From Bacteroidaceae bacterium (GTDB taxonomy: Bacteria > Bacteroidota > Bacteroidia > Bacteroidales > Bacteroidaceae), in NCBI GenBank assembly GCA_017483605.1, contig JAFUWG010000031.1, positions 40,334 to 104,333 of the forward strand: DNA of 64,000 bases. Direction: 5' to 3'. The notes under the pieces were generated by a model, which saw nothing but the letters and a program-made list of their open reading frames with translations, did not search any database and had not been told where the DNA came from. This document shows, in pieces, positions 1 to 64,000 of this stretch (the stretch's first letter is position 1; each line of letters begins with the position of its first letter). The translations under genes and the position numbers were made by a program.

Positions 1-2706
1 ACCTATTATCTATACGCCACCACCGACGGAACGGGCAACGGCTACGGCCCCGCACAGGTGTGGGTGAGCAAGGACTTTGTCAACTGGAAGAACATCGTGA
101 TGAACTGGCCGACCACCGAGGTGGTGTGGGCACCCGATGTGGTGCAACAGCCCAACGGAAAGTTCCGCTACTACTATTGCGAACCTTGCAACATCAACAT
201 TGGCGAAAGCGACTCCCCGATTGGCCCTTGGCACAATATTCTCGGAAAGGAAGATGCCGTGATGGTGCCCGACCGATATGTGCACAACGTGATTACGCTC
301 GACCCGCAACTCTTCACCGACGACGACAAGAGCCAATATCTGTATTTCACCACATGGGGCATCTACAAAGGCTTTGGATGCGGCGTGGCGAAACTGAAAG
401 ACGGTGATTTTGACCTCTCGGCATTGTCTGCCAGCGTGCAGAAAGATGCTCGCCGATGGAACGAGGGCAATCCCTTCCCGATTGCAGCCGACGAGTTTTT
501 CAGCGAGAAACGGTTGATTCCCAACACGGAACTGAAAGACATCTTCGAGGCTCCGTTCGTGTTCAAGAAGGATGGTATCTACTACTTCACTTATTCGTCA
601 GGCAGTTGCCACACCGACACCTACCGTGTGCAATATGCCACCTCTACCGTAGGACCAATGGGACCGTTCGAGTATAAAGGTGAACTCTTGACAACCAACG
701 AAGACGAGACCGTTCACGGCCCTGGCCACCACTCCATCATCGAAATCGGTGGCAAGTACTACATTGTCTATCATCGCCACAACAACCCGAAATCCATCCA
801 CGGTTTCAACCGTCAGGTGTGCATCGACGAACTGAAGTTCGATGCACAGGGAAACATCATTCCCATCATCCCAACCCACAACGCTCAAAATGTGGACATT
901 TTCAAAGGAGCATCGAAGTACAAGAATCTCGCTTACGGAGCCAAAGTCACCGCCTCTTCTTACTATGACGATTGGTTCAAGCCAGAATATGCGGTGGATG
1001 ACAACAATGCCACTTTGTGGAAAGCCCGTCACAGCAACTGGGACAACCAACAGCCAAACCAGCCCCACAACGACGAATGGCTGCAGATTGACCTTGGCAA
1101 ACCTATGAAGTTCAACGAAGTATGGACACAGTTCGAGTATGCCACCTTCTTCTATCAGTATAAGATAGAAACCTCTCTTGATGGACAGAACTGGACACTC
1201 TATGCCGACCACACAGACAATACCATGCAAGGCTCGCCAATGATTGACAAGGGTGCAGTAAAGGCGCAATATGTCCGCATCACCATCACCGACACACAGA
1301 AGAACGGACACATGCCCGCCATCTGGAACGTGAAAGTGTGGACGAAAGCACCTGTCCTGCCCGACACCAACGTGGAGAGCAACGATGGCTATCCAGGTAT
1401 GCACAAGAAAGATGTGGAAGTCAGCCAACGCAACTTCGCCTCCGACCTCGTTTTCTTCGATGCTGGCATGATTGCAGCCATGAGACCCAACGATAAGCCT
1501 TTCGACATAGACGAAGTGGTGTGCTACAAAGCCCAACCAGGCACTCCCGAACCTTCCATGACGCTAAAAGCCAACAAGCCTATCCGTGCCCGTGTGAAGG
1601 ACGGCAAGTGGGCACTCTTCTTCAACGGAACCCAACGGCTCGTGAGCGACGTGGTGCTGCCCGAAAGTTATCGCTACAATTCACCCTACACCATCGCAGC
1701 ATGGGTGATGAGTACCAAAGTAGGAGCCGTCTCCACCGTGGCATCGCTCTCTTCCTCCCATGCCGACCTTGCCCGAACGGAGTTCCGTCTGGGCACCAAC
1801 CCTGCAGACGGACTTATCAACCATAATGGTTCGTTCGAGAGCAGCGGTGCACCCAAGGAAATCAAGGAGGGCGAAGGCAAATGGCAGTTCTGGGTGGTGA
1901 CGTTCGATGGCTGGATGGAGCGTGCCTACGTGAACGGTCAGTTGGTGAAAGAGAAGAACAACTTCCTGATGGTGCGCCCCGAAGGACACATCACGATTGG
2001 TGCCGACGGTTCAGGAGCCAACAACTTCATGGGCTACATCAGCAGCCTGATGATTGCGCCCAAATCGATGACAACAGAGGAGGTAGAACAGTTCTACCAG
2101 ATGAGTAGCCAGTTCAACGTGCCCTCACTCGGCGACGACGACTTTGAGGAAATCGACCCCGACAGCAAGTTTGTCCTTTCGCCCGACATGAAGCCGACGT
2201 TTGAAAAGAAGGAAGCCTTCACGCTTTCCACCCAATCGGGCGACTTCAACAATGCACCATTGGAAAACGGCGGCGAAGTGTACAAGGAAGTGACGGGCGA
2301 CTTTGTGGTAATGACGACCGTTGCCGATATGGAAGGACTGAAACAGCACAACGTGACAGGCTTCAACGAAGGTGGAATCCTGATTGCTGATGGCGAGACG
2401 TTCTATCAGTTGGGGGCATTTCCACTCTACAACTGCGGCAATATGCTCACCGTGCTGAGCGGTCGTGGCCGTCCCCAATTCCCCAACTATAAGGGCTACG
2501 ACTTCGACCCCATCATGCAGTTTGAGCGTCGTGGCAACCAACTTTTTGCCCGCACCAGCAAGGACGGAAAGACTTGGAACAACATGCCGGGCTCGCCACT
2601 CGAAGTGAACAGCCCCACGCTGAAAGTGGGTGCCTACCAAACCACCTACAATGAAAACCCGTCATGGGTGAAACTGAGCGACTACATCCTCTACCAGAAG
2701 AAGTAA
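1..2706 (+). CDS. Glycoside hydrolase family 43 enzyme with F5/8-type C and LamG domains (5' partial)
   Basis: The frame is open to the left edge, so the N-terminus lies outside the window; 901 codons are visible. The first visible residues (YYLYATTDG) are the early GH43 beta-propeller. The general-acid Glu sits in FEAPF (codon 547-549) and the pKa-modulating Asp in LDPQLF (codon 301-303); the catalytic base Asp should lie just upstream, outside. After the propeller come an F5/8-type C (CBM32-like) domain at about visible residues 310-450, a LamG/concanavalin-like domain at about 540-700, and a C-terminal module like the DUF1349/beta-xylosidase C-terminal fold at about 730-900. GH43 enzymes release arabinose or xylose from plant polysaccharides, usually in the periplasm or at the cell surface. 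The GH2 gene starts 19 bp downstream, which suggests one polysaccharide-utilisation transcript. The exact substrate cannot be read from sequence. Confidence 0.9.
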   Translation, partial: TYYLYATTDGTGNGYGPAQVWVSKDFVNWKNIVMNWPTTEVVWAPDVVQQPNGKFRYYYCEPCNINIGESDSPIGPWHNILGKEDAVMVPDRYVHNVITLDPQLFTDDDKSQYLYFTTWGIYKGFGCGVAKLKDGDFDLSALSASVQKDARRWNEGNPFPIAADEFFSEKRLIPNTELKDIFEAPFVFKKDGIYYFTYSSGSCHTDTYRVQYATSTVGPMGPFEYKGELLTTNEDETVHGPGHHSIIEIGGKYYIVYHRHNNPKSIHGFNRQVCIDELKFDAQGNIIPIIPTHNAQNVDIFKGASKYKNLAYGAKVTASSYYDDWFKPEYAVDDNNATLWKARHSNWDNQQPNQPHNDEWLQIDLGKPMKFNEVWTQFEYATFFYQYKIETSLDGQNWTLYADHTDNTMQGSPMIDKGAVKAQYVRITITDTQKNGHMPAIWNVKVWTKAPVLPDTNVESNDGYPGMHKKDVEVSQRNFASDLVFFDAGMIAAMRPNDKPFDIDEVVCYKAQPGTPEPSMTLKANKPIRARVKDGKWALFFNGTQRLVSDVVLPESYRYNSPYTIAAWVMSTKVGAVSTVASLSSSHADLARTEFRLGTNPADGLINHNGSFESSGAPKEIKEGEGKWQFWVVTFDGWMERAYVNGQLVKEKNNFLMVRPEGHITIGADGSGANNFMGYISSLMIAPKSMTTEEVEQFYQMSSQFNVPSLGDDDFEEIDPDSKFVLSPDMKPTFEKKEAFTLSTQSGDFNNAPLENGGEVYKEVTGDFVVMTTVADMEGLKQHNVTGFNEGGILIADGETFYQLGAFPLYNCGNMLTVLSGRGRPQFPNYKGYDFDPIMQFERRGNQLFARTSKDGKTWNNMPGSPLEVNSPTLKVGAYQTTYNENPSWVKLSDYILYQKK

Positions 2707-2725
2707 CTAACACCTATTATACAAT

Positions 2726-5260
2726 ATGACGATTCATCACAACATCCTCAAGAGTCTGCTGTGCATCGGCCTGATGGCAACAGCAACGACGGCGATGGCA
2801 CAACGCAAGGAGACCCTCCTACGCGACGGTTGGAAGTTCTCGCGAGGCGAAGGGCTCGACTCCATCGCTCCATCGCAGAAAAACTACAACGACAAGAAGT
2901 GGCAAACCGTGCAAGTGCCTCACGACTGGGCCATCAGCGGGCCTTTCGACAAGGAAATTGACAAACAGACCGTCGCCATCGAGCAGAACGGCGAAAAGGA
3001 AGCAACCGAGAAGACAGGACGCTCGGGCTCTCTGCCTTGGATTGGCAGCGGATGGTATCGCACCACCTTCACGGTGGACAAGGACTGCCCCCACGCCTAT
3101 TTCAACTTCGACGGAGCGATGGCTGAGCCTGTCGTATATGTGAACGGGCAGAAGGCTGGCGAGTGGAAATATGGCTACAGTTCCTTCAATGTGGATGTGA
3201 CGAAATACATCAACAAAGACGGTTCGCCCAACACGCTCGCCGTTCATCTGCAGAATGTGGAAGAAAGCAGCCGTTGGTACCCAGGTGCAGGACTTTTCCG
3301 ACCTGTCACGCTCGTCACCACGGGCAGCGAATACATCATGCCGTGGGGCATCAACATCGAGACCACCCGCTACAACTGGGCAGAGGCAACGGCCACGGTC
3401 GAAATAGATGTGACTTGCCGTGGATGTTATGGCACCAACGAGATTGTGCGGATGTCGGTGGCAGGAAAAACGTTTGATTTTCCGCTTGACAAATCGGACT
3501 GTCTTGGTGGCGGTGGCATAAGAGAAACCGTCACGATAGAGGATGTGGACGGCTGGTATCCCGAGAAGCCTGCCCTCTACGACATCACCTTCAGCATCAT
3601 CGACGCAGAAGGCAAGGGCAAAGTGCTGGATTCAAAGACCGTCAAATACGGCTTCCGCACCATCACCTACGGCGAGAGCAGCCACGACTATAAATTCCAC
3701 GTCAACGGCAAAGCCTACAAATTCAAGGGCGTCTGCCTACACCACGACCTCGGAATGCTCGGCTCCGCCGTCAACAAAGCCGCCTTGGAACGCCAACTCG
3801 TGCTGCTGAAGAGCATGGGCTGCAACGCTATCCGCACCTCGCACAATATGCCTTCGCAATGGCAGATGGACCTCTGCGACTCGCTGGGTCTGATGGTGAT
3901 GGCAGAATCGTTCGACATGTGGAAGTATGCCAAGTGCAAGAACGGCTATGCCCGCTTCTACGACGACTGGTGGAAGCGTGACCTCCGCAATCTGGTGGAC
4001 GCAAACAAACTCCACCCAAGTATTGTCATGTGGTCGATTGGCAACGAAATCCCCGAGCAGGGTTCAAAGAACGGCGCCAAGATGACGCGTGACATGCAAA
4101 ACCTGATGCACCGATGCGACCCCACCCGTCCTATCACGGCAGGATGCGACCGCATCGACAACGCCATCGCCACGGGCTTTGCACAGGTGCTTGACATCCC
4201 AGGCATGAACTATCGCACACAAAAGTACGCTAGTGCATACGAGAAACTACGTCATGGATTCATCTTGGGCAGCGAGACGGCCTCCACCGTTTCATCCCGT
4301 GGTGTCTATAAGTTCCCTGTGCAGCGTTTCGACGGAAAGGCTTACGATGACGGACAATGCTCCAGTTACGATACCGAGGCTTGTTGGTGGTCGAACATTC
4401 CCGAGGACGACTGGCTACTGCAAGACGACCAGAAATGGGTGATTGGCGAGTTTGTCTGGACGGGCTTCGACTATCTGGGTGAACCAACGCCTTACGACGA
4501 GTATTGGCCCAGCCGTTCCTCCTACTTTGGCATCTTCGACTTGGCAGGGCTTCCCAAAGACCGCTACTACCTCTATCGCTCTCGCTGGAATAAAGACGAG
4601 AAGACCGTCCACCTCCTGCCCCACTGGACATGGCCTGGACGTGAAGGCGAAGTGACTCCTGTTTACTGCTACACCAACTACCCCACCGCCGAACTTTTCG
4701 TGAACGGCAAGTCGCAGGGCAAAATCAGCAAAAAGACAGACGTGAAGAAGCCTTCAGGCAAAGATGGACGCATCACCGACATCAACGACCCTGCCATCGA
4801 CCGCTACCGTCTCCGCTGGAACAACGTGAAGTACGAACCCGGAGAAATCAAAGTGGTGGTGTATGACAAGAATGGGAAAGAAGTAGGCACAGAGACCGTG
4901 AAAACCGCAGGAACCGCTTCTGACATTCAACTGACAGGTGACCTTGGTGCCGACATCAAGCCACTCAAAGCCGACGGCGAAGACATAACTTTCATCACCG
5001 TCAACATCCTTGACAAAGACGGAAACCTCGTGCCAGATGCCGACAACCAACTGAACGTATCCGTCACAGGTGCCGCCCGATTCAAAGGCATCTGCAATGG
5101 CGATGCCACCAGCCTCGAGGTCTTCACGAAACCGACCATGAAAGCCTTCCACGGCCAACTCGTCATCGGCATTCAAAGCAATGGCCAGAAAGGCAACGCT
5201 ATCGTCAAAGTGAGTGGCAAAGGCTTGAAGCCAGCCACTGTTACCATCCAAGCAAAATAA
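2726..5260 (+). CDS. Glycoside hydrolase family 2 enzyme (beta-galactosidase-like)
   Basis: 844 residues with a signal peptide ending near TTAMAQ, so exported, probably periplasmic. Domain order is that of GH2: an N-terminal sugar-binding jelly roll (about 30-200), an Ig-like sandwich (about 205-310), a TIM barrel (about 315-610) and C-terminal beta domains. The acid/base is Glu441 in WSIGNE and the nucleophile Glu575 in IGEFVWTG; GCNAIRTSHN is the usual barrel motif. Family members hydrolyse beta-galactosides, beta-glucuronides or beta-mannosides, and the beta-galactosidase assignment rests only on general resemblance. It follows the GH43 gene by 19 bp and probably acts on oligosaccharides from the same substrate. 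A three-unit palindromic array follows its stop codon. Confidence 0.92.
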   Translation: MTIHHNILKSLLCIGLMATATTAMAQRKETLLRDGWKFSRGEGLDSIAPSQKNYNDKKWQTVQVPHDWAISGPFDKEIDKQTVAIEQNGEKEATEKTGRSGSLPWIGSGWYRTTFTVDKDCPHAYFNFDGAMAEPVVYVNGQKAGEWKYGYSSFNVDVTKYINKDGSPNTLAVHLQNVEESSRWYPGAGLFRPVTLVTTGSEYIMPWGINIETTRYNWAEATATVEIDVTCRGCYGTNEIVRMSVAGKTFDFPLDKSDCLGGGGIRETVTIEDVDGWYPEKPALYDITFSIIDAEGKGKVLDSKTVKYGFRTITYGESSHDYKFHVNGKAYKFKGVCLHHDLGMLGSAVNKAALERQLVLLKSMGCNAIRTSHNMPSQWQMDLCDSLGLMVMAESFDMWKYAKCKNGYARFYDDWWKRDLRNLVDANKLHPSIVMWSIGNEIPEQGSKNGAKMTRDMQNLMHRCDPTRPITAGCDRIDNAIATGFAQVLDIPGMNYRTQKYASAYEKLRHGFILGSETASTVSSRGVYKFPVQRFDGKAYDDGQCSSYDTEACWWSNIPEDDWLLQDDQKWVIGEFVWTGFDYLGEPTPYDEYWPSRSSYFGIFDLAGLPKDRYYLYRSRWNKDEKTVHLLPHWTWPGREGEVTPVYCYTNYPTAELFVNGKSQGKISKKTDVKKPSGKDGRITDINDPAIDRYRLRWNNVKYEPGEIKVVVYDKNGKEVGTETVKTAGTASDIQLTGDLGADIKPLKADGEDITFITVNILDKDGNLVPDADNQLNVSVTGAARFKGICNGDATSLEVFTKPTMKAFHGQLVIGIQSNGQKGNAIVKVSGKGLKPATVTIQAK

Positions 5261-5287
5261 TCCGACCTTTTTTGCATTTCCTACGCC

Positions 5288-5348
5288 GTACCCCTCGGGT
5301 ACGATGCTGTGTACCCCTCGGGTACAGCATGGTGTACCCGAGGGGTAC
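5288..5348. repeat. Array A: three 15-bp palindromes at exact 23-bp period
   Basis: GTACCCCTCGGGTAC occurs at 5288-5302 and 5311-5325, and its reverse complement GTACCCGAGGGGTAC at 5334-5348. Start-to-start distance is 23 bp both times, with 8-bp spacers. Each unit can form a 6-bp stem with a 3-nt loop, and the central unit extends through its flanks. It lies between the GH2 stop and the NAD synthetase start, with no U-tract, so it is not a typical terminator. Function unknown. Confidence 0.9.
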
Positions 5349-5397
5349 GGTTCAGAGGAAAAAGACTATATACATTAACCATAAAGAATAAAGGAAT

Positions 5398-7365
5398 ATG
5401 AATTACGGATTTGTTAAAGTCGCCTCTGCCATCCCTTCGCTGAAAGTGGCAGATTGTACCTACAACATACAGCAAATCGAGAGCCTCATCATCCAGGCAG
5501 AAGGCAAAGGTGTGGAAATTATCGCTTTCCCAGAACTCAGCATCAGCGGTTACACCTGCCAAGACCTGTTCGGACAGCAGTTATTGCTCGAAAAATGCGA
5601 GGAAAGCCTGTTCAAACTGTTGGATTTCACTCGTTCTTTGCAGATTATCTCGATTGTGGGAATGCCGGTCATGGTCGGCTCGCTGCTCATGAACTGTGCG
5701 GTCGTAGTACAAGAAGGAAAAATTCTCGGCGTGGTTCCAAAGACGTATCTGCCCAACTACAAAGAGTTCTACGAGCAACGTTGGTTCGCCTCATCAGCAA
5801 CTACCGATGAAACGCAAGTTCACCTTTGTGCCCAAGCCGTTCCCTTCGGACGCAACCTGCTCTTCCACACCCAGAAGACGACCTTCGGCATCGAAATCTG
5901 CGAAGACCTTTGGGCACCGATTCCACCAAGCAGCGAACTGGCACTGAAAGGTGCTGAAATCATCTTCAATCTTAGTGCCACCAACGAACTCATCAGCAAG
6001 CATCAGTACCTGCTCTCCCTCATCAGTCAACAGAGTGCCCGATGCATCGCTGGCTATGTTTACAGTTCCTGCGGCTTTGGAGAATCCACCCAAGACCTCG
6101 TCTTTGCAGGTAATGCCCTCATCTACGAGAATGGCACACTCATTGCCCGAAGTAAACGCTTCAGCCTCGAAGAACAGATGGTCATCTCGGAGATTGACAC
6201 CGAACGTCTGCTCACCGAACGCCGACACAACACGACTTTCAGCGAGAATGTTCGGCAGGTGGCATCAAGCGACCGTGTGGACATTCAATGCCAAACCGTG
6301 AATCCTGCCTATGACTTTGAACTGACCCGATGGATCAATCCACACCCCTTTGTCCCTGGTGGCAATGCCTTGACAGAACGTTGCGAAGAGATTTTCTCCA
6401 TACAGACAGAGGCACTGGCTAAACGTATCGTACACACCAACGCCAGAAGCATTGTCATCGGTATCAGCGGTGGACTCGACTCAACCCTCGCCCTCCTCGT
6501 TTGTGTAAAGACAATGGATATGCTGAAACGACCCCGCAAGGAAGTCATCGGCATCACGATGCCAGGTTTCGGTACGACCGACCGCACCTACAACAATGCC
6601 ATCAGTTTGATGAAGTCACTCGACATCACCATCAAGGAAATCAGCATCCGAGAGGCCTGCATCCGTCACTTCCTGGATATCAACCACGACATCAACGTGC
6701 ACGATGTCACCTACGAAAATGCACAAGCACGCGAACGCACACAGATTCTGATGGATGTGGCAAACCAATGCAACGGATTCGTAGTTGGCACGGGCGACCT
6801 CAGCGAATTGGCACTCGGATGGGCAACCTACAACGCCGACCACATGTCGAACTACGGCGTGAACTGCTCCATCCCAAAGACGCTGGTCAAGTATCTCGTC
6901 AAGTGGGTTGCCATGACCAGTGTGGATGAGGAGTCGAAAGCCACTCTGCTCGACATCATCGAGACACCCATTTCTCCAGAATTGATTCCTGCCGACAAGG
7001 ACGGCAACATCCAGCAGAAGACAGAAGACCTTGTGGGTCCTTACGAACTACACGACTTCTTCCTCTACAACTTCCTTCGCCTCGGCTTTCGACCAGCCAA
7101 GATTTACTATCTGGCACAGCAAGCCTTCATCAAGCAGACTTACCCCGACACACCAGAGAATGGAATGGAAGTAGGCACATACGACGAAGAGACCATCAAG
7201 AAATGGCTACACACGTTCTGCCGTCGTTTCTTCACTCAGCAGTTCAAGCGTAGTTGTCTGCCCGACGGTCCCAAGGTCGGCTCCGTCAGCCTCTCGCCCC
7301 GTGGTGACTGGCGTATGCCAAGCGATGCCAGCAGTGCCGACTGGCTGGCCGACCTGGAAGGCTAA
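5398..7365 (+). CDS. nadE: Glutamine-dependent NAD+ synthase
   Basis: 655 residues with two fused domains. Residues 1-290 are a nitrilase-type glutaminase with the triad Glu46 (FPELS), Lys115 (VVPKTYLP) and Cys168 (IEICEDLW). Residues 320-655 are the ATP-pyrophosphatase synthetase domain with P-loop SGGLDS at 357-362. It makes NAD+ from nicotinic acid adenine dinucleotide, ATP and glutamine in the cytoplasm, the last step of NAD synthesis. The length matches the long, glutamine-using form. A GC-rich stem-loop follows, and ettA begins 77 bp downstream on the same strand. Confidence 0.97.
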   Translation: MNYGFVKVASAIPSLKVADCTYNIQQIESLIIQAEGKGVEIIAFPELSISGYTCQDLFGQQLLLEKCEESLFKLLDFTRSLQIISIVGMPVMVGSLLMNCAVVVQEGKILGVVPKTYLPNYKEFYEQRWFASSATTDETQVHLCAQAVPFGRNLLFHTQKTTFGIEICEDLWAPIPPSSELALKGAEIIFNLSATNELISKHQYLLSLISQQSARCIAGYVYSSCGFGESTQDLVFAGNALIYENGTLIARSKRFSLEEQMVISEIDTERLLTERRHNTTFSENVRQVASSDRVDIQCQTVNPAYDFELTRWINPHPFVPGGNALTERCEEIFSIQTEALAKRIVHTNARSIVIGISGGLDSTLALLVCVKTMDMLKRPRKEVIGITMPGFGTTDRTYNNAISLMKSLDITIKEISIREACIRHFLDINHDINVHDVTYENAQARERTQILMDVANQCNGFVVGTGDLSELALGWATYNADHMSNYGVNCSIPKTLVKYLVKWVAMTSVDEESKATLLDIIETPISPELIPADKDGNIQQKTEDLVGPYELHDFFLYNFLRLGFRPAKIYYLAQQAFIKQTYPDTPENGMEVGTYDEETIKKWLHTFCRRFFTQQFKRSCLPDGPKVGSVSLSPRGDWRMPSDASSADWLADLEG

Positions 7366-7376
7366 CCCCAGCCCCC

Positions 7377-7401
7377 TTTGCCGCGACAATGCCGCGGCAA
7401 A
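7377..7401 (+). terminator. Stem-loop after nadE
   Basis: TTTGCCGCG (7377-7385) pairs with CGCGGCAAA (7393-7401) around a 7-nt loop, 11 bp after the nadE stop. There is no U-run after it, so it may only pause transcription or protect the 3' end. Confidence 0.5.
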
Positions 7402-7442
7402 CACAACAACCACACGCAACAACCCTTTTAACCCCAACAACC

Positions 7443-9140
7443 ATGCCAACAGTAGATGACAAAAAAGTAATATTCTCGATGGTCGGCGTCAGCAAGACCA
7501 TCCCGCAGACCCAGAAGCAAGTCCTCAAAAATATCTATCTTTCTTTTTTCTACGGAGCGAAGATAGGCATCATCGGCCTCAACGGAGCAGGAAAGTCCAC
7601 CTTGATGAAAATCATCGCAGGACTTGACCAGCAGTTTCAAGGTCAAGTCGTTTGGAGCCCCGGCTACACCGTCGGCTATCTGCCGCAGGAGCCGCCTCTC
7701 AACGAAGAGAAGACCGTGAAGGAGAATGTCATGGAAGGTGTGCAGCACGTCTATGATGCCCTTGCCGAATACGACGACATCAACGTGAAATTCGGTTTAC
7801 CCGAATACTACGAGGATCCCGACAAAATGGAAAAACTCATGGCTCGCCAAGCCGAACTGCAAGACATCATCGATGCCACCGACGCGTGGAACATGGACTC
7901 CAAACTCGAACGTGCGATGGATGCTCTCCGCTGTCCTCCTGGCGACTGGAGCGTAAAGAACCTTTCGGGCGGTGAACGTCGCCGTGTTGCCCTCTGCCGC
8001 CTCTTGCTTCAGAAGCCCGACGTGCTCCTGCTCGACGAGCCTACCAACCACCTCGATGCCGAATCTATCGACTGGTTGGAACAGCACTTACAGCAGTACG
8101 AAGGCACTGTCATCGCCGTCACCCACGACCGCTACTTTCTCGACGACGTGTCTGAGTGGATTCTCGAACTCGACCGTGGCGAAGGCATCCCGTGGAAAGG
8201 CAACTATTCCTCTTGGCTGGAGCAGAAGAGCCTCCGCATGGCACAGGAGGAGAAGACCGCCTCGAAGCGTCGCAAGACCCTCGAACGCGAGTTGGAATGG
8301 GTACGCATGGCGCCGAAAGCCCGTCAAGCGAAGGGAAAAGCCCGTCTGAACTCCTACGACAAGATGCTGAACGAGGAACAGAAACAGAAAGAGGAGAAAC
8401 TCGAAATTTTCATCCCCAACGGCCCTCGCCTCGGCAACAAAGTCATTGAGGCTCAACACGTGGCAAAAGCATACGGAGAAAAGGTGCTCTTTAACGACCT
8501 CAACTTCACCCTGCCCCCCAACGGCATCGTGGGCGTGATTGGCCCCAACGGAGCCGGCAAGACCACCCTCTTCCGTCTCATCATGGGACTCGAAACGGCC
8601 GATGGAGGCACTTTCGAGGTGGGCGAAACCGTCAAACTCAGTTACGTTGACCAACAGCACCGCGACATCGCTCCCGACAAGACCGTCTATCAAGTGGTCA
8701 GCGGCGGCAACGAAACCATTCGCATGGGTGGCAGAGACATCAACGTGCGTGCCTACCTCTCCCGATTCAACTTCAACGGTGCCGACCAAGAGAAGAAATG
8801 CGGTGTGCTCTCTGGCGGTGAACGCAACCGCCTCCACCTCGCCATCGCCCTGAAACAAGAAGGCAACGTGCTCCTGCTCGACGAGCCTACCAACGACATC
8901 GACGTGAACACCCTCCGTGCACTCGAAGAAGGTCTCGAAGCCTTCGCCGGCTGTGCCGTCATCATCAGCCACGACCGCTGGTTCCTCGACCGCATCTGCA
9001 CCCACATCCTCGCCTTCGAAGGCGACGGCAACGTCTTCTATTTCGAAGGCTCCTACACCGACTACGAAGCCAACAAGGCCCAACGCCTCGGCCTCGAAGA
9101 GCCCAAACGCATCCGCTATCGAAAGTTGATGGACGAATAA
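7443..9140 (+). CDS. ettA: Energy-dependent translational throttle protein EttA (ABC-F)
   Basis: 565 residues from the ATG at 7443. An upstream in-frame ATG at 7389 sits in the nadE 3' hairpin and would add 18 low-complexity residues, so I prefer 7443, which gives the usual EttA length. Two ABC ATPase domains have Walker A motifs GLNGAGKS (45-52) and GPNGAGKT (about 367-374), signatures LSGGERRR and LSGGERNR, and Walker B runs LLLDEPTN, joined by the charged ABC-F linker. There are no membrane segments. EttA binds the ribosomal E site and regulates the first elongation steps according to ATP level. Array B follows the stop by 15 bp. Confidence 0.95.
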   Translation: MPTVDDKKVIFSMVGVSKTIPQTQKQVLKNIYLSFFYGAKIGIIGLNGAGKSTLMKIIAGLDQQFQGQVVWSPGYTVGYLPQEPPLNEEKTVKENVMEGVQHVYDALAEYDDINVKFGLPEYYEDPDKMEKLMARQAELQDIIDATDAWNMDSKLERAMDALRCPPGDWSVKNLSGGERRRVALCRLLLQKPDVLLLDEPTNHLDAESIDWLEQHLQQYEGTVIAVTHDRYFLDDVSEWILELDRGEGIPWKGNYSSWLEQKSLRMAQEEKTASKRRKTLERELEWVRMAPKARQAKGKARLNSYDKMLNEEQKQKEEKLEIFIPNGPRLGNKVIEAQHVAKAYGEKVLFNDLNFTLPPNGIVGVIGPNGAGKTTLFRLIMGLETADGGTFEVGETVKLSYVDQQHRDIAPDKTVYQVVSGGNETIRMGGRDINVRAYLSRFNFNGADQEKKCGVLSGGERNRLHLAIALKQEGNVLLLDEPTNDIDVNTLRALEEGLEAFAGCAVIISHDRWFLDRICTHILAFEGDGNVFYFEGSYTDYEANKAQRLGLEEPKRIRYRKLMDE

Positions 9141-9150
9141 GTATGCCCTA

Positions 9151-9222
9151 AAAGTGGTCTGAGTCAGACCGCCGAAGCGGTGTGACTCAGACCACTACCA
9201 TAGGTGTGAGTCACACCACTTT
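9151..9222. repeat. Array B: three 15-bp palindromes, 23/24-bp period, with outer inverted repeat
   Basis: GGTCTGAGTCAGACC (9156-9170), GGTGTGACTCAGACC (9179-9193) and GGTGTGAGTCACACC (9203-9217) are 7-1-7 palindromes. The middle unit combines the left arm of unit 3 with the right arm of unit 1. AAAGTGGT at 9151-9158 and ACCACTTT at 9215-9222 form an outer inverted repeat. It lies between the convergent ends of ettA and the AsmA-like gene. The same three units and the right flank recur in array C at 17541. Confidence 0.9.
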
Positions 9223-9269
9223 GGAGGTAAAGAGTGCATCGTTTTATCCTGTCACCAAGAGGTAGGAAA

Positions 9270-11162
9270 TCATTTCCCCGTTTTTGCTTTTGGGGTGTCA
9301 GAGACCTTGGTTGAAGAATTTTCGTCAGATGCTTTTGCCTTCTTATCCTTTTTCTTTTTGTTCTTGGTGCCGTCAGGCTGTGCATCTTCCGTTTGTTTCT
9401 TGTGGAAACGGATGCCGGGATTGATGATTTTCAATCTGTTCTTTTGGTCGTTGCTGCCAGTATAGATGAACTGGCTGTAGATGTCACGGCGTTTGCCCTG
9501 TTGAACGATGCTGCCTCGGGCTTCGGCACCGTCGCTCTCAACGTCGGTGGTGAGGTTCTTCAGGCGGATGCGGTCGTAACTGCATTCGTTGATTTTGGCC
9601 TTGACAATGCCGATGGGGAGTTTGCCGCCTTTCTCGCGACGCATCTTGGCGGTACGGGCTTTCGAGATATCGATATTGAACTCGGCACTCCAATCGACGT
9701 CGCCAATTTTGGGCATCTCCAAGACTTTGCCAATTCGGAATGTTGGTGAACTGACGGTTCCTGTGAGGTTCTCCGCATTGTCATCGACTGTCAACTGGAA
9801 GTCCATCGGCCCAGCAGCAGTGGTGAGCCGTCCGCGGAAAGACTCTCGCTTCCACAGCACATCGAAGTGCCCATTGTAAGTGATATCCCCCAAGCGATAG
9901 AGTTGATCCATCAGCAACTTCTTCACTTGGAACTGGCTAATGATGACCTCGGGCATCCCCTGCTTGACTTGAAGTTGGTTGATGTCGCAACTGATGGTCA
10001 GCAGGTGCTTGCCTTTCAGGTGGTCAATCACACCATCGGCAGTGAAGTGGAACTTGCGATCGTCAGTACCAACCTGAACATGGTGGAAAACCAATTGGTC
10101 GTCCGTGCCGTTCATCTGAGCACTCAGTTTCAGCGGAAGATGAAAGTCTTGCAACACGGGGGCAAAGGGACGAGCGATGTCATGCAGAACGATGTGACCC
10201 GTGATGTTTCCGGTGCGGAAAGTCAACTGCTGCCCTGTCTTCTTGTCGGGCAGGTTGATGTCGGTACGGTCGATGTTGAGCAAGGTGCTGTCTTGTTGCA
10301 AGACGAGGTTCTCCAGTGTCACATGTTTGGGGGTCGCAAGGACATTGAGACGTAGGTCTTTGATGTGGATGCCCGTCTCTGGGTCGTGAACGGTCGCCTC
10401 AGCAAGTGTGGCGTTCAGGCTATCTTTCTGCAGATAGTTGATGACCCATTTCATATTCGCTTTCACATCCAAATGTCCTGCATCGAAAGCCCCCTTCTTG
10501 GGACGTCCTGCATTCTTGCGAGGTTGATGGTTATCGGTCTGCAAATGCAGGCTATCAATGCCGACGAGCAGTTTCTTTCCGTCCCGTTTCACATCAAGCA
10601 GTCCGAGCATGAGAGCCGTCACGGTGTCAGCCTTGTTGTAGGTGACGCTGGCATCTTTCAGGAGCAGGCGATGGACGTCGAGGCTCAGGCTGTCGAAGAG
10701 AGGATTTTTGGATTTCTTTTCAGACGGAGGCTGCTTGTCGGTCTTGGGCTTCTTGCTGAATGCCTTGATAAGAAACTCGTAGTTGGCGACGGAATCGGAA
10801 TCAGATCGCACGAGCAAGGCTTTCAATCCGTCCGACTCCACTCTTTTCACAATCAGTTCCCGTTTCCGCAGCCGCACACCCAGATTACTCTTCAGCCGCT
10901 CCATCTGCAACATCTGCAGACCCTGCAGGTCATCGACAGAGAGACCATAGAGCGACATTTCCATACCGAACAGATTCACGCTGACGCTGTCTGCCACTAC
11001 ACGGGTCTGCAACCGCTCCGAGAGGCGTTCAGTTGCCGCCTGAAGCAGTTTTTGCTGAACGTTTTTCGTATTGAGCATCAAGGTTGCACCACCCAAGAGC
11101 AGCACAATTAAAAGGATGATGCCAAGCACCCAAAGAAGGATGTTTCGGACGGTTTTCTTCAT
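9270..11162 (-). CDS. AsmA-like membrane-anchored periplasmic protein
   Basis: 630 residues. One N-terminal transmembrane helix (about 7-30) is followed by a long beta-rich periplasmic part. The N-terminal pattern (LLQAATERLSERL..., then short repeats of VDDLQGLQ type) is that of the AsmA/TamB-like group, which in Gram-negative bacteria bridges the envelope and is linked to phospholipid or outer-membrane protein transport. The last roughly 45 residues are low-complexity and rich in Lys and Ser, unlike the rest. It starts 32 bp downstream of yigZ and is probably the last gene of the DUF1015-yigZ transcript. Array B lies just beyond its stop. Confidence 0.75.
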   Translation of the reverse strand: MKKTVRNILLWVLGIILLIVLLLGGATLMLNTKNVQQKLLQAATERLSERLQTRVVADSVSVNLFGMEMSLYGLSVDDLQGLQMLQMERLKSNLGVRLRKRELIVKRVESDGLKALLVRSDSDSVANYEFLIKAFSKKPKTDKQPPSEKKSKNPLFDSLSLDVHRLLLKDASVTYNKADTVTALMLGLLDVKRDGKKLLVGIDSLHLQTDNHQPRKNAGRPKKGAFDAGHLDVKANMKWVINYLQKDSLNATLAEATVHDPETGIHIKDLRLNVLATPKHVTLENLVLQQDSTLLNIDRTDINLPDKKTGQQLTFRTGNITGHIVLHDIARPFAPVLQDFHLPLKLSAQMNGTDDQLVFHHVQVGTDDRKFHFTADGVIDHLKGKHLLTISCDINQLQVKQGMPEVIISQFQVKKLLMDQLYRLGDITYNGHFDVLWKRESFRGRLTTAAGPMDFQLTVDDNAENLTGTVSSPTFRIGKVLEMPKIGDVDWSAEFNIDISKARTAKMRREKGGKLPIGIVKAKINECSYDRIRLKNLTTDVESDGAEARGSIVQQGKRRDIYSQFIYTGSNDQKNRLKIINPGIRFHKKQTEDAQPDGTKNKKKKDKKAKASDENSSTKVSDTPKAKTGK

Positions 11163-11194
11163 GGTATATCAATGGTTTTAAGGGGTTCAAGAAC

Positions 11195-11785
11195 TTAGTC
11201 AAAATGCAGAGACGTGACTTTCTCCAGACGTGCTTTGAGCCGAGGCATGGAGTCCTTCCGGATGCAGAGGGTCATGGAGCAATCGTTGTCGTAGGACTGA
11301 GAAATGATTTGGGGATTCTCCTCCTTGACGATACGCATGACATCGTTCATGAAGGGATATTCAAAGTAGAAAGTAAGGTCCTCATCAACCGTCTTTTCGA
11401 TGATTTCGGCAGCGGCAATGGCTTCAGCGGCAGCCAACCGATAAGCGACGATAAGCCCCGATGTGCCAAGTTTGACACCTCCAAAATAGCGAACAACGAT
11501 GATGAGAATGTCGGTGAGTTCGTTAGAGTTGATTTGCCCAAGGATGGGCTTGCCTGCCGTTCCCGAAGGTTCGCCATTGTCGTTGGCACGAAAGTCCAGA
11601 CGCTCTGCACCCAACATATAAGCATAGCAGACGTGGCGAGCATCATAGTATTTCTTCTGATACTCCGCCACCGCCTGCTTCACTTCCTCTACAGAACGAA
11701 CAGGCATTGCAAAAGCGAGAAACTTGCTGCGCTTCTCGCTATAGGTGCCCTCTGAGAGCGTTTTTATCGTTCTGTAGGAATCCAT
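11195..11785 (-). CDS. YigZ/IMPACT family protein
   Basis: 196 residues. The N-terminal half is the UPF0029/IMPACT domain (KRSKFLAFA, ARHVCYAY, NDNGEPSGTAG, VRYFGGVKLG), and the rest is the small C-terminal domain of the YigZ type. Members are cytoplasmic and thought to bind nucleic acid or affect translation; the molecular role is not settled. It sits 16 bp after the DUF1015 gene and 32 bp before the AsmA-like gene, consistent with co-transcription. Confidence 0.9.
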   Translation of the reverse strand: MDSYRTIKTLSEGTYSEKRSKFLAFAMPVRSVEEVKQAVAEYQKKYYDARHVCYAYMLGAERLDFRANDNGEPSGTAGKPILGQINSNELTDILIIVVRYFGGVKLGTSGLIVAYRLAAAEAIAAAEIIEKTVDEDLTFYFEYPFMNDVMRIVKEENPQIISQSYDNDCSMTLCIRKDSMPRLKARLEKVTSLHFD

Positions 11786-11801
11786 TAATAAAGGTTTGAA
11801 T

Positions 11802-13070
11802 TTAAGACAGTTTGTGTATCACCAATCCGCTTCTCAGTTTCGGCTCAAACCATGTTGCCTTCGGTGGCATGATGTTGCCCGAATCGGCGATGTCCATGAT
11901 TTGCTGCATCGTGACTGGATAGAGTGCCAAGGCGGTCTTCATTTCGCCACTGTCCACACGACGTTTCAGTTCGCCAAGACCACGGAGACCACCCACGAAG
12001 TCAATACGCTTGTCGCGACGCAAGTCCTTGATACCCAGAATCTCATCGAGAATCAACTTGGAGGAGATGCTGACATCGAGCACGCCAATCGGGTCGTTCT
12101 CGTCATACGTGCCAGGCTTGGCTTTGAGCGAATACCACTCCCCTTCCAGATACAGCGAGAACTCATGCAACTCCTGAGCACGATACTCTGCACTACCCTT
12201 CTTCTCCACCACGAAGTTCTTCTCAAGAGTCTTGATGAACTCAGCAGGAGTCAGCCCGTTCAAGTCTTTGATGACACGGTTATAGTCGAGAATGGTCAAC
12301 TGGCTGGCAGGGAAACAAACCGCCATGAAGTAGTTGTACTCCTCGTCGCCACGATGATTCGGATTCTGCTTTGCCCGTTCCGCACCCACCAAGGCAGCGG
12401 CGGCACTACGGTGGTGACCGTCGGCGATGTAGAGGTTCGGCATCTTGGCAAACTCATCGGTGATGGTCTTGATGTCCGCATCGTCGCTCACCACCCAGAG
12501 TTTGTGTCCGAAACCATCAATCGGAGCCACAAAGTCATACTCAGGTGTTGTCTTGGCATACTTGTCAATGAGTTTCAAGAGCACCTCATTGTCGGGATAA
12601 GCAAAGAACACTGGCTCGATGTTCGCATCGTTCACACGCACATGCTTCATGCGGTCTTCCTCCTTGTCGGCACGGGTCAGTTCATGCTTCTTGATGACAC
12701 CCGTCTGGTAGTCACCGCTGTATGCCCCCACCACGATGCCGTACTGAGTCTTCGTCTTGTTCCCATTGGCAGGCAGACACGACGTCTGTGCATAGATGTA
12801 GTATTGTTCCTTCTCGTCCTGCACCAGCCAGCCCTTCTCTTGGAACTTGGCAAACTGACGAGCAGCCTCCTCATACACCCGAGGGTCGTACTCACTCGTC
12901 CCAGGCTCGAAGTTAATCTCTGGTTTGATGATATGATACAGCGACTTCTCGTTGTCGCCTGCCTCAGCACGTGCTTCCTCACTGTCGAGCACATCATACG
13001 GGCGGCTCTCCACCTCCTCCACAAACTGCTTCGGAGGACGCACACCCTTGAAAGGTTTTACAATAGCCAT
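11802..13070 (-). CDS. DUF1015 family protein
   Basis: 422 residues, cytoplasmic, no signal. It begins with the family hallmark (VKPFKGVRPP...VESRPYDVL) and contains the conserved IADGHHRSAAA segment near the middle. DUF1015 proteins have no proven biochemical role; the family is often annotated as SerA-linked because in many Bacteroidetes it directly follows serC-serA. Here it is separated from serA by about 4.7 kb holding a Fic gene, two secreted-protein genes and a repeat island. The Fic gene ends 33 bp upstream. Confidence 0.9.
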   Translation of the reverse strand: MAIVKPFKGVRPPKQFVEEVESRPYDVLDSEEARAEAGDNEKSLYHIIKPEINFEPGTSEYDPRVYEEAARQFAKFQEKGWLVQDEKEQYYIYAQTSCLPANGNKTKTQYGIVVGAYSGDYQTGVIKKHELTRADKEEDRMKHVRVNDANIEPVFFAYPDNEVLLKLIDKYAKTTPEYDFVAPIDGFGHKLWVVSDDADIKTITDEFAKMPNLYIADGHHRSAAAALVGAERAKQNPNHRGDEEYNYFMAVCFPASQLTILDYNRVIKDLNGLTPAEFIKTLEKNFVVEKKGSAEYRAQELHEFSLYLEGEWYSLKAKPGTYDENDPIGVLDVSISSKLILDEILGIKDLRRDKRIDFVGGLRGLGELKRRVDSGEMKTALALYPVTMQQIMDIADSGNIMPPKATWFEPKLRSGLVIHKLS

Positions 13071-13103
13071 ATTTCTTATTTTGTATTTAATAATTTACAT
13101 TTT

Positions 13104-13892
13104 TCAGAAAAAACAAAGCGGAAACGAAGCATTCTTCTTTTTCTGCGAAAGTTCTTCTTTCATACGTTGAATAGCCACACGGAAGAAGAATGCCACCAGA
13201 TATTCATCAGTTCCTTCCTGCCGAATCTGCTTCAAGGCAAGGATATATTCCGCCCGGTCTTCCAACCTGACAATCAACAAGGGATGTCCTGCTCTCAACA
13301 GGATGAAGTTGGAGAGCAAGCGTCCTGTTCTGCCATTTCCATCACGAAACGGATGCAGATACTCATAATAGCCATGCCATCGAGCAGCCACCACTAATGG
13401 ATGCACTCCATCCTGCAAGGCTCGTTCTGTAGCAGCCATCAAATCAGGCACACGGGCAATCAACGTCTCATGGTCACCAAACACTGTATCGCCAGCCGCC
13501 ATATCCATGTTCGTATATTCTCCTGCCACGGCGTCTTTGGCTCTGTAGCCAATCGTGTGTTCTGTCACCAAGCGGTTCACCTCCTTCAGCAATGCCTCGT
13601 CAAAGGGGGATTCCAAATGGCTGGTCACATAGTCGAAGGCTCGGAAATGGTCTGCCATTTCCGTACATTCAAGCAGCGAACGCCCCACTGGCACCATCCC
13701 CATGCCCTGCTCACGAAGAATGCGTGTGTCATCCACCGTGAACGAATTGCCCTCAATAGCACACGAATGGGCAGAAAACAATATCTCATTGTACTCCATC
13801 CATTCCTTCTGCCCCATCCTATCAGCCACTTTCGTCTGATATTCTTGGCGGATTCGTTCGTATTCCTCAATCTCTTTCTCGTACATCAGCAT
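13104..13892 (-). CDS. Fic family protein (class II, probably AMPylase)
   Basis: 262 residues from the ATG at 13892. The catalytic loop HPFRDGNGRTGR (180-191) is complete, with the His and the anion-binding GNGR. The inhibitory helix motif SCAIEG (43-48, with Glu47) lies N-terminal to the Fic core, which defines class II, where the Glu blocks productive ATP binding. Most such enzymes transfer AMP to a protein Ser, Thr or Tyr. The frame stays open upstream to 13994, but that stretch contains a good promoter -7 box, so the longer form is unlikely; an ATG at 13886 is also possible. No recognisable antitoxin or target gene is adjacent. Confidence 0.9.
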   Translation of the reverse strand: MLMYEKEIEEYERIRQEYQTKVADRMGQKEWMEYNEILFSAHSCAIEGNSFTVDDTRILREQGMGMVPVGRSLLECTEMADHFRAFDYVTSHLESPFDEALLKEVNRLVTEHTIGYRAKDAVAGEYTNMDMAAGDTVFGDHETLIARVPDLMAATERALQDGVHPLVVAARWHGYYEYLHPFRDGNGRTGRLLSNFILLRAGHPLLIVRLEDRAEYILALKQIRQEGTDEYLVAFFFRVAIQRMKEELSQKKKNASFPLCFF

Positions 13893-13916
13893 TTTCGCAA
13901 CTTGACTTTTTGCCCA

Positions 13917-13951
13917 CAAAGTTAGGGCTTTTATTCGGAATACACCGAATA
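13917..13951 (-). promoter_or_regulatory. Fic promoter with a dyad
   Basis: On the minus strand TAACTTTG (plus 13917-13924) matches the Bacteroidetes -7 box TAnnTTTG and would start transcription about 20 nt before the Fic ATG. TATTCGG (13932-13938) and CCGAATA (13945-13951) form a perfect 7-bp inverted repeat just upstream, inside the promoter spacer, as expected for a repressor site. No clear TTTG -33 element is seen. Confidence 0.6.
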
Positions 13952-14060
13952 GAAGCCCCACTTTTTTCTCTTTTGGCAGAACTATCGCCTTCAAACATCA
14001 CAGTTTTGGCTACAAAACCACCCCTCCATGTTGCCACTCATCTAAATCAACATCTACACC

Positions 14061-14175
14061 CGCTACGCTCTTTGGTCGCAACCCGCCAAAGTGGTTCGCC
14101 TATATTCGCTACATTGGTCAACATACATTTGCGTCATTGGTTGACCTATATTCGTGACGATTAAGGGTATTTTTG
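14061..14175. repeat. Degenerate 23-bp tandem repeat
   Basis: Successive 23-bp units start at 14061, 14084, 14107, 14130 and 14153. The three central ones are clearly related: CGCCAAAGTGGTTCGCC plus TATATT, CGCTACATTGGTCAACA plus TACATT, and TGCGTCATTGGTTGACC plus TATATT. The outer two are weak. It lies in the 421-bp gene-free stretch 13893-14313. No other feature than this, the Fic promoter and the terminator was seen there. Confidence 0.65.
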
Positions 14176-14245
14176 TCGACCCTATAAAACACCATTCCTC
14201 TCCAGAAGTATCAAATTATGAGATACCTATAAATTTTGTAGTAAG

Positions 14246-14292
14246 AAAGCCTGCCTGATATGAAGTCCGTGTTCATCATCAGGCAGGCTTTT
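14246..14292 (-). terminator. Terminator of the secreted-protein pair
   Basis: A 14-bp perfect stem (AAAGCCTGCCTGAT at 14246-14259, ATCAGGCAGGCTTT at 14278-14291) with an 18-nt loop lies 22 bp past the stop at 14314. On the minus strand it ends in TTTCTTAC. Confidence 0.75.
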
Positions 14293-14313
14293 ATGGAATC
14301 AATGATGCAAGTG

Positions 14314-15318
14314 TCATTGTGCCATTACTTTGCTGATGACAGGCACATGATCCTTCAAATAAATGTACACAATATATACATTTCCTCTCGTAACAGAGAT
14401 GTTCTCTGAATCAGATACATTCTTTTTCTGGTAAATCAACTTTCCACTTGTATCATAAATGTTACAATCACTATTGGAAGCATTGCAGATGTTGATGATG
14501 CCATCATGATAATCGACGTATTGAGTGTCATCAACGATACTTGTGACACTTGTCTCACCATCCATATAGCATGTGAGCAGATCGCTTTGAATTGTACTCC
14601 AATCACCATTGAGGTCTTGGAAACGGATGTTTAGCACATTCGTCTTTCCATATCGGGCGGTGCCCTCCTCGTCCTCTATCAAGGTGGTGTTTTCAAGTGT
14701 CAGTTCTCGGATGAGGCTGTCAACAGGTATTTGCACATCAAGCACATACGGTGTGGCAGGTTCTTCCAACGTAATCAAAGCGGCTTTCTCAAAGTCCTCA
14801 TTGAACCAATACTGATAAGCCGAAATTTTGTTGTCAGCGATGCCGTTTCGTGACTTCACGAAGAACTGGACAAGTGGAGCATTCCATTGTCCGTCCGTGT
14901 CTTGGGCACGGAACGTGAAGGAGTGCAAGCCGTCAGCCAAACTGGAGGCATCGGCATCAATGCTGATGACTCCATCGGAGGTCGAAGCCGACACTTTTGT
15001 GGTCAGGTCATGGTCGAACCAATACTCATAGTTGGAGACATGATTGTCTGCACCGTGCTGGGTATGGACAAAGAAGGTGACAAGAGGAGCACTCCAGTTG
15101 TCGTTGGTGTCTTGAGCACGGAATGTCAGCGAGTGCAAACCTTCCACTAAAGTCGAAACGTCCAACGACAGGTCGATGTCACCCCCACTGGCGGTTGTCT
15201 GCACAATGGCATCCGTCCGGTGGTCTATCCAGTATTCGTATTTCGAGATGTCTTGGGCGTGCATCATCAGGACGAGCATACACCCCAAGAGTACACAAAA
15301 TGCTTTCTTTTTCATCAT
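14314..15318 (-). CDS. Secreted protein with YEYWFD-type repeats and T9SS-like C-terminal domain
   Basis: 334 residues with a signal peptide (to about residue 22, MMHAQ). Two near-identical units of about 74 residues follow (YEYWIDHRT.../YEYWFDHDL...), each ending in GLHSxTFRAQDTxxxWxAPLVxFFV, and a third, diverged unit starts at YQYWFNEDF. The last roughly 75 residues (IYDTSGKLIYQ, then GNVYIVYIY) look like a type A sorting domain of the type IX secretion system, so the product is probably exported across the outer membrane and surface-attached. Function unknown. It is preceded at 30 bp by the beta-helix-like gene and is likely in the same operon. Confidence 0.8.
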   Translation of the reverse strand: MMKKKAFCVLLGCMLVLMMHAQDISKYEYWIDHRTDAIVQTTASGGDIDLSLDVSTLVEGLHSLTFRAQDTNDNWSAPLVTFFVHTQHGADNHVSNYEYWFDHDLTTKVSASTSDGVISIDADASSLADGLHSFTFRAQDTDGQWNAPLVQFFVKSRNGIADNKISAYQYWFNEDFEKAALITLEEPATPYVLDVQIPVDSLIRELTLENTTLIEDEEGTARYGKTNVLNIRFQDLNGDWSTIQSDLLTCYMDGETSVTSIVDDTQYVDYHDGIINICNASNSDCNIYDTSGKLIYQKKNVSDSENISVTRGNVYIVYIYLKDHVPVISKVMAQ

Positions 15319-15348
15319 AGAGATTTTTTATAGGGGTTGATTGTATGA

Positions 15349-16395
15349 TTATTTCTGTGCCTCCACCGTTATCTTTACCGACAACTTGCCGTCAGCATCC
15401 GACTGTGTGGCAATCTGCTTGGCTGTAATTTGTGGGTTGCTCGGAACATCTGTAAACGGTTTCTCACCACCATAGATGCCCACTTGGGTTCCGTCATTGC
15501 TGATGTACATGGATGCGGCTTCATCTGTGAGTTTGTAGTCATAGGAAACATCGAAGGTGTTGCCGTGTGTTGGGTCTTGGAAGTAGGAACAATATTCATC
15601 CTCCTGTCCTGTTGTATATATTATATTTCCTTGAATATTGGGGGTAATCAAATCTGTTGAATTTGAGACATGCAAAATCACATTGTTATAATATTGATCT
15701 GTTGATTTAGGAGCAAGTTTATGCAATAAAGAATTTTGAAAAAGACCAGCTCCATAAGAAGTTATTTGATCAGTTATTACACAATGATTAATAGAAGGGG
15801 TATCATCGTCCGATATTGTGAAAAAGTTGATTACAGAATTATTTATTGACAAGTTTTTCACGTTGCCAGTCATTAGCCGACCTATTTTGCAATTTTCAAT
15901 TAATCCCATCTCTGATTCAAAACGCCCCATACCATAGCCAAATCTAAGAGATCCAAAATAACAGTTCTTGAAAACAAATTGATTTAGAACGCCTTGCGCT
16001 CTTACATTTCTATTGGTATTGCTTGAAAAATACACTCCTTCAACATAAAGACCTTCTTCATTTTCAGGAATATTAATAAATGAATTGTCGCCACCTTTAT
16101 AAAGTAAATCCAGTGTTGTCCTGTATCGTCCATTCTCTTCATCTTGCACATATCCTACCCCTTGAATTTTCACTGCTTTTGTGATATCCACAAACTGAAA
16201 CACACCAGCCGAGAGTGAAATTAAGTCGCCACTTTCCGCTGCATCCATTGCTTCTTTGAAAGCGGTAGTTCCTGTAAATGTTTTTACGTCATCGCCATGT
16301 TGGAGTACTGCTACTGGCACTGATTGTGCAGAAAGATTGAGACTGAAAACTGTAGCAAGAAATGCTACGAATGCTGATTTAAATGTCATTTCCAT
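15349..16395 (-). CDS. Secreted beta-helix-like protein
   Basis: 348 residues with a signal peptide ending near LNLSAQ. After a segment resembling pectin-lyase-like N-termini (TTAFKEAMDAAESGDLISLS), short beta-strand repeats run through the middle (FKNCYFGS, IENCKIGR, INNSVINF, INHCVITD), suggesting a right-handed parallel beta-helix. No catalytic signature is visible. The end (NPQITAKQIATQSDADGKLS) has the look of exported Bacteroidetes proteins. The start may be the ATG at 16389. Probably co-transcribed with the downstream YEYWFD-repeat gene; role unknown, possibly carbohydrate binding or adhesion. Confidence 0.75.
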   Translation of the reverse strand: MEMTFKSAFVAFLATVFSLNLSAQSVPVAVLQHGDDVKTFTGTTAFKEAMDAAESGDLISLSAGVFQFVDITKAVKIQGVGYVQDEENGRYRTTLDLLYKGGDNSFINIPENEEGLYVEGVYFSSNTNRNVRAQGVLNQFVFKNCYFGSLRFGYGMGRFESEMGLIENCKIGRLMTGNVKNLSINNSVINFFTISDDDTPSINHCVITDQITSYGAGLFQNSLLHKLAPKSTDQYYNNVILHVSNSTDLITPNIQGNIIYTTGQEDEYCSYFQDPTHGNTFDVSYDYKLTDEAASMYISNDGTQVGIYGGEKPFTDVPSNPQITAKQIATQSDADGKLSVKITVEAQK

Positions 16396-16435
16396 AATTA
16401 AAATGTTTTTTGAGAAAATGATTTGAAAATGTTTA

Positions 16436-16459
16436 GTTTCTCTTGATTTTTTGAGAAAC
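16436..16459. repeat. Dyad upstream of the beta-helix gene
   Basis: GTTTCTC (16436-16442) and GAGAAAC (16453-16459) form a perfect 7-bp inverted repeat 41 bp upstream of the start. It could be an operator; no TAnnTTTG box was found next to it. Confidence 0.5.
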
Positions 16460-16488
16460 GAAAAAGGCGTTCACCATTCGATGCTTAT

Positions 16489-16615
16489 TCTCAAATCTGG
16501 TGACCGCCAAGTGACCATGCGTATAAACAAGCAAGAACAGTTCACGCCCTCATAGACGTGAACCTTCTGAACTGCTTGCCCTCATACGCGAAAATTGGCG
16601 GTCTTCGATTTGAGA
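16489..16615. other. 127-bp nested long hairpin, possible structured RNA or small mobile element
   Basis: Arms pair in strict nesting: TCTCAAATC (16489-16497) with GATTTGAGA (16607-16615), GACCGCCAA (16502-16510) with TTGGCGGTC (16595-16603), GCGTAT with ATACGC, AAGCA with TGCTT, and GTTCACG (16540-16546) with CGTGAAC (16557-16563). CCCTCATA occurs twice inside. No plausible protein is encoded. It could be a transcribed structured RNA or a MITE-like insertion; the sequence alone cannot decide. Confidence 0.6.
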
Positions 16616-16910
16616 GAACAAGAGCAGAAAGCTCAAGTTATATTTTGAAGTACGAACAGGATACGCAGATTTCGTTTAGGTTAATAATCTGTTACGTTTC
16701 CTTGTGGAAGCGTGGCACCCGTGCCGACTGCCCCCTTAAATGTTCTTGTACTGTCTGTTTCTTGATATTCGGTTTTTAAGAGTTAAACATTCTGTTGATT
16801 CTATTACAATTGCAACGATACGAAAGTTTTTGCAAAACAAAATAAAAATGGAGAAAAATGTGAAAATATCAACGGAAAAGTCAGACCCTTCATGTTCACC
16901 AAGGTCACTT

Positions 16911-17162
16911 GACGATGTCTTACAGAAACGATGCCAATGTCTTCCTAACTCTTTTGCCAATGTCTTCCTCGTCCTCATGCTCGTCATCTCGGAAGAGCGT
17001 GTTCCGTGTCTTCCGAGTTCTCATGCCCGTATCTTGCTCCGCCTCTTGCTCGTGTCTTCCTTTGCCTCTTGCTCGTTATTACCTTGCTCCGATGCTCGTC
17101 ATCACCTTGTCCTCACGCCCGTCATCACTTCGCTCTCAGGCTCGTGTCTTCTGCGGGGGTGT
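16911..17162. repeat. Degenerate 23-bp tandem array, about ten units
   Basis: Units begin at 16933, 16956, 16979, 17001, 17025, 17048, 17071, 17094, 17117 and 17140; eight of the nine steps are 23 bp or within one base of it. A partial unit precedes at 16911. The consensus resembles GCTCGTGTCTTCCTnTnCCT plus CTT. The array is pyrimidine-rich on this strand. Because 23 is not a multiple of three, open frames across it are not repeat proteins. Confidence 0.85.
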
Positions 17163-17277
17163 TTTCAGAGGGATGAATCAAGAAATTTCGGAGGGTGATT
17201 TGAAGACAAATCAGCGGAATCTGCTCAATCGTACCGCAGGCACTTGTCGATAAAAGCATATCGCTTCTCAATGATTT

Positions 17278-17443
17278 AACCCGAATCGGGAATTAGAATA
17301 TTGACATGAAATTTATGATAATTCATGGTTAATTCGTGATAATTTATGTTTATAACAAAAACACGAACCTTTAGCTCGGCGTAGCCAATTTCCATAAATT
17401 GACCATGAATTTTTCATGAATTTATTAATGCTCGATTCGGGTT
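17278..17443. repeat. AT-rich 166-bp inverted-repeat element
   Basis: AACCCGAATC (17278-17287) and GATTCGGGTT (17434-17443) are perfect termini. Inside, ATTCATGGTTAATT on the left corresponds to ATTCATGGTCAATT on the complement of the right. It has the look of a non-autonomous miniature element or a long hairpin. No target duplication was recognised. Confidence 0.6.
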
Positions 17444-17540
17444 GCGCAGATTTTTCATAAGTCATGTGGGGGAGCATCTTTGTCCCTTTGAGGTGGAGAT
17501 GTCAATTTCGTCTTGACAAAAATGGCACGCAGGAAGCGTT

Positions 17541-17645
17541 GAAAGTGGTCTGAGTCAGACCGCCTTGGTGGTGTGACTCAGACCACTTGGGCGGTGTGAG
17601 TCACACCACTTTCGAGGTGACGAGCGTGTCATTTTGTCCTATCGC
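17541..17645. repeat. Array C: second copy of the array B palindromes, with flank
   Basis: GGTCTGAGTCAGACC (17547-17561), GGTGTGACTCAGACC (17570-17584) and GGTGTGAGTCACACC (17593-17607) are identical to the three units of array B, here at exact 23-bp steps, but the 8-bp spacers differ. The outer AAAGTGGT/ACCACTTT repeat is also kept. The next roughly 35 bp (CGAGGTGACGAGCGTGTCAT...) match the flank of array B with substitutions, and a weaker copy of that flank lies upstream at about 17488-17520. Confidence 0.88.
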
Positions 17646-17646
17646 A

Positions 17647-17700
17647 AATACAGAGGGAGGGCGTAAACAAATCGCATTGTTTACGCCCTCCCTCTGTATT
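17647..17700 (-). terminator. 24-bp perfect hairpin downstream of serA
   Basis: Positions 17647-17670 are the exact reverse complement of 17677-17700, with a 6-nt loop (ATCGCA). It starts 33 bp beyond the serA stop. The stem is unusually long and perfect, and no U-tract follows on the minus strand, so it may act as an RNA-processing or stability element rather than a plain terminator. Confidence 0.65.
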
Positions 17701-17732
17701 GGTCTTTATCTGTTGAATCAGACGATGATGCC

Positions 17733-18653
17733 TTATTTGTTCACCTGGAACTTGGTGATGCCCTCCTTGATGTAACCGACAATCTGGTTGGCAGCGGCAA
17801 GACCTGCGTTGGTGTTTGCCTCGGCAGTTTGGGCACCCATCTTCTTGGGTGTGGAGAAGTAGCGACCCTCGAACTTTGCGAAGTCAGCATCGGCATCGGG
17901 CTTGATGTCGGTGATGTACTTGAGGTCGGTACGCTCTGCAAGGAGTTCGAGCAGTTCTGGCTCGTTGATGACTTCCTTGCGGGCGGTGTTGATGAGGATA
18001 CCACCCTTCTTCATGCTGCCGACAAGTGCCTTGTTGATGCTCTGCTTGGTCTCGGCAGTGGCAGGAATGTGGAGAGACACAATGTCGCAAGTCTCGAAGA
18101 GTTCTGCCTGTGATGCAGCAGCGTGAACACCTGCTGCCTCGATGGCCTCTGCGGGACAATAAGCGTCGTAGGCAGAAACTTCCATGCCGAAGCCCTTGGC
18201 GATGCGAGCCACATTGCGTCCCACGTTGCCGAAGGCGAGGATGCCGAGTTTCTTGCCCATCAACTCAGAGCCAGCCTTGCCGTTGTAGAAGTTACGAACG
18301 GTGAAGACGAGCAGACCGAGCACAAGTTCAGCCACAGCGTTGGCGTTCTGACCTGGTGTGTTCATCACAACCACCTTGTGGGCAGTGGCAGCGTCGAGGT
18401 CCACATTGTCATAGCCAGCACCTGCACGAACCACAATCTTCAGGTTCTTGGCAGCGTCGAGCACTTCGGCATCGATTTTGTCAGAGCGGATGATGATGGC
18501 ATCCACGTCAGCCACAGCCTCCAACAACTGTGCCTTCTCTGTATATTTCTCCAAGAGTGCCAGTTCAAAGCCAGCACCTTCAATAATCTCTTTGATTCCA
18601 GCAACGGCAGGAGCCGCAAAGGGCTTCTCAGTTGCAATTAAAACTTTTGCCAT
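17733..18653 (-). CDS. serA: D-3-phosphoglycerate dehydrogenase
   Basis: 306 residues from the ATG at 18653 (the frame extends upstream to 18695, but MAKVLIATEKP is the natural start). It is a D-isomer-specific 2-hydroxyacid dehydrogenase with the substrate Arg in VVRAGAGYDNVD, the Rossmann NAD-binding segment LGILAFGNVGRNVA and the later NTARKEVINEPEL stretch. No C-terminal ACT domain is present, so this is the short form without the classical serine-binding regulatory domain. It oxidises 3-phosphoglycerate to 3-phosphohydroxypyruvate, the first step of serine synthesis, and follows serC by 131 bp. The reading as SerA rather than another hydroxyacid dehydrogenase rests on that neighbour. Confidence 0.92.
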   Translation of the reverse strand: MAKVLIATEKPFAAPAVAGIKEIIEGAGFELALLEKYTEKAQLLEAVADVDAIIIRSDKIDAEVLDAAKNLKIVVRAGAGYDNVDLDAATAHKVVVMNTPGQNANAVAELVLGLLVFTVRNFYNGKAGSELMGKKLGILAFGNVGRNVARIAKGFGMEVSAYDAYCPAEAIEAAGVHAAASQAELFETCDIVSLHIPATAETKQSINKALVGSMKKGGILINTARKEVINEPELLELLAERTDLKYITDIKPDADADFAKFEGRYFSTPKKMGAQTAEANTNAGLAAANQIVGYIKEGITKFQVNK

Positions 18654-18677
18654 TTTTCTTTTATTTATCAACACAAA

Positions 18678-18758
18678 TTGCCATGAATAACCCATGAATT
18701 TATCATAAATTGTTTTTCATTAAAAATTCATGAATAATTCGTGGCTAATTCATGGCAA
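18678..18758. repeat. AT-rich inverted repeat between serC and serA
   Basis: TTGCCATGAAT (18678-18688) and ATTCATGGCAA (18748-18758) are perfect inverted repeats. The interior repeats CATGAATnAnnC-type units about 22 bp long. It shares CATGnnTAATTCGTG with the element at 17278-17443, so the two probably belong to one family. Confidence 0.6.
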
Positions 18759-18784
18759 TTCATGTTAAAAGTTAAACAATCCAA

Positions 18785-19852
18785 TTAGTGTTGAGCCTCA
18801 AACTCCTTCATGCACTTCACGAGAGCCTGAACGCCTTCGATAGACATGGCGTTGTAGCAAGAAGCACGGAAACCACCTACATCGCGGTGACCCTTCACGC
18901 CAACCATACCCTGGCTGGTTGCAAACTTCAGGAACTCGTCCTGCAACTCCTGATACTCGGGCTTCAAGACGAAAGTGAGGTTCATGAGTGAGCGGCTGTC
19001 CTCCTCGGCTGTGCCGACGAAGAGTTTGTTGCGGTCAATCTCGTTGTAAACGATTTCAGCACGCTGCTTAGCCAACTTCTCCATTGCCTCTACACCGCCG
19101 TGAGCCTTCATGTAGCGGAGGTTCATCAGGGCTGAGTAGATAGGTACCACTGGAGGAGTGTTGAACATCGAACCCTTCTTCACATGAGTGCGGTAGTCGA
19201 GCATCGTTGGGATGTGACGAGACACCTTGCCGAGTGCGTCTTCCTTCACGATGACGAAGGTGAGACCTGCCATAGCAAGGTTCTTCTGAGCACCACCATA
19301 GATGAGGGCATACTTGCTCACGTCAACTGGACGGCTAAAGATGTCGGAAGACATGTCGGCAATCAGCGGAATGGGAGAGTCGAGGTCTTCGCGAAGTTCA
19401 GTACCGTAAATCGTGTTGTTGGTTGTGATGTGGAGATAATCAGCATCTGTTGGAATCTCGAAATTGCGTGGAATGTAAGTGAAGTTCTTGTCGGCAGAAG
19501 AAGCCACCTCTACCACTTCACCAAACCCCTTGGCTTCCTTCTCTGCCTTGGTTGCCCACACACCAGTGTTCAGGTAGGCAGCCTTCTTCTCGAGGAAGTT
19601 GTAAGGAACCATGCAGAACTCAAGACTTGCACCGCCACCGAGGAAGAGCACGGAGTAACCCTCTGGAATGTTGAGAAGTTCCTTGAAGAGTGCTACTGCT
19701 TCATCCACTACTGGCTGGAAATCCTTGGCACGGTGGCTGATTTCCATCAATGAAAGTCCTGACCCATTGAAATCAAGACAAGCCTGTGCAGTCTGTTCAA
19801 TCACCTCGCGTGGGAGGATAGAAGGTCCTGCATTGAAATTGTACTTTTTCAT
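18785..19852 (-). CDS. serC: Phosphoserine aminotransferase
   Basis: 355 residues, the normal length for class V aminotransferase SerC. The N-terminus [12 protein letters not shown] is diagnostic, and the PLP-binding lysine is Lys190 in [17 protein letters not shown] and the C-terminal [18 protein letters not shown] are also typical. It transfers the amino group of glutamate to 3-phosphohydroxypyruvate in the cytoplasm, giving phosphoserine; it can also act in pyridoxine synthesis. serA follows downstream. A TATTTTTG box on the minus strand (plus 19919-19926) is a weak promoter candidate. Confidence 0.97.
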
Positions 19853-19950
19853 GTTGATGTTATTTGAAATTTGTTAGATGTCTTATTGATTCGAAAGTCT
19901 TTTTACCAAAATTCCATGCAAAAATACTAATAAATCCCCAATCACATAGC

Positions 19951-19995
19951 AAGTTGCCACTTTTTTATGCTATAAAACATTAAAAATGGCAACTT
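19951..19995 (-). terminator. Hairpin downstream of corA
   Basis: AAGTTGCCA (19951-19959) pairs with TGGCAACTT (19987-19995), and the inner T-rich and A-rich runs extend the stem with one mismatch. It lies 43 bp past the corA stop and before the serC promoter region. Confidence 0.5.
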
Positions 19996-20038
19996 CCTCC
20001 GTGATATTGGTACATCTATGTTGCATTACGCCCTCTTC

Positions 20039-20965
20039 TTACAGCCAGTTCTTCTTCCTGAACCACAAGAGCGAAACCGCCGTGCTGACCACACAGGCGA
20101 TGATGGCGATGGGGAATCCCCACTTCCACTGTTCCATGCCGTTGATGAGGTTCATGCCGAACATGGAGGTGATGAAGGTTGGGAAGAGGATAATCATGTT
20201 GAGCGAGGTGAGCAGTCGCATCACCGTGTTCATATTATTATTAATAATGTTCGCGTAGGTGTCCATGGTCGAGTCGAGGATGTTGATGTAGATGGCAGTC
20301 GTCTCGCGTGCCTGGTTCATCTCGATGTTCACGTCCTCGATGAGTTCGGCATCCAGTTCATCGACCGGCAGGCGGAACTTCAACTTGCTCAGCAGCGACT
20401 CATTGCCACGGATGGAGGTGCCGAAGTAAGTGAGCGAGTCTTGCAGACGCGACAGGTTGATGAGGTCCTTGTTGTCGATGTGCTTGTCGAGGTCACGCTT
20501 TGCCTTCTCAATGATGCCGTTCACCTGCTTCAGATACTTCAGATACCACACCGAAGCGCTGAGGAAGAGTCGGAACACCAAGTCGGCGGCATCGGTGAAA
20601 CCCTCCGCACGACGCATCTGGTGGTTCACGAAGTCCAGCATCATCCGCGTCTCCTGATTGCAGATGGTGATGATTTTGTCACCCTTCAGCACGATACCCA
20701 AGGGGATGGTCGTGTAGGGGCTGCGTGAAGTGACACTCTTCAGGTGGGGAATACGCAAGATAATCATCAGCCACCCCTCGTCCATGTCGTAACGGGCGCG
20801 CTCATCGGCATCCGAAACGTCGTCCATGAAGTAGTCGGGCATTCCGAGTTCCTGCTCCAAGAAATCTTTATCGTCATCCACTGGGCAAGTCACCTGTACC
20901 CAGCAATTTGGCTCCCAAGCATCTACGTGCTTAATGCCGCCATTAAAATTCCAGAATGTTCGCAT
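20039..20965 (-). CDS. corA: CorA family magnesium/divalent cation transporter
   Basis: 308 residues from the ATG at 20965; an upstream ATG at 21031 would add 22 residues not usual for the family. A long cytoplasmic N-terminal domain with helical segments (about 1-245) leads into two C-terminal transmembrane helices (about 249-272 and 282-302) with the signature GMN at 270-272 between them. The positively charged tail RKKNWL is usual. CorA forms a pentameric channel importing Mg2+, sometimes Co2+ or Ni2+. It has its own promoter and a roughly 195-nt 5' leader with hairpins, suggesting post-initiation control. Confidence 0.93.
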   Translation of the reverse strand: MRTFWNFNGGIKHVDAWEPNCWVQVTCPVDDDKDFLEQELGMPDYFMDDVSDADERARYDMDEGWLMIILRIPHLKSVTSRSPYTTIPLGIVLKGDKIITICNQETRMMLDFVNHQMRRAEGFTDAADLVFRLFLSASVWYLKYLKQVNGIIEKAKRDLDKHIDNKDLINLSRLQDSLTYFGTSIRGNESLLSKLKFRLPVDELDAELIEDVNIEMNQARETTAIYINILDSTMDTYANIINNNMNTVMRLLTSLNMIILFPTFITSMFGMNLINGMEQWKWGFPIAIIACVVSTAVSLLWFRKKNWL

Positions 20966-21022
20966 TGTTGTTTGAACCTTTGCTTTGTCTTGTCGATGTA
21001 AGAACAGTAAAAATTCGGGGCA

Positions 21023-21161
21023 AAGACTCATGGCAACTCCGCATGAGAGGTGAGTCTTATCCCAGGCAATTTGTACTATTCGCCGGATAATCGTCCATAG
21101 TTGTTTTGATTAGTGAATACTCTCTTTTCTGTCGATTTCGAGCCACGAGAGCCTGAAATCG
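21023..21161 (-). promoter_or_regulatory. Structured 5' leader of corA
   Basis: Between the promoter and the corA start lie two hairpins: CGATTTC/GAAATCG (21133-21139 with 21155-21161), at the very 5' end of the transcript, and AAGACTC/GAGTCTT (21023-21029 with 21052-21058). The second overlaps an alternative pairing CTCATG/CATGAG. The layout would suit an ion-responsive leader, but no known riboswitch core was recognised. Confidence 0.4.
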
Positions 21162-21165
21162 GGTG

Positions 21166-21196
21166 CAAAGTTAAATATTTTTTTTGAAAAAACAAA
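21166..21196 (-). promoter_or_regulatory. corA promoter
   Basis: On the minus strand TTTG (plus 21193-21196), 19 bp, then TAACTTTG (plus 21166-21173): a textbook Bacteroidetes -33/-7 pair. Confidence 0.8.
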
Positions 21197-21245
21197 GATA
21201 TTGGCAATTTATCGCCACCTGCGAGATAAAAAGTCCATAAAAAAC

Positions 21246-21306
21246 GGAGTGCTCCAGTCCGTGATGGCGAACTGGAGCACTCCATTGCATCGGACTGGAG
21301 CAGTCC
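21246..21306. repeat. Array D: three 15-bp palindrome-like units at exact 23-bp period
   Basis: GGAGTGCTCCAGTCC (21246-21260), GAACTGGAGCACTCC (21269-21283) and GGACTGGAGCAGTCC (21292-21306), each 23 bp apart with 8-bp spacers. The second is nearly the reverse complement of the first; the third is a self-palindrome with the arm GGACTG. It sits 11 bp beyond the uxaB stop. Confidence 0.88.
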
Positions 21307-21316
21307 GACCTGTTTC

Positions 21317-22795
21317 TTACAGGATGGTCTTCACAGCCTCGAGCATACCCTTCTCCTGAATGAGGTCGAGGTCTTTCTTCACCAGAGCAGTCAAGCCGGG
21401 GACGGTCTCGTTGAGGTTCTCCTTCCAGATGTTCTCGGCAGCAAGCACACCTTCAGCCACTTTCTGTGTGTCGCCCGTAGCCCAGAGGTCTTTGAGCAAC
21501 TGCATGATTTCGGGTGCATCGTTGGGCTCGATGGGAGCACCGTCGGCACGTGTGCCACCTTTGTAGTAGGTGATGATGGCAGCAAGACCGAACACCAGAC
21601 CTTGTGGGAGTTCACCTTTGCGCTGCAGATACACCTTCACACCTGGCAGGTCACGGGTCTCGTACTTGGGGAAGGAGTTGAGCATGATGCTGGTCACCTG
21701 ATGGTCAACGTAGGGGTTGTTGAAGCGCTCCAGCACGTCGGTGGCAAACTGCTGCAGTTCTTCCATGGGCAAATTGAGGGTCTGCATCAGTTCGTCGAAC
21801 TGCACCTTGTGGATGTACTTGCCCACCACTTCGTCGTTGCAGGCGTCACGCACAATGTTGATGCCGCTCAGGTAGGCAACAGGAGAGAGCACCGTGTGGG
21901 GACCATTCAGCAAGGTCACCTTACGCTCATGGTAGGGTTTCTCGCTGGGGGCGATGAGCACATTCAGACCTGCTTTCTCTGCTGGGAACTCAGCCTTGAG
22001 CACATCGATGTCCATGTTTTCAGGCTTCTCTATCACCCAGAGATGGAAAGCCTCACCCTGCACGACCAGATTGTCGGCATAGCACACCTTCTGCTGAATC
22101 TCAGCAATCTCCTTGCGTGGGAACCCCGGAACGATACGGTCAACCAGTGTGGCGCACACATAGTTGTATTGGGTGAACCACTCCTTGAAGGCTGCATAGT
22201 CGGCACCGAAGTCGTCTTTCCAGAGTTCGATGTATTTGTAAATGCAGTCTTTCAGGTGGTGACCGTTCAAGAATATCAACTCGCAGGGCATGATGATGAG
22301 TCCCTTGTCGGCTGCACCGTTGAAGGTCTTGAAGCGGCGGAAGAGCAACTGGGTGAGTTTGCCCGGATAGGAAGATGCTGGAGCATCGGTGAACTTGCAC
22401 TCAGGATCGAAGGTGATACCTGCTTCGGTGGTGTTCGAGATGACGAAGCGGATCTCCGGTTGCTCAGCCAACGCCATGAATGCTTGGTTCTGGCTGTAGG
22501 GGTTGAGAGCACGGCTGATGCAGTCCACACGCGTGAGCGAGTTCACCTTCTCGCCGTTCAGGCGGCCTTGCAGATTGACATGATAGAGACAATCCTGACC
22601 ATTCAGCCAATCGACCATGCCGCGTTCGATGGGTTGCACCACCACGACGGAGGAGTTGAAATCGGTCTTCTGGTTCATGTTGTAGATAATCCAGTCAACA
22701 AAACAACGGAGGAAGTTACCCTCACCAAACTGGATGATTCTCTCGGGTGCATGGCTCTTCGGAGCCGTGCGAGCGTTCAATGCTTTTAGTGCCAT
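21317..22795 (-). CDS. uxaB: Tagaturonate reductase (mannitol dehydrogenase family)
   Basis: 492 residues, the length of UxaB. The N-terminus has the NAD-binding start IIQFGEGNFLRCFVDW, and the family segments TTEAGITFDP, CELIFLNGHHLKDCI, DRIVPGFPRKE and LNGPHTVLSPVAYLSG follow. It reduces D-tagaturonate to D-altronate with NADH in galacturonate catabolism; fructuronate reductase (UxuB) belongs to the same superfamily, but the sequence reads more like UxaB. No other uronate gene lies beside it. It has its own promoter at 22882 and array D after its stop. Confidence 0.88.
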   Translation of the reverse strand: MALKALNARTAPKSHAPERIIQFGEGNFLRCFVDWIIYNMNQKTDFNSSVVVVQPIERGMVDWLNGQDCLYHVNLQGRLNGEKVNSLTRVDCISRALNPYSQNQAFMALAEQPEIRFVISNTTEAGITFDPECKFTDAPASSYPGKLTQLLFRRFKTFNGAADKGLIIMPCELIFLNGHHLKDCIYKYIELWKDDFGADYAAFKEWFTQYNYVCATLVDRIVPGFPRKEIAEIQQKVCYADNLVVQGEAFHLWVIEKPENMDIDVLKAEFPAEKAGLNVLIAPSEKPYHERKVTLLNGPHTVLSPVAYLSGINIVRDACNDEVVGKYIHKVQFDELMQTLNLPMEELQQFATDVLERFNNPYVDHQVTSIMLNSFPKYETRDLPGVKVYLQRKGELPQGLVFGLAAIITYYKGGTRADGAPIEPNDAPEIMQLLKDLWATGDTQKVAEGVLAAENIWKENLNETVPGLTALVKKDLDLIQEKGMLEAVKTIL

Positions 22796-22881
22796 ATATT
22801 GATAAGTTAGTTATGATTAACTTCGTCGGGCTGAAGGCTCATCAAGAAAGCCCCAGCACTTGCTCTACTGGAACATCTTTG

Positions 22882-22913
22882 CAAAAGTACGAATTAATAT
22901 CTCCCCCACCAAC
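22882..22913 (-). promoter_or_regulatory. uxaB promoter
   Basis: On the minus strand TACTTTTG (plus 22882-22889) fits TAnnTTTG. GTTG (plus 22910-22913) lies 20 bp upstream as a three-of-four match to TTTG. The untranslated leader would be about 80 nt. Confidence 0.6.
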
Positions 22914-22975
22914 TTTTCTCCCACATTTCTTTCCTTTTCTGCGAAAGATTCCTGTTTTTCATCTCTTTTCAGACA

Positions 22976-23266
22976 TTAGCACACAATGATTTCCCTCATC
23001 CTATCCATCAATTCTCGGTTGTCTTCCAAGAGATTCCAGATGGCATCTTCGGAGAGGACACCACGTTTGAGAGTTTTCGGGAGGCGGTCGGCTTCATCGT
23101 CGGAAAAGTCTTGCTTCCATTGGGGGCTGGTGTAGTAGTCGCGGAGTGAGTGGATGGCGTTCTGTGCCTCGGCATATTGGTCGAGGGCTGCGGACAACTG
23201 TAGGATGGCGGTGGATGCACGGTCAAGATGCCGTTCCATCTGCTGAATTCTTTCTATCTGTTTCAT
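22976..23266 (-). CDS. DUF4298 domain protein
   Basis: 96 residues, no signal or membrane segment. It begins MKQIERIQQMERHLDR and contains LRDYYTSPQWKQDF, which I recognise as DUF4298. A heptad pattern over residues 1-45 suggests a coiled coil. The family is of unknown function. The gene stands alone on the minus strand, divergent from the fimbrial operon. Confidence 0.8.
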   Translation of the reverse strand: MKQIERIQQMERHLDRASTAILQLSAALDQYAEAQNAIHSLRDYYTSPQWKQDFSDDEADRLPKTLKRGVLSEDAIWNLLEDNRELMDRMREIIVC

Positions 23267-23470
23267 CCAAATTCAATTTTCAATAGTTTACAATAAAAAT
23301 ATGAAGCCACATAAAAAACGCTCTATTCTCTCCTGACTCCATCAACCTCATACCAAATGCATTTTCGGCTACAAATGTACACAAAAATTTTGATCGATAT
23401 AGGCGATTAGACCCAAAAATTCCCTCCAGTAACTTACAAAACGCTGTTTTTAACGTTCTTTTTGTTAATG

Positions 23471-23516
23471 TTTGTTAACGGGGGGGGGTAAAAATATGCT
23501 CTATCTTTGAGCATAT
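23471..23516 (+). promoter_or_regulatory. Fimbrial operon promoter with G9 tract and dyad
   Basis: TTTG at 23471-23474 and TATCTTTG at 23502-23509 are the likely -33 and -7 elements, but 27 bp lie between them instead of about 20. Nine consecutive G (23480-23488) occupy that spacer, so slippage would change the spacing. ATATGCTC (23494-23501) and GAGCATAT (23509-23516) form a perfect dyad around the -7 box, a likely regulator site. Confidence 0.6.
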
Positions 23517-23534
23517 ATAATAAAATGTATAAAT

Positions 23535-24272
23535 TTGTATCCGAAAAATGTCCTTAAAAGGACAAAGAATTTGGGAATTGGCAAATTAAAGGAATTGATT
23601 TTGTTACTACGATTTAGGATTATATTACAAAGGATAGCCCTACTCTTTTGCTTGTTAATTATCTGCAACAGGACTATGGGACAGCAGGATTTTGCCGTGC
23701 GCAACAACTTACTGTATGACATTGCTCTGACCCCTAACATTGGTTTTGACGCACGCATTTCTCCGCATTGGACATTGGGTCTCAACGCGGGGTTTCGCCC
23801 TTGGCCTGCCGACGACAAAAAAGAGAAGAAGTGGCGGCATCTGCTTCTGGCACCCGAAGTGCGCCACTGGAACGATAGCATCTTCCACCACTCCTATTGG
23901 GGCATGAACCTCATCTACAGCCACTACAATGTGGGTGGCGTGAAATTTCCACTCGGACTCTACAAGTCGGTACGAGACCAGCGCAAGCAAGGCGACCTCA
24001 TCGCCATCGGAGCCTTCTACGGCCGTTCGTGGCGGCTCAACCACTTATTCCGCATGGAAGCAGAACTGGGCATGGGCATCGGCTACATCTGGGCAAAGAA
24101 ATACGAGTGTCCACACTGTGGTACATATCTAGGACACGACGACAAAGTGTTCCTCGTCCCCAAACTGGCTCTCAACATCGTCTATCAGAAGGCAGAAAAG
24201 AAGCCGCAGGAACCAGTCATCATCAACCCTTCGGCACCGCCAGGCAACATTCCTGCCGTCCCGACCCCTTGA
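23535..24272 (+). CDS. DUF3575 outer-membrane protein of fimbrial locus
   Basis: Up to 245 residues. No ATG begins the frame before residue 48, so translation must start at a non-ATG codon; the TTG at 23535 or one near 23595 would leave a signal peptide ending before GQQDFAVRNN. The mature part has the DUF3575 pattern (RNNLLYDIALTPNIGFDARIS...W, then alternating beta-strands), predicted as an outer-membrane beta-barrel. DUF3575 genes commonly accompany type V pilus genes in Bacteroidales. A CPHC pair in a likely loop is odd. The tail is Pro-rich. An ATG at 23525 in another frame encodes only a ten-residue peptide. Confidence 0.75.
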   Translation: MYPKNVLKRTKNLGIGKLKELILLLRFRIILQRIALLFCLLIICNRTMGQQDFAVRNNLLYDIALTPNIGFDARISPHWTLGLNAGFRPWPADDKKEKKWRHLLLAPEVRHWNDSIFHHSYWGMNLIYSHYNVGGVKFPLGLYKSVRDQRKQGDLIAIGAFYGRSWRLNHLFRMEAELGMGIGYIWAKKYECPHCGTYLGHDDKVFLVPKLALNIVYQKAEKKPQEPVIINPSAPPGNIPAVPTP

Positions 24273-24283
24273 TGGCACCCAGC

Positions 24284-24340
24284 AGAGCATGAAAACAATA
24301 AAAGAGCATGAAAACAATAACAAAACGTGAAAACAATAAC
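24284..24340 (+). repeat. Three 19-bp tandem repeats before the first fimbrillin gene
   Basis: AGAGCATGAAAACAATAAA (24284-24302), AGAGCATGAAAACAATAAC (24303-24321) and AAAACGTGAAAACAATAAC (24322-24340) lie head to tail in the 91-bp gap before the fimbrillin gene, ending 24 bp before its start. A change in copy number would alter the leader of that gene. Confidence 0.8.
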
Positions 24341-24363
24341 AAAACAATAAAAACGGGAAAATT

Positions 24364-26121
24364 ATGACAACTATGATGAAAATAAAAAATGTCTTCCTCC
24401 TCGCAGCAGCCATGACCATAGCATGGACTGTTGTCGCCTGCTCCAGCAGCGAGGATGAGATTGACCCTGAACAAGAGCGAGGCGTTGTGAAAGCAGAATT
24501 CACCATTTCTTTCCCCAGCAAAGTTGGGTCAACCAGAATGAGTGCGGCTACCGTCCAAGATAATGGGCAGGATTTCAGGGGAATTAAAAGCATTGAATTG
24601 TATCCTTTTACCAATGTAAAATCAGACATAAGTGGAACAACAACCATTCCCAGCATGATTTCACTGGCAGGTAGTACAACCTTCGGAACAACTGGTGCAA
24701 GTGGTACCAATGCAAATGAGATTGTCAGCGGTTCACTGTTTGCGACCAACAATTCCCATCTCTATCAGAATGTTGACATCCCCATCGGAACAAAGGCATT
24801 CATGTTCTATGGAGAAGCAATCCCTTCAACTGGAGGAAATGCAGTGAACGGTGCTATCAATAAAACATCAACCGGCACAACGCTCGCAGGAATTACATTC
24901 AGCCCTCAGCCGATATGTCCCAATAGCGTCCTTGGCAAAAATGCTACCTCAATAGAAACCTACCTGACAAAAATTGCGACGGCAACAGGATGGGAAACAA
25001 GCACCAATGTTGTGCTACAAAGCCTCTACCAGTCTTTCATCTCTATGCGTGCAGGCTCATGGGCAAGCATACAGGGGGCTGTACAACAACTCTACACATC
25101 TCTTTACAGCAGAACGGACGATGTTTCTGTGGCTATTAAGACCGCTATCACCAATAGCACCTATGCCTCTGAAAGTGGGGGGACTCTCACCTTCCAGACA
25201 TTAGGCAACTATCCTGCCGACATCAACCTGCCAGATGGAGCAGCATACCTAAACTGGGATGATACAAACAAGAAATTCCAAGAAGTAACCAATAATTCTT
25301 CCACAGGTCTTGATGCTACACCCATTTCTTCATACGCTTACCCTGCTTCGCTCTACTACTATGTGCTGAGCAACATCGTAACGGCAGAAGAATCGATGGA
25401 GTCCCACTATAATGGTAACGATGCATGGAAAACTATCACAGACGCTTATGGAACATCACACCCCGCAGTGACTTCTAAAACACGTTCCATCGCCATCTTA
25501 GATCAAGTTCAGTATGCAGTGGGACGATTGGATGTTACGGTGAAAGCCGATGGCACAACGCTTGCAGACAACAAGACAAGCATTACAGTAGCAGGCACCG
25601 ACTTCCCTTTGACGGGCATTCTTGTTGGTGGGCAGAAACCTGTTGACTACAAGTTCCAACAAACTACCGGCACCGCTTACACCATCTATGACAAAGATAT
25701 TTCAGGTATCAATCTAACCTCATCTGAATCATCATCAACCCACACTTTGGTATTTGAGACTAAAGATGCAACAGAAGAGAATCAACCTGATGCCATTGTG
25801 AAAATTGCCTTGGAATTTGAAAACAAATCCAACCAGACAATTGTGGGATACAATAATCAACTCATCTACCCAAAGACCAAGTTCTACCTTGTCGGAACAT
25901 TGGATCCTTGGAAAAACGAGACTCAAAAATATGATTCCACGGGACCTGTTATCAAGAAGGCTTTTGTACAAGATTATACTACAACAGCCAATATGGTAAT
26001 AAAGAATCTGAAAAATGCGTACAATACAATGCCAGACCTACAGGCTCCACAACTCGAGATGGGACTTTCGGTCGATTTGAGTTGGAAGACAGGTATCACA
26101 CAAAAAATTGAGATTCAATAA
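24364..26121 (+). CDS. Fimbrillin family lipoprotein 1
   Basis: 585 residues with a lipoprotein signal (TVVACSSSED, acylated Cys at about 22). The mature start shows the fimbrillin pattern: a beta-strand (VKAEFTISF), then STRMSAATVQ and FRGIKSIELYPF. Members of this type V pilus family are exported as lipoproteins, trimmed at an Arg by a surface protease and polymerised by strand exchange. Two related segments recur in the neighbours: AGTDFPLTGILVGGQ near residue 415 and LPDGAAYLNWD near 300. The C-terminus (MGLSVDLSWKTG) resembles that of the next protein. It follows the DUF3575 gene by 91 bp. Whether it is shaft or tip subunit is not decidable. Confidence 0.82.
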   Translation: MTTMMKIKNVFLLAAAMTIAWTVVACSSSEDEIDPEQERGVVKAEFTISFPSKVGSTRMSAATVQDNGQDFRGIKSIELYPFTNVKSDISGTTTIPSMISLAGSTTFGTTGASGTNANEIVSGSLFATNNSHLYQNVDIPIGTKAFMFYGEAIPSTGGNAVNGAINKTSTGTTLAGITFSPQPICPNSVLGKNATSIETYLTKIATATGWETSTNVVLQSLYQSFISMRAGSWASIQGAVQQLYTSLYSRTDDVSVAIKTAITNSTYASESGGTLTFQTLGNYPADINLPDGAAYLNWDDTNKKFQEVTNNSSTGLDATPISSYAYPASLYYYVLSNIVTAEESMESHYNGNDAWKTITDAYGTSHPAVTSKTRSIAILDQVQYAVGRLDVTVKADGTTLADNKTSITVAGTDFPLTGILVGGQKPVDYKFQQTTGTAYTIYDKDISGINLTSSESSSTHTLVFETKDATEENQPDAIVKIALEFENKSNQTIVGYNNQLIYPKTKFYLVGTLDPWKNETQKYDSTGPVIKKAFVQDYTTTANMVIKNLKNAYNTMPDLQAPQLEMGLSVDLSWKTGITQKIEIQ

Positions 26122-26150
26122 TTAAAATGTTGGAAATAAAAATACATTAT

Positions 26151-28409
26151 ATGACAAAGTTTTATCAATATGCCTTGATGGGTACGATAGTGCTCGCTGG
26201 TGCAGCAGGATTTACAGCGTGCTCGTCGAGTGACGATGCACCCATTGACAATCCTCACTACAATCCGGAAACAAATGAGGTGAACGCCAGTTTTGTTTTC
26301 AATGTGTCAACAGGCAATACAGCCACGACACGCCAGACAGCCGAAGCCACTCAGGCTACGGAAAACGAACTCTTCAGAGGAATTGACAATGCTGTGCTCT
26401 TTTCCTACAAGCAGGCGGGCAAAGACGGCTACAGCCTGGCGGCTCTGCCAACCGGCGGACTGATGGACAAGCGTTATGATCTGTCGGAGATTCTGGCTCC
26501 CAACACCATCGACAAGGACAATTCACACCGAGTGATTGAAACCTCCTTGCCGCTGAACACCAACACTCTGGTTTTCTACGGAAAAGCCATCGAAGGCACA
26601 GCCTCGGCTGCCGATGCCAACAGAGGGTTCACCGCCTACGACCTGTATGGTCACCTCGACGATTACAACCCTGGTTATGACACCAACCTGGGCACCGCAA
26701 ACTTTGAGTTGGGACGACGCATGACCCCAGAGAATGTCGGCAACTTCAGAAGAATCGAAGAACTGCTGAGCGGCGTACTGACCTGCATCATGTACACCAA
26801 CTTGATGGATGACCGCCATGTGGACATCGAAGCCACCGCCCATCCGTCCAACGACGACAACATCCCTGCCTACGGATTCGACGTGGCTACGACCGAATAC
26901 CCTGAACTGAAATGGGCTGACTACTCAAACAGCGATACCAAAAGCCCCGTGGAAACATCTCACACGCTCTATCCGCTCGAAAAGAAACTGGCTGATGCCT
27001 ATCGCGAGATGACCACCATCAAGCAGTCAGCCGGCGAACTCCGAGCCGGTTCGGGTCTGGCTTTGGAAATGACGATGCAGGACCTTTGGTCGGTAATTAA
27101 CGAAGTGCGCTGTGCCACACCACTCAACAAGCCCGAGACTGTAGCCAAGTATTTGGCTGAGCGCGTGAACGAGCGTCTGCAAGAGTACTTCACCGCCACC
27201 AGCCTCCCTGTTGACGGTACTAATGTGACGGGCGTCACGTTCCGATCCACCGACCACATCATCACGTCCTTCATCTCTGACGTATGGCCAACAACAGCCG
27301 GAACGAAACCTACCGACTTCGATGCCATCAAGAATCTCTCCATGAGCCGATTCCCACAGATGTTCCACATTCCAGACGGATCCACCCACCTGGCATTCGA
27401 CCGCGACAAGCAGGCATTCAACTATGTGTGGAACTACAACACCAGTGCCGTAGGTGATGCAAGTGGATTCACTGTCGAGAGTTATTATTACCCAGCCGAA
27501 CTGCTCTACTTCGGCAACAGTCCAATCCGCGTGTCCAACACCGAGCATAAACCTAACACATACCCCAATGGTGTGGCAAACTGGGACGACGATTTGCAGT
27601 GGGACACCGCCGACTGGACAAAGAACAGTCACGTGACCTCGTCCACACAGAGCGTTGCCATGCAGAACGACGTAAACTACGGCACCGCTTTGCTGAAGAC
27701 AACCATCCGCTACGGTGCATCCACACTGAACGATAACAACCATGCCATCCAGAAGGAGAAAGACCCGTCAATCTCTGACACCGACGAGCCTGACAACACC
27801 ATCAATGTGAGCGGCACCACGTTCCAACTCATCAGTGTGGTCATAAGCGGGCAGCCAAAGAAAGTGGGATGGGACTTCACACGCAAGGCTGACGACAACG
27901 AGGTCGGCTACATCAACGACATGGCAATCTCCGATGAGGCAGCCAGGATTCCTGCCTACACAGAAGGTGGCTCAAAGTCATCACCAAACTACACGCTGGT
28001 ATTCGACAACTACAAGAATACCCCCACAGGTCAGGAGAAAGTGTACATCGCCCTCGAACTGAGAAATAACTCAGGTCAGGACTTCTTCGGTCTGCACAAC
28101 CTGATTCGCAACGGCAGCAACTTCTACCTGATTGGCGAACTGGATCCAGCCACCGTTTCTGATTTCACCTGGCCCACTCACCACGCACTGCCTCCCTACA
28201 ATGCCGACGGCTCCACCATCAAGGAGAAACGCGTCTTCATTCAGGACTTCATGACCTCTGCCGACTTCGTGATTGGAGCCAACTCTCTGAAATACGCATA
28301 CTTGACAGTACCTGATCTGCGTTACAGTGCCCTTACGCTGGGTCTTTCGGTAGATATCAACTGGTCAACGGGATTGAACTTCGACAACATCATTCTCGGA
28401 GGCGAATAG
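26151..28409 (+). CDS. Fimbrillin family lipoprotein 2 (large)
   Basis: 752 residues from the ATG at 26151; the ATG at 26127 would add eight residues. Lipobox FTACSSSDD, then a strand (VNASFVFNV), TATTRQTAEATQ and FRGIDNAVLFSY, the same order as in fimbrillin 1. The central part carries IPDGSTHLAFDRDKQAFNY and the later part SGTTFQLISVVISGQ; it ends LTLGLSVDINWSTG. It is a paralogue of the preceding protein, about 170 residues longer. Gap to the next gene is 12 bp. Predicted surface pilus subunit or adhesive accessory subunit. Confidence 0.82.
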   Translation: MTKFYQYALMGTIVLAGAAGFTACSSSDDAPIDNPHYNPETNEVNASFVFNVSTGNTATTRQTAEATQATENELFRGIDNAVLFSYKQAGKDGYSLAALPTGGLMDKRYDLSEILAPNTIDKDNSHRVIETSLPLNTNTLVFYGKAIEGTASAADANRGFTAYDLYGHLDDYNPGYDTNLGTANFELGRRMTPENVGNFRRIEELLSGVLTCIMYTNLMDDRHVDIEATAHPSNDDNIPAYGFDVATTEYPELKWADYSNSDTKSPVETSHTLYPLEKKLADAYREMTTIKQSAGELRAGSGLALEMTMQDLWSVINEVRCATPLNKPETVAKYLAERVNERLQEYFTATSLPVDGTNVTGVTFRSTDHIITSFISDVWPTTAGTKPTDFDAIKNLSMSRFPQMFHIPDGSTHLAFDRDKQAFNYVWNYNTSAVGDASGFTVESYYYPAELLYFGNSPIRVSNTEHKPNTYPNGVANWDDDLQWDTADWTKNSHVTSSTQSVAMQNDVNYGTALLKTTIRYGASTLNDNNHAIQKEKDPSISDTDEPDNTINVSGTTFQLISVVISGQPKKVGWDFTRKADDNEVGYINDMAISDEAARIPAYTEGGSKSSPNYTLVFDNYKNTPTGQEKVYIALELRNNSGQDFFGLHNLIRNGSNFYLIGELDPATVSDFTWPTHHALPPYNADGSTIKEKRVFIQDFMTSADFVIGANSLKYAYLTVPDLRYSALTLGLSVDINWSTGLNFDNIILGGE

Positions 28410-28421
28410 TCAAGAGAAGGA

Positions 28422-29468
28422 ATGAAACTGAACAGATACCATTGTGCTACGTTGTTGCTGTCAGCACTGCTGATGGTCAGTTGCTCTGTCATCGACGATG
28501 ACCGTAGCGACTGCGGCGATGACAGTAACAACTTCCAACTGGACTACGAACTGCAACTGGTGACCAACATCACGACCGAGTTGCAGACAGAACTATCCAC
28601 ACAGACGGATGTTAGCGTGGCAACAGCATTGCGTGGTTATCTGTCAGATATCTTCACCGACTTTGCCCACGACATTGACCTCTCCTTCTACGACACACAG
28701 GATGACTCCATCCGTTTGCAGCACGACCAGCATGTGATGGATGCAAACCAGGCGAGTTACACACTCAACCTGCCCATGCGCCAATATATGCACCTGGCTG
28801 CTGCCAATCTGGTAGAAAATCCCATCGTCAGCCTCGTCACCGACGAACACTGCCACACAGCAAAGTTCCTGCAGCCAACCGCCGACACCATCACCTCCCA
28901 CACCACGGGCGTGTTTTCGGCACGACTGCCAATGGACGTACAAGAAGGAATCAGCCAGCACTTCAATGTCCACCTCTACATGACCAACTGTGCAACCGCA
29001 CTGGTGATTGACACCATCGGCAGTGGCATCCGCAACCTGCAAGTGTTCACCACAGGCTTTGCCGTAGGGTTCAACCTGGCAGACAGCACTTACATCTATT
29101 CCGACACGCCGCCCATCATTACGGCCAATGCCCTCAACACCAATGCCAATACGCCACAGGTGTTCTGCTCCGTTCAGTTTCCATCTCGCGAAACCCAACC
29201 CACACGCACCATCATCGAGACCACCGACCCATTCGTTTCGACCGCAGCCGACGAGAGCCTATGGGAATACCGCATCTACGCCACCACTGCCGAAGGCACG
29301 GAAACAGAAACGATATTCCACATAAATACTCCACAACGAGCAGGACAACTCAAAGTCCTGAAAGCCAAGGCACATGCCGACGGAGCCGTAAGCACAAACG
29401 ACCCCACCGTGGGTGTAAATGTAACAACCAACTGGAACAATGGCGGACAATACAACCCCGAACTGTAG
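28422..29468 (+). CDS. FimB/Mfa2 family fimbrial anchor lipoprotein
   Basis: 348 residues with lipoprotein signal (MVSCSVIDDDRSDCG). The acidic CxxxxDDxSDC start after the lipid Cys is characteristic of FimB/Mfa2 proteins, the minor subunits that anchor type V pili and limit their length. Two Ig-like beta domains follow without a clear fimbrillin TRM motif, as expected for a subunit that is not trimmed. It lies 12 bp after fimbrillin 2 and 23 bp before the next start. Confidence 0.85.
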   Translation: MKLNRYHCATLLLSALLMVSCSVIDDDRSDCGDDSNNFQLDYELQLVTNITTELQTELSTQTDVSVATALRGYLSDIFTDFAHDIDLSFYDTQDDSIRLQHDQHVMDANQASYTLNLPMRQYMHLAAANLVENPIVSLVTDEHCHTAKFLQPTADTITSHTTGVFSARLPMDVQEGISQHFNVHLYMTNCATALVIDTIGSGIRNLQVFTTGFAVGFNLADSTYIYSDTPPIITANALNTNANTPQVFCSVQFPSRETQPTRTIIETTDPFVSTAADESLWEYRIYATTAEGTETETIFHINTPQRAGQLKVLKAKAHADGAVSTNDPTVGVNVTTNWNNGGQYNPEL

Positions 29469-29478
29469 AATCAAACAG

Positions 29479-29484
29479 AGGAGG
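29479..29484 (+). promoter_or_regulatory. Strong Shine-Dalgarno that fixes a TTG start
   Basis: AGGAGG lies 7 nt before the TTG at 29492. No in-frame ATG gives a complete lipoprotein signal, so this site decides the start. A perfect Shine-Dalgarno is uncommon in Bacteroidetes genes. Confidence 0.7.
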
Positions 29485-29491
29485 ATACGAC

Positions 29492-31219
29492 TTGAGAACA
29501 CTTCATCAGCATACATATAAAATAGAAATATGTGCGATAAGCCTTATGGCATTGTGGATGATATCGTCGTGCAATACGTCAGATGAAACACCTTTGTCTG
29601 ACGTGTCACAAATATCAGCCAATGTTGCTTTGTGCCTGTCCGGTTCCCACGACGATGCCAATACCCGCATGTCGGGAAGTGCCACACAAAACGGAGGCAC
29701 CTATCGGGACATCAGCACATTCACCCTCATTCCTTTTGGCACAAACGGAATCATACAACCCGACGACTCTCCGCTTTTCCCCAGCCTTGTTTTCTCTCCC
29801 ATTGAGTCCGTCGCCAACGGCAATAACAGACATTACCATAACGAGAGATACGACCTCACCATCGGCACTGGCTCCTTCCTTTGCTACGGACAGGCTCTTC
29901 CCGTGTCAGCCCAAAGCGGTTACACCGTCACAGAATCACAATTTCTGAACGGCTCCACCACATTTACCAACACCGACAACACCCCACAGAACATCAAGTT
30001 CAGTCCCGCCGCCATCTATACCCCCGACGGAAAGGCGGAAAAACTTGCTCAATACTTGACAAGCATTGCCCATGCTGGGAATTGGTATAGAACCGATGGA
30101 GATTTGAAAAGTCTGTTTAACGAATTTACCAACTATAGCACTACCACTGCAGAGCCATACCCACCATTCGCTGGCTCCAGCACCAACATCAAGAAACTGG
30201 TCAACGGACTGTACCAGAAAGTCAAATCGTCAACGCTGAAAGACGATATTCAAGGTGCAATCAAAAGCAGCACCTATGTAAAGACCTTCAACGAAACAAC
30301 GGGAGAAGTTGAGGCTTTCAACGACAATATAGAGAACCACCCCACCAACCTCCCCGACGGAGCGGCAACCATCCGCTGGAACAACAGCAGTCAGAAGTTT
30401 GAATACCCCACCGAGGCATCCACTCTCCTACAATATGCCTATCCAGCCGAACTGTACTACTTTGCCAACAGCACACTTCGCACGTCAAATTCAGACATGT
30501 CGATGTACTATACGGCCAGCAACAGTTGGAACGATATTAAAAACGCCCACATCGATGGCACTACCATTACGGCATCAACTCGTTCCGTCGCCATCGACCA
30601 GCCGCTTCAATACGGAGTGGGCTGTCTGAAAACACTCATCAAGGCTGGCAGTGCCACTTTGCCTGATGTTAAAGGAGACCCCGTTTCCCTCACCTCCGGC
30701 ACCTTTCCCCTGACAGCCGTTCTCATCGGAGGGCAATATGAACAGACCTACTGCTTTGAGCCTACCGCTGCATCCTCAGCCAAGGAGTCCGTCATCTATG
30801 ACAAAAGCATCGCTAATGAAAATGTCTGCTTGGGAGACTGCCAAAGCGACTTCTCCGCACCACTCTACACTCTGGCATACCAAACGAGAGACCGCAAAAT
30901 CGTGACCCTCGTGCTGGAGTTTCAGAACAACTGCGACAAGGACTTCCTGTGCGAAAGCGGCACCATATATAGAGGCACAAAATTCTACATGGTGGCACAA
31001 ATCACCCCTTCCACCGTCACCACTGACCATCAGCAGCGCGTCATCACTCAAGACTATCTGACCACCATCCAACTGACCATCTCCAGCCTTGCCTCGGCAT
31101 ATAACGCCCTGCCAAGCCTTGACAACGATCAGTTGCGCCTCTTCACCGTGGTACAAGCAGGCATTCAGCAGTGGAAAGACGGTGAGAACGAATACCACCA
31201 CAACGTACACAACTGGTAA
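29492..31219 (+). CDS. Fimbrillin family lipoprotein 3 (TTG start)
   Basis: 575 residues. The TTG at 29492 gives a standard signal: MRTLHQHTYKIEICAISL followed by MALWMISSCNTSDE with the lipid Cys. The mature protein has DANTRMSGSATQ and YRDISTFTLIPF, the middle has LPDGAATIRWNNSSQKFEY and SGTFPLTAVLIGGQ, matching fimbrillins 1 and 2 segment by segment, so the three are paralogues. It carries several Cys (NVCLGDCQSD, NNCDKDFLCES), more than its relatives. It follows the Mfa2-type gene by 23 bp. Predicted pilus subunit. Confidence 0.8.
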   Translation: MRTLHQHTYKIEICAISLMALWMISSCNTSDETPLSDVSQISANVALCLSGSHDDANTRMSGSATQNGGTYRDISTFTLIPFGTNGIIQPDDSPLFPSLVFSPIESVANGNNRHYHNERYDLTIGTGSFLCYGQALPVSAQSGYTVTESQFLNGSTTFTNTDNTPQNIKFSPAAIYTPDGKAEKLAQYLTSIAHAGNWYRTDGDLKSLFNEFTNYSTTTAEPYPPFAGSSTNIKKLVNGLYQKVKSSTLKDDIQGAIKSSTYVKTFNETTGEVEAFNDNIENHPTNLPDGAATIRWNNSSQKFEYPTEASTLLQYAYPAELYYFANSTLRTSNSDMSMYYTASNSWNDIKNAHIDGTTITASTRSVAIDQPLQYGVGCLKTLIKAGSATLPDVKGDPVSLTSGTFPLTAVLIGGQYEQTYCFEPTAASSAKESVIYDKSIANENVCLGDCQSDFSAPLYTLAYQTRDRKIVTLVLEFQNNCDKDFLCESGTIYRGTKFYMVAQITPSTVTTDHQQRVITQDYLTTIQLTISSLASAYNALPSLDNDQLRLFTVVQAGIQQWKDGENEYHHNVHNW

Positions 31220-31231
31220 GGAAATAACAAG

Positions 31232-32380
31232 ATGAAAGTCAACGACATACATCACATTTGTATCGCACTCTGCATAACCTCCATGCTGAGCCTTTCGGCA
31301 TGTTCCGACGACGACGGACAAGACACCCGTCAACTCGGACAGCGACAAATGAGCCTAACCCTCTGCCCACAGCAACTCCAAGCAACACCCTCCTCGCTCA
31401 CCCGTGCACTGCCTTTCGGCTACGAAACCCTGAACACACCGTCACGTTACGCCCGAATCTGGACATTCATCGCCCCACAGGAGGGAGCAGATGCAATAAC
31501 CCGAATCTTCTCATTAGACATGAACGGAGCCAGTTGGCAGTCCAACCTCACCCTCTCCGACACCAGTAACCCCTACTACATCTATGGCTTTACCCCCACA
31601 GGCACCGACACATCCTCCGACATTGCCATCGACCAACTCCCCGGACATACAGGCTATGCGGCAGGTGCCCAACTCACCATCCGAAATCTCCAAGCCGTCA
31701 CCGCGCAAGACCCCTGTGTGATTGTAGGCGTGAAGAAAGGCGATGGCAGCAACACCCCCATAAATGACATTGACATCCGGTTGGGCAACTTCAGTTACAA
31801 GTTTGCCGACACTGTCGAAAACGAATATGCTTATCTGCTTCTCAACCATCTGTTTGGAGCCTTCCACTTCGAGATGAAGATCAATGAGACCTACGCTCAG
31901 TTGCGTACCATTGTTATCAAGTCCATGCGGCTTACAGCCTTGGCACCCTCAACGGTACAGACAATCGTGACCCTCACCACCACAGCCAATGGCACCACCC
32001 CCTTGGTGGGCGACAATGCCATCCAGTTCACCACTCCAGATGCGGCAACCGAGGGCACTCCATTTACCTTATACGAGACGAGCAGCGGCACCGATGAGCC
32101 TCTGTCCCTAACCACCAGTTACCAGCCCATCCGCAGTGAAGCCATCTACATTGCTCCCAGCATTCAGAACTTCAGGCTCACCACCCTGTACGACGTGTAC
32201 GATAGAAATGGCAACCTCATCCGCAAAGACTGTACTGCCGACAACACCTTCAGTATGAGCCACTTATACTCCGAACTAAAACCTGGCTATCGCCACACCA
32301 TCCATATAGAAGTCAACCCTACTTTTCTCTATGTATTGTCAGAGCCCGACTTGGACAGCCCGACATTTACCGTTGAATAA
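31232..32380 (+). CDS. Fimbrillin-like (Mfa-like) lipoprotein 4
   Basis: 382 residues with lipobox LSACSDDDG. After a short linker, LTRALPFGYETLNTP and IWTFIAPQEG fit the shorter Mfa-like/fimbrillin-like group rather than the three longer paralogues upstream. The remainder is beta-rich with one further region of similarity to fimbrillin C-terminal domains. It lies 12 bp after fimbrillin 3 and 14 bp before the giant gene, so it is translated from the same message. Possibly a tip or adaptor subunit; this is inferred from position and length only. Confidence 0.75.
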   Translation: MKVNDIHHICIALCITSMLSLSACSDDDGQDTRQLGQRQMSLTLCPQQLQATPSSLTRALPFGYETLNTPSRYARIWTFIAPQEGADAITRIFSLDMNGASWQSNLTLSDTSNPYYIYGFTPTGTDTSSDIAIDQLPGHTGYAAGAQLTIRNLQAVTAQDPCVIVGVKKGDGSNTPINDIDIRLGNFSYKFADTVENEYAYLLLNHLFGAFHFEMKINETYAQLRTIVIKSMRLTALAPSTVQTIVTLTTTANGTTPLVGDNAIQFTTPDAATEGTPFTLYETSSGTDEPLSLTTSYQPIRSEAIYIAPSIQNFRLTTLYDVYDRNGNLIRKDCTADNTFSMSHLYSELKPGYRHTIHIEVNPTFLYVLSEPDLDSPTFTVE

Positions 32381-32394
32381 ATAAAGACTCACTC

Positions 32395-35300
32395 ATGCGC
32401 AAGATATCGACCATATTATTATTCCTCACAATAACCTTCGCAAATGCACAGATACGCATAGGCGGCAATGTGTATGGAGGCGGCAATGCCGGCAATGTGG
32501 GAGGGGGCACATCCGTCACCCTGCGTGCTGGCGACCTCAACGCTGTGTTCGGCGGTGCCCGCATGGCAAATGTAGGAGGCAGCACCTTTGTCCACATCAA
32601 CGGTGCTGAAGCCTCCGACTACATGATTATCAACAAGATCTATGGAGGAAATGACATAGCAGGAACCATTGGCACATCAGCAACAGTCCCATCCGCCCTG
32701 ACGGAAATCAAAAGGACAGAAGAAGATCAGAATGACCAAGACAAGTACGACATCGACGCAACGTGGAACACCTTTGTACGCATTTCCACAAAGACTACCA
32801 CAGATGATGAAACAGGCGAAGTGACAGAGGCAGATGATGCCAAGAAGATATACATCGGTCAACTCTTCGGCGGAGGCAACGGTGACTACGACTACACCTC
32901 TGAGAAACTGGATGATGGAGAGACTGACAATCCCTACTACAATTTGACCAAGCCTGAACTGGGAAAGACTTATCTGGAACTCTGCGGAGGCTCAATCGTA
33001 TATGCTTACGGCGGTGGCAACAATGCCACGGTGACAGGTTCGACCGTGATATGTGTGAACAACCCCAGCAAGGTGGTCAACAGCATTAAGGACGCACAAG
33101 GCGTGGAGTTGCTCACCACCGAGCGTTTTCGTACCCAAATGGGAATCAACACCGGTTTCTCCTACCCCAGCAGTGATGCCTTCCAGATTGGTCGTCTCTT
33201 TGGCGGTAACAACATGGCAGAGATGTCCATCCGCCCACGATGGAACCTTCTGCACGGCAAAATCCGCAACCTCTACAGCGGCGGCAACAAGGGAGCCATG
33301 ACCCATCACGAAGGTCTGCTGCTGGAAATAGCGGAAAATTCCACCATCACTATTGACAATGTGTATGGTGGTTGCCGCATGGCAGACGTACACCCCCTGC
33401 AATCAGGCACCCTCGCAAGCGGAGAATACTACGATGTGGCATCCAGAGACATCCAGTTGAGTGACACTGATGACGAAGGCAACCCCTTATACCACTTTCC
33501 CTCAGGTTTGTCAGCCCGTGTGCTGGTGCGCGGTGGTGACATCAACAACGTATATGGCGGCAACGACATCACCGGCAATGTGAAGGGTGGCAATGCGGTC
33601 GGAGTCTATACCAGCATCCGTGGCGATGTCTATGGCGGAGGCAACGGCTCGTATCCATATACAGACAATGCCGCCCTCAAGAACGATGACATCTATGGTG
33701 ACCTGTACTATACCATTCCAACTGGGAAAAAATCCGTCGAGGCTCTGAACGACTTCCGTCCCAATGCCGAACAGGTGTCCATCCGCGTGGTCGGTAAAGA
33801 AAAAAACGTAAACGGGAAGACACAAATCACCCCGACCATCATCCACGGATCCATTTTTTGTGGAGGAAACTGTGCCACACTTCGCAACAACGACCCTACC
33901 AAGGATGCTGTTGCAGAACTGAAGATTGGCTCCCATGTCATCGCCGACAGAGTCTTTCTTGGCAACAACGGCGAGAACATGATCAGACCTGACATTCTGG
34001 AATATTATGCAAAATGCGTGGACACGAATGGTGATGTGGCAGACATTGGAACAGACTTTAGCCAGATGGACTTGACCAGCACTACGCTAGATTCGAATGG
34101 CAATAAAGAGTTCGACCTCTATATGGACGGAGTGGCAATGAGCATTAAGCCAAGCGTTGTGTTTGACGGCGACAGTGATAGCGATGACCCTACAATCAAA
34201 TATAAACCGTATTCATCCTCTTTTGGTTCTCTTTTCTGCGGCGGCAATGTTGGCAGCATCACGAAGAGCGGCAAGTCAACCCTCAACATCAACAGGGAAA
34301 TCATCATCTACGATAAACTGGTAGGCGGTTGCAACAACGCCTATGTGTTGAGCGGTGACTACAACACAAATTATCAAGGCGGCATCATCGGTGTTAAGAG
34401 CGAACTGAACAGTGACGGACTGTACACCGATGCTGCAGGCAACATCAAGGATCGTCTGGAACTCAACCTGGCAGGTCTGAAGATAGAGCCCAAGCGCTGG
34501 GCAAAGGACGAGGATGGCAATTACAAGAAAGACGCCAATGGCAACCACTATCTGGAATGGAACACGGTTGATGCCCGTCAGTTCGATGCCTCCACTAAGA
34601 AATACGCAGAGGTTGCCCCTGTCACCTCGGGCAGCGGAGCAACTGACACCGATGATGAGTACCGCCGCTTGGACAGTGGCAACATCTACGGTGGCTGCTG
34701 CACCAGCGGCATCGTAAATGGCAATGTGATTATCAATATCAACGCCTCCATCATAGAAACTGACACAATCTTCGACGCGGTAGAAAAAGACGATGAAGCC
34801 GGCGAGGATAAACTCTACGGGAATACCTATTCGATAACCAAGAGACGTTCCGGCGTCATTCTCGACTATCAGGGCATGGACGTGCTCGGCACGGCACTGA
34901 ACGTGTTTGGCGGAGGCAAGGGTCTGGAAACAGAAATATGGGGCAGCACCACCATCAACATGAACCGAGGCTATGTCTTTCAGGTATTCGGCGGCAGCGA
35001 GCAGGGAGCCATTGGAAAGAGGAAGTCCACTGCTACTGGTACATACGAGAAAGATGACTACGGAAGGTATGTCTATGAGTATGACCCCCGGTATAGCACA
35101 TACGTCAACCTCGCAGGTTTGACAACTGGAGTTTCAAAGGCTGCAGATGGAGGAACTGACGAAGATTTGGCAGAAGCGGAGTTCCTCTATGGCGGCGGTT
35201 TTGAGGGACCCATTGCAGGCGACACCCACATCAACTTAGGCAACGGCCGTATCTTCAACTCCTTTGCAGGCAGTTGTAATGCAGACATTCAGGGACACAC

Positions 35301-38300
35301 TGAGACCTACATTGGCAAGGACGGCTTCCCATACGTTCGAGACTATGTCTATGGCGGCAACGACCTGGGCGGCAAGATTCTGGGTCAGGCAAATTTCGCA
35401 AGTCGGGTGCGTGACAATGATGATAACGCTGACAATGGAAACGGCAACCTTACGAGGGTGCATGGCTATAGCGAATCGAACGCCAGCAAGTCTGACGTGT
35501 TGAATGCCTCAGCATACATCGAGTATCAGCAGGGGCACGTGGAGAAAATTTTCGGTGGATGCTATGGTGTCTATGACTATACCAACCCACTCTATGGACA
35601 ATACTTCTATGCCACAGGAGGCGAAGATACAACAGACAGCAACAAAGGAAAAGCACGTACAGATAAAGGCTACTCCAAACCATTCCTCGATAATGCATTC
35701 ATCAATTTCCGCCCCATCAATAGTAACAACGCACTGAATACAGTCGGACAAATCTACGGTGCTGGTCAGGGATATTTCACGGAGAAGGAAGAAAACCTGA
35801 TGCAAAACCGCAGTTACATCCTAATAGACGTGCCAAGCAGTATGCAAACCTATCAGAGCACTGAGATTTTCGGTGCCGGTGAATGTGGCGGTGTTGGCAT
35901 GGGAGTTGACCCGACGATTCTGACCAACTACAAAGTTGGAGAAACCACCGTGACTGGTCAGCCAGACAAAGCCTCTGCCATCATCGACCTCATGAGCGGT
36001 CATTTCAAGAACGTGTATGGCGGCAGTTACGAGGAGGGAATTACACGCCGCACGGTGGTCAATGTGCCTACAGGCTCCACTTTCCGTGCCAACAAACTAT
36101 TTGGAGGAGCATACGGTCGCATTGATGTTACTTCAACCGTTAAAACGGATCCTGAAACTGGCAAACCGCTAAAGGACGAGGAAGGTAACGATGTGGTCGT
36201 CGTTGAGGAGACTCCGCGTATTGATGTGGCTTGCGATGTCTATGAAGCCAACGTCAACTACAACAGTGCAGATGCCACCATCGACGAAGCCATCTATGGC
36301 GGAAACAACGCCTGCCGCCGAACACTCTATGGCAAAGTGAACATCACGGCGCCTGTCAAAGGCGGCAGCCACTGGACCGGACTGGTAAATGTCTATGGAG
36401 CGGGGTACGGTGTGAACACATGGTCGCAATACACCGAGGTGAATTTGGAAAGCGGTGCCGAGGTGCAGGAAGTCTATGGCGGTGGTGAGAACGGGCAGGT
36501 GCTCAACAAAGCGTCTGTTGAGAAGTGGAAAACAACCCAAACGGATCTGTACACAGATTTGGAAAAAGAATATGTCGATGAGGGGCTTGCAAGCACATTA
36601 GCAAACAGCAACCGCCTGTACGAGGTGGATCATTCACGACCGGAGAAATATAACACCAACGTACACATCAAGAAAGGAGCCACCGTGAGACGCTACTGCT
36701 ACGGCGGAGGATTGGGTTCTGGCTCTATCCCACATAGTGGCAACGTGTATGGCACAACATATATCGACCTGCTGGGCGGTAAGGTGGACTATGACCTCTA
36801 TGCAGCCGGAACGTCAGGTTCGGTGAAGGACAGTTTGGGAGTCAAGGGAGACTTCATTGCCAGTGCCACAGCATATATCGAGGGCGGTACGGCACGCAAC
36901 GTCTATGGCGGCGGATGGAGAGGAACCGTCGGTCATCACAAAGGTGCCATCACCGAACCATATACCGATGACATCTATGGCGAGACGCACGTAATCATCG
37001 GCAAACTCAATGGTGGAGATTTCTACGACGGCATTCCAACCGTGGAGCGTAATGCCTACGGTGGAGGTGAAGGTGGTGCCGTCTTTGGAACTGCCAACAT
37101 CACACTCAACAATGGTTATATCGGCTACAGATATCACAGCGACTGGGAAGACAAGAGTGAAACAACAACCATTGACGAGCGTTATGAGGAGAAGATTAAC
37201 GACGAGACCAGTACGGAACTGGGGACACTGATCAACAGCGGCAGCATCTATGGTGGCGGTTACATCGACAACAGTAACGTGGACGTGAGCAATGTCGTCA
37301 TGTACGGCGGACATGTGCGCAATGCCCTTTTCGGTGGTGGCGAGATTGCAGCCATAGGCCGCGGCGTCATCAATGCCTCAGGCGAGGAAAACTCCGTTCG
37401 CAAACTCCAGGGAATTTACAAGGCTGGTAAGACTCATGTCACGTTATATGATGGTTATGTCCACCGCAATGTGTTTGGTGGCGGTCGAGGCTATAACTAC
37501 GAGGGTAATGGAGGAACGTTGTATTCCGACGGATATGTATTCGGACAGACGGAGGTTAATATCTTTGGTGGTGAAGTGGGTACAGTCAAGGAATTGGAGG
37601 CAGGCAATGGCAATGTGTTCGGAGGCGGTGACATCGGCTATGTCTATAGTGCCTACGAAAAAGATGGCAAGTTGTGTGCCGGTATCAAAAGTGGTGAACG
37701 CTATGATGACCAGCGGGAAGGCTACTACTATAAAAACGAAGGCGGAGCCTATGAGAATGGCGTTTATACAGGTGGTAATTGGGCAATGGATGGAGACGAA
37801 TATATACTTACAGAAGACTGCAAGGTGCTTGTAGAGCCTCACTGCATTGTGACATCCACAGATGGTGTGGTCATAAAGACTCCTGTTGAAGGGAAACAAC
37901 CTGAAGACAATGATTATCTGCAAGACGTCACATACGCTCCTGGTTCCTATGTGCCCACTGCTGCTTTGAACACACTGAAAAACAAGAACGATGATGTCGC
38001 CATTTGGAGAAAATTGGACACCAGGGGTATCATCATCCACAATGCCGTGTTTGCTGGTGGCAACACTTCTACGGGTTCTGCAACAGTCTATGCCAATGCC
38101 ACCACTGTGTTCGGTAACGCTACGGCTTCCATCCACGACTGCTACCACCGAGACCTGATTACTATTGGTACAGGACATACGGGTGGGCTTTATGGTGACG
38201 GCAACCTGACTTTCGTGGATGGATACCGCGGACTAAACATCACCAACTACGGTACCGACTATTACACCATTGAAGACACTCCGGAGATTTCCATCACTCA

Positions 38301-41300
38301 ATATCATGCACTTGACGACCGTGAGGCTGCCTATTACGAATTGAGATATAAGTGCATAAAGGCTTGCACCGATAAAGAGCACACGAACTACACCCCTGGC
38401 GGAGATGGCACAAAGGCTTCGACACTTTCTGCTGACGACCTGCTAACACTTTTTGCCGATGTTACGGATGGAAATACTCCTCTCATTGTCACTAATGACA
38501 AAGGTGAAAAGGTGCCAAATCCTGAATACTGGCAAGAGAATGGTGTCTGCACCATCTATGCCGGCCGCATCATGAACACCATTCAGCGTGCAGACTTCTG
38601 TGGCGTGTTCGGCTCGCGTATGGTGATGCAGGGTGCACGTGACCGTGTGCCAGAGACCGTCGATTTCACCAACTACACCATCAACCGTGTGCGTGAGGTG
38701 TCGCTGAATCAGCAGCACTCCATCATCAGCAGTGACTTGACCCAATATTCAGGAACGGACAAGCCTGAAAACGAAGGTTTTGAAAATATCAAGAAAGCCA
38801 TCCACGGCAATTATTTCGGCATCTACAACACCGTGAATTTCTTGGGTGCACTGAGCAGCGACCAGCATCTGACGGACATGCGACTGACGGATAACACGAC
38901 GAATGGAGAATATAAGACAGATTTTACGCTGGACGGAACGACACACGGATATGGAACAGAAAATGCGACTTATTACAAATGGAAGCAGGCTCATATAGCC
39001 GACCGACTGCGCAACAACGGCAGAAGCCACAACAAAGTGGCGCTGGCATCGGGCGTTTCGCTGGAACTGACCACAGAGAAGAGTACAGGCAGCGACCTGA
39101 ACGAAAAGGATTGGGGCTACATTACGGGTATTGTCGAACTCGACCTCATCAATGTGCAGGAAGGAATTGGCGGTGGTTTCGTGTATGCAAAGAATGAGCA
39201 CAGGAAATGTACGTATCAACGGAAGAAGCATGTAACTCTTACCGCCTTGAACGCAGATGCCATCACCCGCAGGGACTTCACGTATTCAGACGAGGAAATC
39301 GTGGAATGGGAGACTTCGGGCAACTTCGTACACAGTACGCAGACCATCATCGATGACTGCTATAACCGAAGTGGCAAGTATAGCGGCGAAGACGCTGTGC
39401 CTGCTCACTATTGGTACATCAAGGGGCAGGTCTATATCTACGACCAGTACATCTCAGCCTACACCGGAGCACCGAATGCCTACAGCGAGACGGTGGACAT
39501 TCCACTGACCATCACCGCTGCATCGCACGGCACGATGAGGCTGCTCGATGTGAAGCCCAACAAGTATGCTTTCTATTCTTCTCCTAACAACCCTCTCAAC
39601 CCAGGACAGAAGATTGTCATCAATGAGATAACATACTACCAAAACGACCCTATCAGTTATTGGGACTGGAGTCTGTTGGGTGCAGCGGAGAAGCAGTTGT
39701 TTGTTGACGAGACTTACGTGACAACGGCAAACTGCAAGGTTGGCGATGTTGAAGTGCCTGCCGGCACTGTGATGTTGCCTGGTGCAACCGATGGCAGTAC
39801 AGAAGGCACATACTATGCTTGGATGAAAAAAGCCAAAAATGCGACAAACGCAACAACCCCAACAGTATATCACGAAGACAAGAAAGAGAATGTTGACTTC
39901 GACTTTGTGTTCCGCCCATCGAACAACTTGAGCCACGAAGCAGGCTACATCCTGACATACAAGGTGAACAACCCCAAACTTTGGGATGCATGGAACACAA
40001 TGTATGAGAGCAGCACATACGAGAAACGGCAGACAGATTATCCTGCTAATGTAGAATCGAACAAGGGTCCGACCTATCGGCTGAAGGGAACTGATGGCGA
40101 CGTGCTTGGGCAACGAAAATATGAGGTGGGCAACCTCATTCCTGAAGACATCTACTACACATACGAAGGAAAGTCTGGTGACGCCCAATATCCTGGAATT
40201 AAAGATCGTATAACAGAATCCGACGGCGTCCAGGCAACTTTCGAGCCTGCTTATATCGTGACCAAACAGATAGAGGTGACTCATGACGATAACTCTAAGA
40301 CCCACCTCAATCCTGGATCTACCATGTCAGAAACAGATGCCGCTTCTCACACAGGCAGTGTCGATCCTGCATATATCTGTATCAGCACCATCCAAATCAG
40401 CAGCACCGAGTTTATCTATCTCAATGCAAAGATGTCGCTGACCGACAAGAACGCCTACGTTGCGTTGGTGAATAGAAGAATTCAGGACATCCTTACCGGA
40501 GCCAGCATAACAAAGAGTCCGGAAGAGATCACGAAAATGACAAGTCTGACACCAGAAGAGAGAGCCGGACTAACTGATGCTAATAAGACGAAACTTTCCT
40601 CACTGCTTTCGTCAAGAAAAGAAATTAATGACAATATCGTTCCTGCATATTATTGTACGAAAGAAGGCAATTATGGCGGCAACTATTACGAATCGGGCAA
40701 GAACTACCGTGGACTGGCGGCGTGGTGCTCCATGTCAGAAACCGACCGCAACAAGTTCGACTTCAACTACGATGCACTCAACCTACTGATAGACTCAAAC
40801 TATGCCAATGCTGAAGGGGCGAAGTATCAGTATGACGGAAACTATACTACAGAAGAAGAGGTAAAGGCTGGTAATCTGGCAGGCTACTCCATCACTCAGC
40901 CTGTGGACTATACGGCAACGTATAATGGCGATACGCCATTGACTTATAAGGACCAGAACGATGCGGAACATTATGTAGCCGTCGGTTCGCCCGATCTCGA
41001 TCGTGAGGCATTTGAGAACATTCCGAACGAACAACGTCACTATGTACCAATCAAGGCAGACAACACAGGCAAGTGTTATGTGGTGAAAGTTCCTCTTCAG
41101 ATTGGCAACACACCATACGCCGTGGGAAAGACGGTGTCGAAGGAAATTTACGACACCCATCAAAACGAGGTTGTTGAGATAACATTCGACAACGGCGACA
41201 ACAACACATATTATTTCTGTCGCGAAAGTTACGAGGTAGGACATTATGGCGAAGGTCAGGCCGTGAAGGCTGCTATTTCGATAGGAGATGTTGATAAAGG

Positions 41301-44300
41301 AACTGTTAAGGGAACAAGAGATGTTGTACCCGTCGGCTTTATCATCAGCAAGGACGGCGAGGATGATGCATCAACAACTGATGTAACCGAGCACACATAC
41401 GGCTATGTGAACTTGGTGAACAAACAGACCGATTTCACCATCCACGGCATTGCACCAACGGAGACCAGCACGCTCTATGTGAGCCGCGAGTCAGACATCT
41501 TCGACCTGTCAGCAGAGAAAATCATCACCGTGATCTATCGCTACGACTACGAAGAGGGAGCCAGTGATGAAATTACGCCAATCAGCGAGCGCCATGTGGT
41601 GAACATCCACATCAAGTTCAAGAGTGGCGTCCCATCTGTGGAGGACATCAAGGTTCCGCCCGTGATAATTCCTGGCGACAAACTTGGATTGCTTGAGCCT
41701 AATGTCACACCTGGTGCCTACGAGGTGACGGGCGGCGGCTGGAAACTATTTGAGACCCCCGACGATGCCGAAAGCCACATCAATGGCATTGATTATATTC
41801 CCAATAACCATCCGCTCTATTGGTATCAGGACGGCTATTATCTTGCCTACTATGCCAAGACATATCTCGGCGAGACCTACTCCAACCATGTTCAAATCAG
41901 CGTGGCTAATTACCACGATCTGAAGAAAGTAATGTCGGACGATGCCAAGACTCACCACTACTATGTGGACAACCCGAACGTGAAGCGCAATAGCAAGATA
42001 TACATCAATGATGCCGCCGACGGATTGAACCAACTGAAGAAGTTCTTCGACCTGAGTCTGCTCACCACGGTACCGACGGAGGGCGATCTTGCCGGCCATG
42101 CCTTGCTCGACGAGCATGTCAAATCTGCCGACAACATTGAGTTCATTCTGCAAACCGACATCAATCAGGCTGGCGGATGGGAGCCGATAGCCCAGGAGGA
42201 AGAAGAATGTTTTAAGGGGTCATTGCATGGCGACGGCTACCGCATCAGCGGTCTTGACCACTCGCTGTTTGGACATCTCTGCGGCAATGTGTACAACCTC
42301 GGAGTCACGGGTTCATTCACTACGGCAGGCGTTGCCGACGCTGGTGGCGGCTTTGTGGAGAACTGCTGGGTGAAGTCGTCGGCAACGGCATTGCCTGATG
42401 GCGAGTCGAAAGTTAAGGCTGTGTTTAACCATGAAGATGATGACAGTAAACACATTGTGAACTGCTACTATCCTGAGGGCAATGACGCACTTTATGAAGG
42501 CGGTGCAGCATACAAGATAGCCGACAATGCATTCCATAACGGTACGGTGGCATATAATCTGAACGGTTTCTATCTTGCCAAGCGTTATTATGACAACAAC
42601 AATTCATGGACTGGCGAAAAGAAAGGCTATAACTATTTGGTGTCTGCAAATGGCACACTCACGAAGCAAACAAGCCAGTACCCGACAAGCATTGTTTACT
42701 ACCCCCTGAATCAAACGACAAAGCAGTACGGCTATGTGGAAAGCCGCTATGCCGACGGCGACTTCCGATATGCAGGCGGCAGCATTCCAGAGACTGCCGA
42801 GGAGCGTGAAATTACCGACGGTAGCAACCAATCGTACTACCCTATCTGGCCAGACGACTACCTGTTCTTCGGACAGATGCTGACCTACGGATGGAACGAG
42901 AACCGTCCTCACGAGGAGGTGCCGACACATATTTATAAATTGTCCGGTAGGTTGGTAACCTCCGACCAGAGCAATCGCGTGTACCGTGCTCCGGCATACT
43001 ATCGCAGCAAGACAATGGATGTGGCTCACTTCAACCCACACGCCAATCTGGTGTCCTTCTCCAAGCCGAAGAATTCTACTGACACAGACTTGCATCCCGC
43101 TTATCCTGACATGACTGCCATCGACTTCGCCGGACATAATAGCGACAATAGTTACAAGTTTGGGTTCAACGACGGATTCTTCTTCCAACCACTGCTGGAC
43201 GATGACGGCTTGCAGAGCATCGTCAACCGCGACATGACGCCCAACCTGTTGGTTTATGCACCGGCACGCACTACTGCAACAGAGGGAGAATATGCTAACC
43301 AGACAACATACGATGTGCTGACGAACTACTTCAAGGAACCTGCATACGAAGACTACTGGGGAGGTGACCCTTACAAGTGTGTGGAGGATGCTCCTGCATC
43401 GACCATTTACGGTCACCTTGTGCAGGCGAACCTAACGGCTACGAGCGACCACTTGCTGGTGGACAAACAGGAGTTCAATTGTCCGATTGAATATGACTTC
43501 GACGGCGACCACCTTATGTGGTATCAGCGCAAGCCCGACAACTACGTTGATTTCACCAAGGGCTGGGAAGGCATCAGTCTGCCGTTTACGGCACAACTTG
43601 TCACGACCGACCAGAAGGGTGAAATCACCCATTTCTATGGAGGCAGTAACAATGTAGAAGGCAGCAATGCGAAAACAGGACACGAGTACTGGCTGCGCGA
43701 GTATCAAGGCAAGTTATCGGAAGAAGGAGATGTGTTTACCGCCAAGTTCAACTATCCTGATGCAACGAATGACACTTCGACGAAAGAGGCGACAAACACC
43801 TTCCTTTGGGATTACTACTACAATGGTAGCAATCCGTCAGATCGTCTGCCTGATGATGACCATCATAAGGATGCCAATCGCGATACCTACCAGACATACT
43901 ATTCGGATACCCGGACATACAATCACTACCCATTGCTCACTCATGGAACGCCTTATCTCATTGGCTTCCCTGGCAGTAGGTATTATGAGTTTGACCTCAG
44001 CGGAACTTTCGACATCAGCGGTGCAGAAACAACCACGGCATCGCCTGGTCCCGAGAGGCTGAAGCGGCAGACCATCACTTTCGCGTCGGCAACAGGTGCG
44101 AAAGTTGCTGTCAGCGACAACGAGCAAGGAACAACGGATGCCGGCTATCTGTTCAAGACCAACTATCTGAAGCAGCAACTTAATGGCGACAACTGGACAC
44201 TCAATGCTCAGAACGATGAAGGCAAGAGCAGTTTCGACAAGACTCCGACCACAGCGACTGACGAGACACCTGCTGTAACGGTACTGCCATTCCGTCCTTA

Positions 44301-44634
44301 CTTCACCAAGCCGTCTTCGGCGGCGTCAAAGCGAAACCACACCCGCATCGCTATCGGCAGCACCGAAGCAGAAAGTCAGTTTGGCGGCGAAGAGACCGAC
44401 CCGACAGAGGGTGACACAGGCAGCCTGACGATTACAGGACGAAAGCACACCATCATCGTGTCGTCATCGCTCCGCACAGAGGTTCCGGTACGCATTGTGA
44501 ATGTCAGCGGCATCAACCTCACCACCTTCACCATCCAACCAGGTGAAAGAGTAGAGACCCACGTTCCGATGACAGGTGTTTACATCATCCGTGCCGCTGG
44601 TGGCAAGTATAACAAAAAGATATCAGTTAAATAA
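32395..44634 (+). CDS. Giant VYGGG-repeat surface protein with T9SS sorting domain
   Basis: 4079 residues. The signal peptide ends near FANAQ. From about residue 24 to 1935 there are close to forty units with a core of [VIL][YF]GG[GN], each usually followed by a strand such as VTGSTVICV or GDTHINLG, suggesting a long beta-solenoid. Residues about 1940-3200 are non-repetitive beta-rich sequence. About 3200-3340 resembles GLUG-type repeats (LCGNVYNLGVTGSF). The last 65 residues (VPVRIVNVSG...MTGVYIIRAAGGKYNKKISVK in outline) form a type A T9SS sorting domain, so it should cross the outer membrane by type IX secretion. It begins 14 bp after fimbrillin-like gene 4. Likely a surface adhesin; ligand unknown. 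Confidence 0.82.
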   Translation: MRKISTILLFLTITFANAQIRIGGNVYGGGNAGNVGGGTSVTLRAGDLNAVFGGARMANVGGSTFVHINGAEASDYMIINKIYGGNDIAGTIGTSATVPSALTEIKRTEEDQNDQDKYDIDATWNTFVRISTKTTTDDETGEVTEADDAKKIYIGQLFGGGNGDYDYTSEKLDDGETDNPYYNLTKPELGKTYLELCGGSIVYAYGGGNNATVTGSTVICVNNPSKVVNSIKDAQGVELLTTERFRTQMGINTGFSYPSSDAFQIGRLFGGNNMAEMSIRPRWNLLHGKIRNLYSGGNKGAMTHHEGLLLEIAENSTITIDNVYGGCRMADVHPLQSGTLASGEYYDVASRDIQLSDTDDEGNPLYHFPSGLSARVLVRGGDINNVYGGNDITGNVKGGNAVGVYTSIRGDVYGGGNGSYPYTDNAALKNDDIYGDLYYTIPTGKKSVEALNDFRPNAEQVSIRVVGKEKNVNGKTQITPTIIHGSIFCGGNCATLRNNDPTKDAVAELKIGSHVIADRVFLGNNGENMIRPDILEYYAKCVDTNGDVADIGTDFSQMDLTSTTLDSNGNKEFDLYMDGVAMSIKPSVVFDGDSDSDDPTIKYKPYSSSFGSLFCGGNVGSITKSGKSTLNINREIIIYDKLVGGCNNAYVLSGDYNTNYQGGIIGVKSELNSDGLYTDAAGNIKDRLELNLAGLKIEPKRWAKDEDGNYKKDANGNHYLEWNTVDARQFDASTKKYAEVAPVTSGSGATDTDDEYRRLDSGNIYGGCCTSGIVNGNVIININASIIETDTIFDAVEKDDEAGEDKLYGNTYSITKRRSGVILDYQGMDVLGTALNVFGGGKGLETEIWGSTTINMNRGYVFQVFGGSEQGAIGKRKSTATGTYEKDDYGRYVYEYDPRYSTYVNLAGLTTGVSKAADGGTDEDLAEAEFLYGGGFEGPIAGDTHINLGNGRIFNSFAGSCNADIQGHTETYIGKDGFPYVRDYVYGGNDLGGKILGQANFASRVRDNDDNADNGNGNLTRVHGYSESNASKSDVLNASAYIEYQQGHVEKIFGGCYGVYDYTNPLYGQYFYATGGEDTTDSNKGKARTDKGYSKPFLDNAFINFRPINSNNALNTVGQIYGAGQGYFTEKEENLMQNRSYILIDVPSSMQTYQSTEIFGAGECGGVGMGVDPTILTNYKVGETTVTGQPDKASAIIDLMSGHFKNVYGGSYEEGITRRTVVNVPTGSTFRANKLFGGAYGRIDVTSTVKTDPETGKPLKDEEGNDVVVVEETPRIDVACDVYEANVNYNSADATIDEAIYGGNNACRRTLYGKVNITAPVKGGSHWTGLVNVYGAGYGVNTWSQYTEVNLESGAEVQEVYGGGENGQVLNKASVEKWKTTQTDLYTDLEKEYVDEGLASTLANSNRLYEVDHSRPEKYNTNVHIKKGATVRRYCYGGGLGSGSIPHSGNVYGTTYIDLLGGKVDYDLYAAGTSGSVKDSLGVKGDFIASATAYIEGGTARNVYGGGWRGTVGHHKGAITEPYTDDIYGETHVIIGKLNGGDFYDGIPTVERNAYGGGEGGAVFGTANITLNNGYIGYRYHSDWEDKSETTTIDERYEEKINDETSTELGTLINSGSIYGGGYIDNSNVDVSNVVMYGGHVRNALFGGGEIAAIGRGVINASGEENSVRKLQGIYKAGKTHVTLYDGYVHRNVFGGGRGYNYEGNGGTLYSDGYVFGQTEVNIFGGEVGTVKELEAGNGNVFGGGDIGYVYSAYEKDGKLCAGIKSGERYDDQREGYYYKNEGGAYENGVYTGGNWAMDGDEYILTEDCKVLVEPHCIVTSTDGVVIKTPVEGKQPEDNDYLQDVTYAPGSYVPTAALNTLKNKNDDVAIWRKLDTRGIIIHNAVFAGGNTSTGSATVYANATTVFGNATASIHDCYHRDLITIGTGHTGGLYGDGNLTFVDGYRGLNITNYGTDYYTIEDTPEISITQYHALDDREAAYYELRYKCIKACTDKEHTNYTPGGDGTKASTLSADDLLTLFADVTDGNTPLIVTNDKGEKVPNPEYWQENGVCTIYAGRIMNTIQRADFCGVFGSRMVMQGARDRVPETVDFTNYTINRVREVSLNQQHSIISSDLTQYSGTDKPENEGFENIKKAIHGNYFGIYNTVNFLGALSSDQHLTDMRLTDNTTNGEYKTDFTLDGTTHGYGTENATYYKWKQAHIADRLRNNGRSHNKVALASGVSLELTTEKSTGSDLNEKDWGYITGIVELDLINVQEGIGGGFVYAKNEHRKCTYQRKKHVTLTALNADAITRRDFTYSDEEIVEWETSGNFVHSTQTIIDDCYNRSGKYSGEDAVPAHYWYIKGQVYIYDQYISAYTGAPNAYSETVDIPLTITAASHGTMRLLDVKPNKYAFYSSPNNPLNPGQKIVINEITYYQNDPISYWDWSLLGAAEKQLFVDETYVTTANCKVGDVEVPAGTVMLPGATDGSTEGTYYAWMKKAKNATNATTPTVYHEDKKENVDFDFVFRPSNNLSHEAGYILTYKVNNPKLWDAWNTMYESSTYEKRQTDYPANVESNKGPTYRLKGTDGDVLGQRKYEVGNLIPEDIYYTYEGKSGDAQYPGIKDRITESDGVQATFEPAYIVTKQIEVTHDDNSKTHLNPGSTMSETDAASHTGSVDPAYICISTIQISSTEFIYLNAKMSLTDKNAYVALVNRRIQDILTGASITKSPEEITKMTSLTPEERAGLTDANKTKLSSLLSSRKEINDNIVPAYYCTKEGNYGGNYYESGKNYRGLAAWCSMSETDRNKFDFNYDALNLLIDSNYANAEGAKYQYDGNYTTEEEVKAGNLAGYSITQPVDYTATYNGDTPLTYKDQNDAEHYVAVGSPDLDREAFENIPNEQRHYVPIKADNTGKCYVVKVPLQIGNTPYAVGKTVSKEIYDTHQNEVVEITFDNGDNNTYYFCRESYEVGHYGEGQAVKAAISIGDVDKGTVKGTRDVVPVGFIISKDGEDDASTTDVTEHTYGYVNLVNKQTDFTIHGIAPTETSTLYVSRESDIFDLSAEKIITVIYRYDYEEGASDEITPISERHVVNIHIKFKSGVPSVEDIKVPPVIIPGDKLGLLEPNVTPGAYEVTGGGWKLFETPDDAESHINGIDYIPNNHPLYWYQDGYYLAYYAKTYLGETYSNHVQISVANYHDLKKVMSDDAKTHHYYVDNPNVKRNSKIYINDAADGLNQLKKFFDLSLLTTVPTEGDLAGHALLDEHVKSADNIEFILQTDINQAGGWEPIAQEEEECFKGSLHGDGYRISGLDHSLFGHLCGNVYNLGVTGSFTTAGVADAGGGFVENCWVKSSATALPDGESKVKAVFNHEDDDSKHIVNCYYPEGNDALYEGGAAYKIADNAFHNGTVAYNLNGFYLAKRYYDNNNSWTGEKKGYNYLVSANGTLTKQTSQYPTSIVYYPLNQTTKQYGYVESRYADGDFRYAGGSIPETAEEREITDGSNQSYYPIWPDDYLFFGQMLTYGWNENRPHEEVPTHIYKLSGRLVTSDQSNRVYRAPAYYRSKTMDVAHFNPHANLVSFSKPKNSTDTDLHPAYPDMTAIDFAGHNSDNSYKFGFNDGFFFQPLLDDDGLQSIVNRDMTPNLLVYAPARTTATEGEYANQTTYDVLTNYFKEPAYEDYWGGDPYKCVEDAPASTIYGHLVQANLTATSDHLLVDKQEFNCPIEYDFDGDHLMWYQRKPDNYVDFTKGWEGISLPFTAQLVTTDQKGEITHFYGGSNNVEGSNAKTGHEYWLREYQGKLSEEGDVFTAKFNYPDATNDTSTKEATNTFLWDYYYNGSNPSDRLPDDDHHKDANRDTYQTYYSDTRTYNHYPLLTHGTPYLIGFPGSRYYEFDLSGTFDISGAETTTASPGPERLKRQTITFASATGAKVAVSDNEQGTTDAGYLFKTNYLKQQLNGDNWTLNAQNDEGKSSFDKTPTTATDETPAVTVLPFRPYFTKPSSAASKRNHTRIAIGSTEAESQFGGEETDPTEGDTGSLTITGRKHTIIVSSSLRTEVPVRIVNVSGINLTTFTIQPGERVETHVPMTGVYIIRAAGGKYNKKISVK

Positions 44635-44644
44635 AGTAATAGAA

Positions 44645-47600
44645 ATGAATCACATGATGATACGACAATATAAGATGGTAAAAATGGTACCATGTATGCG
44701 CTTAGTTTCCTTGATGCTCCTGACAATACTGGCAGGAGGGATGTGGGGACAGACAGAGATTAGTGACGTGAATGGATTGAAAGAGATGGCTGCTGATGGA
44801 AATTACATAATTGTTGCAGACATTGACGCCAAAACTTTCAGCAATAGCATTGCTACTTTTTCCGGCACGTTGGAGGCTCAAATCAACCCTGATACCAACA
44901 TGCCATACCACATCAAAAACCTCAGCAAACCACTCTTCGCCACTCTCACAGGAACAGTACGCAATTTGGTGATTGAAAACGTCACTATCAGTCAGAGCGG
45001 ACAGGTCGGGGCTGTGACATGCGTAGCAAACGGAACGGCACGTATCTATAATGTGGGTATCCACGGTGGAAGAGTGAAAAGTACTGGCACTTCGAGTGCC
45101 AACAATAGCACTGACTGCTGCGGCGGCATTGTAGGTTTTCTGGACGGCGAAGCACGCGTCATCAATTGTTATAACTATGCCGACATTACTGGCGGTAACC
45201 GCGTTGGTGGCATTGTGGGATATAACAATTTTAAAACCGACAAGAATAAACTCAAGACAATGGTCTTTGGCTGCATGTTCTATGGTGAGATCAGCATCAA
45301 TGATGTAAAAAGCATTGCTCCAATTTATAACGGACAGGAAATCTTGAACAAAGATGACAACGGTGTGAGCAATTTCAACTACTGCCGTGCCGAAGCATCT
45401 TACGTGCAACAGAACAAAATTAACATTTACAATTGTGCACTGCTGGCTGAGACTCGTTTTCTACAACGTTTCGAATTCTTCCGCCATCTGCTCAACGGCC
45501 ATCGCGAGGTGGCAGCATGGTGGGTCAGCGGCAATGTGGCCGATACGGCACAGATAATGAAGTGGGTGATGCTGCCCGACAGTATCGGCAGTGCCCATCC
45601 CTACCCCGTGCTGAAGAAGTGGGGGCGCTATCCTTCAGTGGTAAACCTCGACGCTGAACACGCCACCACGGGGCAACCTCGCAATCAAGGCGGAAAACTC
45701 GGCGAACTGAGTGTAACGATTGAAATGGGCGATGGCGAGCAGTTCGGTCACCCTGCAGATGCCACAATTACCACCACCAACACCACCCTCATCATCACAG
45801 ACAAGGACACGACACACTTTAACTTCAACTACCACAAAGTGCAACTGCCTTACTACAACGACGTGGGCACCAAGAACTACACAGGCGGCCGCGTGGTGGT
45901 GGGCTGGAAAATCACGACAATCACCGGTGGCACCGCAGGCACTTTTTCCGTTCCCGCCAACGACAACACTCCAGCCGAAGCACCATACTACAACTTCGCC
46001 GACCGCAACTGCACAGACAAAGACCTCTACAGCGTCAGTGGTCGCATCTTCAACCAAGGTGACTACTGGGACGTGCCCGAAGGCGTAACAGCCATCACCA
46101 TCCAGCCCTATTGGGCAAAGGCAGCATTCGTTGCCGACGACTACCGCGAGGTGGTCTATAATACGGCTATGAGCACAAAGAAAAATATCTCCACTGTGGC
46201 TGGCGGACAGTGGTTCACCAACAACAACGACCACATCTTCAGGTTCAACGGCGAGGACCTTACCCTTAGAGTCTATAGTGCCATCAGCAACGCCGTCACA
46301 GCCATGGAAATCACCACGAGCCATACGGTCTATGACTACGCCGTGGTGCTGGTAGGCAACTACCACCAATACAATGGCATACTTGACGGAAGTTCTGGCA
46401 AAAACCAACCCTACACCATCATGTCCATTGACCTTGACAAGGACAACGAGCCAGACTATTCGTACATCTTGCGTTTCGACAGCCGAACATTTCTGCACCC
46501 AGTGCGCATCGACTTCCTGAGCGTTCCTGGTCTCGGCATGGCACAGAAGGCATCGGGCGGTACTGGATCCTATAACTTCGGTATTCCCAAGCCGAGAGGA
46601 TGGTTTGAAGTGACCAACACAGCCCTTTTTCGTGTCACCCAGTTTGAGTACAGTCCCAACGACCGCGTTAAGAAACCCATTATCCTGCATGGTGGCGTGA
46701 TAGAACAATGGGTGTCATCACAGGGAGCGAACAACAGCAGCGGTGACCCAGGCGACCGCACCTCTTATTTTTATATGGGTGACAATGTGTGGTTCAAGGA
46801 ATTCCACATCGGTGTCCACCAAGACTACAAGAATCCAACCCCTCATCCACCTGTATCTGTCACAGGTGGCGACTACGACCAATTCTATCTGACAGGTCTC
46901 TACCAAGCCGATGCCACCAACTACAATGACAACGCCGAGTGCTACATCAATGGTGGTCGCTTTGGCATCATGGCTGGTGCCGGCATGGAGGGAATAGGCA
47001 ATGCCTCAACACATACCAACGGCAACATCACATGGTTGATTGACCACGCCGACATCCACGAGTTCTACGGAGGCGGCATCAATGCAGCCAAGCCTGTGCA
47101 GGGAAATATCAGTACAACCATCAGCAATAGCCACGTGGGGCAATTCTGTGGCGGTCCTAAATTCGGTGACATGGAGGACGGTCGCACCGTCACCACCATC
47201 GCTAAAGACTGCATTTTCGGCACATATTTCGGTGCTGGATATGGTGGCAACTCTTACAGTCGCTATGCTCCGAGCAATAAAAGCAATATACAAAATATCG
47301 ATTGGAATGACTGGGTGCGGAAGGAATACAAACAAAATTGGAACGGCACCTATCAAGGTGTTTCTACTCAAATCAACTACCAGTTCATTCCTATGTCGGG
47401 CAACGCCAGTAACGTGGCACGTCTCTGGGTGGAATATGTCAAGTTCTCATTGGCGAAAACCCACAACGTCACCTCCAACCTTACAGACTGCACCGTGACA
47501 GGTAACTTCTACGGCGGCGGTAGCCTCGGCAAGGTGGCAGGCAACGCCACCTCGACACTTAAAGGATGTACAGTAAATGGAAATGTTTTCGGTGCCGGTT

Positions 47601-49687
47601 TCTCAGCCTCGCTGCCTTCCGTTGAGGTGGACAGTATCGGTTATCGTTTAGAACCTCTCTACTACACAGGTCTCGGTACTTATCGCACGGCTGTAAAAGG
47701 ACCGACCACCACCTACACCTGGCAGCACCGCGACGGAACGATTAACGACGATAAAACCGCAATCGACAAGAAAACGCAAATTCTCTATACCAACGAGGAT
47801 TTGACCACGCTCGGAACCGTGGAGGGACTCGTAACGCTGAACATCGAAGACGGAACAACAGTGGCAGGAGATGTGTTTGGCGGAGGCGAGTCGAGTAATG
47901 CCACGGGTAATGTGGTAGTCAACATCAACGGAGGTTCTGCGTCAAACGTCTATGGCGGCGGCAGTGTGGCAAATGTGGGTGGTTCCACAACTGTCAACCT
48001 GACAGGGGGTAGAATCTCAGGAGATGTGTATGGAGGAGGAAAAGGCAGATTGGCATCAGGCACGGCAGGAGAAGAAGACTACATTGAGCCCATCGCTGCC
48101 ACGGTAGGTGATGCGACAGTGGAGTTGAACAAAAATGTTGCTGATGATGCCAAAGGATGTGTGGTCATCGGCAACATCTTTGGCTGCAACAATCTGAATG
48201 GCACGCCATTAGGCACTGCGACCGTACACGTTTATGCCACACAGAATGACAATGCTTCACGCATCACAAACCCTGTGGAGAGTGAATCTGATTCTGGCGA
48301 TGGAAACAGCGATGGAGACGACGATGAAGAGGATGAACCTACAGAAAAGGTGAAAGGTCGTTACGATGTAAACGCTGTGTATGGCGGTGGCAACTTGGCG
48401 GCGTATGTACCCACAGACTTGGAGAATGGCACCACCCGTGTCATCATCGACGGTTGCGACCGCACCAGCATAAAGACGGTGTATGGCGGTGGTAATGCGG
48501 CATCGACTCCTGCCACCAATGTTACCGTGAACAATACCTTTGAGATTGAGGAACTGTTTGGTGGCGGCAATGGTGCCGACAGGTTACCCGACGGGTCGGA
48601 GAATTCAGGAGCCAACGTGGGCTTTAAGGACTATTCGGCAGTGGAGAACATTTACAACACGAAAGAGTTAAGAGAGTCAGACACCGATTTCATCAGCAAC
48701 TATGTGTATGGCACAGGCAAGGCATCCGTCACCATGTATGGCGGACAGGTGCATCGTGTGTTTGGCGGCTCGAACACTAAGGGCAACGTGCGTCAGACGG
48801 CTGTGACCATGCTCGATGATGCGAATGACTGCGAGTTCGCTGTGGAAGAGGCTTACGGAGGCGGGAAAAGTGCGCCAATGGACGCTGAAGCCCAGTTATT
48901 GATGTCTTGCATTCCAGGATTGAATGTTGCATACGGAGGTGCCGAGGCTGCAGACATTCAGGGCAACGTGACGCTCAACATCTCGAACGGAACCTTCAAA
49001 CAGGTGTTTGGAGGTAACAATATCAGTGGTATCATACGTGGCTCCATCACTGTGAACATCGAAGAGACCGGCTGCAAGCCAATCGTCATCGGCGAACTCT
49101 ATGGCGGTGGAAACTTGGCGGCTTACTCTGTATATGGCTACAGGGAAGAGACGGAAACGGTGACAGACAATGAAGGCAATGAAAAAGAAGTGAAGACATG
49201 GGTACCTGTCAGACCCGATGACGAGGACGCTCCGAGCACCCCTCTATATAGTCACCCTACGATAAATGTCAAGTCCTTCACCCAAATCGGTGAAGTGTAT
49301 GGTGGCGGTATGGGAACATCGGCTGTAATGGTGGGAAATCCTATAGTGAACATTGACCAAGTACCAGGCAAATTTGCCCATCTGATAGATGCTGATGATG
49401 ACGGTACGGCTGATAATAATTCTGAGCAAATGGGAACTATCGGAATTGTATATGGCGGTGGCAATGAGGCAGAGGTGGTAGGCGACACCAACGTGAACAT
49501 CGCCACACATGATACCATCGACTTTGTGACCAAGGACGAGGACGCTGATTCCACAGAAGCACAACCCCGCACAGGTGTCACAGTCAAGGGTGCCAACATC
49601 ACAGGCAACGTGTTTGGCGGCGGCAATCATGCCGCTGTGACCGGCAACTCGAATGTGACCATCGGAAAACAGGCAACCACTGAATGA
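44645..49687 (+). CDS. Large VYGGG-repeat exported protein without sorting tail
   Basis: 1680 residues from the ATG at 44645, 10 bp after the giant gene; starts further in, such as at MVPCMRLVSLML, are possible. The signal peptide ends near GMWGQ. Residues about 30-170 carry GLUG-like repeats (VRNLVIENVTIS, CCGGIVGFLDGEARVINCYNYADITG, VGGIVGYNN). About 170-800 is non-repetitive. From about 805 to the end run VYGGG units like those of the giant protein, interrupted near 1211 by an acidic Asp/Glu/Ser run. The protein stops inside a unit (NVFGGGNHAAVTGNSNVTI) with no T9SS domain. Its stop overlaps the next start (ATGA), so the two are translationally coupled. Confidence 0.78.
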   Translation: MNHMMIRQYKMVKMVPCMRLVSLMLLTILAGGMWGQTEISDVNGLKEMAADGNYIIVADIDAKTFSNSIATFSGTLEAQINPDTNMPYHIKNLSKPLFATLTGTVRNLVIENVTISQSGQVGAVTCVANGTARIYNVGIHGGRVKSTGTSSANNSTDCCGGIVGFLDGEARVINCYNYADITGGNRVGGIVGYNNFKTDKNKLKTMVFGCMFYGEISINDVKSIAPIYNGQEILNKDDNGVSNFNYCRAEASYVQQNKINIYNCALLAETRFLQRFEFFRHLLNGHREVAAWWVSGNVADTAQIMKWVMLPDSIGSAHPYPVLKKWGRYPSVVNLDAEHATTGQPRNQGGKLGELSVTIEMGDGEQFGHPADATITTTNTTLIITDKDTTHFNFNYHKVQLPYYNDVGTKNYTGGRVVVGWKITTITGGTAGTFSVPANDNTPAEAPYYNFADRNCTDKDLYSVSGRIFNQGDYWDVPEGVTAITIQPYWAKAAFVADDYREVVYNTAMSTKKNISTVAGGQWFTNNNDHIFRFNGEDLTLRVYSAISNAVTAMEITTSHTVYDYAVVLVGNYHQYNGILDGSSGKNQPYTIMSIDLDKDNEPDYSYILRFDSRTFLHPVRIDFLSVPGLGMAQKASGGTGSYNFGIPKPRGWFEVTNTALFRVTQFEYSPNDRVKKPIILHGGVIEQWVSSQGANNSSGDPGDRTSYFYMGDNVWFKEFHIGVHQDYKNPTPHPPVSVTGGDYDQFYLTGLYQADATNYNDNAECYINGGRFGIMAGAGMEGIGNASTHTNGNITWLIDHADIHEFYGGGINAAKPVQGNISTTISNSHVGQFCGGPKFGDMEDGRTVTTIAKDCIFGTYFGAGYGGNSYSRYAPSNKSNIQNIDWNDWVRKEYKQNWNGTYQGVSTQINYQFIPMSGNASNVARLWVEYVKFSLAKTHNVTSNLTDCTVTGNFYGGGSLGKVAGNATSTLKGCTVNGNVFGAGFSASLPSVEVDSIGYRLEPLYYTGLGTYRTAVKGPTTTYTWQHRDGTINDDKTAIDKKTQILYTNEDLTTLGTVEGLVTLNIEDGTTVAGDVFGGGESSNATGNVVVNINGGSASNVYGGGSVANVGGSTTVNLTGGRISGDVYGGGKGRLASGTAGEEDYIEPIAATVGDATVELNKNVADDAKGCVVIGNIFGCNNLNGTPLGTATVHVYATQNDNASRITNPVESESDSGDGNSDGDDDEEDEPTEKVKGRYDVNAVYGGGNLAAYVPTDLENGTTRVIIDGCDRTSIKTVYGGGNAASTPATNVTVNNTFEIEELFGGGNGADRLPDGSENSGANVGFKDYSAVENIYNTKELRESDTDFISNYVYGTGKASVTMYGGQVHRVFGGSNTKGNVRQTAVTMLDDANDCEFAVEEAYGGGKSAPMDAEAQLLMSCIPGLNVAYGGAEAADIQGNVTLNISNGTFKQVFGGNNISGIIRGSITVNIEETGCKPIVIGELYGGGNLAAYSVYGYREETETVTDNEGNEKEVKTWVPVRPDDEDAPSTPLYSHPTINVKSFTQIGEVYGGGMGTSAVMVGNPIVNIDQVPGKFAHLIDADDDGTADNNSEQMGTIGIVYGGGNEAEVVGDTNVNIATHDTIDFVTKDEDADSTEAQPRTGVTVKGANITGNVFGGGNHAAVTGNSNVTIGKQATTE

Positions 49688-50466
49688 TGAGAAAAGGTTG
49701 CACTTTGCTGATATGGCTGCTTTGCTGCATCTCCGCCGTCAAGGCTCAGGAAGCAGTTTTCCCCTACCCCGAAATACCCGACTCGGTGGAGGAGCCAAGT
49801 GTACGACTCTCCTACATTCTTGACCATTTTTGGTGCCATTACTCTTTTGCTGACACCACAGTCACTAACCGTCAGGTGGGCGAGCAAGGACTGGTGGACT
49901 TTCTCAACCTGATGCAACACGCTGACTCTATCTCAGCGGCACATGGTGCGGCTTGTTTTGCTGATTCGCTCTCGAAATATCCTGTCGCCACAGATTTCTT
50001 CACCCAACAAATGGAGCACTATTTGGCAGACCCCGATTCGCCCCTGCACAGCGACGAGGTGTACGCCCTACTGCTTCGTGCACTGCCACAAACTCCACAG
50101 CGAGAATGGCTCTTGCAGCAGTTGGCAAAAAACAGGACAGGAATGGTGGCGACTGACATCTGGGTAACTGACCTGCACGGAAAACGCCAACGGCTGCACA
50201 GCATCGAGGCTGAACTGACACTACTCATCTTCTTTTCGCCTGAATGTCCTCGATGCCAGCAATTAGAGGCTCAACTGGAGCAGGAGCCGCTTATCGTGCA
50301 GAATCCTCGTTTGAGTGTGGTGCGTATGCAGAAGGAAAAACTGAAGGCAGAGTATTATGTGCCTTTCACCCCTGCACTTTATCTGCTGGACAAGAAGAAA
50401 CGTATAGTGCTGAAAGACACCAATCTGCAGGTGCTGTTGAATCTGTTGCAAGAGAGAAAACTATGA
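49684..50466 (+). CDS. DUF5106/thioredoxin-like exported protein
   Basis: 260 residues with a signal peptide ending near ISAVKAQ. Residues about 25-150 match the DUF5106 helical domain found in front of thioredoxin folds; about 150-260 is thioredoxin-like with the active-site motif CPRC (FFSPECPRCQQLE) and a cis-Pro region FTPALYLLD. It probably works in the periplasm as a thiol-disulfide protein. The start overlaps the stop of the upstream adhesin gene by four bases. Several proteins of this operon contain cysteines, so a folding role for them is a reasonable inference. It is the last gene before the MATE promoter. Confidence 0.8.
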   Translation: MMRKGCTLLIWLLCCISAVKAQEAVFPYPEIPDSVEEPSVRLSYILDHFWCHYSFADTTVTNRQVGEQGLVDFLNLMQHADSISAAHGAACFADSLSKYPVATDFFTQQMEHYLADPDSPLHSDEVYALLLRALPQTPQREWLLQQLAKNRTGMVATDIWVTDLHGKRQRLHSIEAELTLLIFFSPECPRCQQLEAQLEQEPLIVQNPRLSVVRMQKEKLKAEYYVPFTPALYLLDKKKRIVLKDTNLQVLLNLLQERKL

Positions 50467-50471
50467 GTGTT

Positions 50472-50503
50472 TTTGTTTATGAGCCAAAAAGTCCGTAACT
50501 TTG
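50472..50503 (+). promoter_or_regulatory. Promoter of MATE-truA
   Basis: TTTG (50472-50475), 20 bp, TAACTTTG (50496-50503): ideal Bacteroidetes promoter, with transcription starting about 18 nt before the MATE ATG. Confidence 0.85.
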
Positions 50504-50528
50504 CACTCTCAAAACACAAAAGGACTCT

Positions 50529-51944
50529 ATGCAAGACAACAGAACAAAGGAACTGGGAACGAAGCCGATTGGTGAGTTGCTGATGAAATATGCCGTGCCT
50601 GCGGTGGTGGCAATGACGGCTTCGTCGCTGTACAATATGGTGGACCGCATCTTCATCGGTCACATCCCCGATGTGGGTACGCTGTCGCTGGGAGGTCTGG
50701 CAGTCACGTTCCCTATCATGAACCTGAGTGCCGCTTTCGGCGCGATGGTGGGTGTGGGCAGTTCGACGATGATGTCCATCAAGTTGGGGCAGAAAGATTA
50801 TCAAACCGCGGAAAGGGTGTTGGGCAATCTGGTGTCGCTCAATGTCATCATCGGCATCATCGTGGGCGTGTTGGGACTGGTGTTTATCGACCCGCTCCTG
50901 CTCTTCTTCGGAGCCTCCGAAAACACCTTGCAGTATGCCCGCGACTATATGGAAATCATTCTGTATGGCAACGTGGTAACGCATCTCTATCTGGGACTGA
51001 ACAGTGCCCTTCGCAGCACGGGACATCCACACGTGGCGATGTCGGCAACGATTGCCACGGTGGTCATCAATGCCATCCTCGACCCGCTGTTCATCTTCAA
51101 ACTCGACATGGGCATCAAAGGTGCGGCATACGCCACCATCTTGGCACAGATTGTCGCCCTCATTTATGTCGTCTCGGTTCTCTCTAACAAGAAGGATTTA
51201 ATCCATTTGCATTCAGGAATTTATGGACTTCGGAAACGCATAGTGAAAAACATCCTCAGCATCGGGCTTTCACCCTTCTCCATGCAGTTGTGTGCCTGTC
51301 TGGTGGTCATCCTCATCAACAAGGGGCTGACCAAGCACGGCGGCGACTTGGCGATTGCGGCATACGGCATCGTGAACGGCATCACCTTCCTCTTCGTGAT
51401 GGTGGTGATGGGCATTTGCCAGGGGATGCAGCCAATTGCAGGTTTCAACTTCGGAGCACAGCAACCGGAGCGTGTGGACGAGGTGCTGAAGAAAGCCATC
51501 ACGCTCGCCACCATCGTGATGTGCTGTTCGTTCATCCTGTGCGAGTTCTTCCCCCACTACCCTGTCGCTCTCTTCACCGACGACCCTGCCCTGTCGGCAC
51601 TGGCGGTGTCGGGCATGAGAATCATCGTGGCCATGTCGCCCGTTGTGGGTTTCCAGATTGTGACGGGCAACTTCTTCCAGAGCATCGGCTTGGCAAAGAA
51701 GAGCATCTTCCTCTCCGTCAGCCGCCAGTTGGTGTTCCTCGTGCCGTTCCTGCTCATTTTCCCTGAGATTTGGGGCACGAATGGCGTGTGGATTAGCATC
51801 GCCACCGCCGACGGCATCGCCACCATCACGGCAGCCATCATGCTGTGGATGTTCTACCGCAACAAGGAAAGAATCCATGCCCCGAGCATCCGTGCCAAGA
51901 GCATCCTCCACAGAGTATTCTTCCACAATCGAGTGACACCCTAA
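50529..51944 (+). CDS. MATE family multidrug exporter
   Basis: 471 residues with about twelve transmembrane helices in two related halves. The first half starts [26 protein letters not shown] and contains [10 protein letters not shown], the typical MATE helix 1-2 region; [18 protein letters not shown] is the conserved loop between the halves. Family members export cationic drugs in exchange for Na+ or H+ across the inner membrane. It has its own promoter and overlaps truA by one base (TAATG). Confidence 0.93.
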
Positions 51945-52684
51945 TGCGATATTTCATCTACTTATCTTACGACGGAGCACGTTATCACGGTTGGCAGATT
52001 CAGCCCAACGGCATCAGCGTGCAGGAGGTGCTCAGCAAGGCATTCTCCACGTTGCTGCGTAAACCGATTGAAGTGACAGGTGCAGGACGGACGGATGCCG
52101 GGGTGAATGCCTCACTGATGGTGGCACATTTCGACACCACCCAAGAAGTGGACGAGAACCTCGCTTACAAATTGAACAAGTTCTTGCCTTACGACATCGC
52201 CATCCACAAAATCATTCCTGTGAAGCCCGATGCCCACGCACGTTTCTCCGCCACCTCGCGTACATATCATTATTATATCATCACGGAGAAGTCGCCCTTC
52301 GAGCCGTATGCCTACCGCTTCCCTCAGCCTCTCGACTTCGACCGGATGAACGAGGCGGCGGCTACCCTCTTCGACTACATCGACTTCACCTCCTTCTCGA
52401 AACTCCACACGGATGTGAAGACGAACAACTGCCGCATCACCCATGCTGAATGGTCACAGGTCTCTCCCATCAAGTGGCAGTTCACCATTACCGCCGACCG
52501 CTTCCTCCGCAACATGGTCCGTGCCATCGTCGGCACCCTCCTCGATGTGGGGCGTGGTGTGCTGACCATCGAGCAGTTCAGAGAAATTATCGAGAAGAAG
52601 GACAGGTGCTCGGCAGGGACATCTGTACCCGGTAATGCACTGTTCTTAGCAGATGTGACGTATCCAGAAGATGTTTTTGAATAA
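51944..52684 (+). CDS. truA: tRNA pseudouridine(38-40) synthase
   Basis: 246 residues from the ATG at 51944, which overlaps the MATE stop by one base; a longer in-frame extension would read backwards into the MATE gene and is not needed. The catalytic Asp is Asp51 in [11 protein letters not shown], and RTYHYYI and [14 protein letters not shown] are further TruA motifs. It converts U38-U40 in the anticodon arm of many tRNAs to pseudouridine in the cytoplasm. Confidence 0.96.
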
Positions 52685-52714
52685 AGAAACTATTAAATTT
52701 GAACACCTAATCAG

Positions 52715-53080
52715 ATGCTTACACTTCAATTCATCATTTATAATCTGACTACCCTGCTTGTCATTGCCCACTTCCTTGACAGTGCAAAAGAAAAAGAATG
52801 GACAGATTTTATCTATCAAGGCAGTTACACGGGTTGGCTCATATCCTCCCTACTACTTATCGCTTTGACCTTGTCTGGAATTGTACCAGTTTATCTGGGC
52901 AACACTTTGGGCAATATCCTTTCTGCTATCGTCGCTATTGGTGGAATGGGAGCCGCAGGCTATCATATTCCTATGCATTGTACAGGCAAATCTAAAGTCT
53001 GCAAAAATCGTTTCTCCTATGTCATAATGGTTATGCTTACCATGTTGTGCCTCACCCTTTTAGCGACGCTTTTCATATAG
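52715..53080 (+). CDS. Small membrane protein of unknown function
   Basis: 121 residues with four hydrophobic segments (about 3-20, 42-60, 66-82 and 102-120), so an integral inner-membrane protein. MHCTGKSKVC contains two Cys in the loop before the last helix. I do not recognise the family. It begins 30 bp after truA and may share its message. Confidence 0.55.
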   Translation: MLTLQFIIYNLTTLLVIAHFLDSAKEKEWTDFIYQGSYTGWLISSLLLIALTLSGIVPVYLGNTLGNILSAIVAIGGMGAAGYHIPMHCTGKSKVCKNRFSYVIMVMLTMLCLTLLATLFI

Positions 53081-53100
53081 CCTATTAAATCCTTTTATTC

Positions 53101-53815
53101 AAGCCCTGAAGGGGCGAAAGACCACAGGCAGGTGGTGGAGCGAAGCGGAACCCCTGTTAACGGAAAGATAACGAACAAAAGCCCTGAAGGGGCGACGGAC
53201 TCAAAACACTATGGCAAGTACATTGGTAAAAATCGACATTCATCTGATATTCCACATCAAAAACACAGGCATCACCATGCGGGATGATGACCTTGACCGC
53301 ATTTTTGCATATATCGGTGGTACCATCAGAAGCATCGGAGGAATCCCCATTGAAGTAGGTGGTATGCCCGACCATGTCCACATCCTCACATCATTGCCCA
53401 AAACAATGGCTTTGGCAGATTTTGTTCGCACCATCAAAGCAGAAAGCAGCAAATGGATGAAGTCTATTGATGGGTATTATCATCGTTTTGCATGGCAAGA
53501 GGGGTATGGGGCATTTTCCGTTAGTCCATCGTTGACAGAAAAGACAGTACAATACATCCGCAATCAAGCGGAACATCACAAAAAGCGTTCGTTTCAAGAG
53601 GAATATAAATTGTTTTTGGAGGCGTATGGAATATCGTATGATGAGCGGTATGTGTTCAGTGATTAAAGTTGCCGTTGTACAGGGGTTTCATGACCAGCCT
53701 GTAATCCGTCGCCCTTTCAGGGCTTTTGTCTGGTGGGTGTCATTGTACAGGGGTTCCGCTCACTACGTTCGCTTCACCACCTGCCTGTGGTCTATCGTCC
53801 CTTCGGGACTATGGC
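53101..53815 (+). mobile_element. RAYT element with flanking inverted REP-like repeats
   Basis: A REP-associated tyrosine transposase gene is bracketed symmetrically. Left: outer repeat 53101-53155 (CCCTGAAGGGG, then GACCACAGGCAGGTGGTG) and inner repeat GCCCTGAAGGGGC at 53181-53193. Right, inverted: inner GCCCTTTCAGGGC at 53711-53723 and outer 53746-53815 (CACCACCTGCCTGTGGTC, then GTCCCTTCGGGAC). The flanks also share GGAACCCCTGT. A further single repeat lies at 63947. Confidence 0.8.
53211..53666 (+). CDS. REP-associated tyrosine transposase (IS200-like, Y1)
   Basis: 151 residues, a normal length. HUH metal-binding pair HVH in PDHVHIL (about 51-57) and the catalytic Tyr in VQYIRNQAEHHKK (about 107). 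Start region KIDIHLIFHIKN is family-typical. Such single-domain enzymes nick single-stranded DNA at palindromic repeat sites. The reading frame is intact, so the element may be active. Unlike classical IS200, it lies between mirrored REP-like repeats, the arrangement of a domesticated RAYT. Confidence 0.88.
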   Translation: MASTLVKIDIHLIFHIKNTGITMRDDDLDRIFAYIGGTIRSIGGIPIEVGGMPDHVHILTSLPKTMALADFVRTIKAESSKWMKSIDGYYHRFAWQEGYGAFSVSPSLTEKTVQYIRNQAEHHKKRSFQEEYKLFLEAYGISYDERYVFSD

Positions 53816-53833
53816 TAATGTAAATCGCCAATT

Positions 53834-53870
53834 CTCAAATTGTAAATTGTAAATCGTCAAATTGTAAATC
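53834..53870. repeat. TCAAATTGTAAAT direct repeats
   Basis: TCAAATTGTAAAT at 53834 and again at 53857, 23 bp apart, with two more TGTAAAT copies nearby at 53819 and 53848. AT-rich leader of the EamA gene, six bases before its ATG. Confidence 0.55.
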
Positions 53871-53875
53871 ATATT

Positions 53876-54793
53876 ATGTGGTTAATTCTTGCTTTCCTTT
53901 CCGCCTGTCTCCTCGGCTTCTACGACGTCTTCAAGAAGAAGTCGCTCAAGGGGAATGCGGTGATTCCGGTGCTGCTGCTCAACACTCTGTTTTCGTCCTT
54001 GATTTTCCTGCCGTTCATCGTTTTGTCGGCACAGGGAGTGATTCCTGAGGACAGCCTTTTCTACACACATCAGTATGGGTGGGCGGAACATCGGTATATC
54101 CTGCTGAAGTCGTGCATCGTGCTCGCCAGTTGGCTCTTCGCCTACTTCGGGTTGAAGAACCTGCCGCTGACGATTGTGGGGCCAATCAATGCTACACGTC
54201 CTGTGATGGTGCTGATTGGAGCGCTCACCTTCTTTGCGGAGAAGTTGAATGTGTGGCAGTGGCTCGGAGTCATTGTGGCGATGGTGGGGCTTTACATGCT
54301 TTCGCGCTCTAGCAAGAAGGAGGGCATCGACTTCAAGCACAACAAATGGATTGTGTTCGTGGTGCTCGCCAATGTGTTGGGTGCCATCTCGGGGCTGTAC
54401 GACAAGTTCCTGATGGCGTCGCCTGAGAATCACGGCGTGGGGCTTGACAAACTCGCCGTGCAGTCGTGGTACAACATCTACCAGTTCTTCATGATGCTCG
54501 CCATGCTCTTCCTCCTCTGGTGGCCTACGCACAAGAAGACCACCCCGTTCCACTGGGACTGGTGCATCATCCTCATCAGCGTGTTTCTCTCCGCCGCCGA
54601 CTTCGCCTACTTCTATGCCCTCGGATTGGACGGCGCCATGATTTCCATCGTCTCGATGGTGCGTCGCGGCTCGGTGCTGGTCAGTTTCCTGTTCGGGGCG
54701 ATGGTGTTCCACGAGAAGAACCTCAAGTCGAAGGTCATCGACCTCCTCCTGGTGCTGCTCTCCATGCTGTTCCTCTTCATCGGCAGTCACTAA
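53876..54793 (+). CDS. EamA family transporter (drug/metabolite superfamily)
   Basis: 305 residues with ten predicted transmembrane helices in two five-helix halves, starting MWLILAFLSACLLGFYDVFKK. PINATRPVMVLIGALTFFAEKL is the conserved end of the first EamA repeat, and the matching VSMVRRGSVLVSFLFGAMVFHE of the second. Substrate unknown; relatives export metabolites or amino acids. Two palindromic arrays follow its stop. Confidence 0.88.
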   Translation: MWLILAFLSACLLGFYDVFKKKSLKGNAVIPVLLLNTLFSSLIFLPFIVLSAQGVIPEDSLFYTHQYGWAEHRYILLKSCIVLASWLFAYFGLKNLPLTIVGPINATRPVMVLIGALTFFAEKLNVWQWLGVIVAMVGLYMLSRSSKKEGIDFKHNKWIVFVVLANVLGAISGLYDKFLMASPENHGVGLDKLAVQSWYNIYQFFMMLAMLFLLWWPTHKKTTPFHWDWCIILISVFLSAADFAYFYALGLDGAMISIVSMVRRGSVLVSFLFGAMVFHEKNLKSKVIDLLLVLLSMLFLFIGSH

Positions 54794-54815
54794 AGGCTCA
54801 TCAGAGTCTTCGTTG

Positions 54816-54893
54816 TTCATCGACGACGAATAATTATTCATCGACAGCGAACAATTATTCATCGACGATGAACAATTATTCAATGACGATGAA
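54816..54893. repeat. Array E: four 15-bp palindromes at exact 21-bp period
   Basis: Units start at 54816, 54837, 54858 and 54879, each 21 bp apart, with 6-bp spacers (TAATTA, CAATTA, CAATTA). The third unit TTCATCGACGATGAA is a perfect 7-1-7 palindrome; the others are TTCATCGACGACGAA, TTCATCGACAGCGAA and TTCAATGACGATGAA. No U-tract. Confidence 0.9.
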
Positions 54894-54896
54894 CGA

Positions 54897-54960
54897 CTTC
54901 CCTTGCGGAAGGAACCCACTTCCGTTTGTGGAAGTAAGGCATTTCCGTTTGCGGGGTTCC
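54897..54960. repeat. Array F: three palindrome-like units at 22/23-bp period
   Basis: CTTCCCTTGCGGAAG (54897), CTTCCGTTTGTGGAAG (54919) and TTTCCGTTTGCGGGG (54942) follow array E directly. Each has a 4-5-bp stem (CTTCC/GGAAG or CCG/CGG). The two arrays together fill most of the 298 bp between EamA and the sigma factor. Confidence 0.8.
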
Positions 54961-55045
54961 TAACGCCCCCAATACCCATCAAGCCACAAGACCTATAAAT
55001 TCATGAATTTTTGTAATGGGGCTATTTTTTCAGCGTTTTTTAGTT

Positions 55046-55053
55046 TACCTTTG
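55046..55053 (+). promoter_or_regulatory. Promoter -7 box of sigma factor operon
   Basis: TACCTTTG fits TAnnTTTG and lies 38 bp before the ATG at 55092. No clear TTTG lies at -33 (the region is T-rich). Confidence 0.55.
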
Positions 55054-55091
55054 TCCCACTTTTACGTCTTTACCATAGAGATGCACAAAAG

Positions 55092-55592
55092 ATGATGATG
55101 ACAGCATTTGAAAAAATGGCGAACGACCTGCGCCCAAGGCTACTGGAACTGTGCGAAAGGTTCTTGGCAGACAGGCAATTGCCCGAGGAGGCGGAGGACA
55201 TGGTGCAGGAGACCCTCTTCCGACTGTGGCAGATGCGCGAGCGGCTGGAACACTATGCCAGCCCCGAAGCCCTCGCTGTCGCCATCGCCAAAAACGTGTG
55301 CATCGACCTGCTGCGCCGGCAACAGATGCCGACCGACACCCTGCACGACGCCGACATGGCTGACACCCGAGCGACCGACCAAACACTCATCAGCCAAGAC
55401 ACGGAAAGGCAGATTCAGTGGGCACTCAGCCACTTGCCTGCCACCCAGCGAAGGATGCTGACGATGAGGAGCGAGGGGATGAGCCTCGACGAGATTTCAA
55501 CCATTTGCAAAACCACCAAGCAAAGCACCAAGACCATGATTTCTGCCGCACGGAGAAGCATGGCGGAACTGCTCAGAAAAGGAGGACGATAG
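55092..55592 (+). CDS. ECF-type RNA polymerase sigma factor
   Basis: 166 residues; an ATG three or six bases further is equally possible. Region 2 spans about 10-80 (EEAEDMVQETLFRLWQMRERL is the core-binding and -10 part), region 4 about 105-160 (LPATQRRMLTMRSEGMSLDEISTI, a helix-turn-helix). No extra domains. The next gene starts directly after the stop and encodes a membrane protein with cytoplasmic N-terminus, as expected for an anti-sigma factor. Confidence 0.9.
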   Translation: MMMTAFEKMANDLRPRLLELCERFLADRQLPEEAEDMVQETLFRLWQMRERLEHYASPEALAVAIAKNVCIDLLRRQQMPTDTLHDADMADTRATDQTLISQDTERQIQWALSHLPATQRRMLTMRSEGMSLDEISTICKTTKQSTKTMISAARRSMAELLRKGGR

Positions 55593-56219
55593 ATGAAAGA
55601 CCTGAACGACAAGGCATTGCGCCAACAACTCATCGAGCGTTATCTCGATGCCGAAACCACCCCAGAGGAAGAACTGGCACTTGCAAACTTCTACCGACAG
55701 AGCCACGAAGCCCTCTCTGCCGACGAGGAGGCTGTGCACCAACTGGTGCTTGCCACGGCTCACCTCGACAGCGGCTTCACCTTGTCGGACGAGAAGGTGG
55801 AGGAGTTTGACCGCATGATGGCAAGCGTTCCTCCCAGGAAACGCCGCATCGCCCTGTGGCCCTGGCTGGCAGCAGCCTGTGTGGCAGCCATCGTCGCCAT
55901 CATCTTGGCTCCACCAAGAGGGGCTGATGGGAACACCTCTGAACAGCCGACGGCACAAACGGACTCCCACCCGAAAGAACGTCCGCAAGAAATACCGATG
56001 ACAGACACCTCGGAGGTGATGCCCAAGACGTTTCTCGCCAGCACTCCTGCCCCGAAATCTTCGACCGAAGCCGAGGATGACCAAAGCGACCTCATGTCTG
56101 TTGACAGCGTTTTCGGTGTGGAATCGCAAAAGAATCCATTGGAGGAATACACGGCACTGAACGAGAAACTGAAACAAGAATGCGATGCCGTGTTTGAAAT
56201 GATAGAAAATCAACATTAA
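55593..56219 (+). CDS. Probable anti-sigma factor, single-pass membrane protein
   Basis: 208 residues. N-terminal about 85 residues are helical and charged (QLIERYLDAETTPEEELALANFY), followed by one transmembrane segment (about 87-106, LWPWLAAACVAAIVAIILA) and a polar, probably periplasmic tail rich in Thr, Pro and Asp. No zinc-binding HxxxCxxC is present. It starts one base after the sigma factor stop. Assignment rests on this position and topology. It is 15 bp before a secreted-protein gene. Confidence 0.65.
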   Translation: MKDLNDKALRQQLIERYLDAETTPEEELALANFYRQSHEALSADEEAVHQLVLATAHLDSGFTLSDEKVEEFDRMMASVPPRKRRIALWPWLAAACVAAIVAIILAPPRGADGNTSEQPTAQTDSHPKERPQEIPMTDTSEVMPKTFLASTPAPKSSTEAEDDQSDLMSVDSVFGVESQKNPLEEYTALNEKLKQECDAVFEMIENQH

Positions 56220-56234
56220 ACAACCAAGAAAACA

Positions 56235-58112
56235 ATGAAACACCCCATATTCATGCTGGCGATGACGCTGCTACAAGCCATCGCCATCCACGCACAAAAC
56301 GAGAACAGCATCCAGCAACTAATGGACTATCTGGAACAGCACCATCCCAAGGAAATCGGTTACTCACTCGGACGTACAGACGAAGGCATCTACGAAGAAC
56401 GAAGTTGGAAGAAAGGTTACGACATCAGAAGAGACCAACCCATCGTCCGCTACCAACTGCAACTGCTGAAGGACACGGTGATGCAGCACTTTCTCGATGC
56501 CTCCAGCCACGCCGTTGCCTGTCACCATCAGCAGACACCCAAAGGCACGGAAGACGAAATCGACTATGCCTTGGCTCTGGCGAAATATCCCGACGAGACA
56601 CCTCGCTACGCTTACGGCAGTTACCATAACCATGCCTTAGCAAGTGCCACCTTTCATTATCGTCCCGACAGAGACCGATGCAACCTTGCCGTGGAATACA
56701 CCCAAAATACAGAAAAGAAAAGCAACGGGCAAGCACTTGACTACCGCCCCCTCATCCCCTTCATTGCCCAGATGACAGAGGCAGCAGGAGGCGAGACACA
56801 CAGGGTCTCCTACCGCTACAACACACAAAAGGAGGACGAATTGTCTGACAATGCCACCTTCGCCTATGTGCTGGAGCAGGACAGCAACAACATGGTCACC
56901 AAGTCTTTCATAGGAGGCGACCGAGTGAATGTGATAGAGGGCGGATGCAGCGGCACACTCTACATCATTCCCCAACCCAAGGCGGATGCAGCCATCACCG
57001 ACCTCAACAGGGAAATCCTCCGCTATCTGCACGACAACATGGACAAAGAGTTCTGCTACGATTTCTTCAACCCCGCAGAACCAAAGTTCGCCTATCTCAG
57101 ACTTAGCCAATGGGGCGACGACAACTCACCCCGAGAATATGGAATACTGCATGGCAAGAAAGACGACTTCGGACGATACACCATCCTGTTCATCGACCAA
57201 GTCGATTCCACGTTCACCCTGCCCAAAGACTACGAGACCATGCTGACGTATGACCACGGCAAGGTGGAGCGTGTGCCTGACTATGAAAGACTGAAAGCCA
57301 ACCACCCAACAACGGCTGAAGACTATTACCACTACTTGTCGTTACTCGAAAAGACCCGTCTGCAACTGGGCATAGAAGATTTAGGGTATTATGACAGAAC
57401 CGAAATCATTGGAGGCGACACACTCCGCCAAATCTTCACATGGCAAAAAGAAATCAGTAGAGACTCCATCGATGCCATCCGCAGTAAACTCATCAATGGG
57501 TCATTCAGCAACTTCCAGCATGTGGAAACGCACACGGCACAAGGCGACACGATTGAACTGACTGCCTCAGACACCAGTCACGACAAAGAGAGAATCGTCT
57601 GCAAGATGTATGGGAAAGGGAACACACACACGCTCTTCGTGCAGCAAATCATCACCATCAGCACAGGAAAAATACCCGAACCCTACAACACCCAATGGGT
57701 GAACGACTTCATCCAGCAAATGAAAGACTCCGCTCGTATCGCCGAATACCCCATCAGTTACGAATACGGCAAGAAGTCCGACCCCTCCAGCATGGGGAAA
57801 GTGAGCGGAAGGCTATATGTGCTGACGGTAGATGACCAAATGAGCCAAGCGAACACATTCTTAAGGATGTGGCGCGAACACGAAATCAAGCATCCCAACC
57901 AGACGTTCCATCTTGTGGAAGAGGTCAAAGACCAAATCAACTACTTCCGCATCACCGACCGCATCCTTGCCCGCATCAGTTCTCTCTACGGCGAGTTCCA
58001 ACTGCTCTGCATCGACCACGTGGAAGGCAAATACCTCATCCCCGAAGAGTGGCACCGCATCACCGACTACCGATACGGGAAAAAGACTTATTGGGACAAA
58101 AAGAAAAAGTAA
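56235..58112 (+). CDS. Secreted protein of unknown function in sigma factor operon
   Basis: 625 residues with a signal peptide ending near IAIHAQ. The N-terminal part (NSIQQLMDYLEQHHPKEIG) and mixed alpha/beta sequence match no family I can name. No lipobox or sorting tail; two blocks with similar wording (ITDLNREILRYLHDNM and the region near residues 480-560) could be an internal duplication, which I could not align. The gene ends 16 bp after the basic run KKKK. It may be a target or sensor partner of the sigma/anti-sigma pair upstream. Confidence 0.7.
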   Translation: MKHPIFMLAMTLLQAIAIHAQNENSIQQLMDYLEQHHPKEIGYSLGRTDEGIYEERSWKKGYDIRRDQPIVRYQLQLLKDTVMQHFLDASSHAVACHHQQTPKGTEDEIDYALALAKYPDETPRYAYGSYHNHALASATFHYRPDRDRCNLAVEYTQNTEKKSNGQALDYRPLIPFIAQMTEAAGGETHRVSYRYNTQKEDELSDNATFAYVLEQDSNNMVTKSFIGGDRVNVIEGGCSGTLYIIPQPKADAAITDLNREILRYLHDNMDKEFCYDFFNPAEPKFAYLRLSQWGDDNSPREYGILHGKKDDFGRYTILFIDQVDSTFTLPKDYETMLTYDHGKVERVPDYERLKANHPTTAEDYYHYLSLLEKTRLQLGIEDLGYYDRTEIIGGDTLRQIFTWQKEISRDSIDAIRSKLINGSFSNFQHVETHTAQGDTIELTASDTSHDKERIVCKMYGKGNTHTLFVQQIITISTGKIPEPYNTQWVNDFIQQMKDSARIAEYPISYEYGKKSDPSSMGKVSGRLYVLTVDDQMSQANTFLRMWREHEIKHPNQTFHLVEEVKDQINYFRITDRILARISSLYGEFQLLCIDHVEGKYLIPEEWHRITDYRYGKKTYWDKKKK

Positions 58113-58142
58113 TTAAAGATTCGTTACGGCCATGGCACAATG

Positions 58143-58174
58143 CTGCACACGTCGAGAGATGTGTGCAGTTTTTT
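58143..58174 (+). terminator. Intrinsic terminator
   Basis: CTGCACAC (58143-58150) pairs with GTGTGCAG (58161-58168), followed by TTTTTT. It ends the sigma factor operon. Confidence 0.88.
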
Positions 58175-58207
58175 GTGCCTTTCTGACTTCTTTTCAAAAA
58201 GTTTTTG

Positions 58208-58215
58208 TACCTTTG
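58208..58215 (+). promoter_or_regulatory. Promoter -7 box of the S9 peptidase
   Basis: TACCTTTG fits TAnnTTTG; transcription would start about 25 nt before the ATG at 58247. Confidence 0.6.
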
Positions 58216-58246
58216 CACCCAGTAATTCTATACCTATTTCCAGAAC

Positions 58247-60352
58247 ATGAAAAAAACGCTTTTATTGATGATGGCAAGCATCGCCACGACTCTGGCTTCG
58301 GCACAGAGCATCCAGTACCCCAAAGCCGCCAAGGACGGCACCGTAGATGAGTATTTCGGCACCCGTGTGGCTGACCCCTACCGATGGTTGGAGAACGACA
58401 CCAGTGCCCAGACCGCCGCATGGGTGGAGGCGGAAAACCGAGTGACCAACGCCTATCTGGAGAAGATTCCCTTCCGCCAGAAGTTGCTGAACCGCCTGAC
58501 AGAACTTGCCAACTACGAGAAAATCGGTGCCCCTGTCAAGCACCACGGCAAGTGGTACTTCTACAAGAACGACGGCTTGCAGAACCAATATGTGATGTAC
58601 GTGATGGACGAACTGGGCGGCACGCCTCGCGTCTTCCTCGACCCCAACCAGTTGAGCACCGACGGAACGGTGGCACTGAAAGGCGTCTATTTCTCCCACA
58701 ACGGCAAGTATGCCGCCTACAGCATCTCACGCAGCGGCAGCGACTGGCAGGAGTTCTACGTCATCGACCTGCAAACGGGACAACTGACCGCCGACCACAT
58801 CGAGTGGGCGAAGTTCTCGGGTGCGGCATGGCTGGGCGACGGCTTCTACTACAGTGCCTACGATGCCCCCGTGAAGGGCAAGGAGTTCTCCAACGTGAAC
58901 GAGACGCACAAGATTTACTACCACAAGATAGGCACCCCTCAGTCGGAAGACGTGCTCTTCTATCAGAATCCAGCCTACCCCAAACGCTTCTATGGCGTGT
59001 CGGTAAACGAGGAAGAGACCGTGATGTATCTCGACGAGAGCGGTGCCGGCTCTGGCAACAACCTCTATGTCCGCGACTTGCGGCAGAAGGATTCGCAGTT
59101 CATCCAGATGACTTCCAACATGGACTACAGTTACAGCCCTGTGCTGACTGAGGGCGACAAACTCTACCTCTACACCAACCACGGTGCTCCGAAAGGACAC
59201 ATCATGACGGCAGACATCCACCACCCCGGCATCGACGACTGGCAGGAACTCATCCCCGAGCAGGAAAATGTGCTCGACGGCGTGAATGTCATCAACCATC
59301 TGTTCATCCTCAGTTATCAGCAGGACGCTTCCGACCACGCCTACGTGTACGGTCTTGACGGCAAACTGCACCACGAGGTGAAACTGCCATCGGTGGGCAG
59401 CATCAGTTTTGCAGGCACGAAGAAAGACCCCGAGTGTTTCTACACGTTCACCTCCTTCACCGTGCCTGGCACCATCTATCGCTACGACATGGAGAACAAT
59501 ACGAGCACGCTCTACAACGCCCCGAAGGTGAAGTTCCGCCAGAGCGACTACACCAGCGAGCAGGTCTTCTTCCAGAGCAAGGACGGCACACGCATCCCGA
59601 TGTTCCTCACCTACAAGAAGGGGCTGAAACGCAACGGCAAGAACCCCGTCTATCTCTACGGCTACGGCGGTTTCTACATTTCCCTGCCTCCAGGCTTCTC
59701 TTCCAACCGCATCCCCTTCCTCGAGAATGGCGGCATCTACGCACAGGTCAACCTGCGTGGCGGCGGCGAATATGGCGAAGAGTGGCACTTGGCTGGCACG
59801 AAGATGCAGAAGCAGAACGTGTTTGACGACTTCATCGGTGCCGCCGAGTGGCTCATCAGCGAAGGCTACACCAGCAAGGAGAAACTCGCCATCGTGGGCG
59901 GCAGCAACGGCGGACTGCTCGTCGGTGCCTGCATGACGCAACGCCCCGACCTCTTCCGTGTCGCCATCCCCGAAGTGGGCGTGATGGACATGCTCCGCTA
60001 CCACAAGTTCACCATCGGCTGGAACTGGGCAAGCGACTACGGCACCAGCGAGGACTCGAAGGAAATGTTTGAGTACCTGCGTGGCTACTCTCCTCTCCAC
60101 AACCTGAAACCAGGCACCTCCTACCCTGCCACCCTCGTCACCACCGCCGACCACGACGACCGCGTGGTGCCAGCCCACTCGTTCAAGTTTGCTGCCACCT
60201 TGCAGGAATGCCACACCGGCACCAGCCCCGTGCTCATCCGCATCGACACCAAGGCAGGTCATGGCGGAGGCAAACCCCTCGCCAAAGTGCTCGAAGAACA
60301 AGCCGACATCTACGGCTTCATCATGCAGAACCTCAACATGAAGTTCAAATAA
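58247..60352 (+). CDS. Prolyl oligopeptidase (S9A family)
   Basis: 701 residues with a signal peptide ending near TLASAQ, so periplasmic. Residues about 25-430 are the seven-bladed propeller (DPYRWLEND at the start), and 430-701 the alpha/beta-hydrolase domain. The catalytic Ser553 is in GGSNGGLL, the Asp in ADHDDRVVP (637 or 638) and His672 in AGHGGGKP. It cleaves short peptides after proline. Own promoter and terminator; monocistronic. Confidence 0.95.
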   Translation: MKKTLLLMMASIATTLASAQSIQYPKAAKDGTVDEYFGTRVADPYRWLENDTSAQTAAWVEAENRVTNAYLEKIPFRQKLLNRLTELANYEKIGAPVKHHGKWYFYKNDGLQNQYVMYVMDELGGTPRVFLDPNQLSTDGTVALKGVYFSHNGKYAAYSISRSGSDWQEFYVIDLQTGQLTADHIEWAKFSGAAWLGDGFYYSAYDAPVKGKEFSNVNETHKIYYHKIGTPQSEDVLFYQNPAYPKRFYGVSVNEEETVMYLDESGAGSGNNLYVRDLRQKDSQFIQMTSNMDYSYSPVLTEGDKLYLYTNHGAPKGHIMTADIHHPGIDDWQELIPEQENVLDGVNVINHLFILSYQQDASDHAYVYGLDGKLHHEVKLPSVGSISFAGTKKDPECFYTFTSFTVPGTIYRYDMENNTSTLYNAPKVKFRQSDYTSEQVFFQSKDGTRIPMFLTYKKGLKRNGKNPVYLYGYGGFYISLPPGFSSNRIPFLENGGIYAQVNLRGGGEYGEEWHLAGTKMQKQNVFDDFIGAAEWLISEGYTSKEKLAIVGGSNGGLLVGACMTQRPDLFRVAIPEVGVMDMLRYHKFTIGWNWASDYGTSEDSKEMFEYLRGYSPLHNLKPGTSYPATLVTTADHDDRVVPAHSFKFAATLQECHTGTSPVLIRIDTKAGHGGGKPLAKVLEEQADIYGFIMQNLNMKFK

Positions 60353-60387
60353 AAAGAAGGCTCAAACATTTTTCCGAAAATAACCGT

Positions 60388-60425
60388 GCTGCACCTGTCG
60401 AACGATGGGTGCAGCCCTGTTTTTT
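60388..60425 (+). terminator. Terminator between S9 peptidase and PAP2 gene
   Basis: GCTGCACC (60388-60395) pairs with GGTGCAGC (60408-60415), then CCTGTTTTTT. It serves the plus-strand gene and ends at the stop of the convergent PAP2 gene. Confidence 0.8.
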
Positions 60426-61735
60426 CAGAACAGAATCTTCCACACGGAACTGATGCTGTAGCGGTTTTTCATGTAGTGGGAGAACGTGTGGTAGTAGTCG
60501 GCGGTGAAGCCCCAGGCATAGTTGTTGGTGTCGATACATTCGTAAACGACACCGAGCCCCAGTTCAAATTTGGTCTCGTTGGGGATGGTGTAGGTCTTGG
60601 TGCCGTCGGTGAGTCGGTCGCCGTCCATCACACGGACACCGGCAAAGAAACGGGTGCCCATCCTCTGCCCCAGATTGAGCGGCGTGGAGAGTTTGGCGGC
60701 AGCATCGAAATGGTAGAGGTCGAGATGTCCGCCGGTGAAAGTGTTGTCCGTTCCGAATGCCTTCACCTGTGCATCCACCACCCTCGTCAGCAGTTCGACC
60801 GCCACCGACGACGTGGCAAACCACGACAGTTCCGCTCCTGCCGAGATGGCGGCACCCGTCTTCAGCGTGGCATCGTCGAAGCGGATCTTGCGGTCGCCAA
60901 TCTCTGTGCCGACCACGAAAGTGAAGCCCGACGGCTGCTCGTTGAACTGCATCAGACGCATCACATCCCGACGACGCACCTCGGGCTTGTTGATGTATTC
61001 CGCCCCGAAAATTTTGTCCGTGAGGAAGTAGCCCAGATTGGTGCTGATGGCTCCGATGCCCGCCCCCACGTAAAGGTCGTTCATCCAATGCTTATTGTGC
61101 TTAATACGAAACAGTTGGGTCGTTGTGGCTGTAGCATAACTTCCAACCGTAACCCACGGCGAAATGTAGCCATACTCACGGCTCAGCACCGTGGCGGAGA
61201 CGAAGGCGAAACTGGCGTGTCCCGAGGAGAAAGAATGCAGGTCGGTCTGGTCGGGTCGAGCCTCCCTCACCGTCTGTTTCAGAATCTCTGTCGCACCGAA
61301 GGAAATGCCCAACGCCATCGCATTGGCTGTGAGCATCCGTTCCCACTTCGAGCGGCTTTCCACACCTGCCGCCTTCAACGCCCAGTTTGCCACCAGCGGC
61401 ATACCGCCCACGGCATAGGCTGCCCAGTTGCGTCCATCGCCTTTCCGTTCAAACTGTGCCGGATGATTGATGAAATGGTGGTCGGTCCAGGTCAACAGCA
61501 GACCGCGGGCCAGTGCCAGCGTGCCGTCCGTCTTGAAGGACATCTCCTTCTTCAGTTTCAGTTCCTCATACTGCCGAATCACCTTCTCCACCTCTTCCTG
61601 CTTCTTTTGCCGTTCATACTCCACCAGGATGGAGTCGATTTGTGCCAGATAGGCAGAATCGAGTTGCTCCTCCTGAGCCGACATCGTCAGGGAGGCAGCG
61701 AAAAGGGAAAGGAAAAGGAAGCAGCGTCTGAGCAT
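60425..61735 (-). CDS. PAP2 phosphatase with C-terminal barrel-like domain
   Basis: 436 residues with a signal peptide (to about residue 20, LTMSAQ). A coiled-coil-like stretch (about 28-65) leads into a PAP2 domain with all three motifs: KQTVREARP (153-161), SFSSGH (168-173) and RIKHNKHWMND (210-220). From about 245 to the end are alternating strands ending in aromatic residues (VWKILF), consistent with an outer-membrane beta-barrel. PAP2 enzymes dephosphorylate lipids such as undecaprenyl diphosphate or phosphatidylglycerol phosphate. Fusion to a barrel places it in the outer membrane. Confidence 0.85.
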   Translation of the reverse strand: MLRRCFLFLSLFAASLTMSAQEEQLDSAYLAQIDSILVEYERQKKQEEVEKVIRQYEELKLKKEMSFKTDGTLALARGLLLTWTDHHFINHPAQFERKGDGRNWAAYAVGGMPLVANWALKAAGVESRSKWERMLTANAMALGISFGATEILKQTVREARPDQTDLHSFSSGHASFAFVSATVLSREYGYISPWVTVGSYATATTTQLFRIKHNKHWMNDLYVGAGIGAISTNLGYFLTDKIFGAEYINKPEVRRRDVMRLMQFNEQPSGFTFVVGTEIGDRKIRFDDATLKTGAAISAGAELSWFATSSVAVELLTRVVDAQVKAFGTDNTFTGGHLDLYHFDAAAKLSTPLNLGQRMGTRFFAGVRVMDGDRLTDGTKTYTIPNETKFELGLGVVYECIDTNNYAWGFTADYYHTFSHYMKNRYSISSVWKILF

Positions 61736-61741
61736 GGGAGA

Positions 61742-61795
61742 AAGAGAAAAAAGAAAAGGGGTGCAACTACAGGCTCGAAGCCCGCAGATGCACCC
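61742..61795 (-). terminator. Terminator of fba
   Basis: GGGTGCA (61759-61765) pairs with TGCACCC (61789-61795) around an inner GGCT/AGCC stem; the minus strand then reads CCTTTTCTTTTTTC. It ends the aldolase message before the PAP2 start. Confidence 0.85.
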
Positions 61796-61828
61796 AAATA
61801 TAAAAATCAGTTAAACAAGCGTGTCGTA

Positions 61829-62827
61829 TTACTGAGCGAGTTTGCCATCAGAACCAAGAACGTTGACAATCTTGTGGATGTACATCTTCTTCATGTTCTC
61901 GCGGGCTGGCTTCAGGTACTGACGTGGGTCGAAGTCACCAGGATGCTCAGCCAAGTGCTTGCGGATGGCAGCAGTCATGGCAAGACGAGAGTCAGAGTCG
62001 ATGTTGATCTTGCAGACAGCAGACTTAGAAGCCTCACGCAACTGCTCCTCTGGGATACCGATAGCAGCCTCGAGGTGACCGCCGTACTGGTTGATTGTGT
62101 TCACTTCGTCCATAGGAACAGAAGAAGAACCGTGCAGAACGATTGGGAAACCAGGAAGTTTCTTCTCGATTTCGTGCAGGATGTCGAATGCCAATGGTGG
62201 TGGAACCAGCACGCCATTCACGAGTGTACACTGCTCTGGAGTGAACTTGTGAGCACCGTGAGAAGTACCGATTGAGATTGCCAAAGAGTCGCAACCAGTG
62301 CGAGTAGAGAAGTCAATCACCTCTTCTGGCTTGGTGTAGTGAGACTCAGCGGCCTGCACCTCATCCTCAACACCAGCGAGCACACCCAGTTCAGCCTCAA
62401 CGGTCACGTCGTACTGGTGAGCGTAGTCAACCACCTTCTTTGCCAGAGCGATGTTCTCCTCGTATGGGAGTGAAGAACCGTCAATCATCACAGAAGAGAA
62501 ACCGTTGTCGATACAGTCCTTGCAGAGTTCGAAAGTGTCTCCGTGGTCGAGGTGGAGCACGATTTCAGGATGCTCACAGCCGAGTTCCTTAGCGTACTCT
62601 ACAGCACCTTTGGCGAGGTTGCGGAGGATGGTACCGTTAGCATAGTTGCGGGCACCCTTGCTGACCTGCATGATGACAGGTGACTTTGTTTCAACAGCAG
62701 CCATCACGATAGCCTGCATCTGCTCCATTGTGTTGAAGTTGAAAGCGGGGATAGCATAGCCGCCAGCCACTGCTCTCTTGAACATCTCGCGGGTATTCAC
62801 GAGACCAAGTTCTTTGTAACTTACCAT
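61829..62827 (-). CDS. fba: Fructose-bisphosphate aldolase, class II
   Basis: 332 residues from the ATG at 62827; the frame is open further upstream but that part lies across the promoter and is not conserved-looking. MVSYKELGLVNTREMF is the normal start. Zinc ligands lie in VLHLDHGDTF, and GTSHGAHKF and LHGSSSVPMDEV follow. It interconverts fructose 1,6-bisphosphate with glyceraldehyde 3-phosphate and dihydroxyacetone phosphate in glycolysis and gluconeogenesis. Monocistronic with its own terminator. Confidence 0.95.
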   Translation of the reverse strand: MVSYKELGLVNTREMFKRAVAGGYAIPAFNFNTMEQMQAIVMAAVETKSPVIMQVSKGARNYANGTILRNLAKGAVEYAKELGCEHPEIVLHLDHGDTFELCKDCIDNGFSSVMIDGSSLPYEENIALAKKVVDYAHQYDVTVEAELGVLAGVEDEVQAAESHYTKPEEVIDFSTRTGCDSLAISIGTSHGAHKFTPEQCTLVNGVLVPPPLAFDILHEIEKKLPGFPIVLHGSSSVPMDEVNTINQYGGHLEAAIGIPEEQLREASKSAVCKINIDSDSRLAMTAAIRKHLAEHPGDFDPRQYLKPARENMKKMYIHKIVNVLGSDGKLAQ

Positions 62828-62906
62828 AATATTGAATCGATTTATAAAAGTAAATAAATAATGTGTCTCTTTTCTACGTCGGGACACGCTCATCCCAAAA
62901 CATCTA

Positions 62907-62914
62907 CAAAGATA
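62907..62914 (-). promoter_or_regulatory. fba promoter -7 box
   Basis: On the minus strand TATCTTTG, about 80 nt before the fba ATG. No well-spaced TTTG at -33 was found. Confidence 0.55.
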
Positions 62915-63090
62915 AGCCAAATTTTCCAAAAAACACAACGCACAAGCCTAAAATTTCACACAAAAACACGATTATTCACAAAAAACAAGGAAAATCCGTC
63001 TCTTTTGTTTTGTCGGTTTGATAAAAAGTCGTAAATTTAGATAAGGTAGGCGGCATTTTAACAATAAAAACAAAAAAAAGATTTTTTTAT

Positions 63091-63121
63091 TTTGTATTGT
63101 CTAAAATTTGCACTACCTTTG
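63091..63121 (+). promoter_or_regulatory. L31 promoter
   Basis: TTTG (63091-63094), 19 bp, TACCTTTG (63114-63121). The transcript would begin with a hairpin GCTTTTC/GAAAAGC (63126-63143) in an 80-nt leader, possibly for translational control. Confidence 0.85.
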
Positions 63122-63207
63122 CACCGCTTTTCACAGGAAAAGCACAAGAGATAATAAATTTGTTACACCAGCAGTATTACATTGACTATATAAAACAAAA
63201 AACAAAA

Positions 63208-63462
63208 ATGAAACAAGGTATTCACCCAGACAACTATCGCCCAGTCATCTTCAAGGATATGTCAAACGGCGATATGTTCCTTTCTCGCTCCACAGCAAAG
63301 TCTAACGAAACAGAAGTATTCGAAGGCGTGGAGTATCCAGTAATCAAAGTTGAAATTTCTTCTACTTCTCACCCATTCTACACTGGTAAGGCTAAACTCG
63401 TCGACACCGCAGGTCGCGTGGACAAGTTCATGAACCGCTACGCAGTGATGAAGAAGAAGTAA
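63208..63462 (+). CDS. rpmE: 50S ribosomal protein L31, type B
   Basis: 84 residues from the ATG at 63208; the frame is open upstream but crosses the promoter. [21 protein letters not shown] and [22 protein letters not shown] are diagnostic. The zinc-binding Cys residues of type A L31 are absent, so this is the zinc-independent type B. Own promoter and terminator. Confidence 0.97.
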
Positions 63463-63497
63463 ACGAACTCATACCTTCGTACAAGAAACAACCTAAA

Positions 63498-63533
63498 GGC
63501 ACCGAAAGAACATTCTTTCGGTGCCTCTTTTTT
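63498..63533 (+). terminator. L31 terminator
   Basis: A 12- to 13-bp stem GGCACCGAAAGAA/TTCTTTCGGTGCC (63498-63510 with 63513-63525), then TCTTTTTT. Confidence 0.93.
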
Positions 63534-63577
63534 GCTACTCAAGAGCCGTCTTTTCTGGGGTGAGCAGGTAACGGTCA

Positions 63578-63760
63578 TTAGTCGCCTAAGTCCCACAAAT
63601 CCCAGTCGATGTCGCTGTCGGAGCCCAAACGCATGGGGGCACGGGCATCGCCGCCGCTGCCACCGCCAATCCCGATGCCAATGTCACCGTCGTCTATGTT
63701 TAAGATGCCACTACCACCACTCGTGCAGATGATGTCTGCCCGCATCCCTTGACACATCAT
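63578..63760 (-). CDS. Small Gly/Asp-rich peptide, possible gene
   Basis: 60 residues, start possibly at the ATG at 63745. The sequence RADIICTSGGSG followed by Gly/Asp-rich repeats (DDGDIGIGIGGGSGG) and APMRLGSDSDIDWD is reminiscent of short peptides often seen in Prevotella genomes whose role is unknown. The usual leading segment is missing, and no promoter is visible, so it may be a 5'-truncated relic. Not a confident gene. Confidence 0.4.
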   Translation of the reverse strand: MMCQGMRADIICTSGGSGILNIDDGDIGIGIGGGSGGDARAPMRLGSDSDIDWDLWDLGD

Positions 63761-63801
63761 CCGACATCGATTTCAAAGAACCCAGTCGCAATTTTACTAA
63801 A

Positions 63802-63847
63802 AAAATCGCATACGTCGTATCATCCGTATGCGATTTTATGAATATTT
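63802..63847. terminator. Bidirectional hairpin
   Basis: AAAATCGCATACG (63802-63814) and CGTATGCGATTTT (63835-63847) form a 13-bp perfect stem with a T-run on both strands. It may end a minus-strand gene beyond the window or the plus-strand message. Confidence 0.65.
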
Positions 63848-63946
63848 AATAGGAAATGGGGGGATTGGGAAGTGAAATGCGACTGGATAATGTCAAAAGA
63901 TAGCGAGATACGTCACAAAGAGGCGAAGGGAAAGCCGTGGGGGAAT

Positions 63947-63983
63947 GTCCCGAAGGGACTACAGAACACAGACAGGCGGTGGT
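63947..63983. repeat. Solo REP-like repeat
   Basis: GTCCCGAAGGGACTACAGAA, then CACAGACAGGCGGTGG, corresponds to the outer repeat of the transposase element at 53746-53815 (inverted there: GTCCCGAAGGGAC, GACCACAGGCAGGTGGTG), with substitutions. No transposase gene is attached within the window. Confidence 0.7.
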
Positions 63984-64000
63984 CTTATCAGGCCTTCGGC

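Follow-up and report, generated by a model that had tools for sequence, protein, structure and literature searches.

Type V pilus genes of a Prevotellaceae bacterium in one operon with a proposed giant tip cassette and a candidate homopolymer switch

Do pilin genes and two giant repeat-protein genes that lie in one operon build a single surface structure, or two? The question is raised by nine genes of the window, by which we mean the whole 64-kb stretch of DNA analysed. We propose, with a probability of about 0.58, that in this gut bacterium, a member of the Prevotellaceae with relatives among the Prevotella of the rumen, they form a type V pilus operon, and that a conserved fimL-G1-G2(-thioredoxin) cassette fills the distal place of the tip adhesin, working as set out below. 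The features are as follows; fimA, fimB, fimC, fimL, G1 and G2 are names coined in this analysis.

23480..23488, + strand: G9 tract in the operon promoter, a candidate slippage (phase-variation) switch; similar place in many homologous operons
23506..23537, + strand: putative Bacteroidota-type promoter; TTTG at 23506-23509, spacer of 20 nt, TAAATTTG at 23530-23537
23535..24272, + strand: DUF3575 gene (Pfam 1.2e-47), 245 aa, non-ATG start
24364..26121, + strand: fimA, type V prepilin, a lipoprotein carrying a TR site
26127..28409, + strand: fimB, fimA paralogue (BLASTP to fimA 2.1e-34; also aligned)
28422..29468, + strand: anchor, Mfa2-type lipoprotein without a TR site
~29492..31219, + strand: fimC, fimA paralogue (BLASTP to fimA 6.6e-62); probable TTG start, on inspection
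31232..32380, + strand: fimL, fimbrillin-like lipoprotein with a TR site; Mfa_like_1 in its family; co-occurs with G1
32395..44634, + strand: G1, giant of 4079 aa with VYGGG motifs, a C-terminal T9SS type A sorting domain and 38 Cys
44645..49687, + strand: G2, giant of 1680 aa with an M26_N match, a C-terminal beta-solenoid and 20 Cys
49684..50466, + strand: DUF5106 (8.9e-27) and thioredoxin-like gene with a conserved CxxC

The operon and its pilus genes

The gaps between the genes, in operon order, are 91, 5, 12, 23, 12, 14, 10 and -4 bp, and all nine genes of the same-strand run described in the initial annotation are present at 23535-50466. Their order needs one correction, since the anchor sits between fimB and fimC and not after the three paralogues. 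Inspection of the reading frames gave no plausible ATG start for fimC or the DUF3575 gene. The latter encodes, as judged from its sequence, an outer-membrane-type protein. With starts chosen mechanically, 10 of 12 orthologues (the window's counted among the twelve) are 508-588 aa long, the short exceptions being the window (245 aa) and G007 (280 aa). The sole orthologue scanned, from G003, additionally matches OmpA and TPR weakly.

Pairwise BLASTP relates fimA, fimB and fimC to one another (E 8.6e-26 to 6.6e-62). Because this family went unrecognised in sequence searches of Pfam and the PDB, its structure was modelled, and the model has the FimA/Mfa pilin fold. Pfam likewise gave no match for the window's own anchor, fimA or fimL, and profiles of the anchor and fimL found nothing credible among PDB sequences. 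Mfa2 (PF08842) matched 9/14 members of the anchor family (best 5.2e-8; the window's member none), and Mfa_like_1 matched 2/15 members of the fimL family (best 1.8e-5; the window's fimL none). A Thr-Arg (TR) pair lies within 60 residues after the lipid Cys in 29/30, 14/15 and 11/11 of the lipoprotein pilins, at spacings of 9-45. None of 14 anchors carries it, and 12 of them have single Arg residues, one to three, in the same stretch. The genome also encodes a C11 clostripain-type protease (PF03415, 4.3e-39) with a putative role in processing. The pilin fold, the TR-type lipoprotein pilins, the site-less anchor and the C11 protease gene mark the operon as one for a putative type V pilus. In 11 of the 15 genomes with a strong G1 match (see below; the window's own is one of the 15), an extra FimA-like gene, which the window lacks, lies between fimC and fimL.

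Bacteroidota promoters follow a consensus with TTTG and TAnnTTTG elements. On the + strand between 22700 and 51000, TAnnTTTG occurs at 23502 and 23530, before the operon; at 37560 and 48535, within the giants; and at 50496. This last site precedes the gene that follows the operon after 62 bp, which encodes a MatE transporter and starts 33 bp 3' of the element. Scans for Sigma70-type promoters (22 vs 14.3 in shuffles, sd 4.1, and 19 vs 16.0, sd 4.6) came out near chance with a consensus that is not this phylum's (PMC12632263). Terminator scans, ill-suited to this phylum, were likewise near chance (14 vs 13.7 and 13 vs 13.6). That one main promoter drives the operon is plausible on these data.

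The giant proteins and their conservation

VYGGG-type motifs number 29 in G1 and 16 in G2, compared with means of 0.83 and 0.45 in 500 same-residue shuffles, and the two giant VYGGG-repeat proteins first annotated here are thus borne out. Those of G1 lie mostly in residues 26-1885. Both proteins have signal peptides, as judged by eye. The C-terminus of G1 is a borderline match to the T9SS sorting domain TIGR04183, with 23.0 bits at a cut-off of 23 and a sub-cut-off 20.0 bits in another search; G2 has no TIGR04183 match, and a scan of NCBIfam (E up to 1) gave it no sorting domain. The T9SS designation of the giants is borderline for G1 and is weakened for G2, which lacks a recognised domain. 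Of the T9SS machinery, SprA is present in the genome of the window; PorU was not found in that assembly (3.06 Mb, 56 contigs, 81.5% complete) and is present in the remaining 11 of 12 genomes.

At E up to 1, G1 matched no Pfam family and so no von Willebrand factor domain, and neither giant had a lectin, vWA or other ligand-binding domain, bar an M26_N match near the N-terminus of G2. An AF2 model of the last 620 residues of G2 (pLDDT 87.3, pTM 0.88) is a beta-solenoid with its final strand at 609-613 of 620. Its structural matches include EtpA and, at 10-18% identity, curli CsgA (8c50), an ice-binding beta-helix (3p4g) and pertactin (2iou); such repeats are common, and we claim no relationship. 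The possibility that G2 is a truncated gene was rejected, given that the thioredoxin gene overlaps its stop and its C-terminal repeat is conserved in 16 alignment rows, which were picked for the matching repeat (G036, which crossed the end of its stretch, was omitted).

In the DUF5106-thioredoxin protein, the Thioredoxin_2 match (3e-5) is under the family cut-off, and C188, C191 and P230 are invariant in 9/9 sequences. The gene follows G2 in 9/14 readable genomes and is absent there in 5/14. The idea of a dedicated redox folding helper is weakened by this count, with the gene itself present in the window.

A search of 61 genomes with the C-terminal 1079 residues of G1 as query gave matches in 19 at E 0.001. 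The match is strong in 15 of these (E 2.1e-272 or lower) and weak in G004, G029, G030 and G033. All 15 strong genomes, the window counted, belong to the window's genus; one, G001, is cut by a contig end. Across them the order of pilus genes, fimL, G1 and G2 recurs, with the anchor upstream in 14/15 (the exception is G015) and G2 downstream of G1 in all 14 whose contig continues. A further gene intervenes between G1 and G2 in G014, G034 and G015, and the G2 frame is in pieces in G003 and crosses a contig end in G026. The initial annotation had proposed looking for the same gene order in relatives; it does recur across divergent genomes, and there too the giants adjoin pilin genes.

A wider view came from an anchor profile, which picked up 199 relatives in a set of genomes with one per species; the best 80 serve below as the L loci. 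These best 80 of 199 comprise MAGs whose titles read Prevotella, Prevotellaceae, Bacteroidaceae or Bacteroidales, many of them from rumen, reticulum or omasum, and also include Prevotella lacticifex, Prevotella sp. tf2-5, P. communis E15-14 and Xylanibacter brevis. G1 lies downstream of the anchor in 57/80 loci, and in 56/72 of those whose downstream DNA extends for 9 kb or more. By tblastn (1e-5), fimL is found in exactly the 57 G1 loci and in 0/16 judgeable loci without G1, shared ancestry not being factored in; seven of the 23 G1-less loci have less than 9 kb downstream and were left out. Since three changes suffice to explain the G1 label on the anchor tree, the association of G1 with the pilus appears old and stable. 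Many G1-less loci bear other large distal genes. In L166 the same place holds a 370-aa lipoprotein that looks unrelated, together with a large gene in which VYGGG motifs are absent, and a scan of eight proteins from four G1-less loci gave Lcl_C in three, below the family cut-off. On the downstream side, which was the one examined, L126 and L142 have no operon gene after the anchor.

These distributions bear on whether the giants touch the pilus at all, or form a T9SS surface system of their own, either adhesive or layer-forming, whose co-transcription with the pilus would serve to make both at one time and which makes no contact with it. In keeping with separate systems, G1 bears its own sorting domain, G004 has G2 in the absence of G1 and the anchor, and G015 keeps fimL, G1 and G2 with stalk, anchor and DUF3575 missing, so G1 may work without a pilus. 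However, the partner that accompanies G1 so strictly is itself a pilin-like lipoprotein with a TR site, and where the fimL-G1 pair is missing other large distal genes occupy its spot. We therefore consider separate systems rather unlikely. The joint surface structure suggested in the initial annotation gains support from the conserved gene order, the fimL-G1 pairing and the beta-solenoid of the modelled part of G2.

The homopolymer tract

The G9 tract is the sole G or C run of at least 8 within the window; it is absent from the initial annotation. Runs of at least 9 are expected 0.23 times per 64 kb, and the whole genome of the window holds nine separate tracts of G9 or longer. In the 80 L loci, 22/26 runs of at least 8 lie within 450 bp 5' of the DUF3575 match, a zone totalling 31,522 of 1,523,225 bp, so the homopolymer is enriched at the promoter over background. 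Outside these 22, L167 has a G12 located 25 bp before a TAnnTTTG ahead of a pilin gene, and L169 a C8 that is followed, 90 bp on, by a TAnnTTTG between fimB and the anchor. In the G-numbered stretches, 8/10 runs of at least 8 precede this operon, including that of the distant relative G029. Two of these eight recur in the L set, the two sets sharing two loci (L095 equals G003 and L103 equals G007 in sequence at the locus).

The tract ends 41 or 42 bp ahead of TAnnTTTG in the window (41), G003, G014, G017, G025, G034, G036 and L107, and 41 bp ahead of it, counted by hand, in G026, where the tract lies inside the mechanically longest frame and 5' of its TAnnTTTG. Eight further operons have 27-29 bp, and other spacings are seen in 18/34 distinct tracts. 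In the window, a second TAnnTTTG lies 13 bp 3' of the tract. Polarity is G in 26 and C in 8 of the 34 tracts. On the tree the tract was gained or lost at least 16 times and switched polarity at least 5 times, and the tract label clusters more than in 494-498 of 500 shuffles. Length also differs among relatives (C9 vs C7 at 89% identity).

Presence was tabulated for 66/80 L loci, leaving out 10 without a forward DUF3575 match and 450 bp upstream and 4 without G1 and without 9 kb downstream. Tracts of at least 7 occur in 27/53 G1 loci and are missing from 26/53. Of the cultured strains with the operon, Xylanibacter brevis ATCC 19188 (L152) has a C8 tract, and Prevotella communis E15-14 (L143) and P. 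lacticifex (L112) have no run of at least 7. We rejected the notion that the tract is exclusive to G1 operons: the table reads 27/53 vs 0/13 (Fisher 4e-4, kinship ignored), but L167, which falls outside it for lack of a DUF3575 match, has its G12 without G1. Given that locus and the 26 tract-less G1 loci, the tract can occur without the giants and the giants without the tract. As candidate signs of invertible promoters in the tract-less loci, 14-bp inverted repeats spaced >60 bp apart were present in 4/26.

The tract could instead be a protein-binding site or a chance feature, with no slippage switch. Its absence from many G1 loci and its varied spacing would be consistent with this reading. 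Nevertheless, G and C runs both serve, lengths differ between relatives, and the runs concentrate in the DUF3575 upstream zone. That runs of either G or C have been gained repeatedly at one place speaks for selection of the homopolymer as such and thus for slippage, and we judge a non-switching tract unlikely. Slippage of the promoter tract may then allow cells to switch a very large adhesive structure on and off.

Proposed working and relation to known systems

In the tip-cassette reading that we prefer, one promoter would read the operon, and slippage of the adjacent G tract would alter its activity. The products of fimA, fimB, fimC and fimL would reach the outer surface as lipoproteins, where a surface C11 clostripain-type protease would clip them after the conserved Thr-Arg, freeing a groove for strand exchange. 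The anchor, without a clip site, would keep the pilus tied to the membrane; both processes are taken from P. gingivalis and Bacteroides. fimA, fimB and fimC would make up or join the stalk. The T9SS would export G1, and fimL would be the adaptor that joins G1 at or near the pilus tip, as Mfa5 joins the Mfa1 tip complex; we infer this placement from co-occurrence, gene position and the sorting domain. G2, by a putative route and with G1 as its presumed partner, would add solenoid length or binding surface, and the DUF5106-thioredoxin may aid cysteine pairing in the giants where it is present.

A more specific arrangement of the switchable pilus can be imagined, in which the C-terminal open rung of G2 stacks on the N-terminal open rung of T9SS-exported G1 to give one continuous solenoid on the fimL adaptor, expressed by tract slippage. 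The repeat type at the end of G2 is that at the start of G1 in the relatives compared, and a G2-like gene precedes G1 in the distant relatives G029 and G033. In G030, residues 2101-3840 of a 6296-aa chain gave 61 pieces matching G2 homologues and 1 matching G1, followed by G1-like sequence (23 G2 and 15 G1 sequences were compared; repeats make such counts soft). Against end-to-end stacking, the comparable stretch of G033 is nearer G1 (3e-21) than G2 (2e-8), and that of G029 matches both. We consider this arrangement doubtful. It is highly improbable that the giants are pilus length or assembly regulators or a protective sheath rather than tip adhesins: the dearth of ligand-binding domains would suit such roles, but the giants hold the position of the tip genes in the fim and mfa clusters (PMC5789003, available part), and the solenoid matches include the adhesins pertactin and EtpA, with the caveat that repeats match one another easily.

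The Mfa1 fimbriae (mfa1-mfa5) of Porphyromonas gingivalis, as described in the available parts of PMC7835359 and PMC5789003, have an anchor and pilins that are lipoproteins and undergo cleavage; their distal tip protein, Mfa5, has a T9SS-targeting C-terminal domain. An anchor, clipped-type lipoprotein pilins and a distal T9SS-domain protein are common to both systems, and Mfa5 is a precedent for a T9SS protein encoded among type V pilus genes, so that the composition for which the initial annotation knew of no described system is not wholly without parallel. Unlike Mfa5, G1 has 4079 aa, VYGGG repeats and no recognised vWA domain, and by its predicted domain content it is not an Mfa5 family member. 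The Mfa1 operon also differs from ours in the co-occurring fimL partner, the second giant without a sorting domain and the poly-G promoter tract found here. Type V pili of Bacteroides comprise stalk, anchor and tip pilins, with surface lipoprotein precursors clipped by a surface clostripain (PMC12632263, available part); the same part describes promoter inversion at capsule loci and phase-variable fimbriae, naming no homopolymer for them. Stalk, anchor and lipoprotein pilin precursors are shared with the present operon, whereas the homopolymer tract and the giant T9SS protein set it apart.

Searches of the open-access literature brought up neither a description of this gene set nor one of a Prevotella pilus switched by a homopolymer. 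What appears to be new here, relative to that literature, is a giant cassette with its own adaptor and a homopolymer promoter. The fim promoters of Bordetella carry a poly-C tract, likewise a homopolymer in a fimbrial promoter, but in an unrelated pilus class and phylum.

The fimL-G1 pairing would offer a handle, in cultured strains, on how T9SS proteins join type V pili. If the proposal is true, type V pili can bear tip cassettes that are open to exchange, among them ones with proteins thousands of residues long that another secretion system exports. Rumen Prevotellaceae may, moreover, switch such pili by DNA slippage, where the promoter switching described for Bacteroides in the available part of PMC12632263 is by inversion.

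The DUF3575 gene and neighbouring repeats

The following features lie in the window:

14092-17619: several short tandem repeats with a 23-bp period, within a low-GC stretch
24288-24346: a 19-bp tandem repeat of 3.1 copies, between the DUF3575 gene and the prepilin gene fimA
53211-53666: an IS200-type transposase

Since the corresponding DUF3575-fimA gap is 18 bp in a relative's genome, G003, the 19-bp repeat is not general. In the DUF3575 gene itself (23535-24272, + strand), TTG is the sole start type ahead of the signal-like stretch, and the stop comes after the DUF3575 domain; most orthologues are 508-588 aa long. Weak OmpA and TPR matches were found in the single orthologue scanned.

Homopolymer tracts at other loci

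Besides the G9 tract near the putative operon promoter (23480-23488), eight tracts of G9 or longer occur in the window's genome (L175, L177, L180, L181, L183, L184, L185, L186). Judging the products by eye, the L175 tract falls within an acetyltransferase-like frame and that of L185 at the junction of two acyltransferase-like frames. On contig C1 of the relative G004, near 87934 (L080:7934), a G8 tract and TAnnTTTG, a putative promoter element, precede an unrelated 976-aa surface-type gene, which lies near G2, the lone giant gene of that genome. The longest tract seen, G12 at L167:7458, is located 25 bp before TAnnTTTG, and a pilin gene follows; the pilus locus in question has no G1, the T9SS giant.

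Two relatives, G015 and G029

The relative G015 (L067, L068, L089) retains the order fimL-G1-G2, where fimL encodes the fimbrillin-like lipoprotein. Its operon lacks DUF3575, stalk and anchor genes, and their place is occupied by a gene that appears, by eye, to be ATPase-like. Contig C18 of G029 carries a second frame, of 6358 aa, that is weakly similar to the end of G1.
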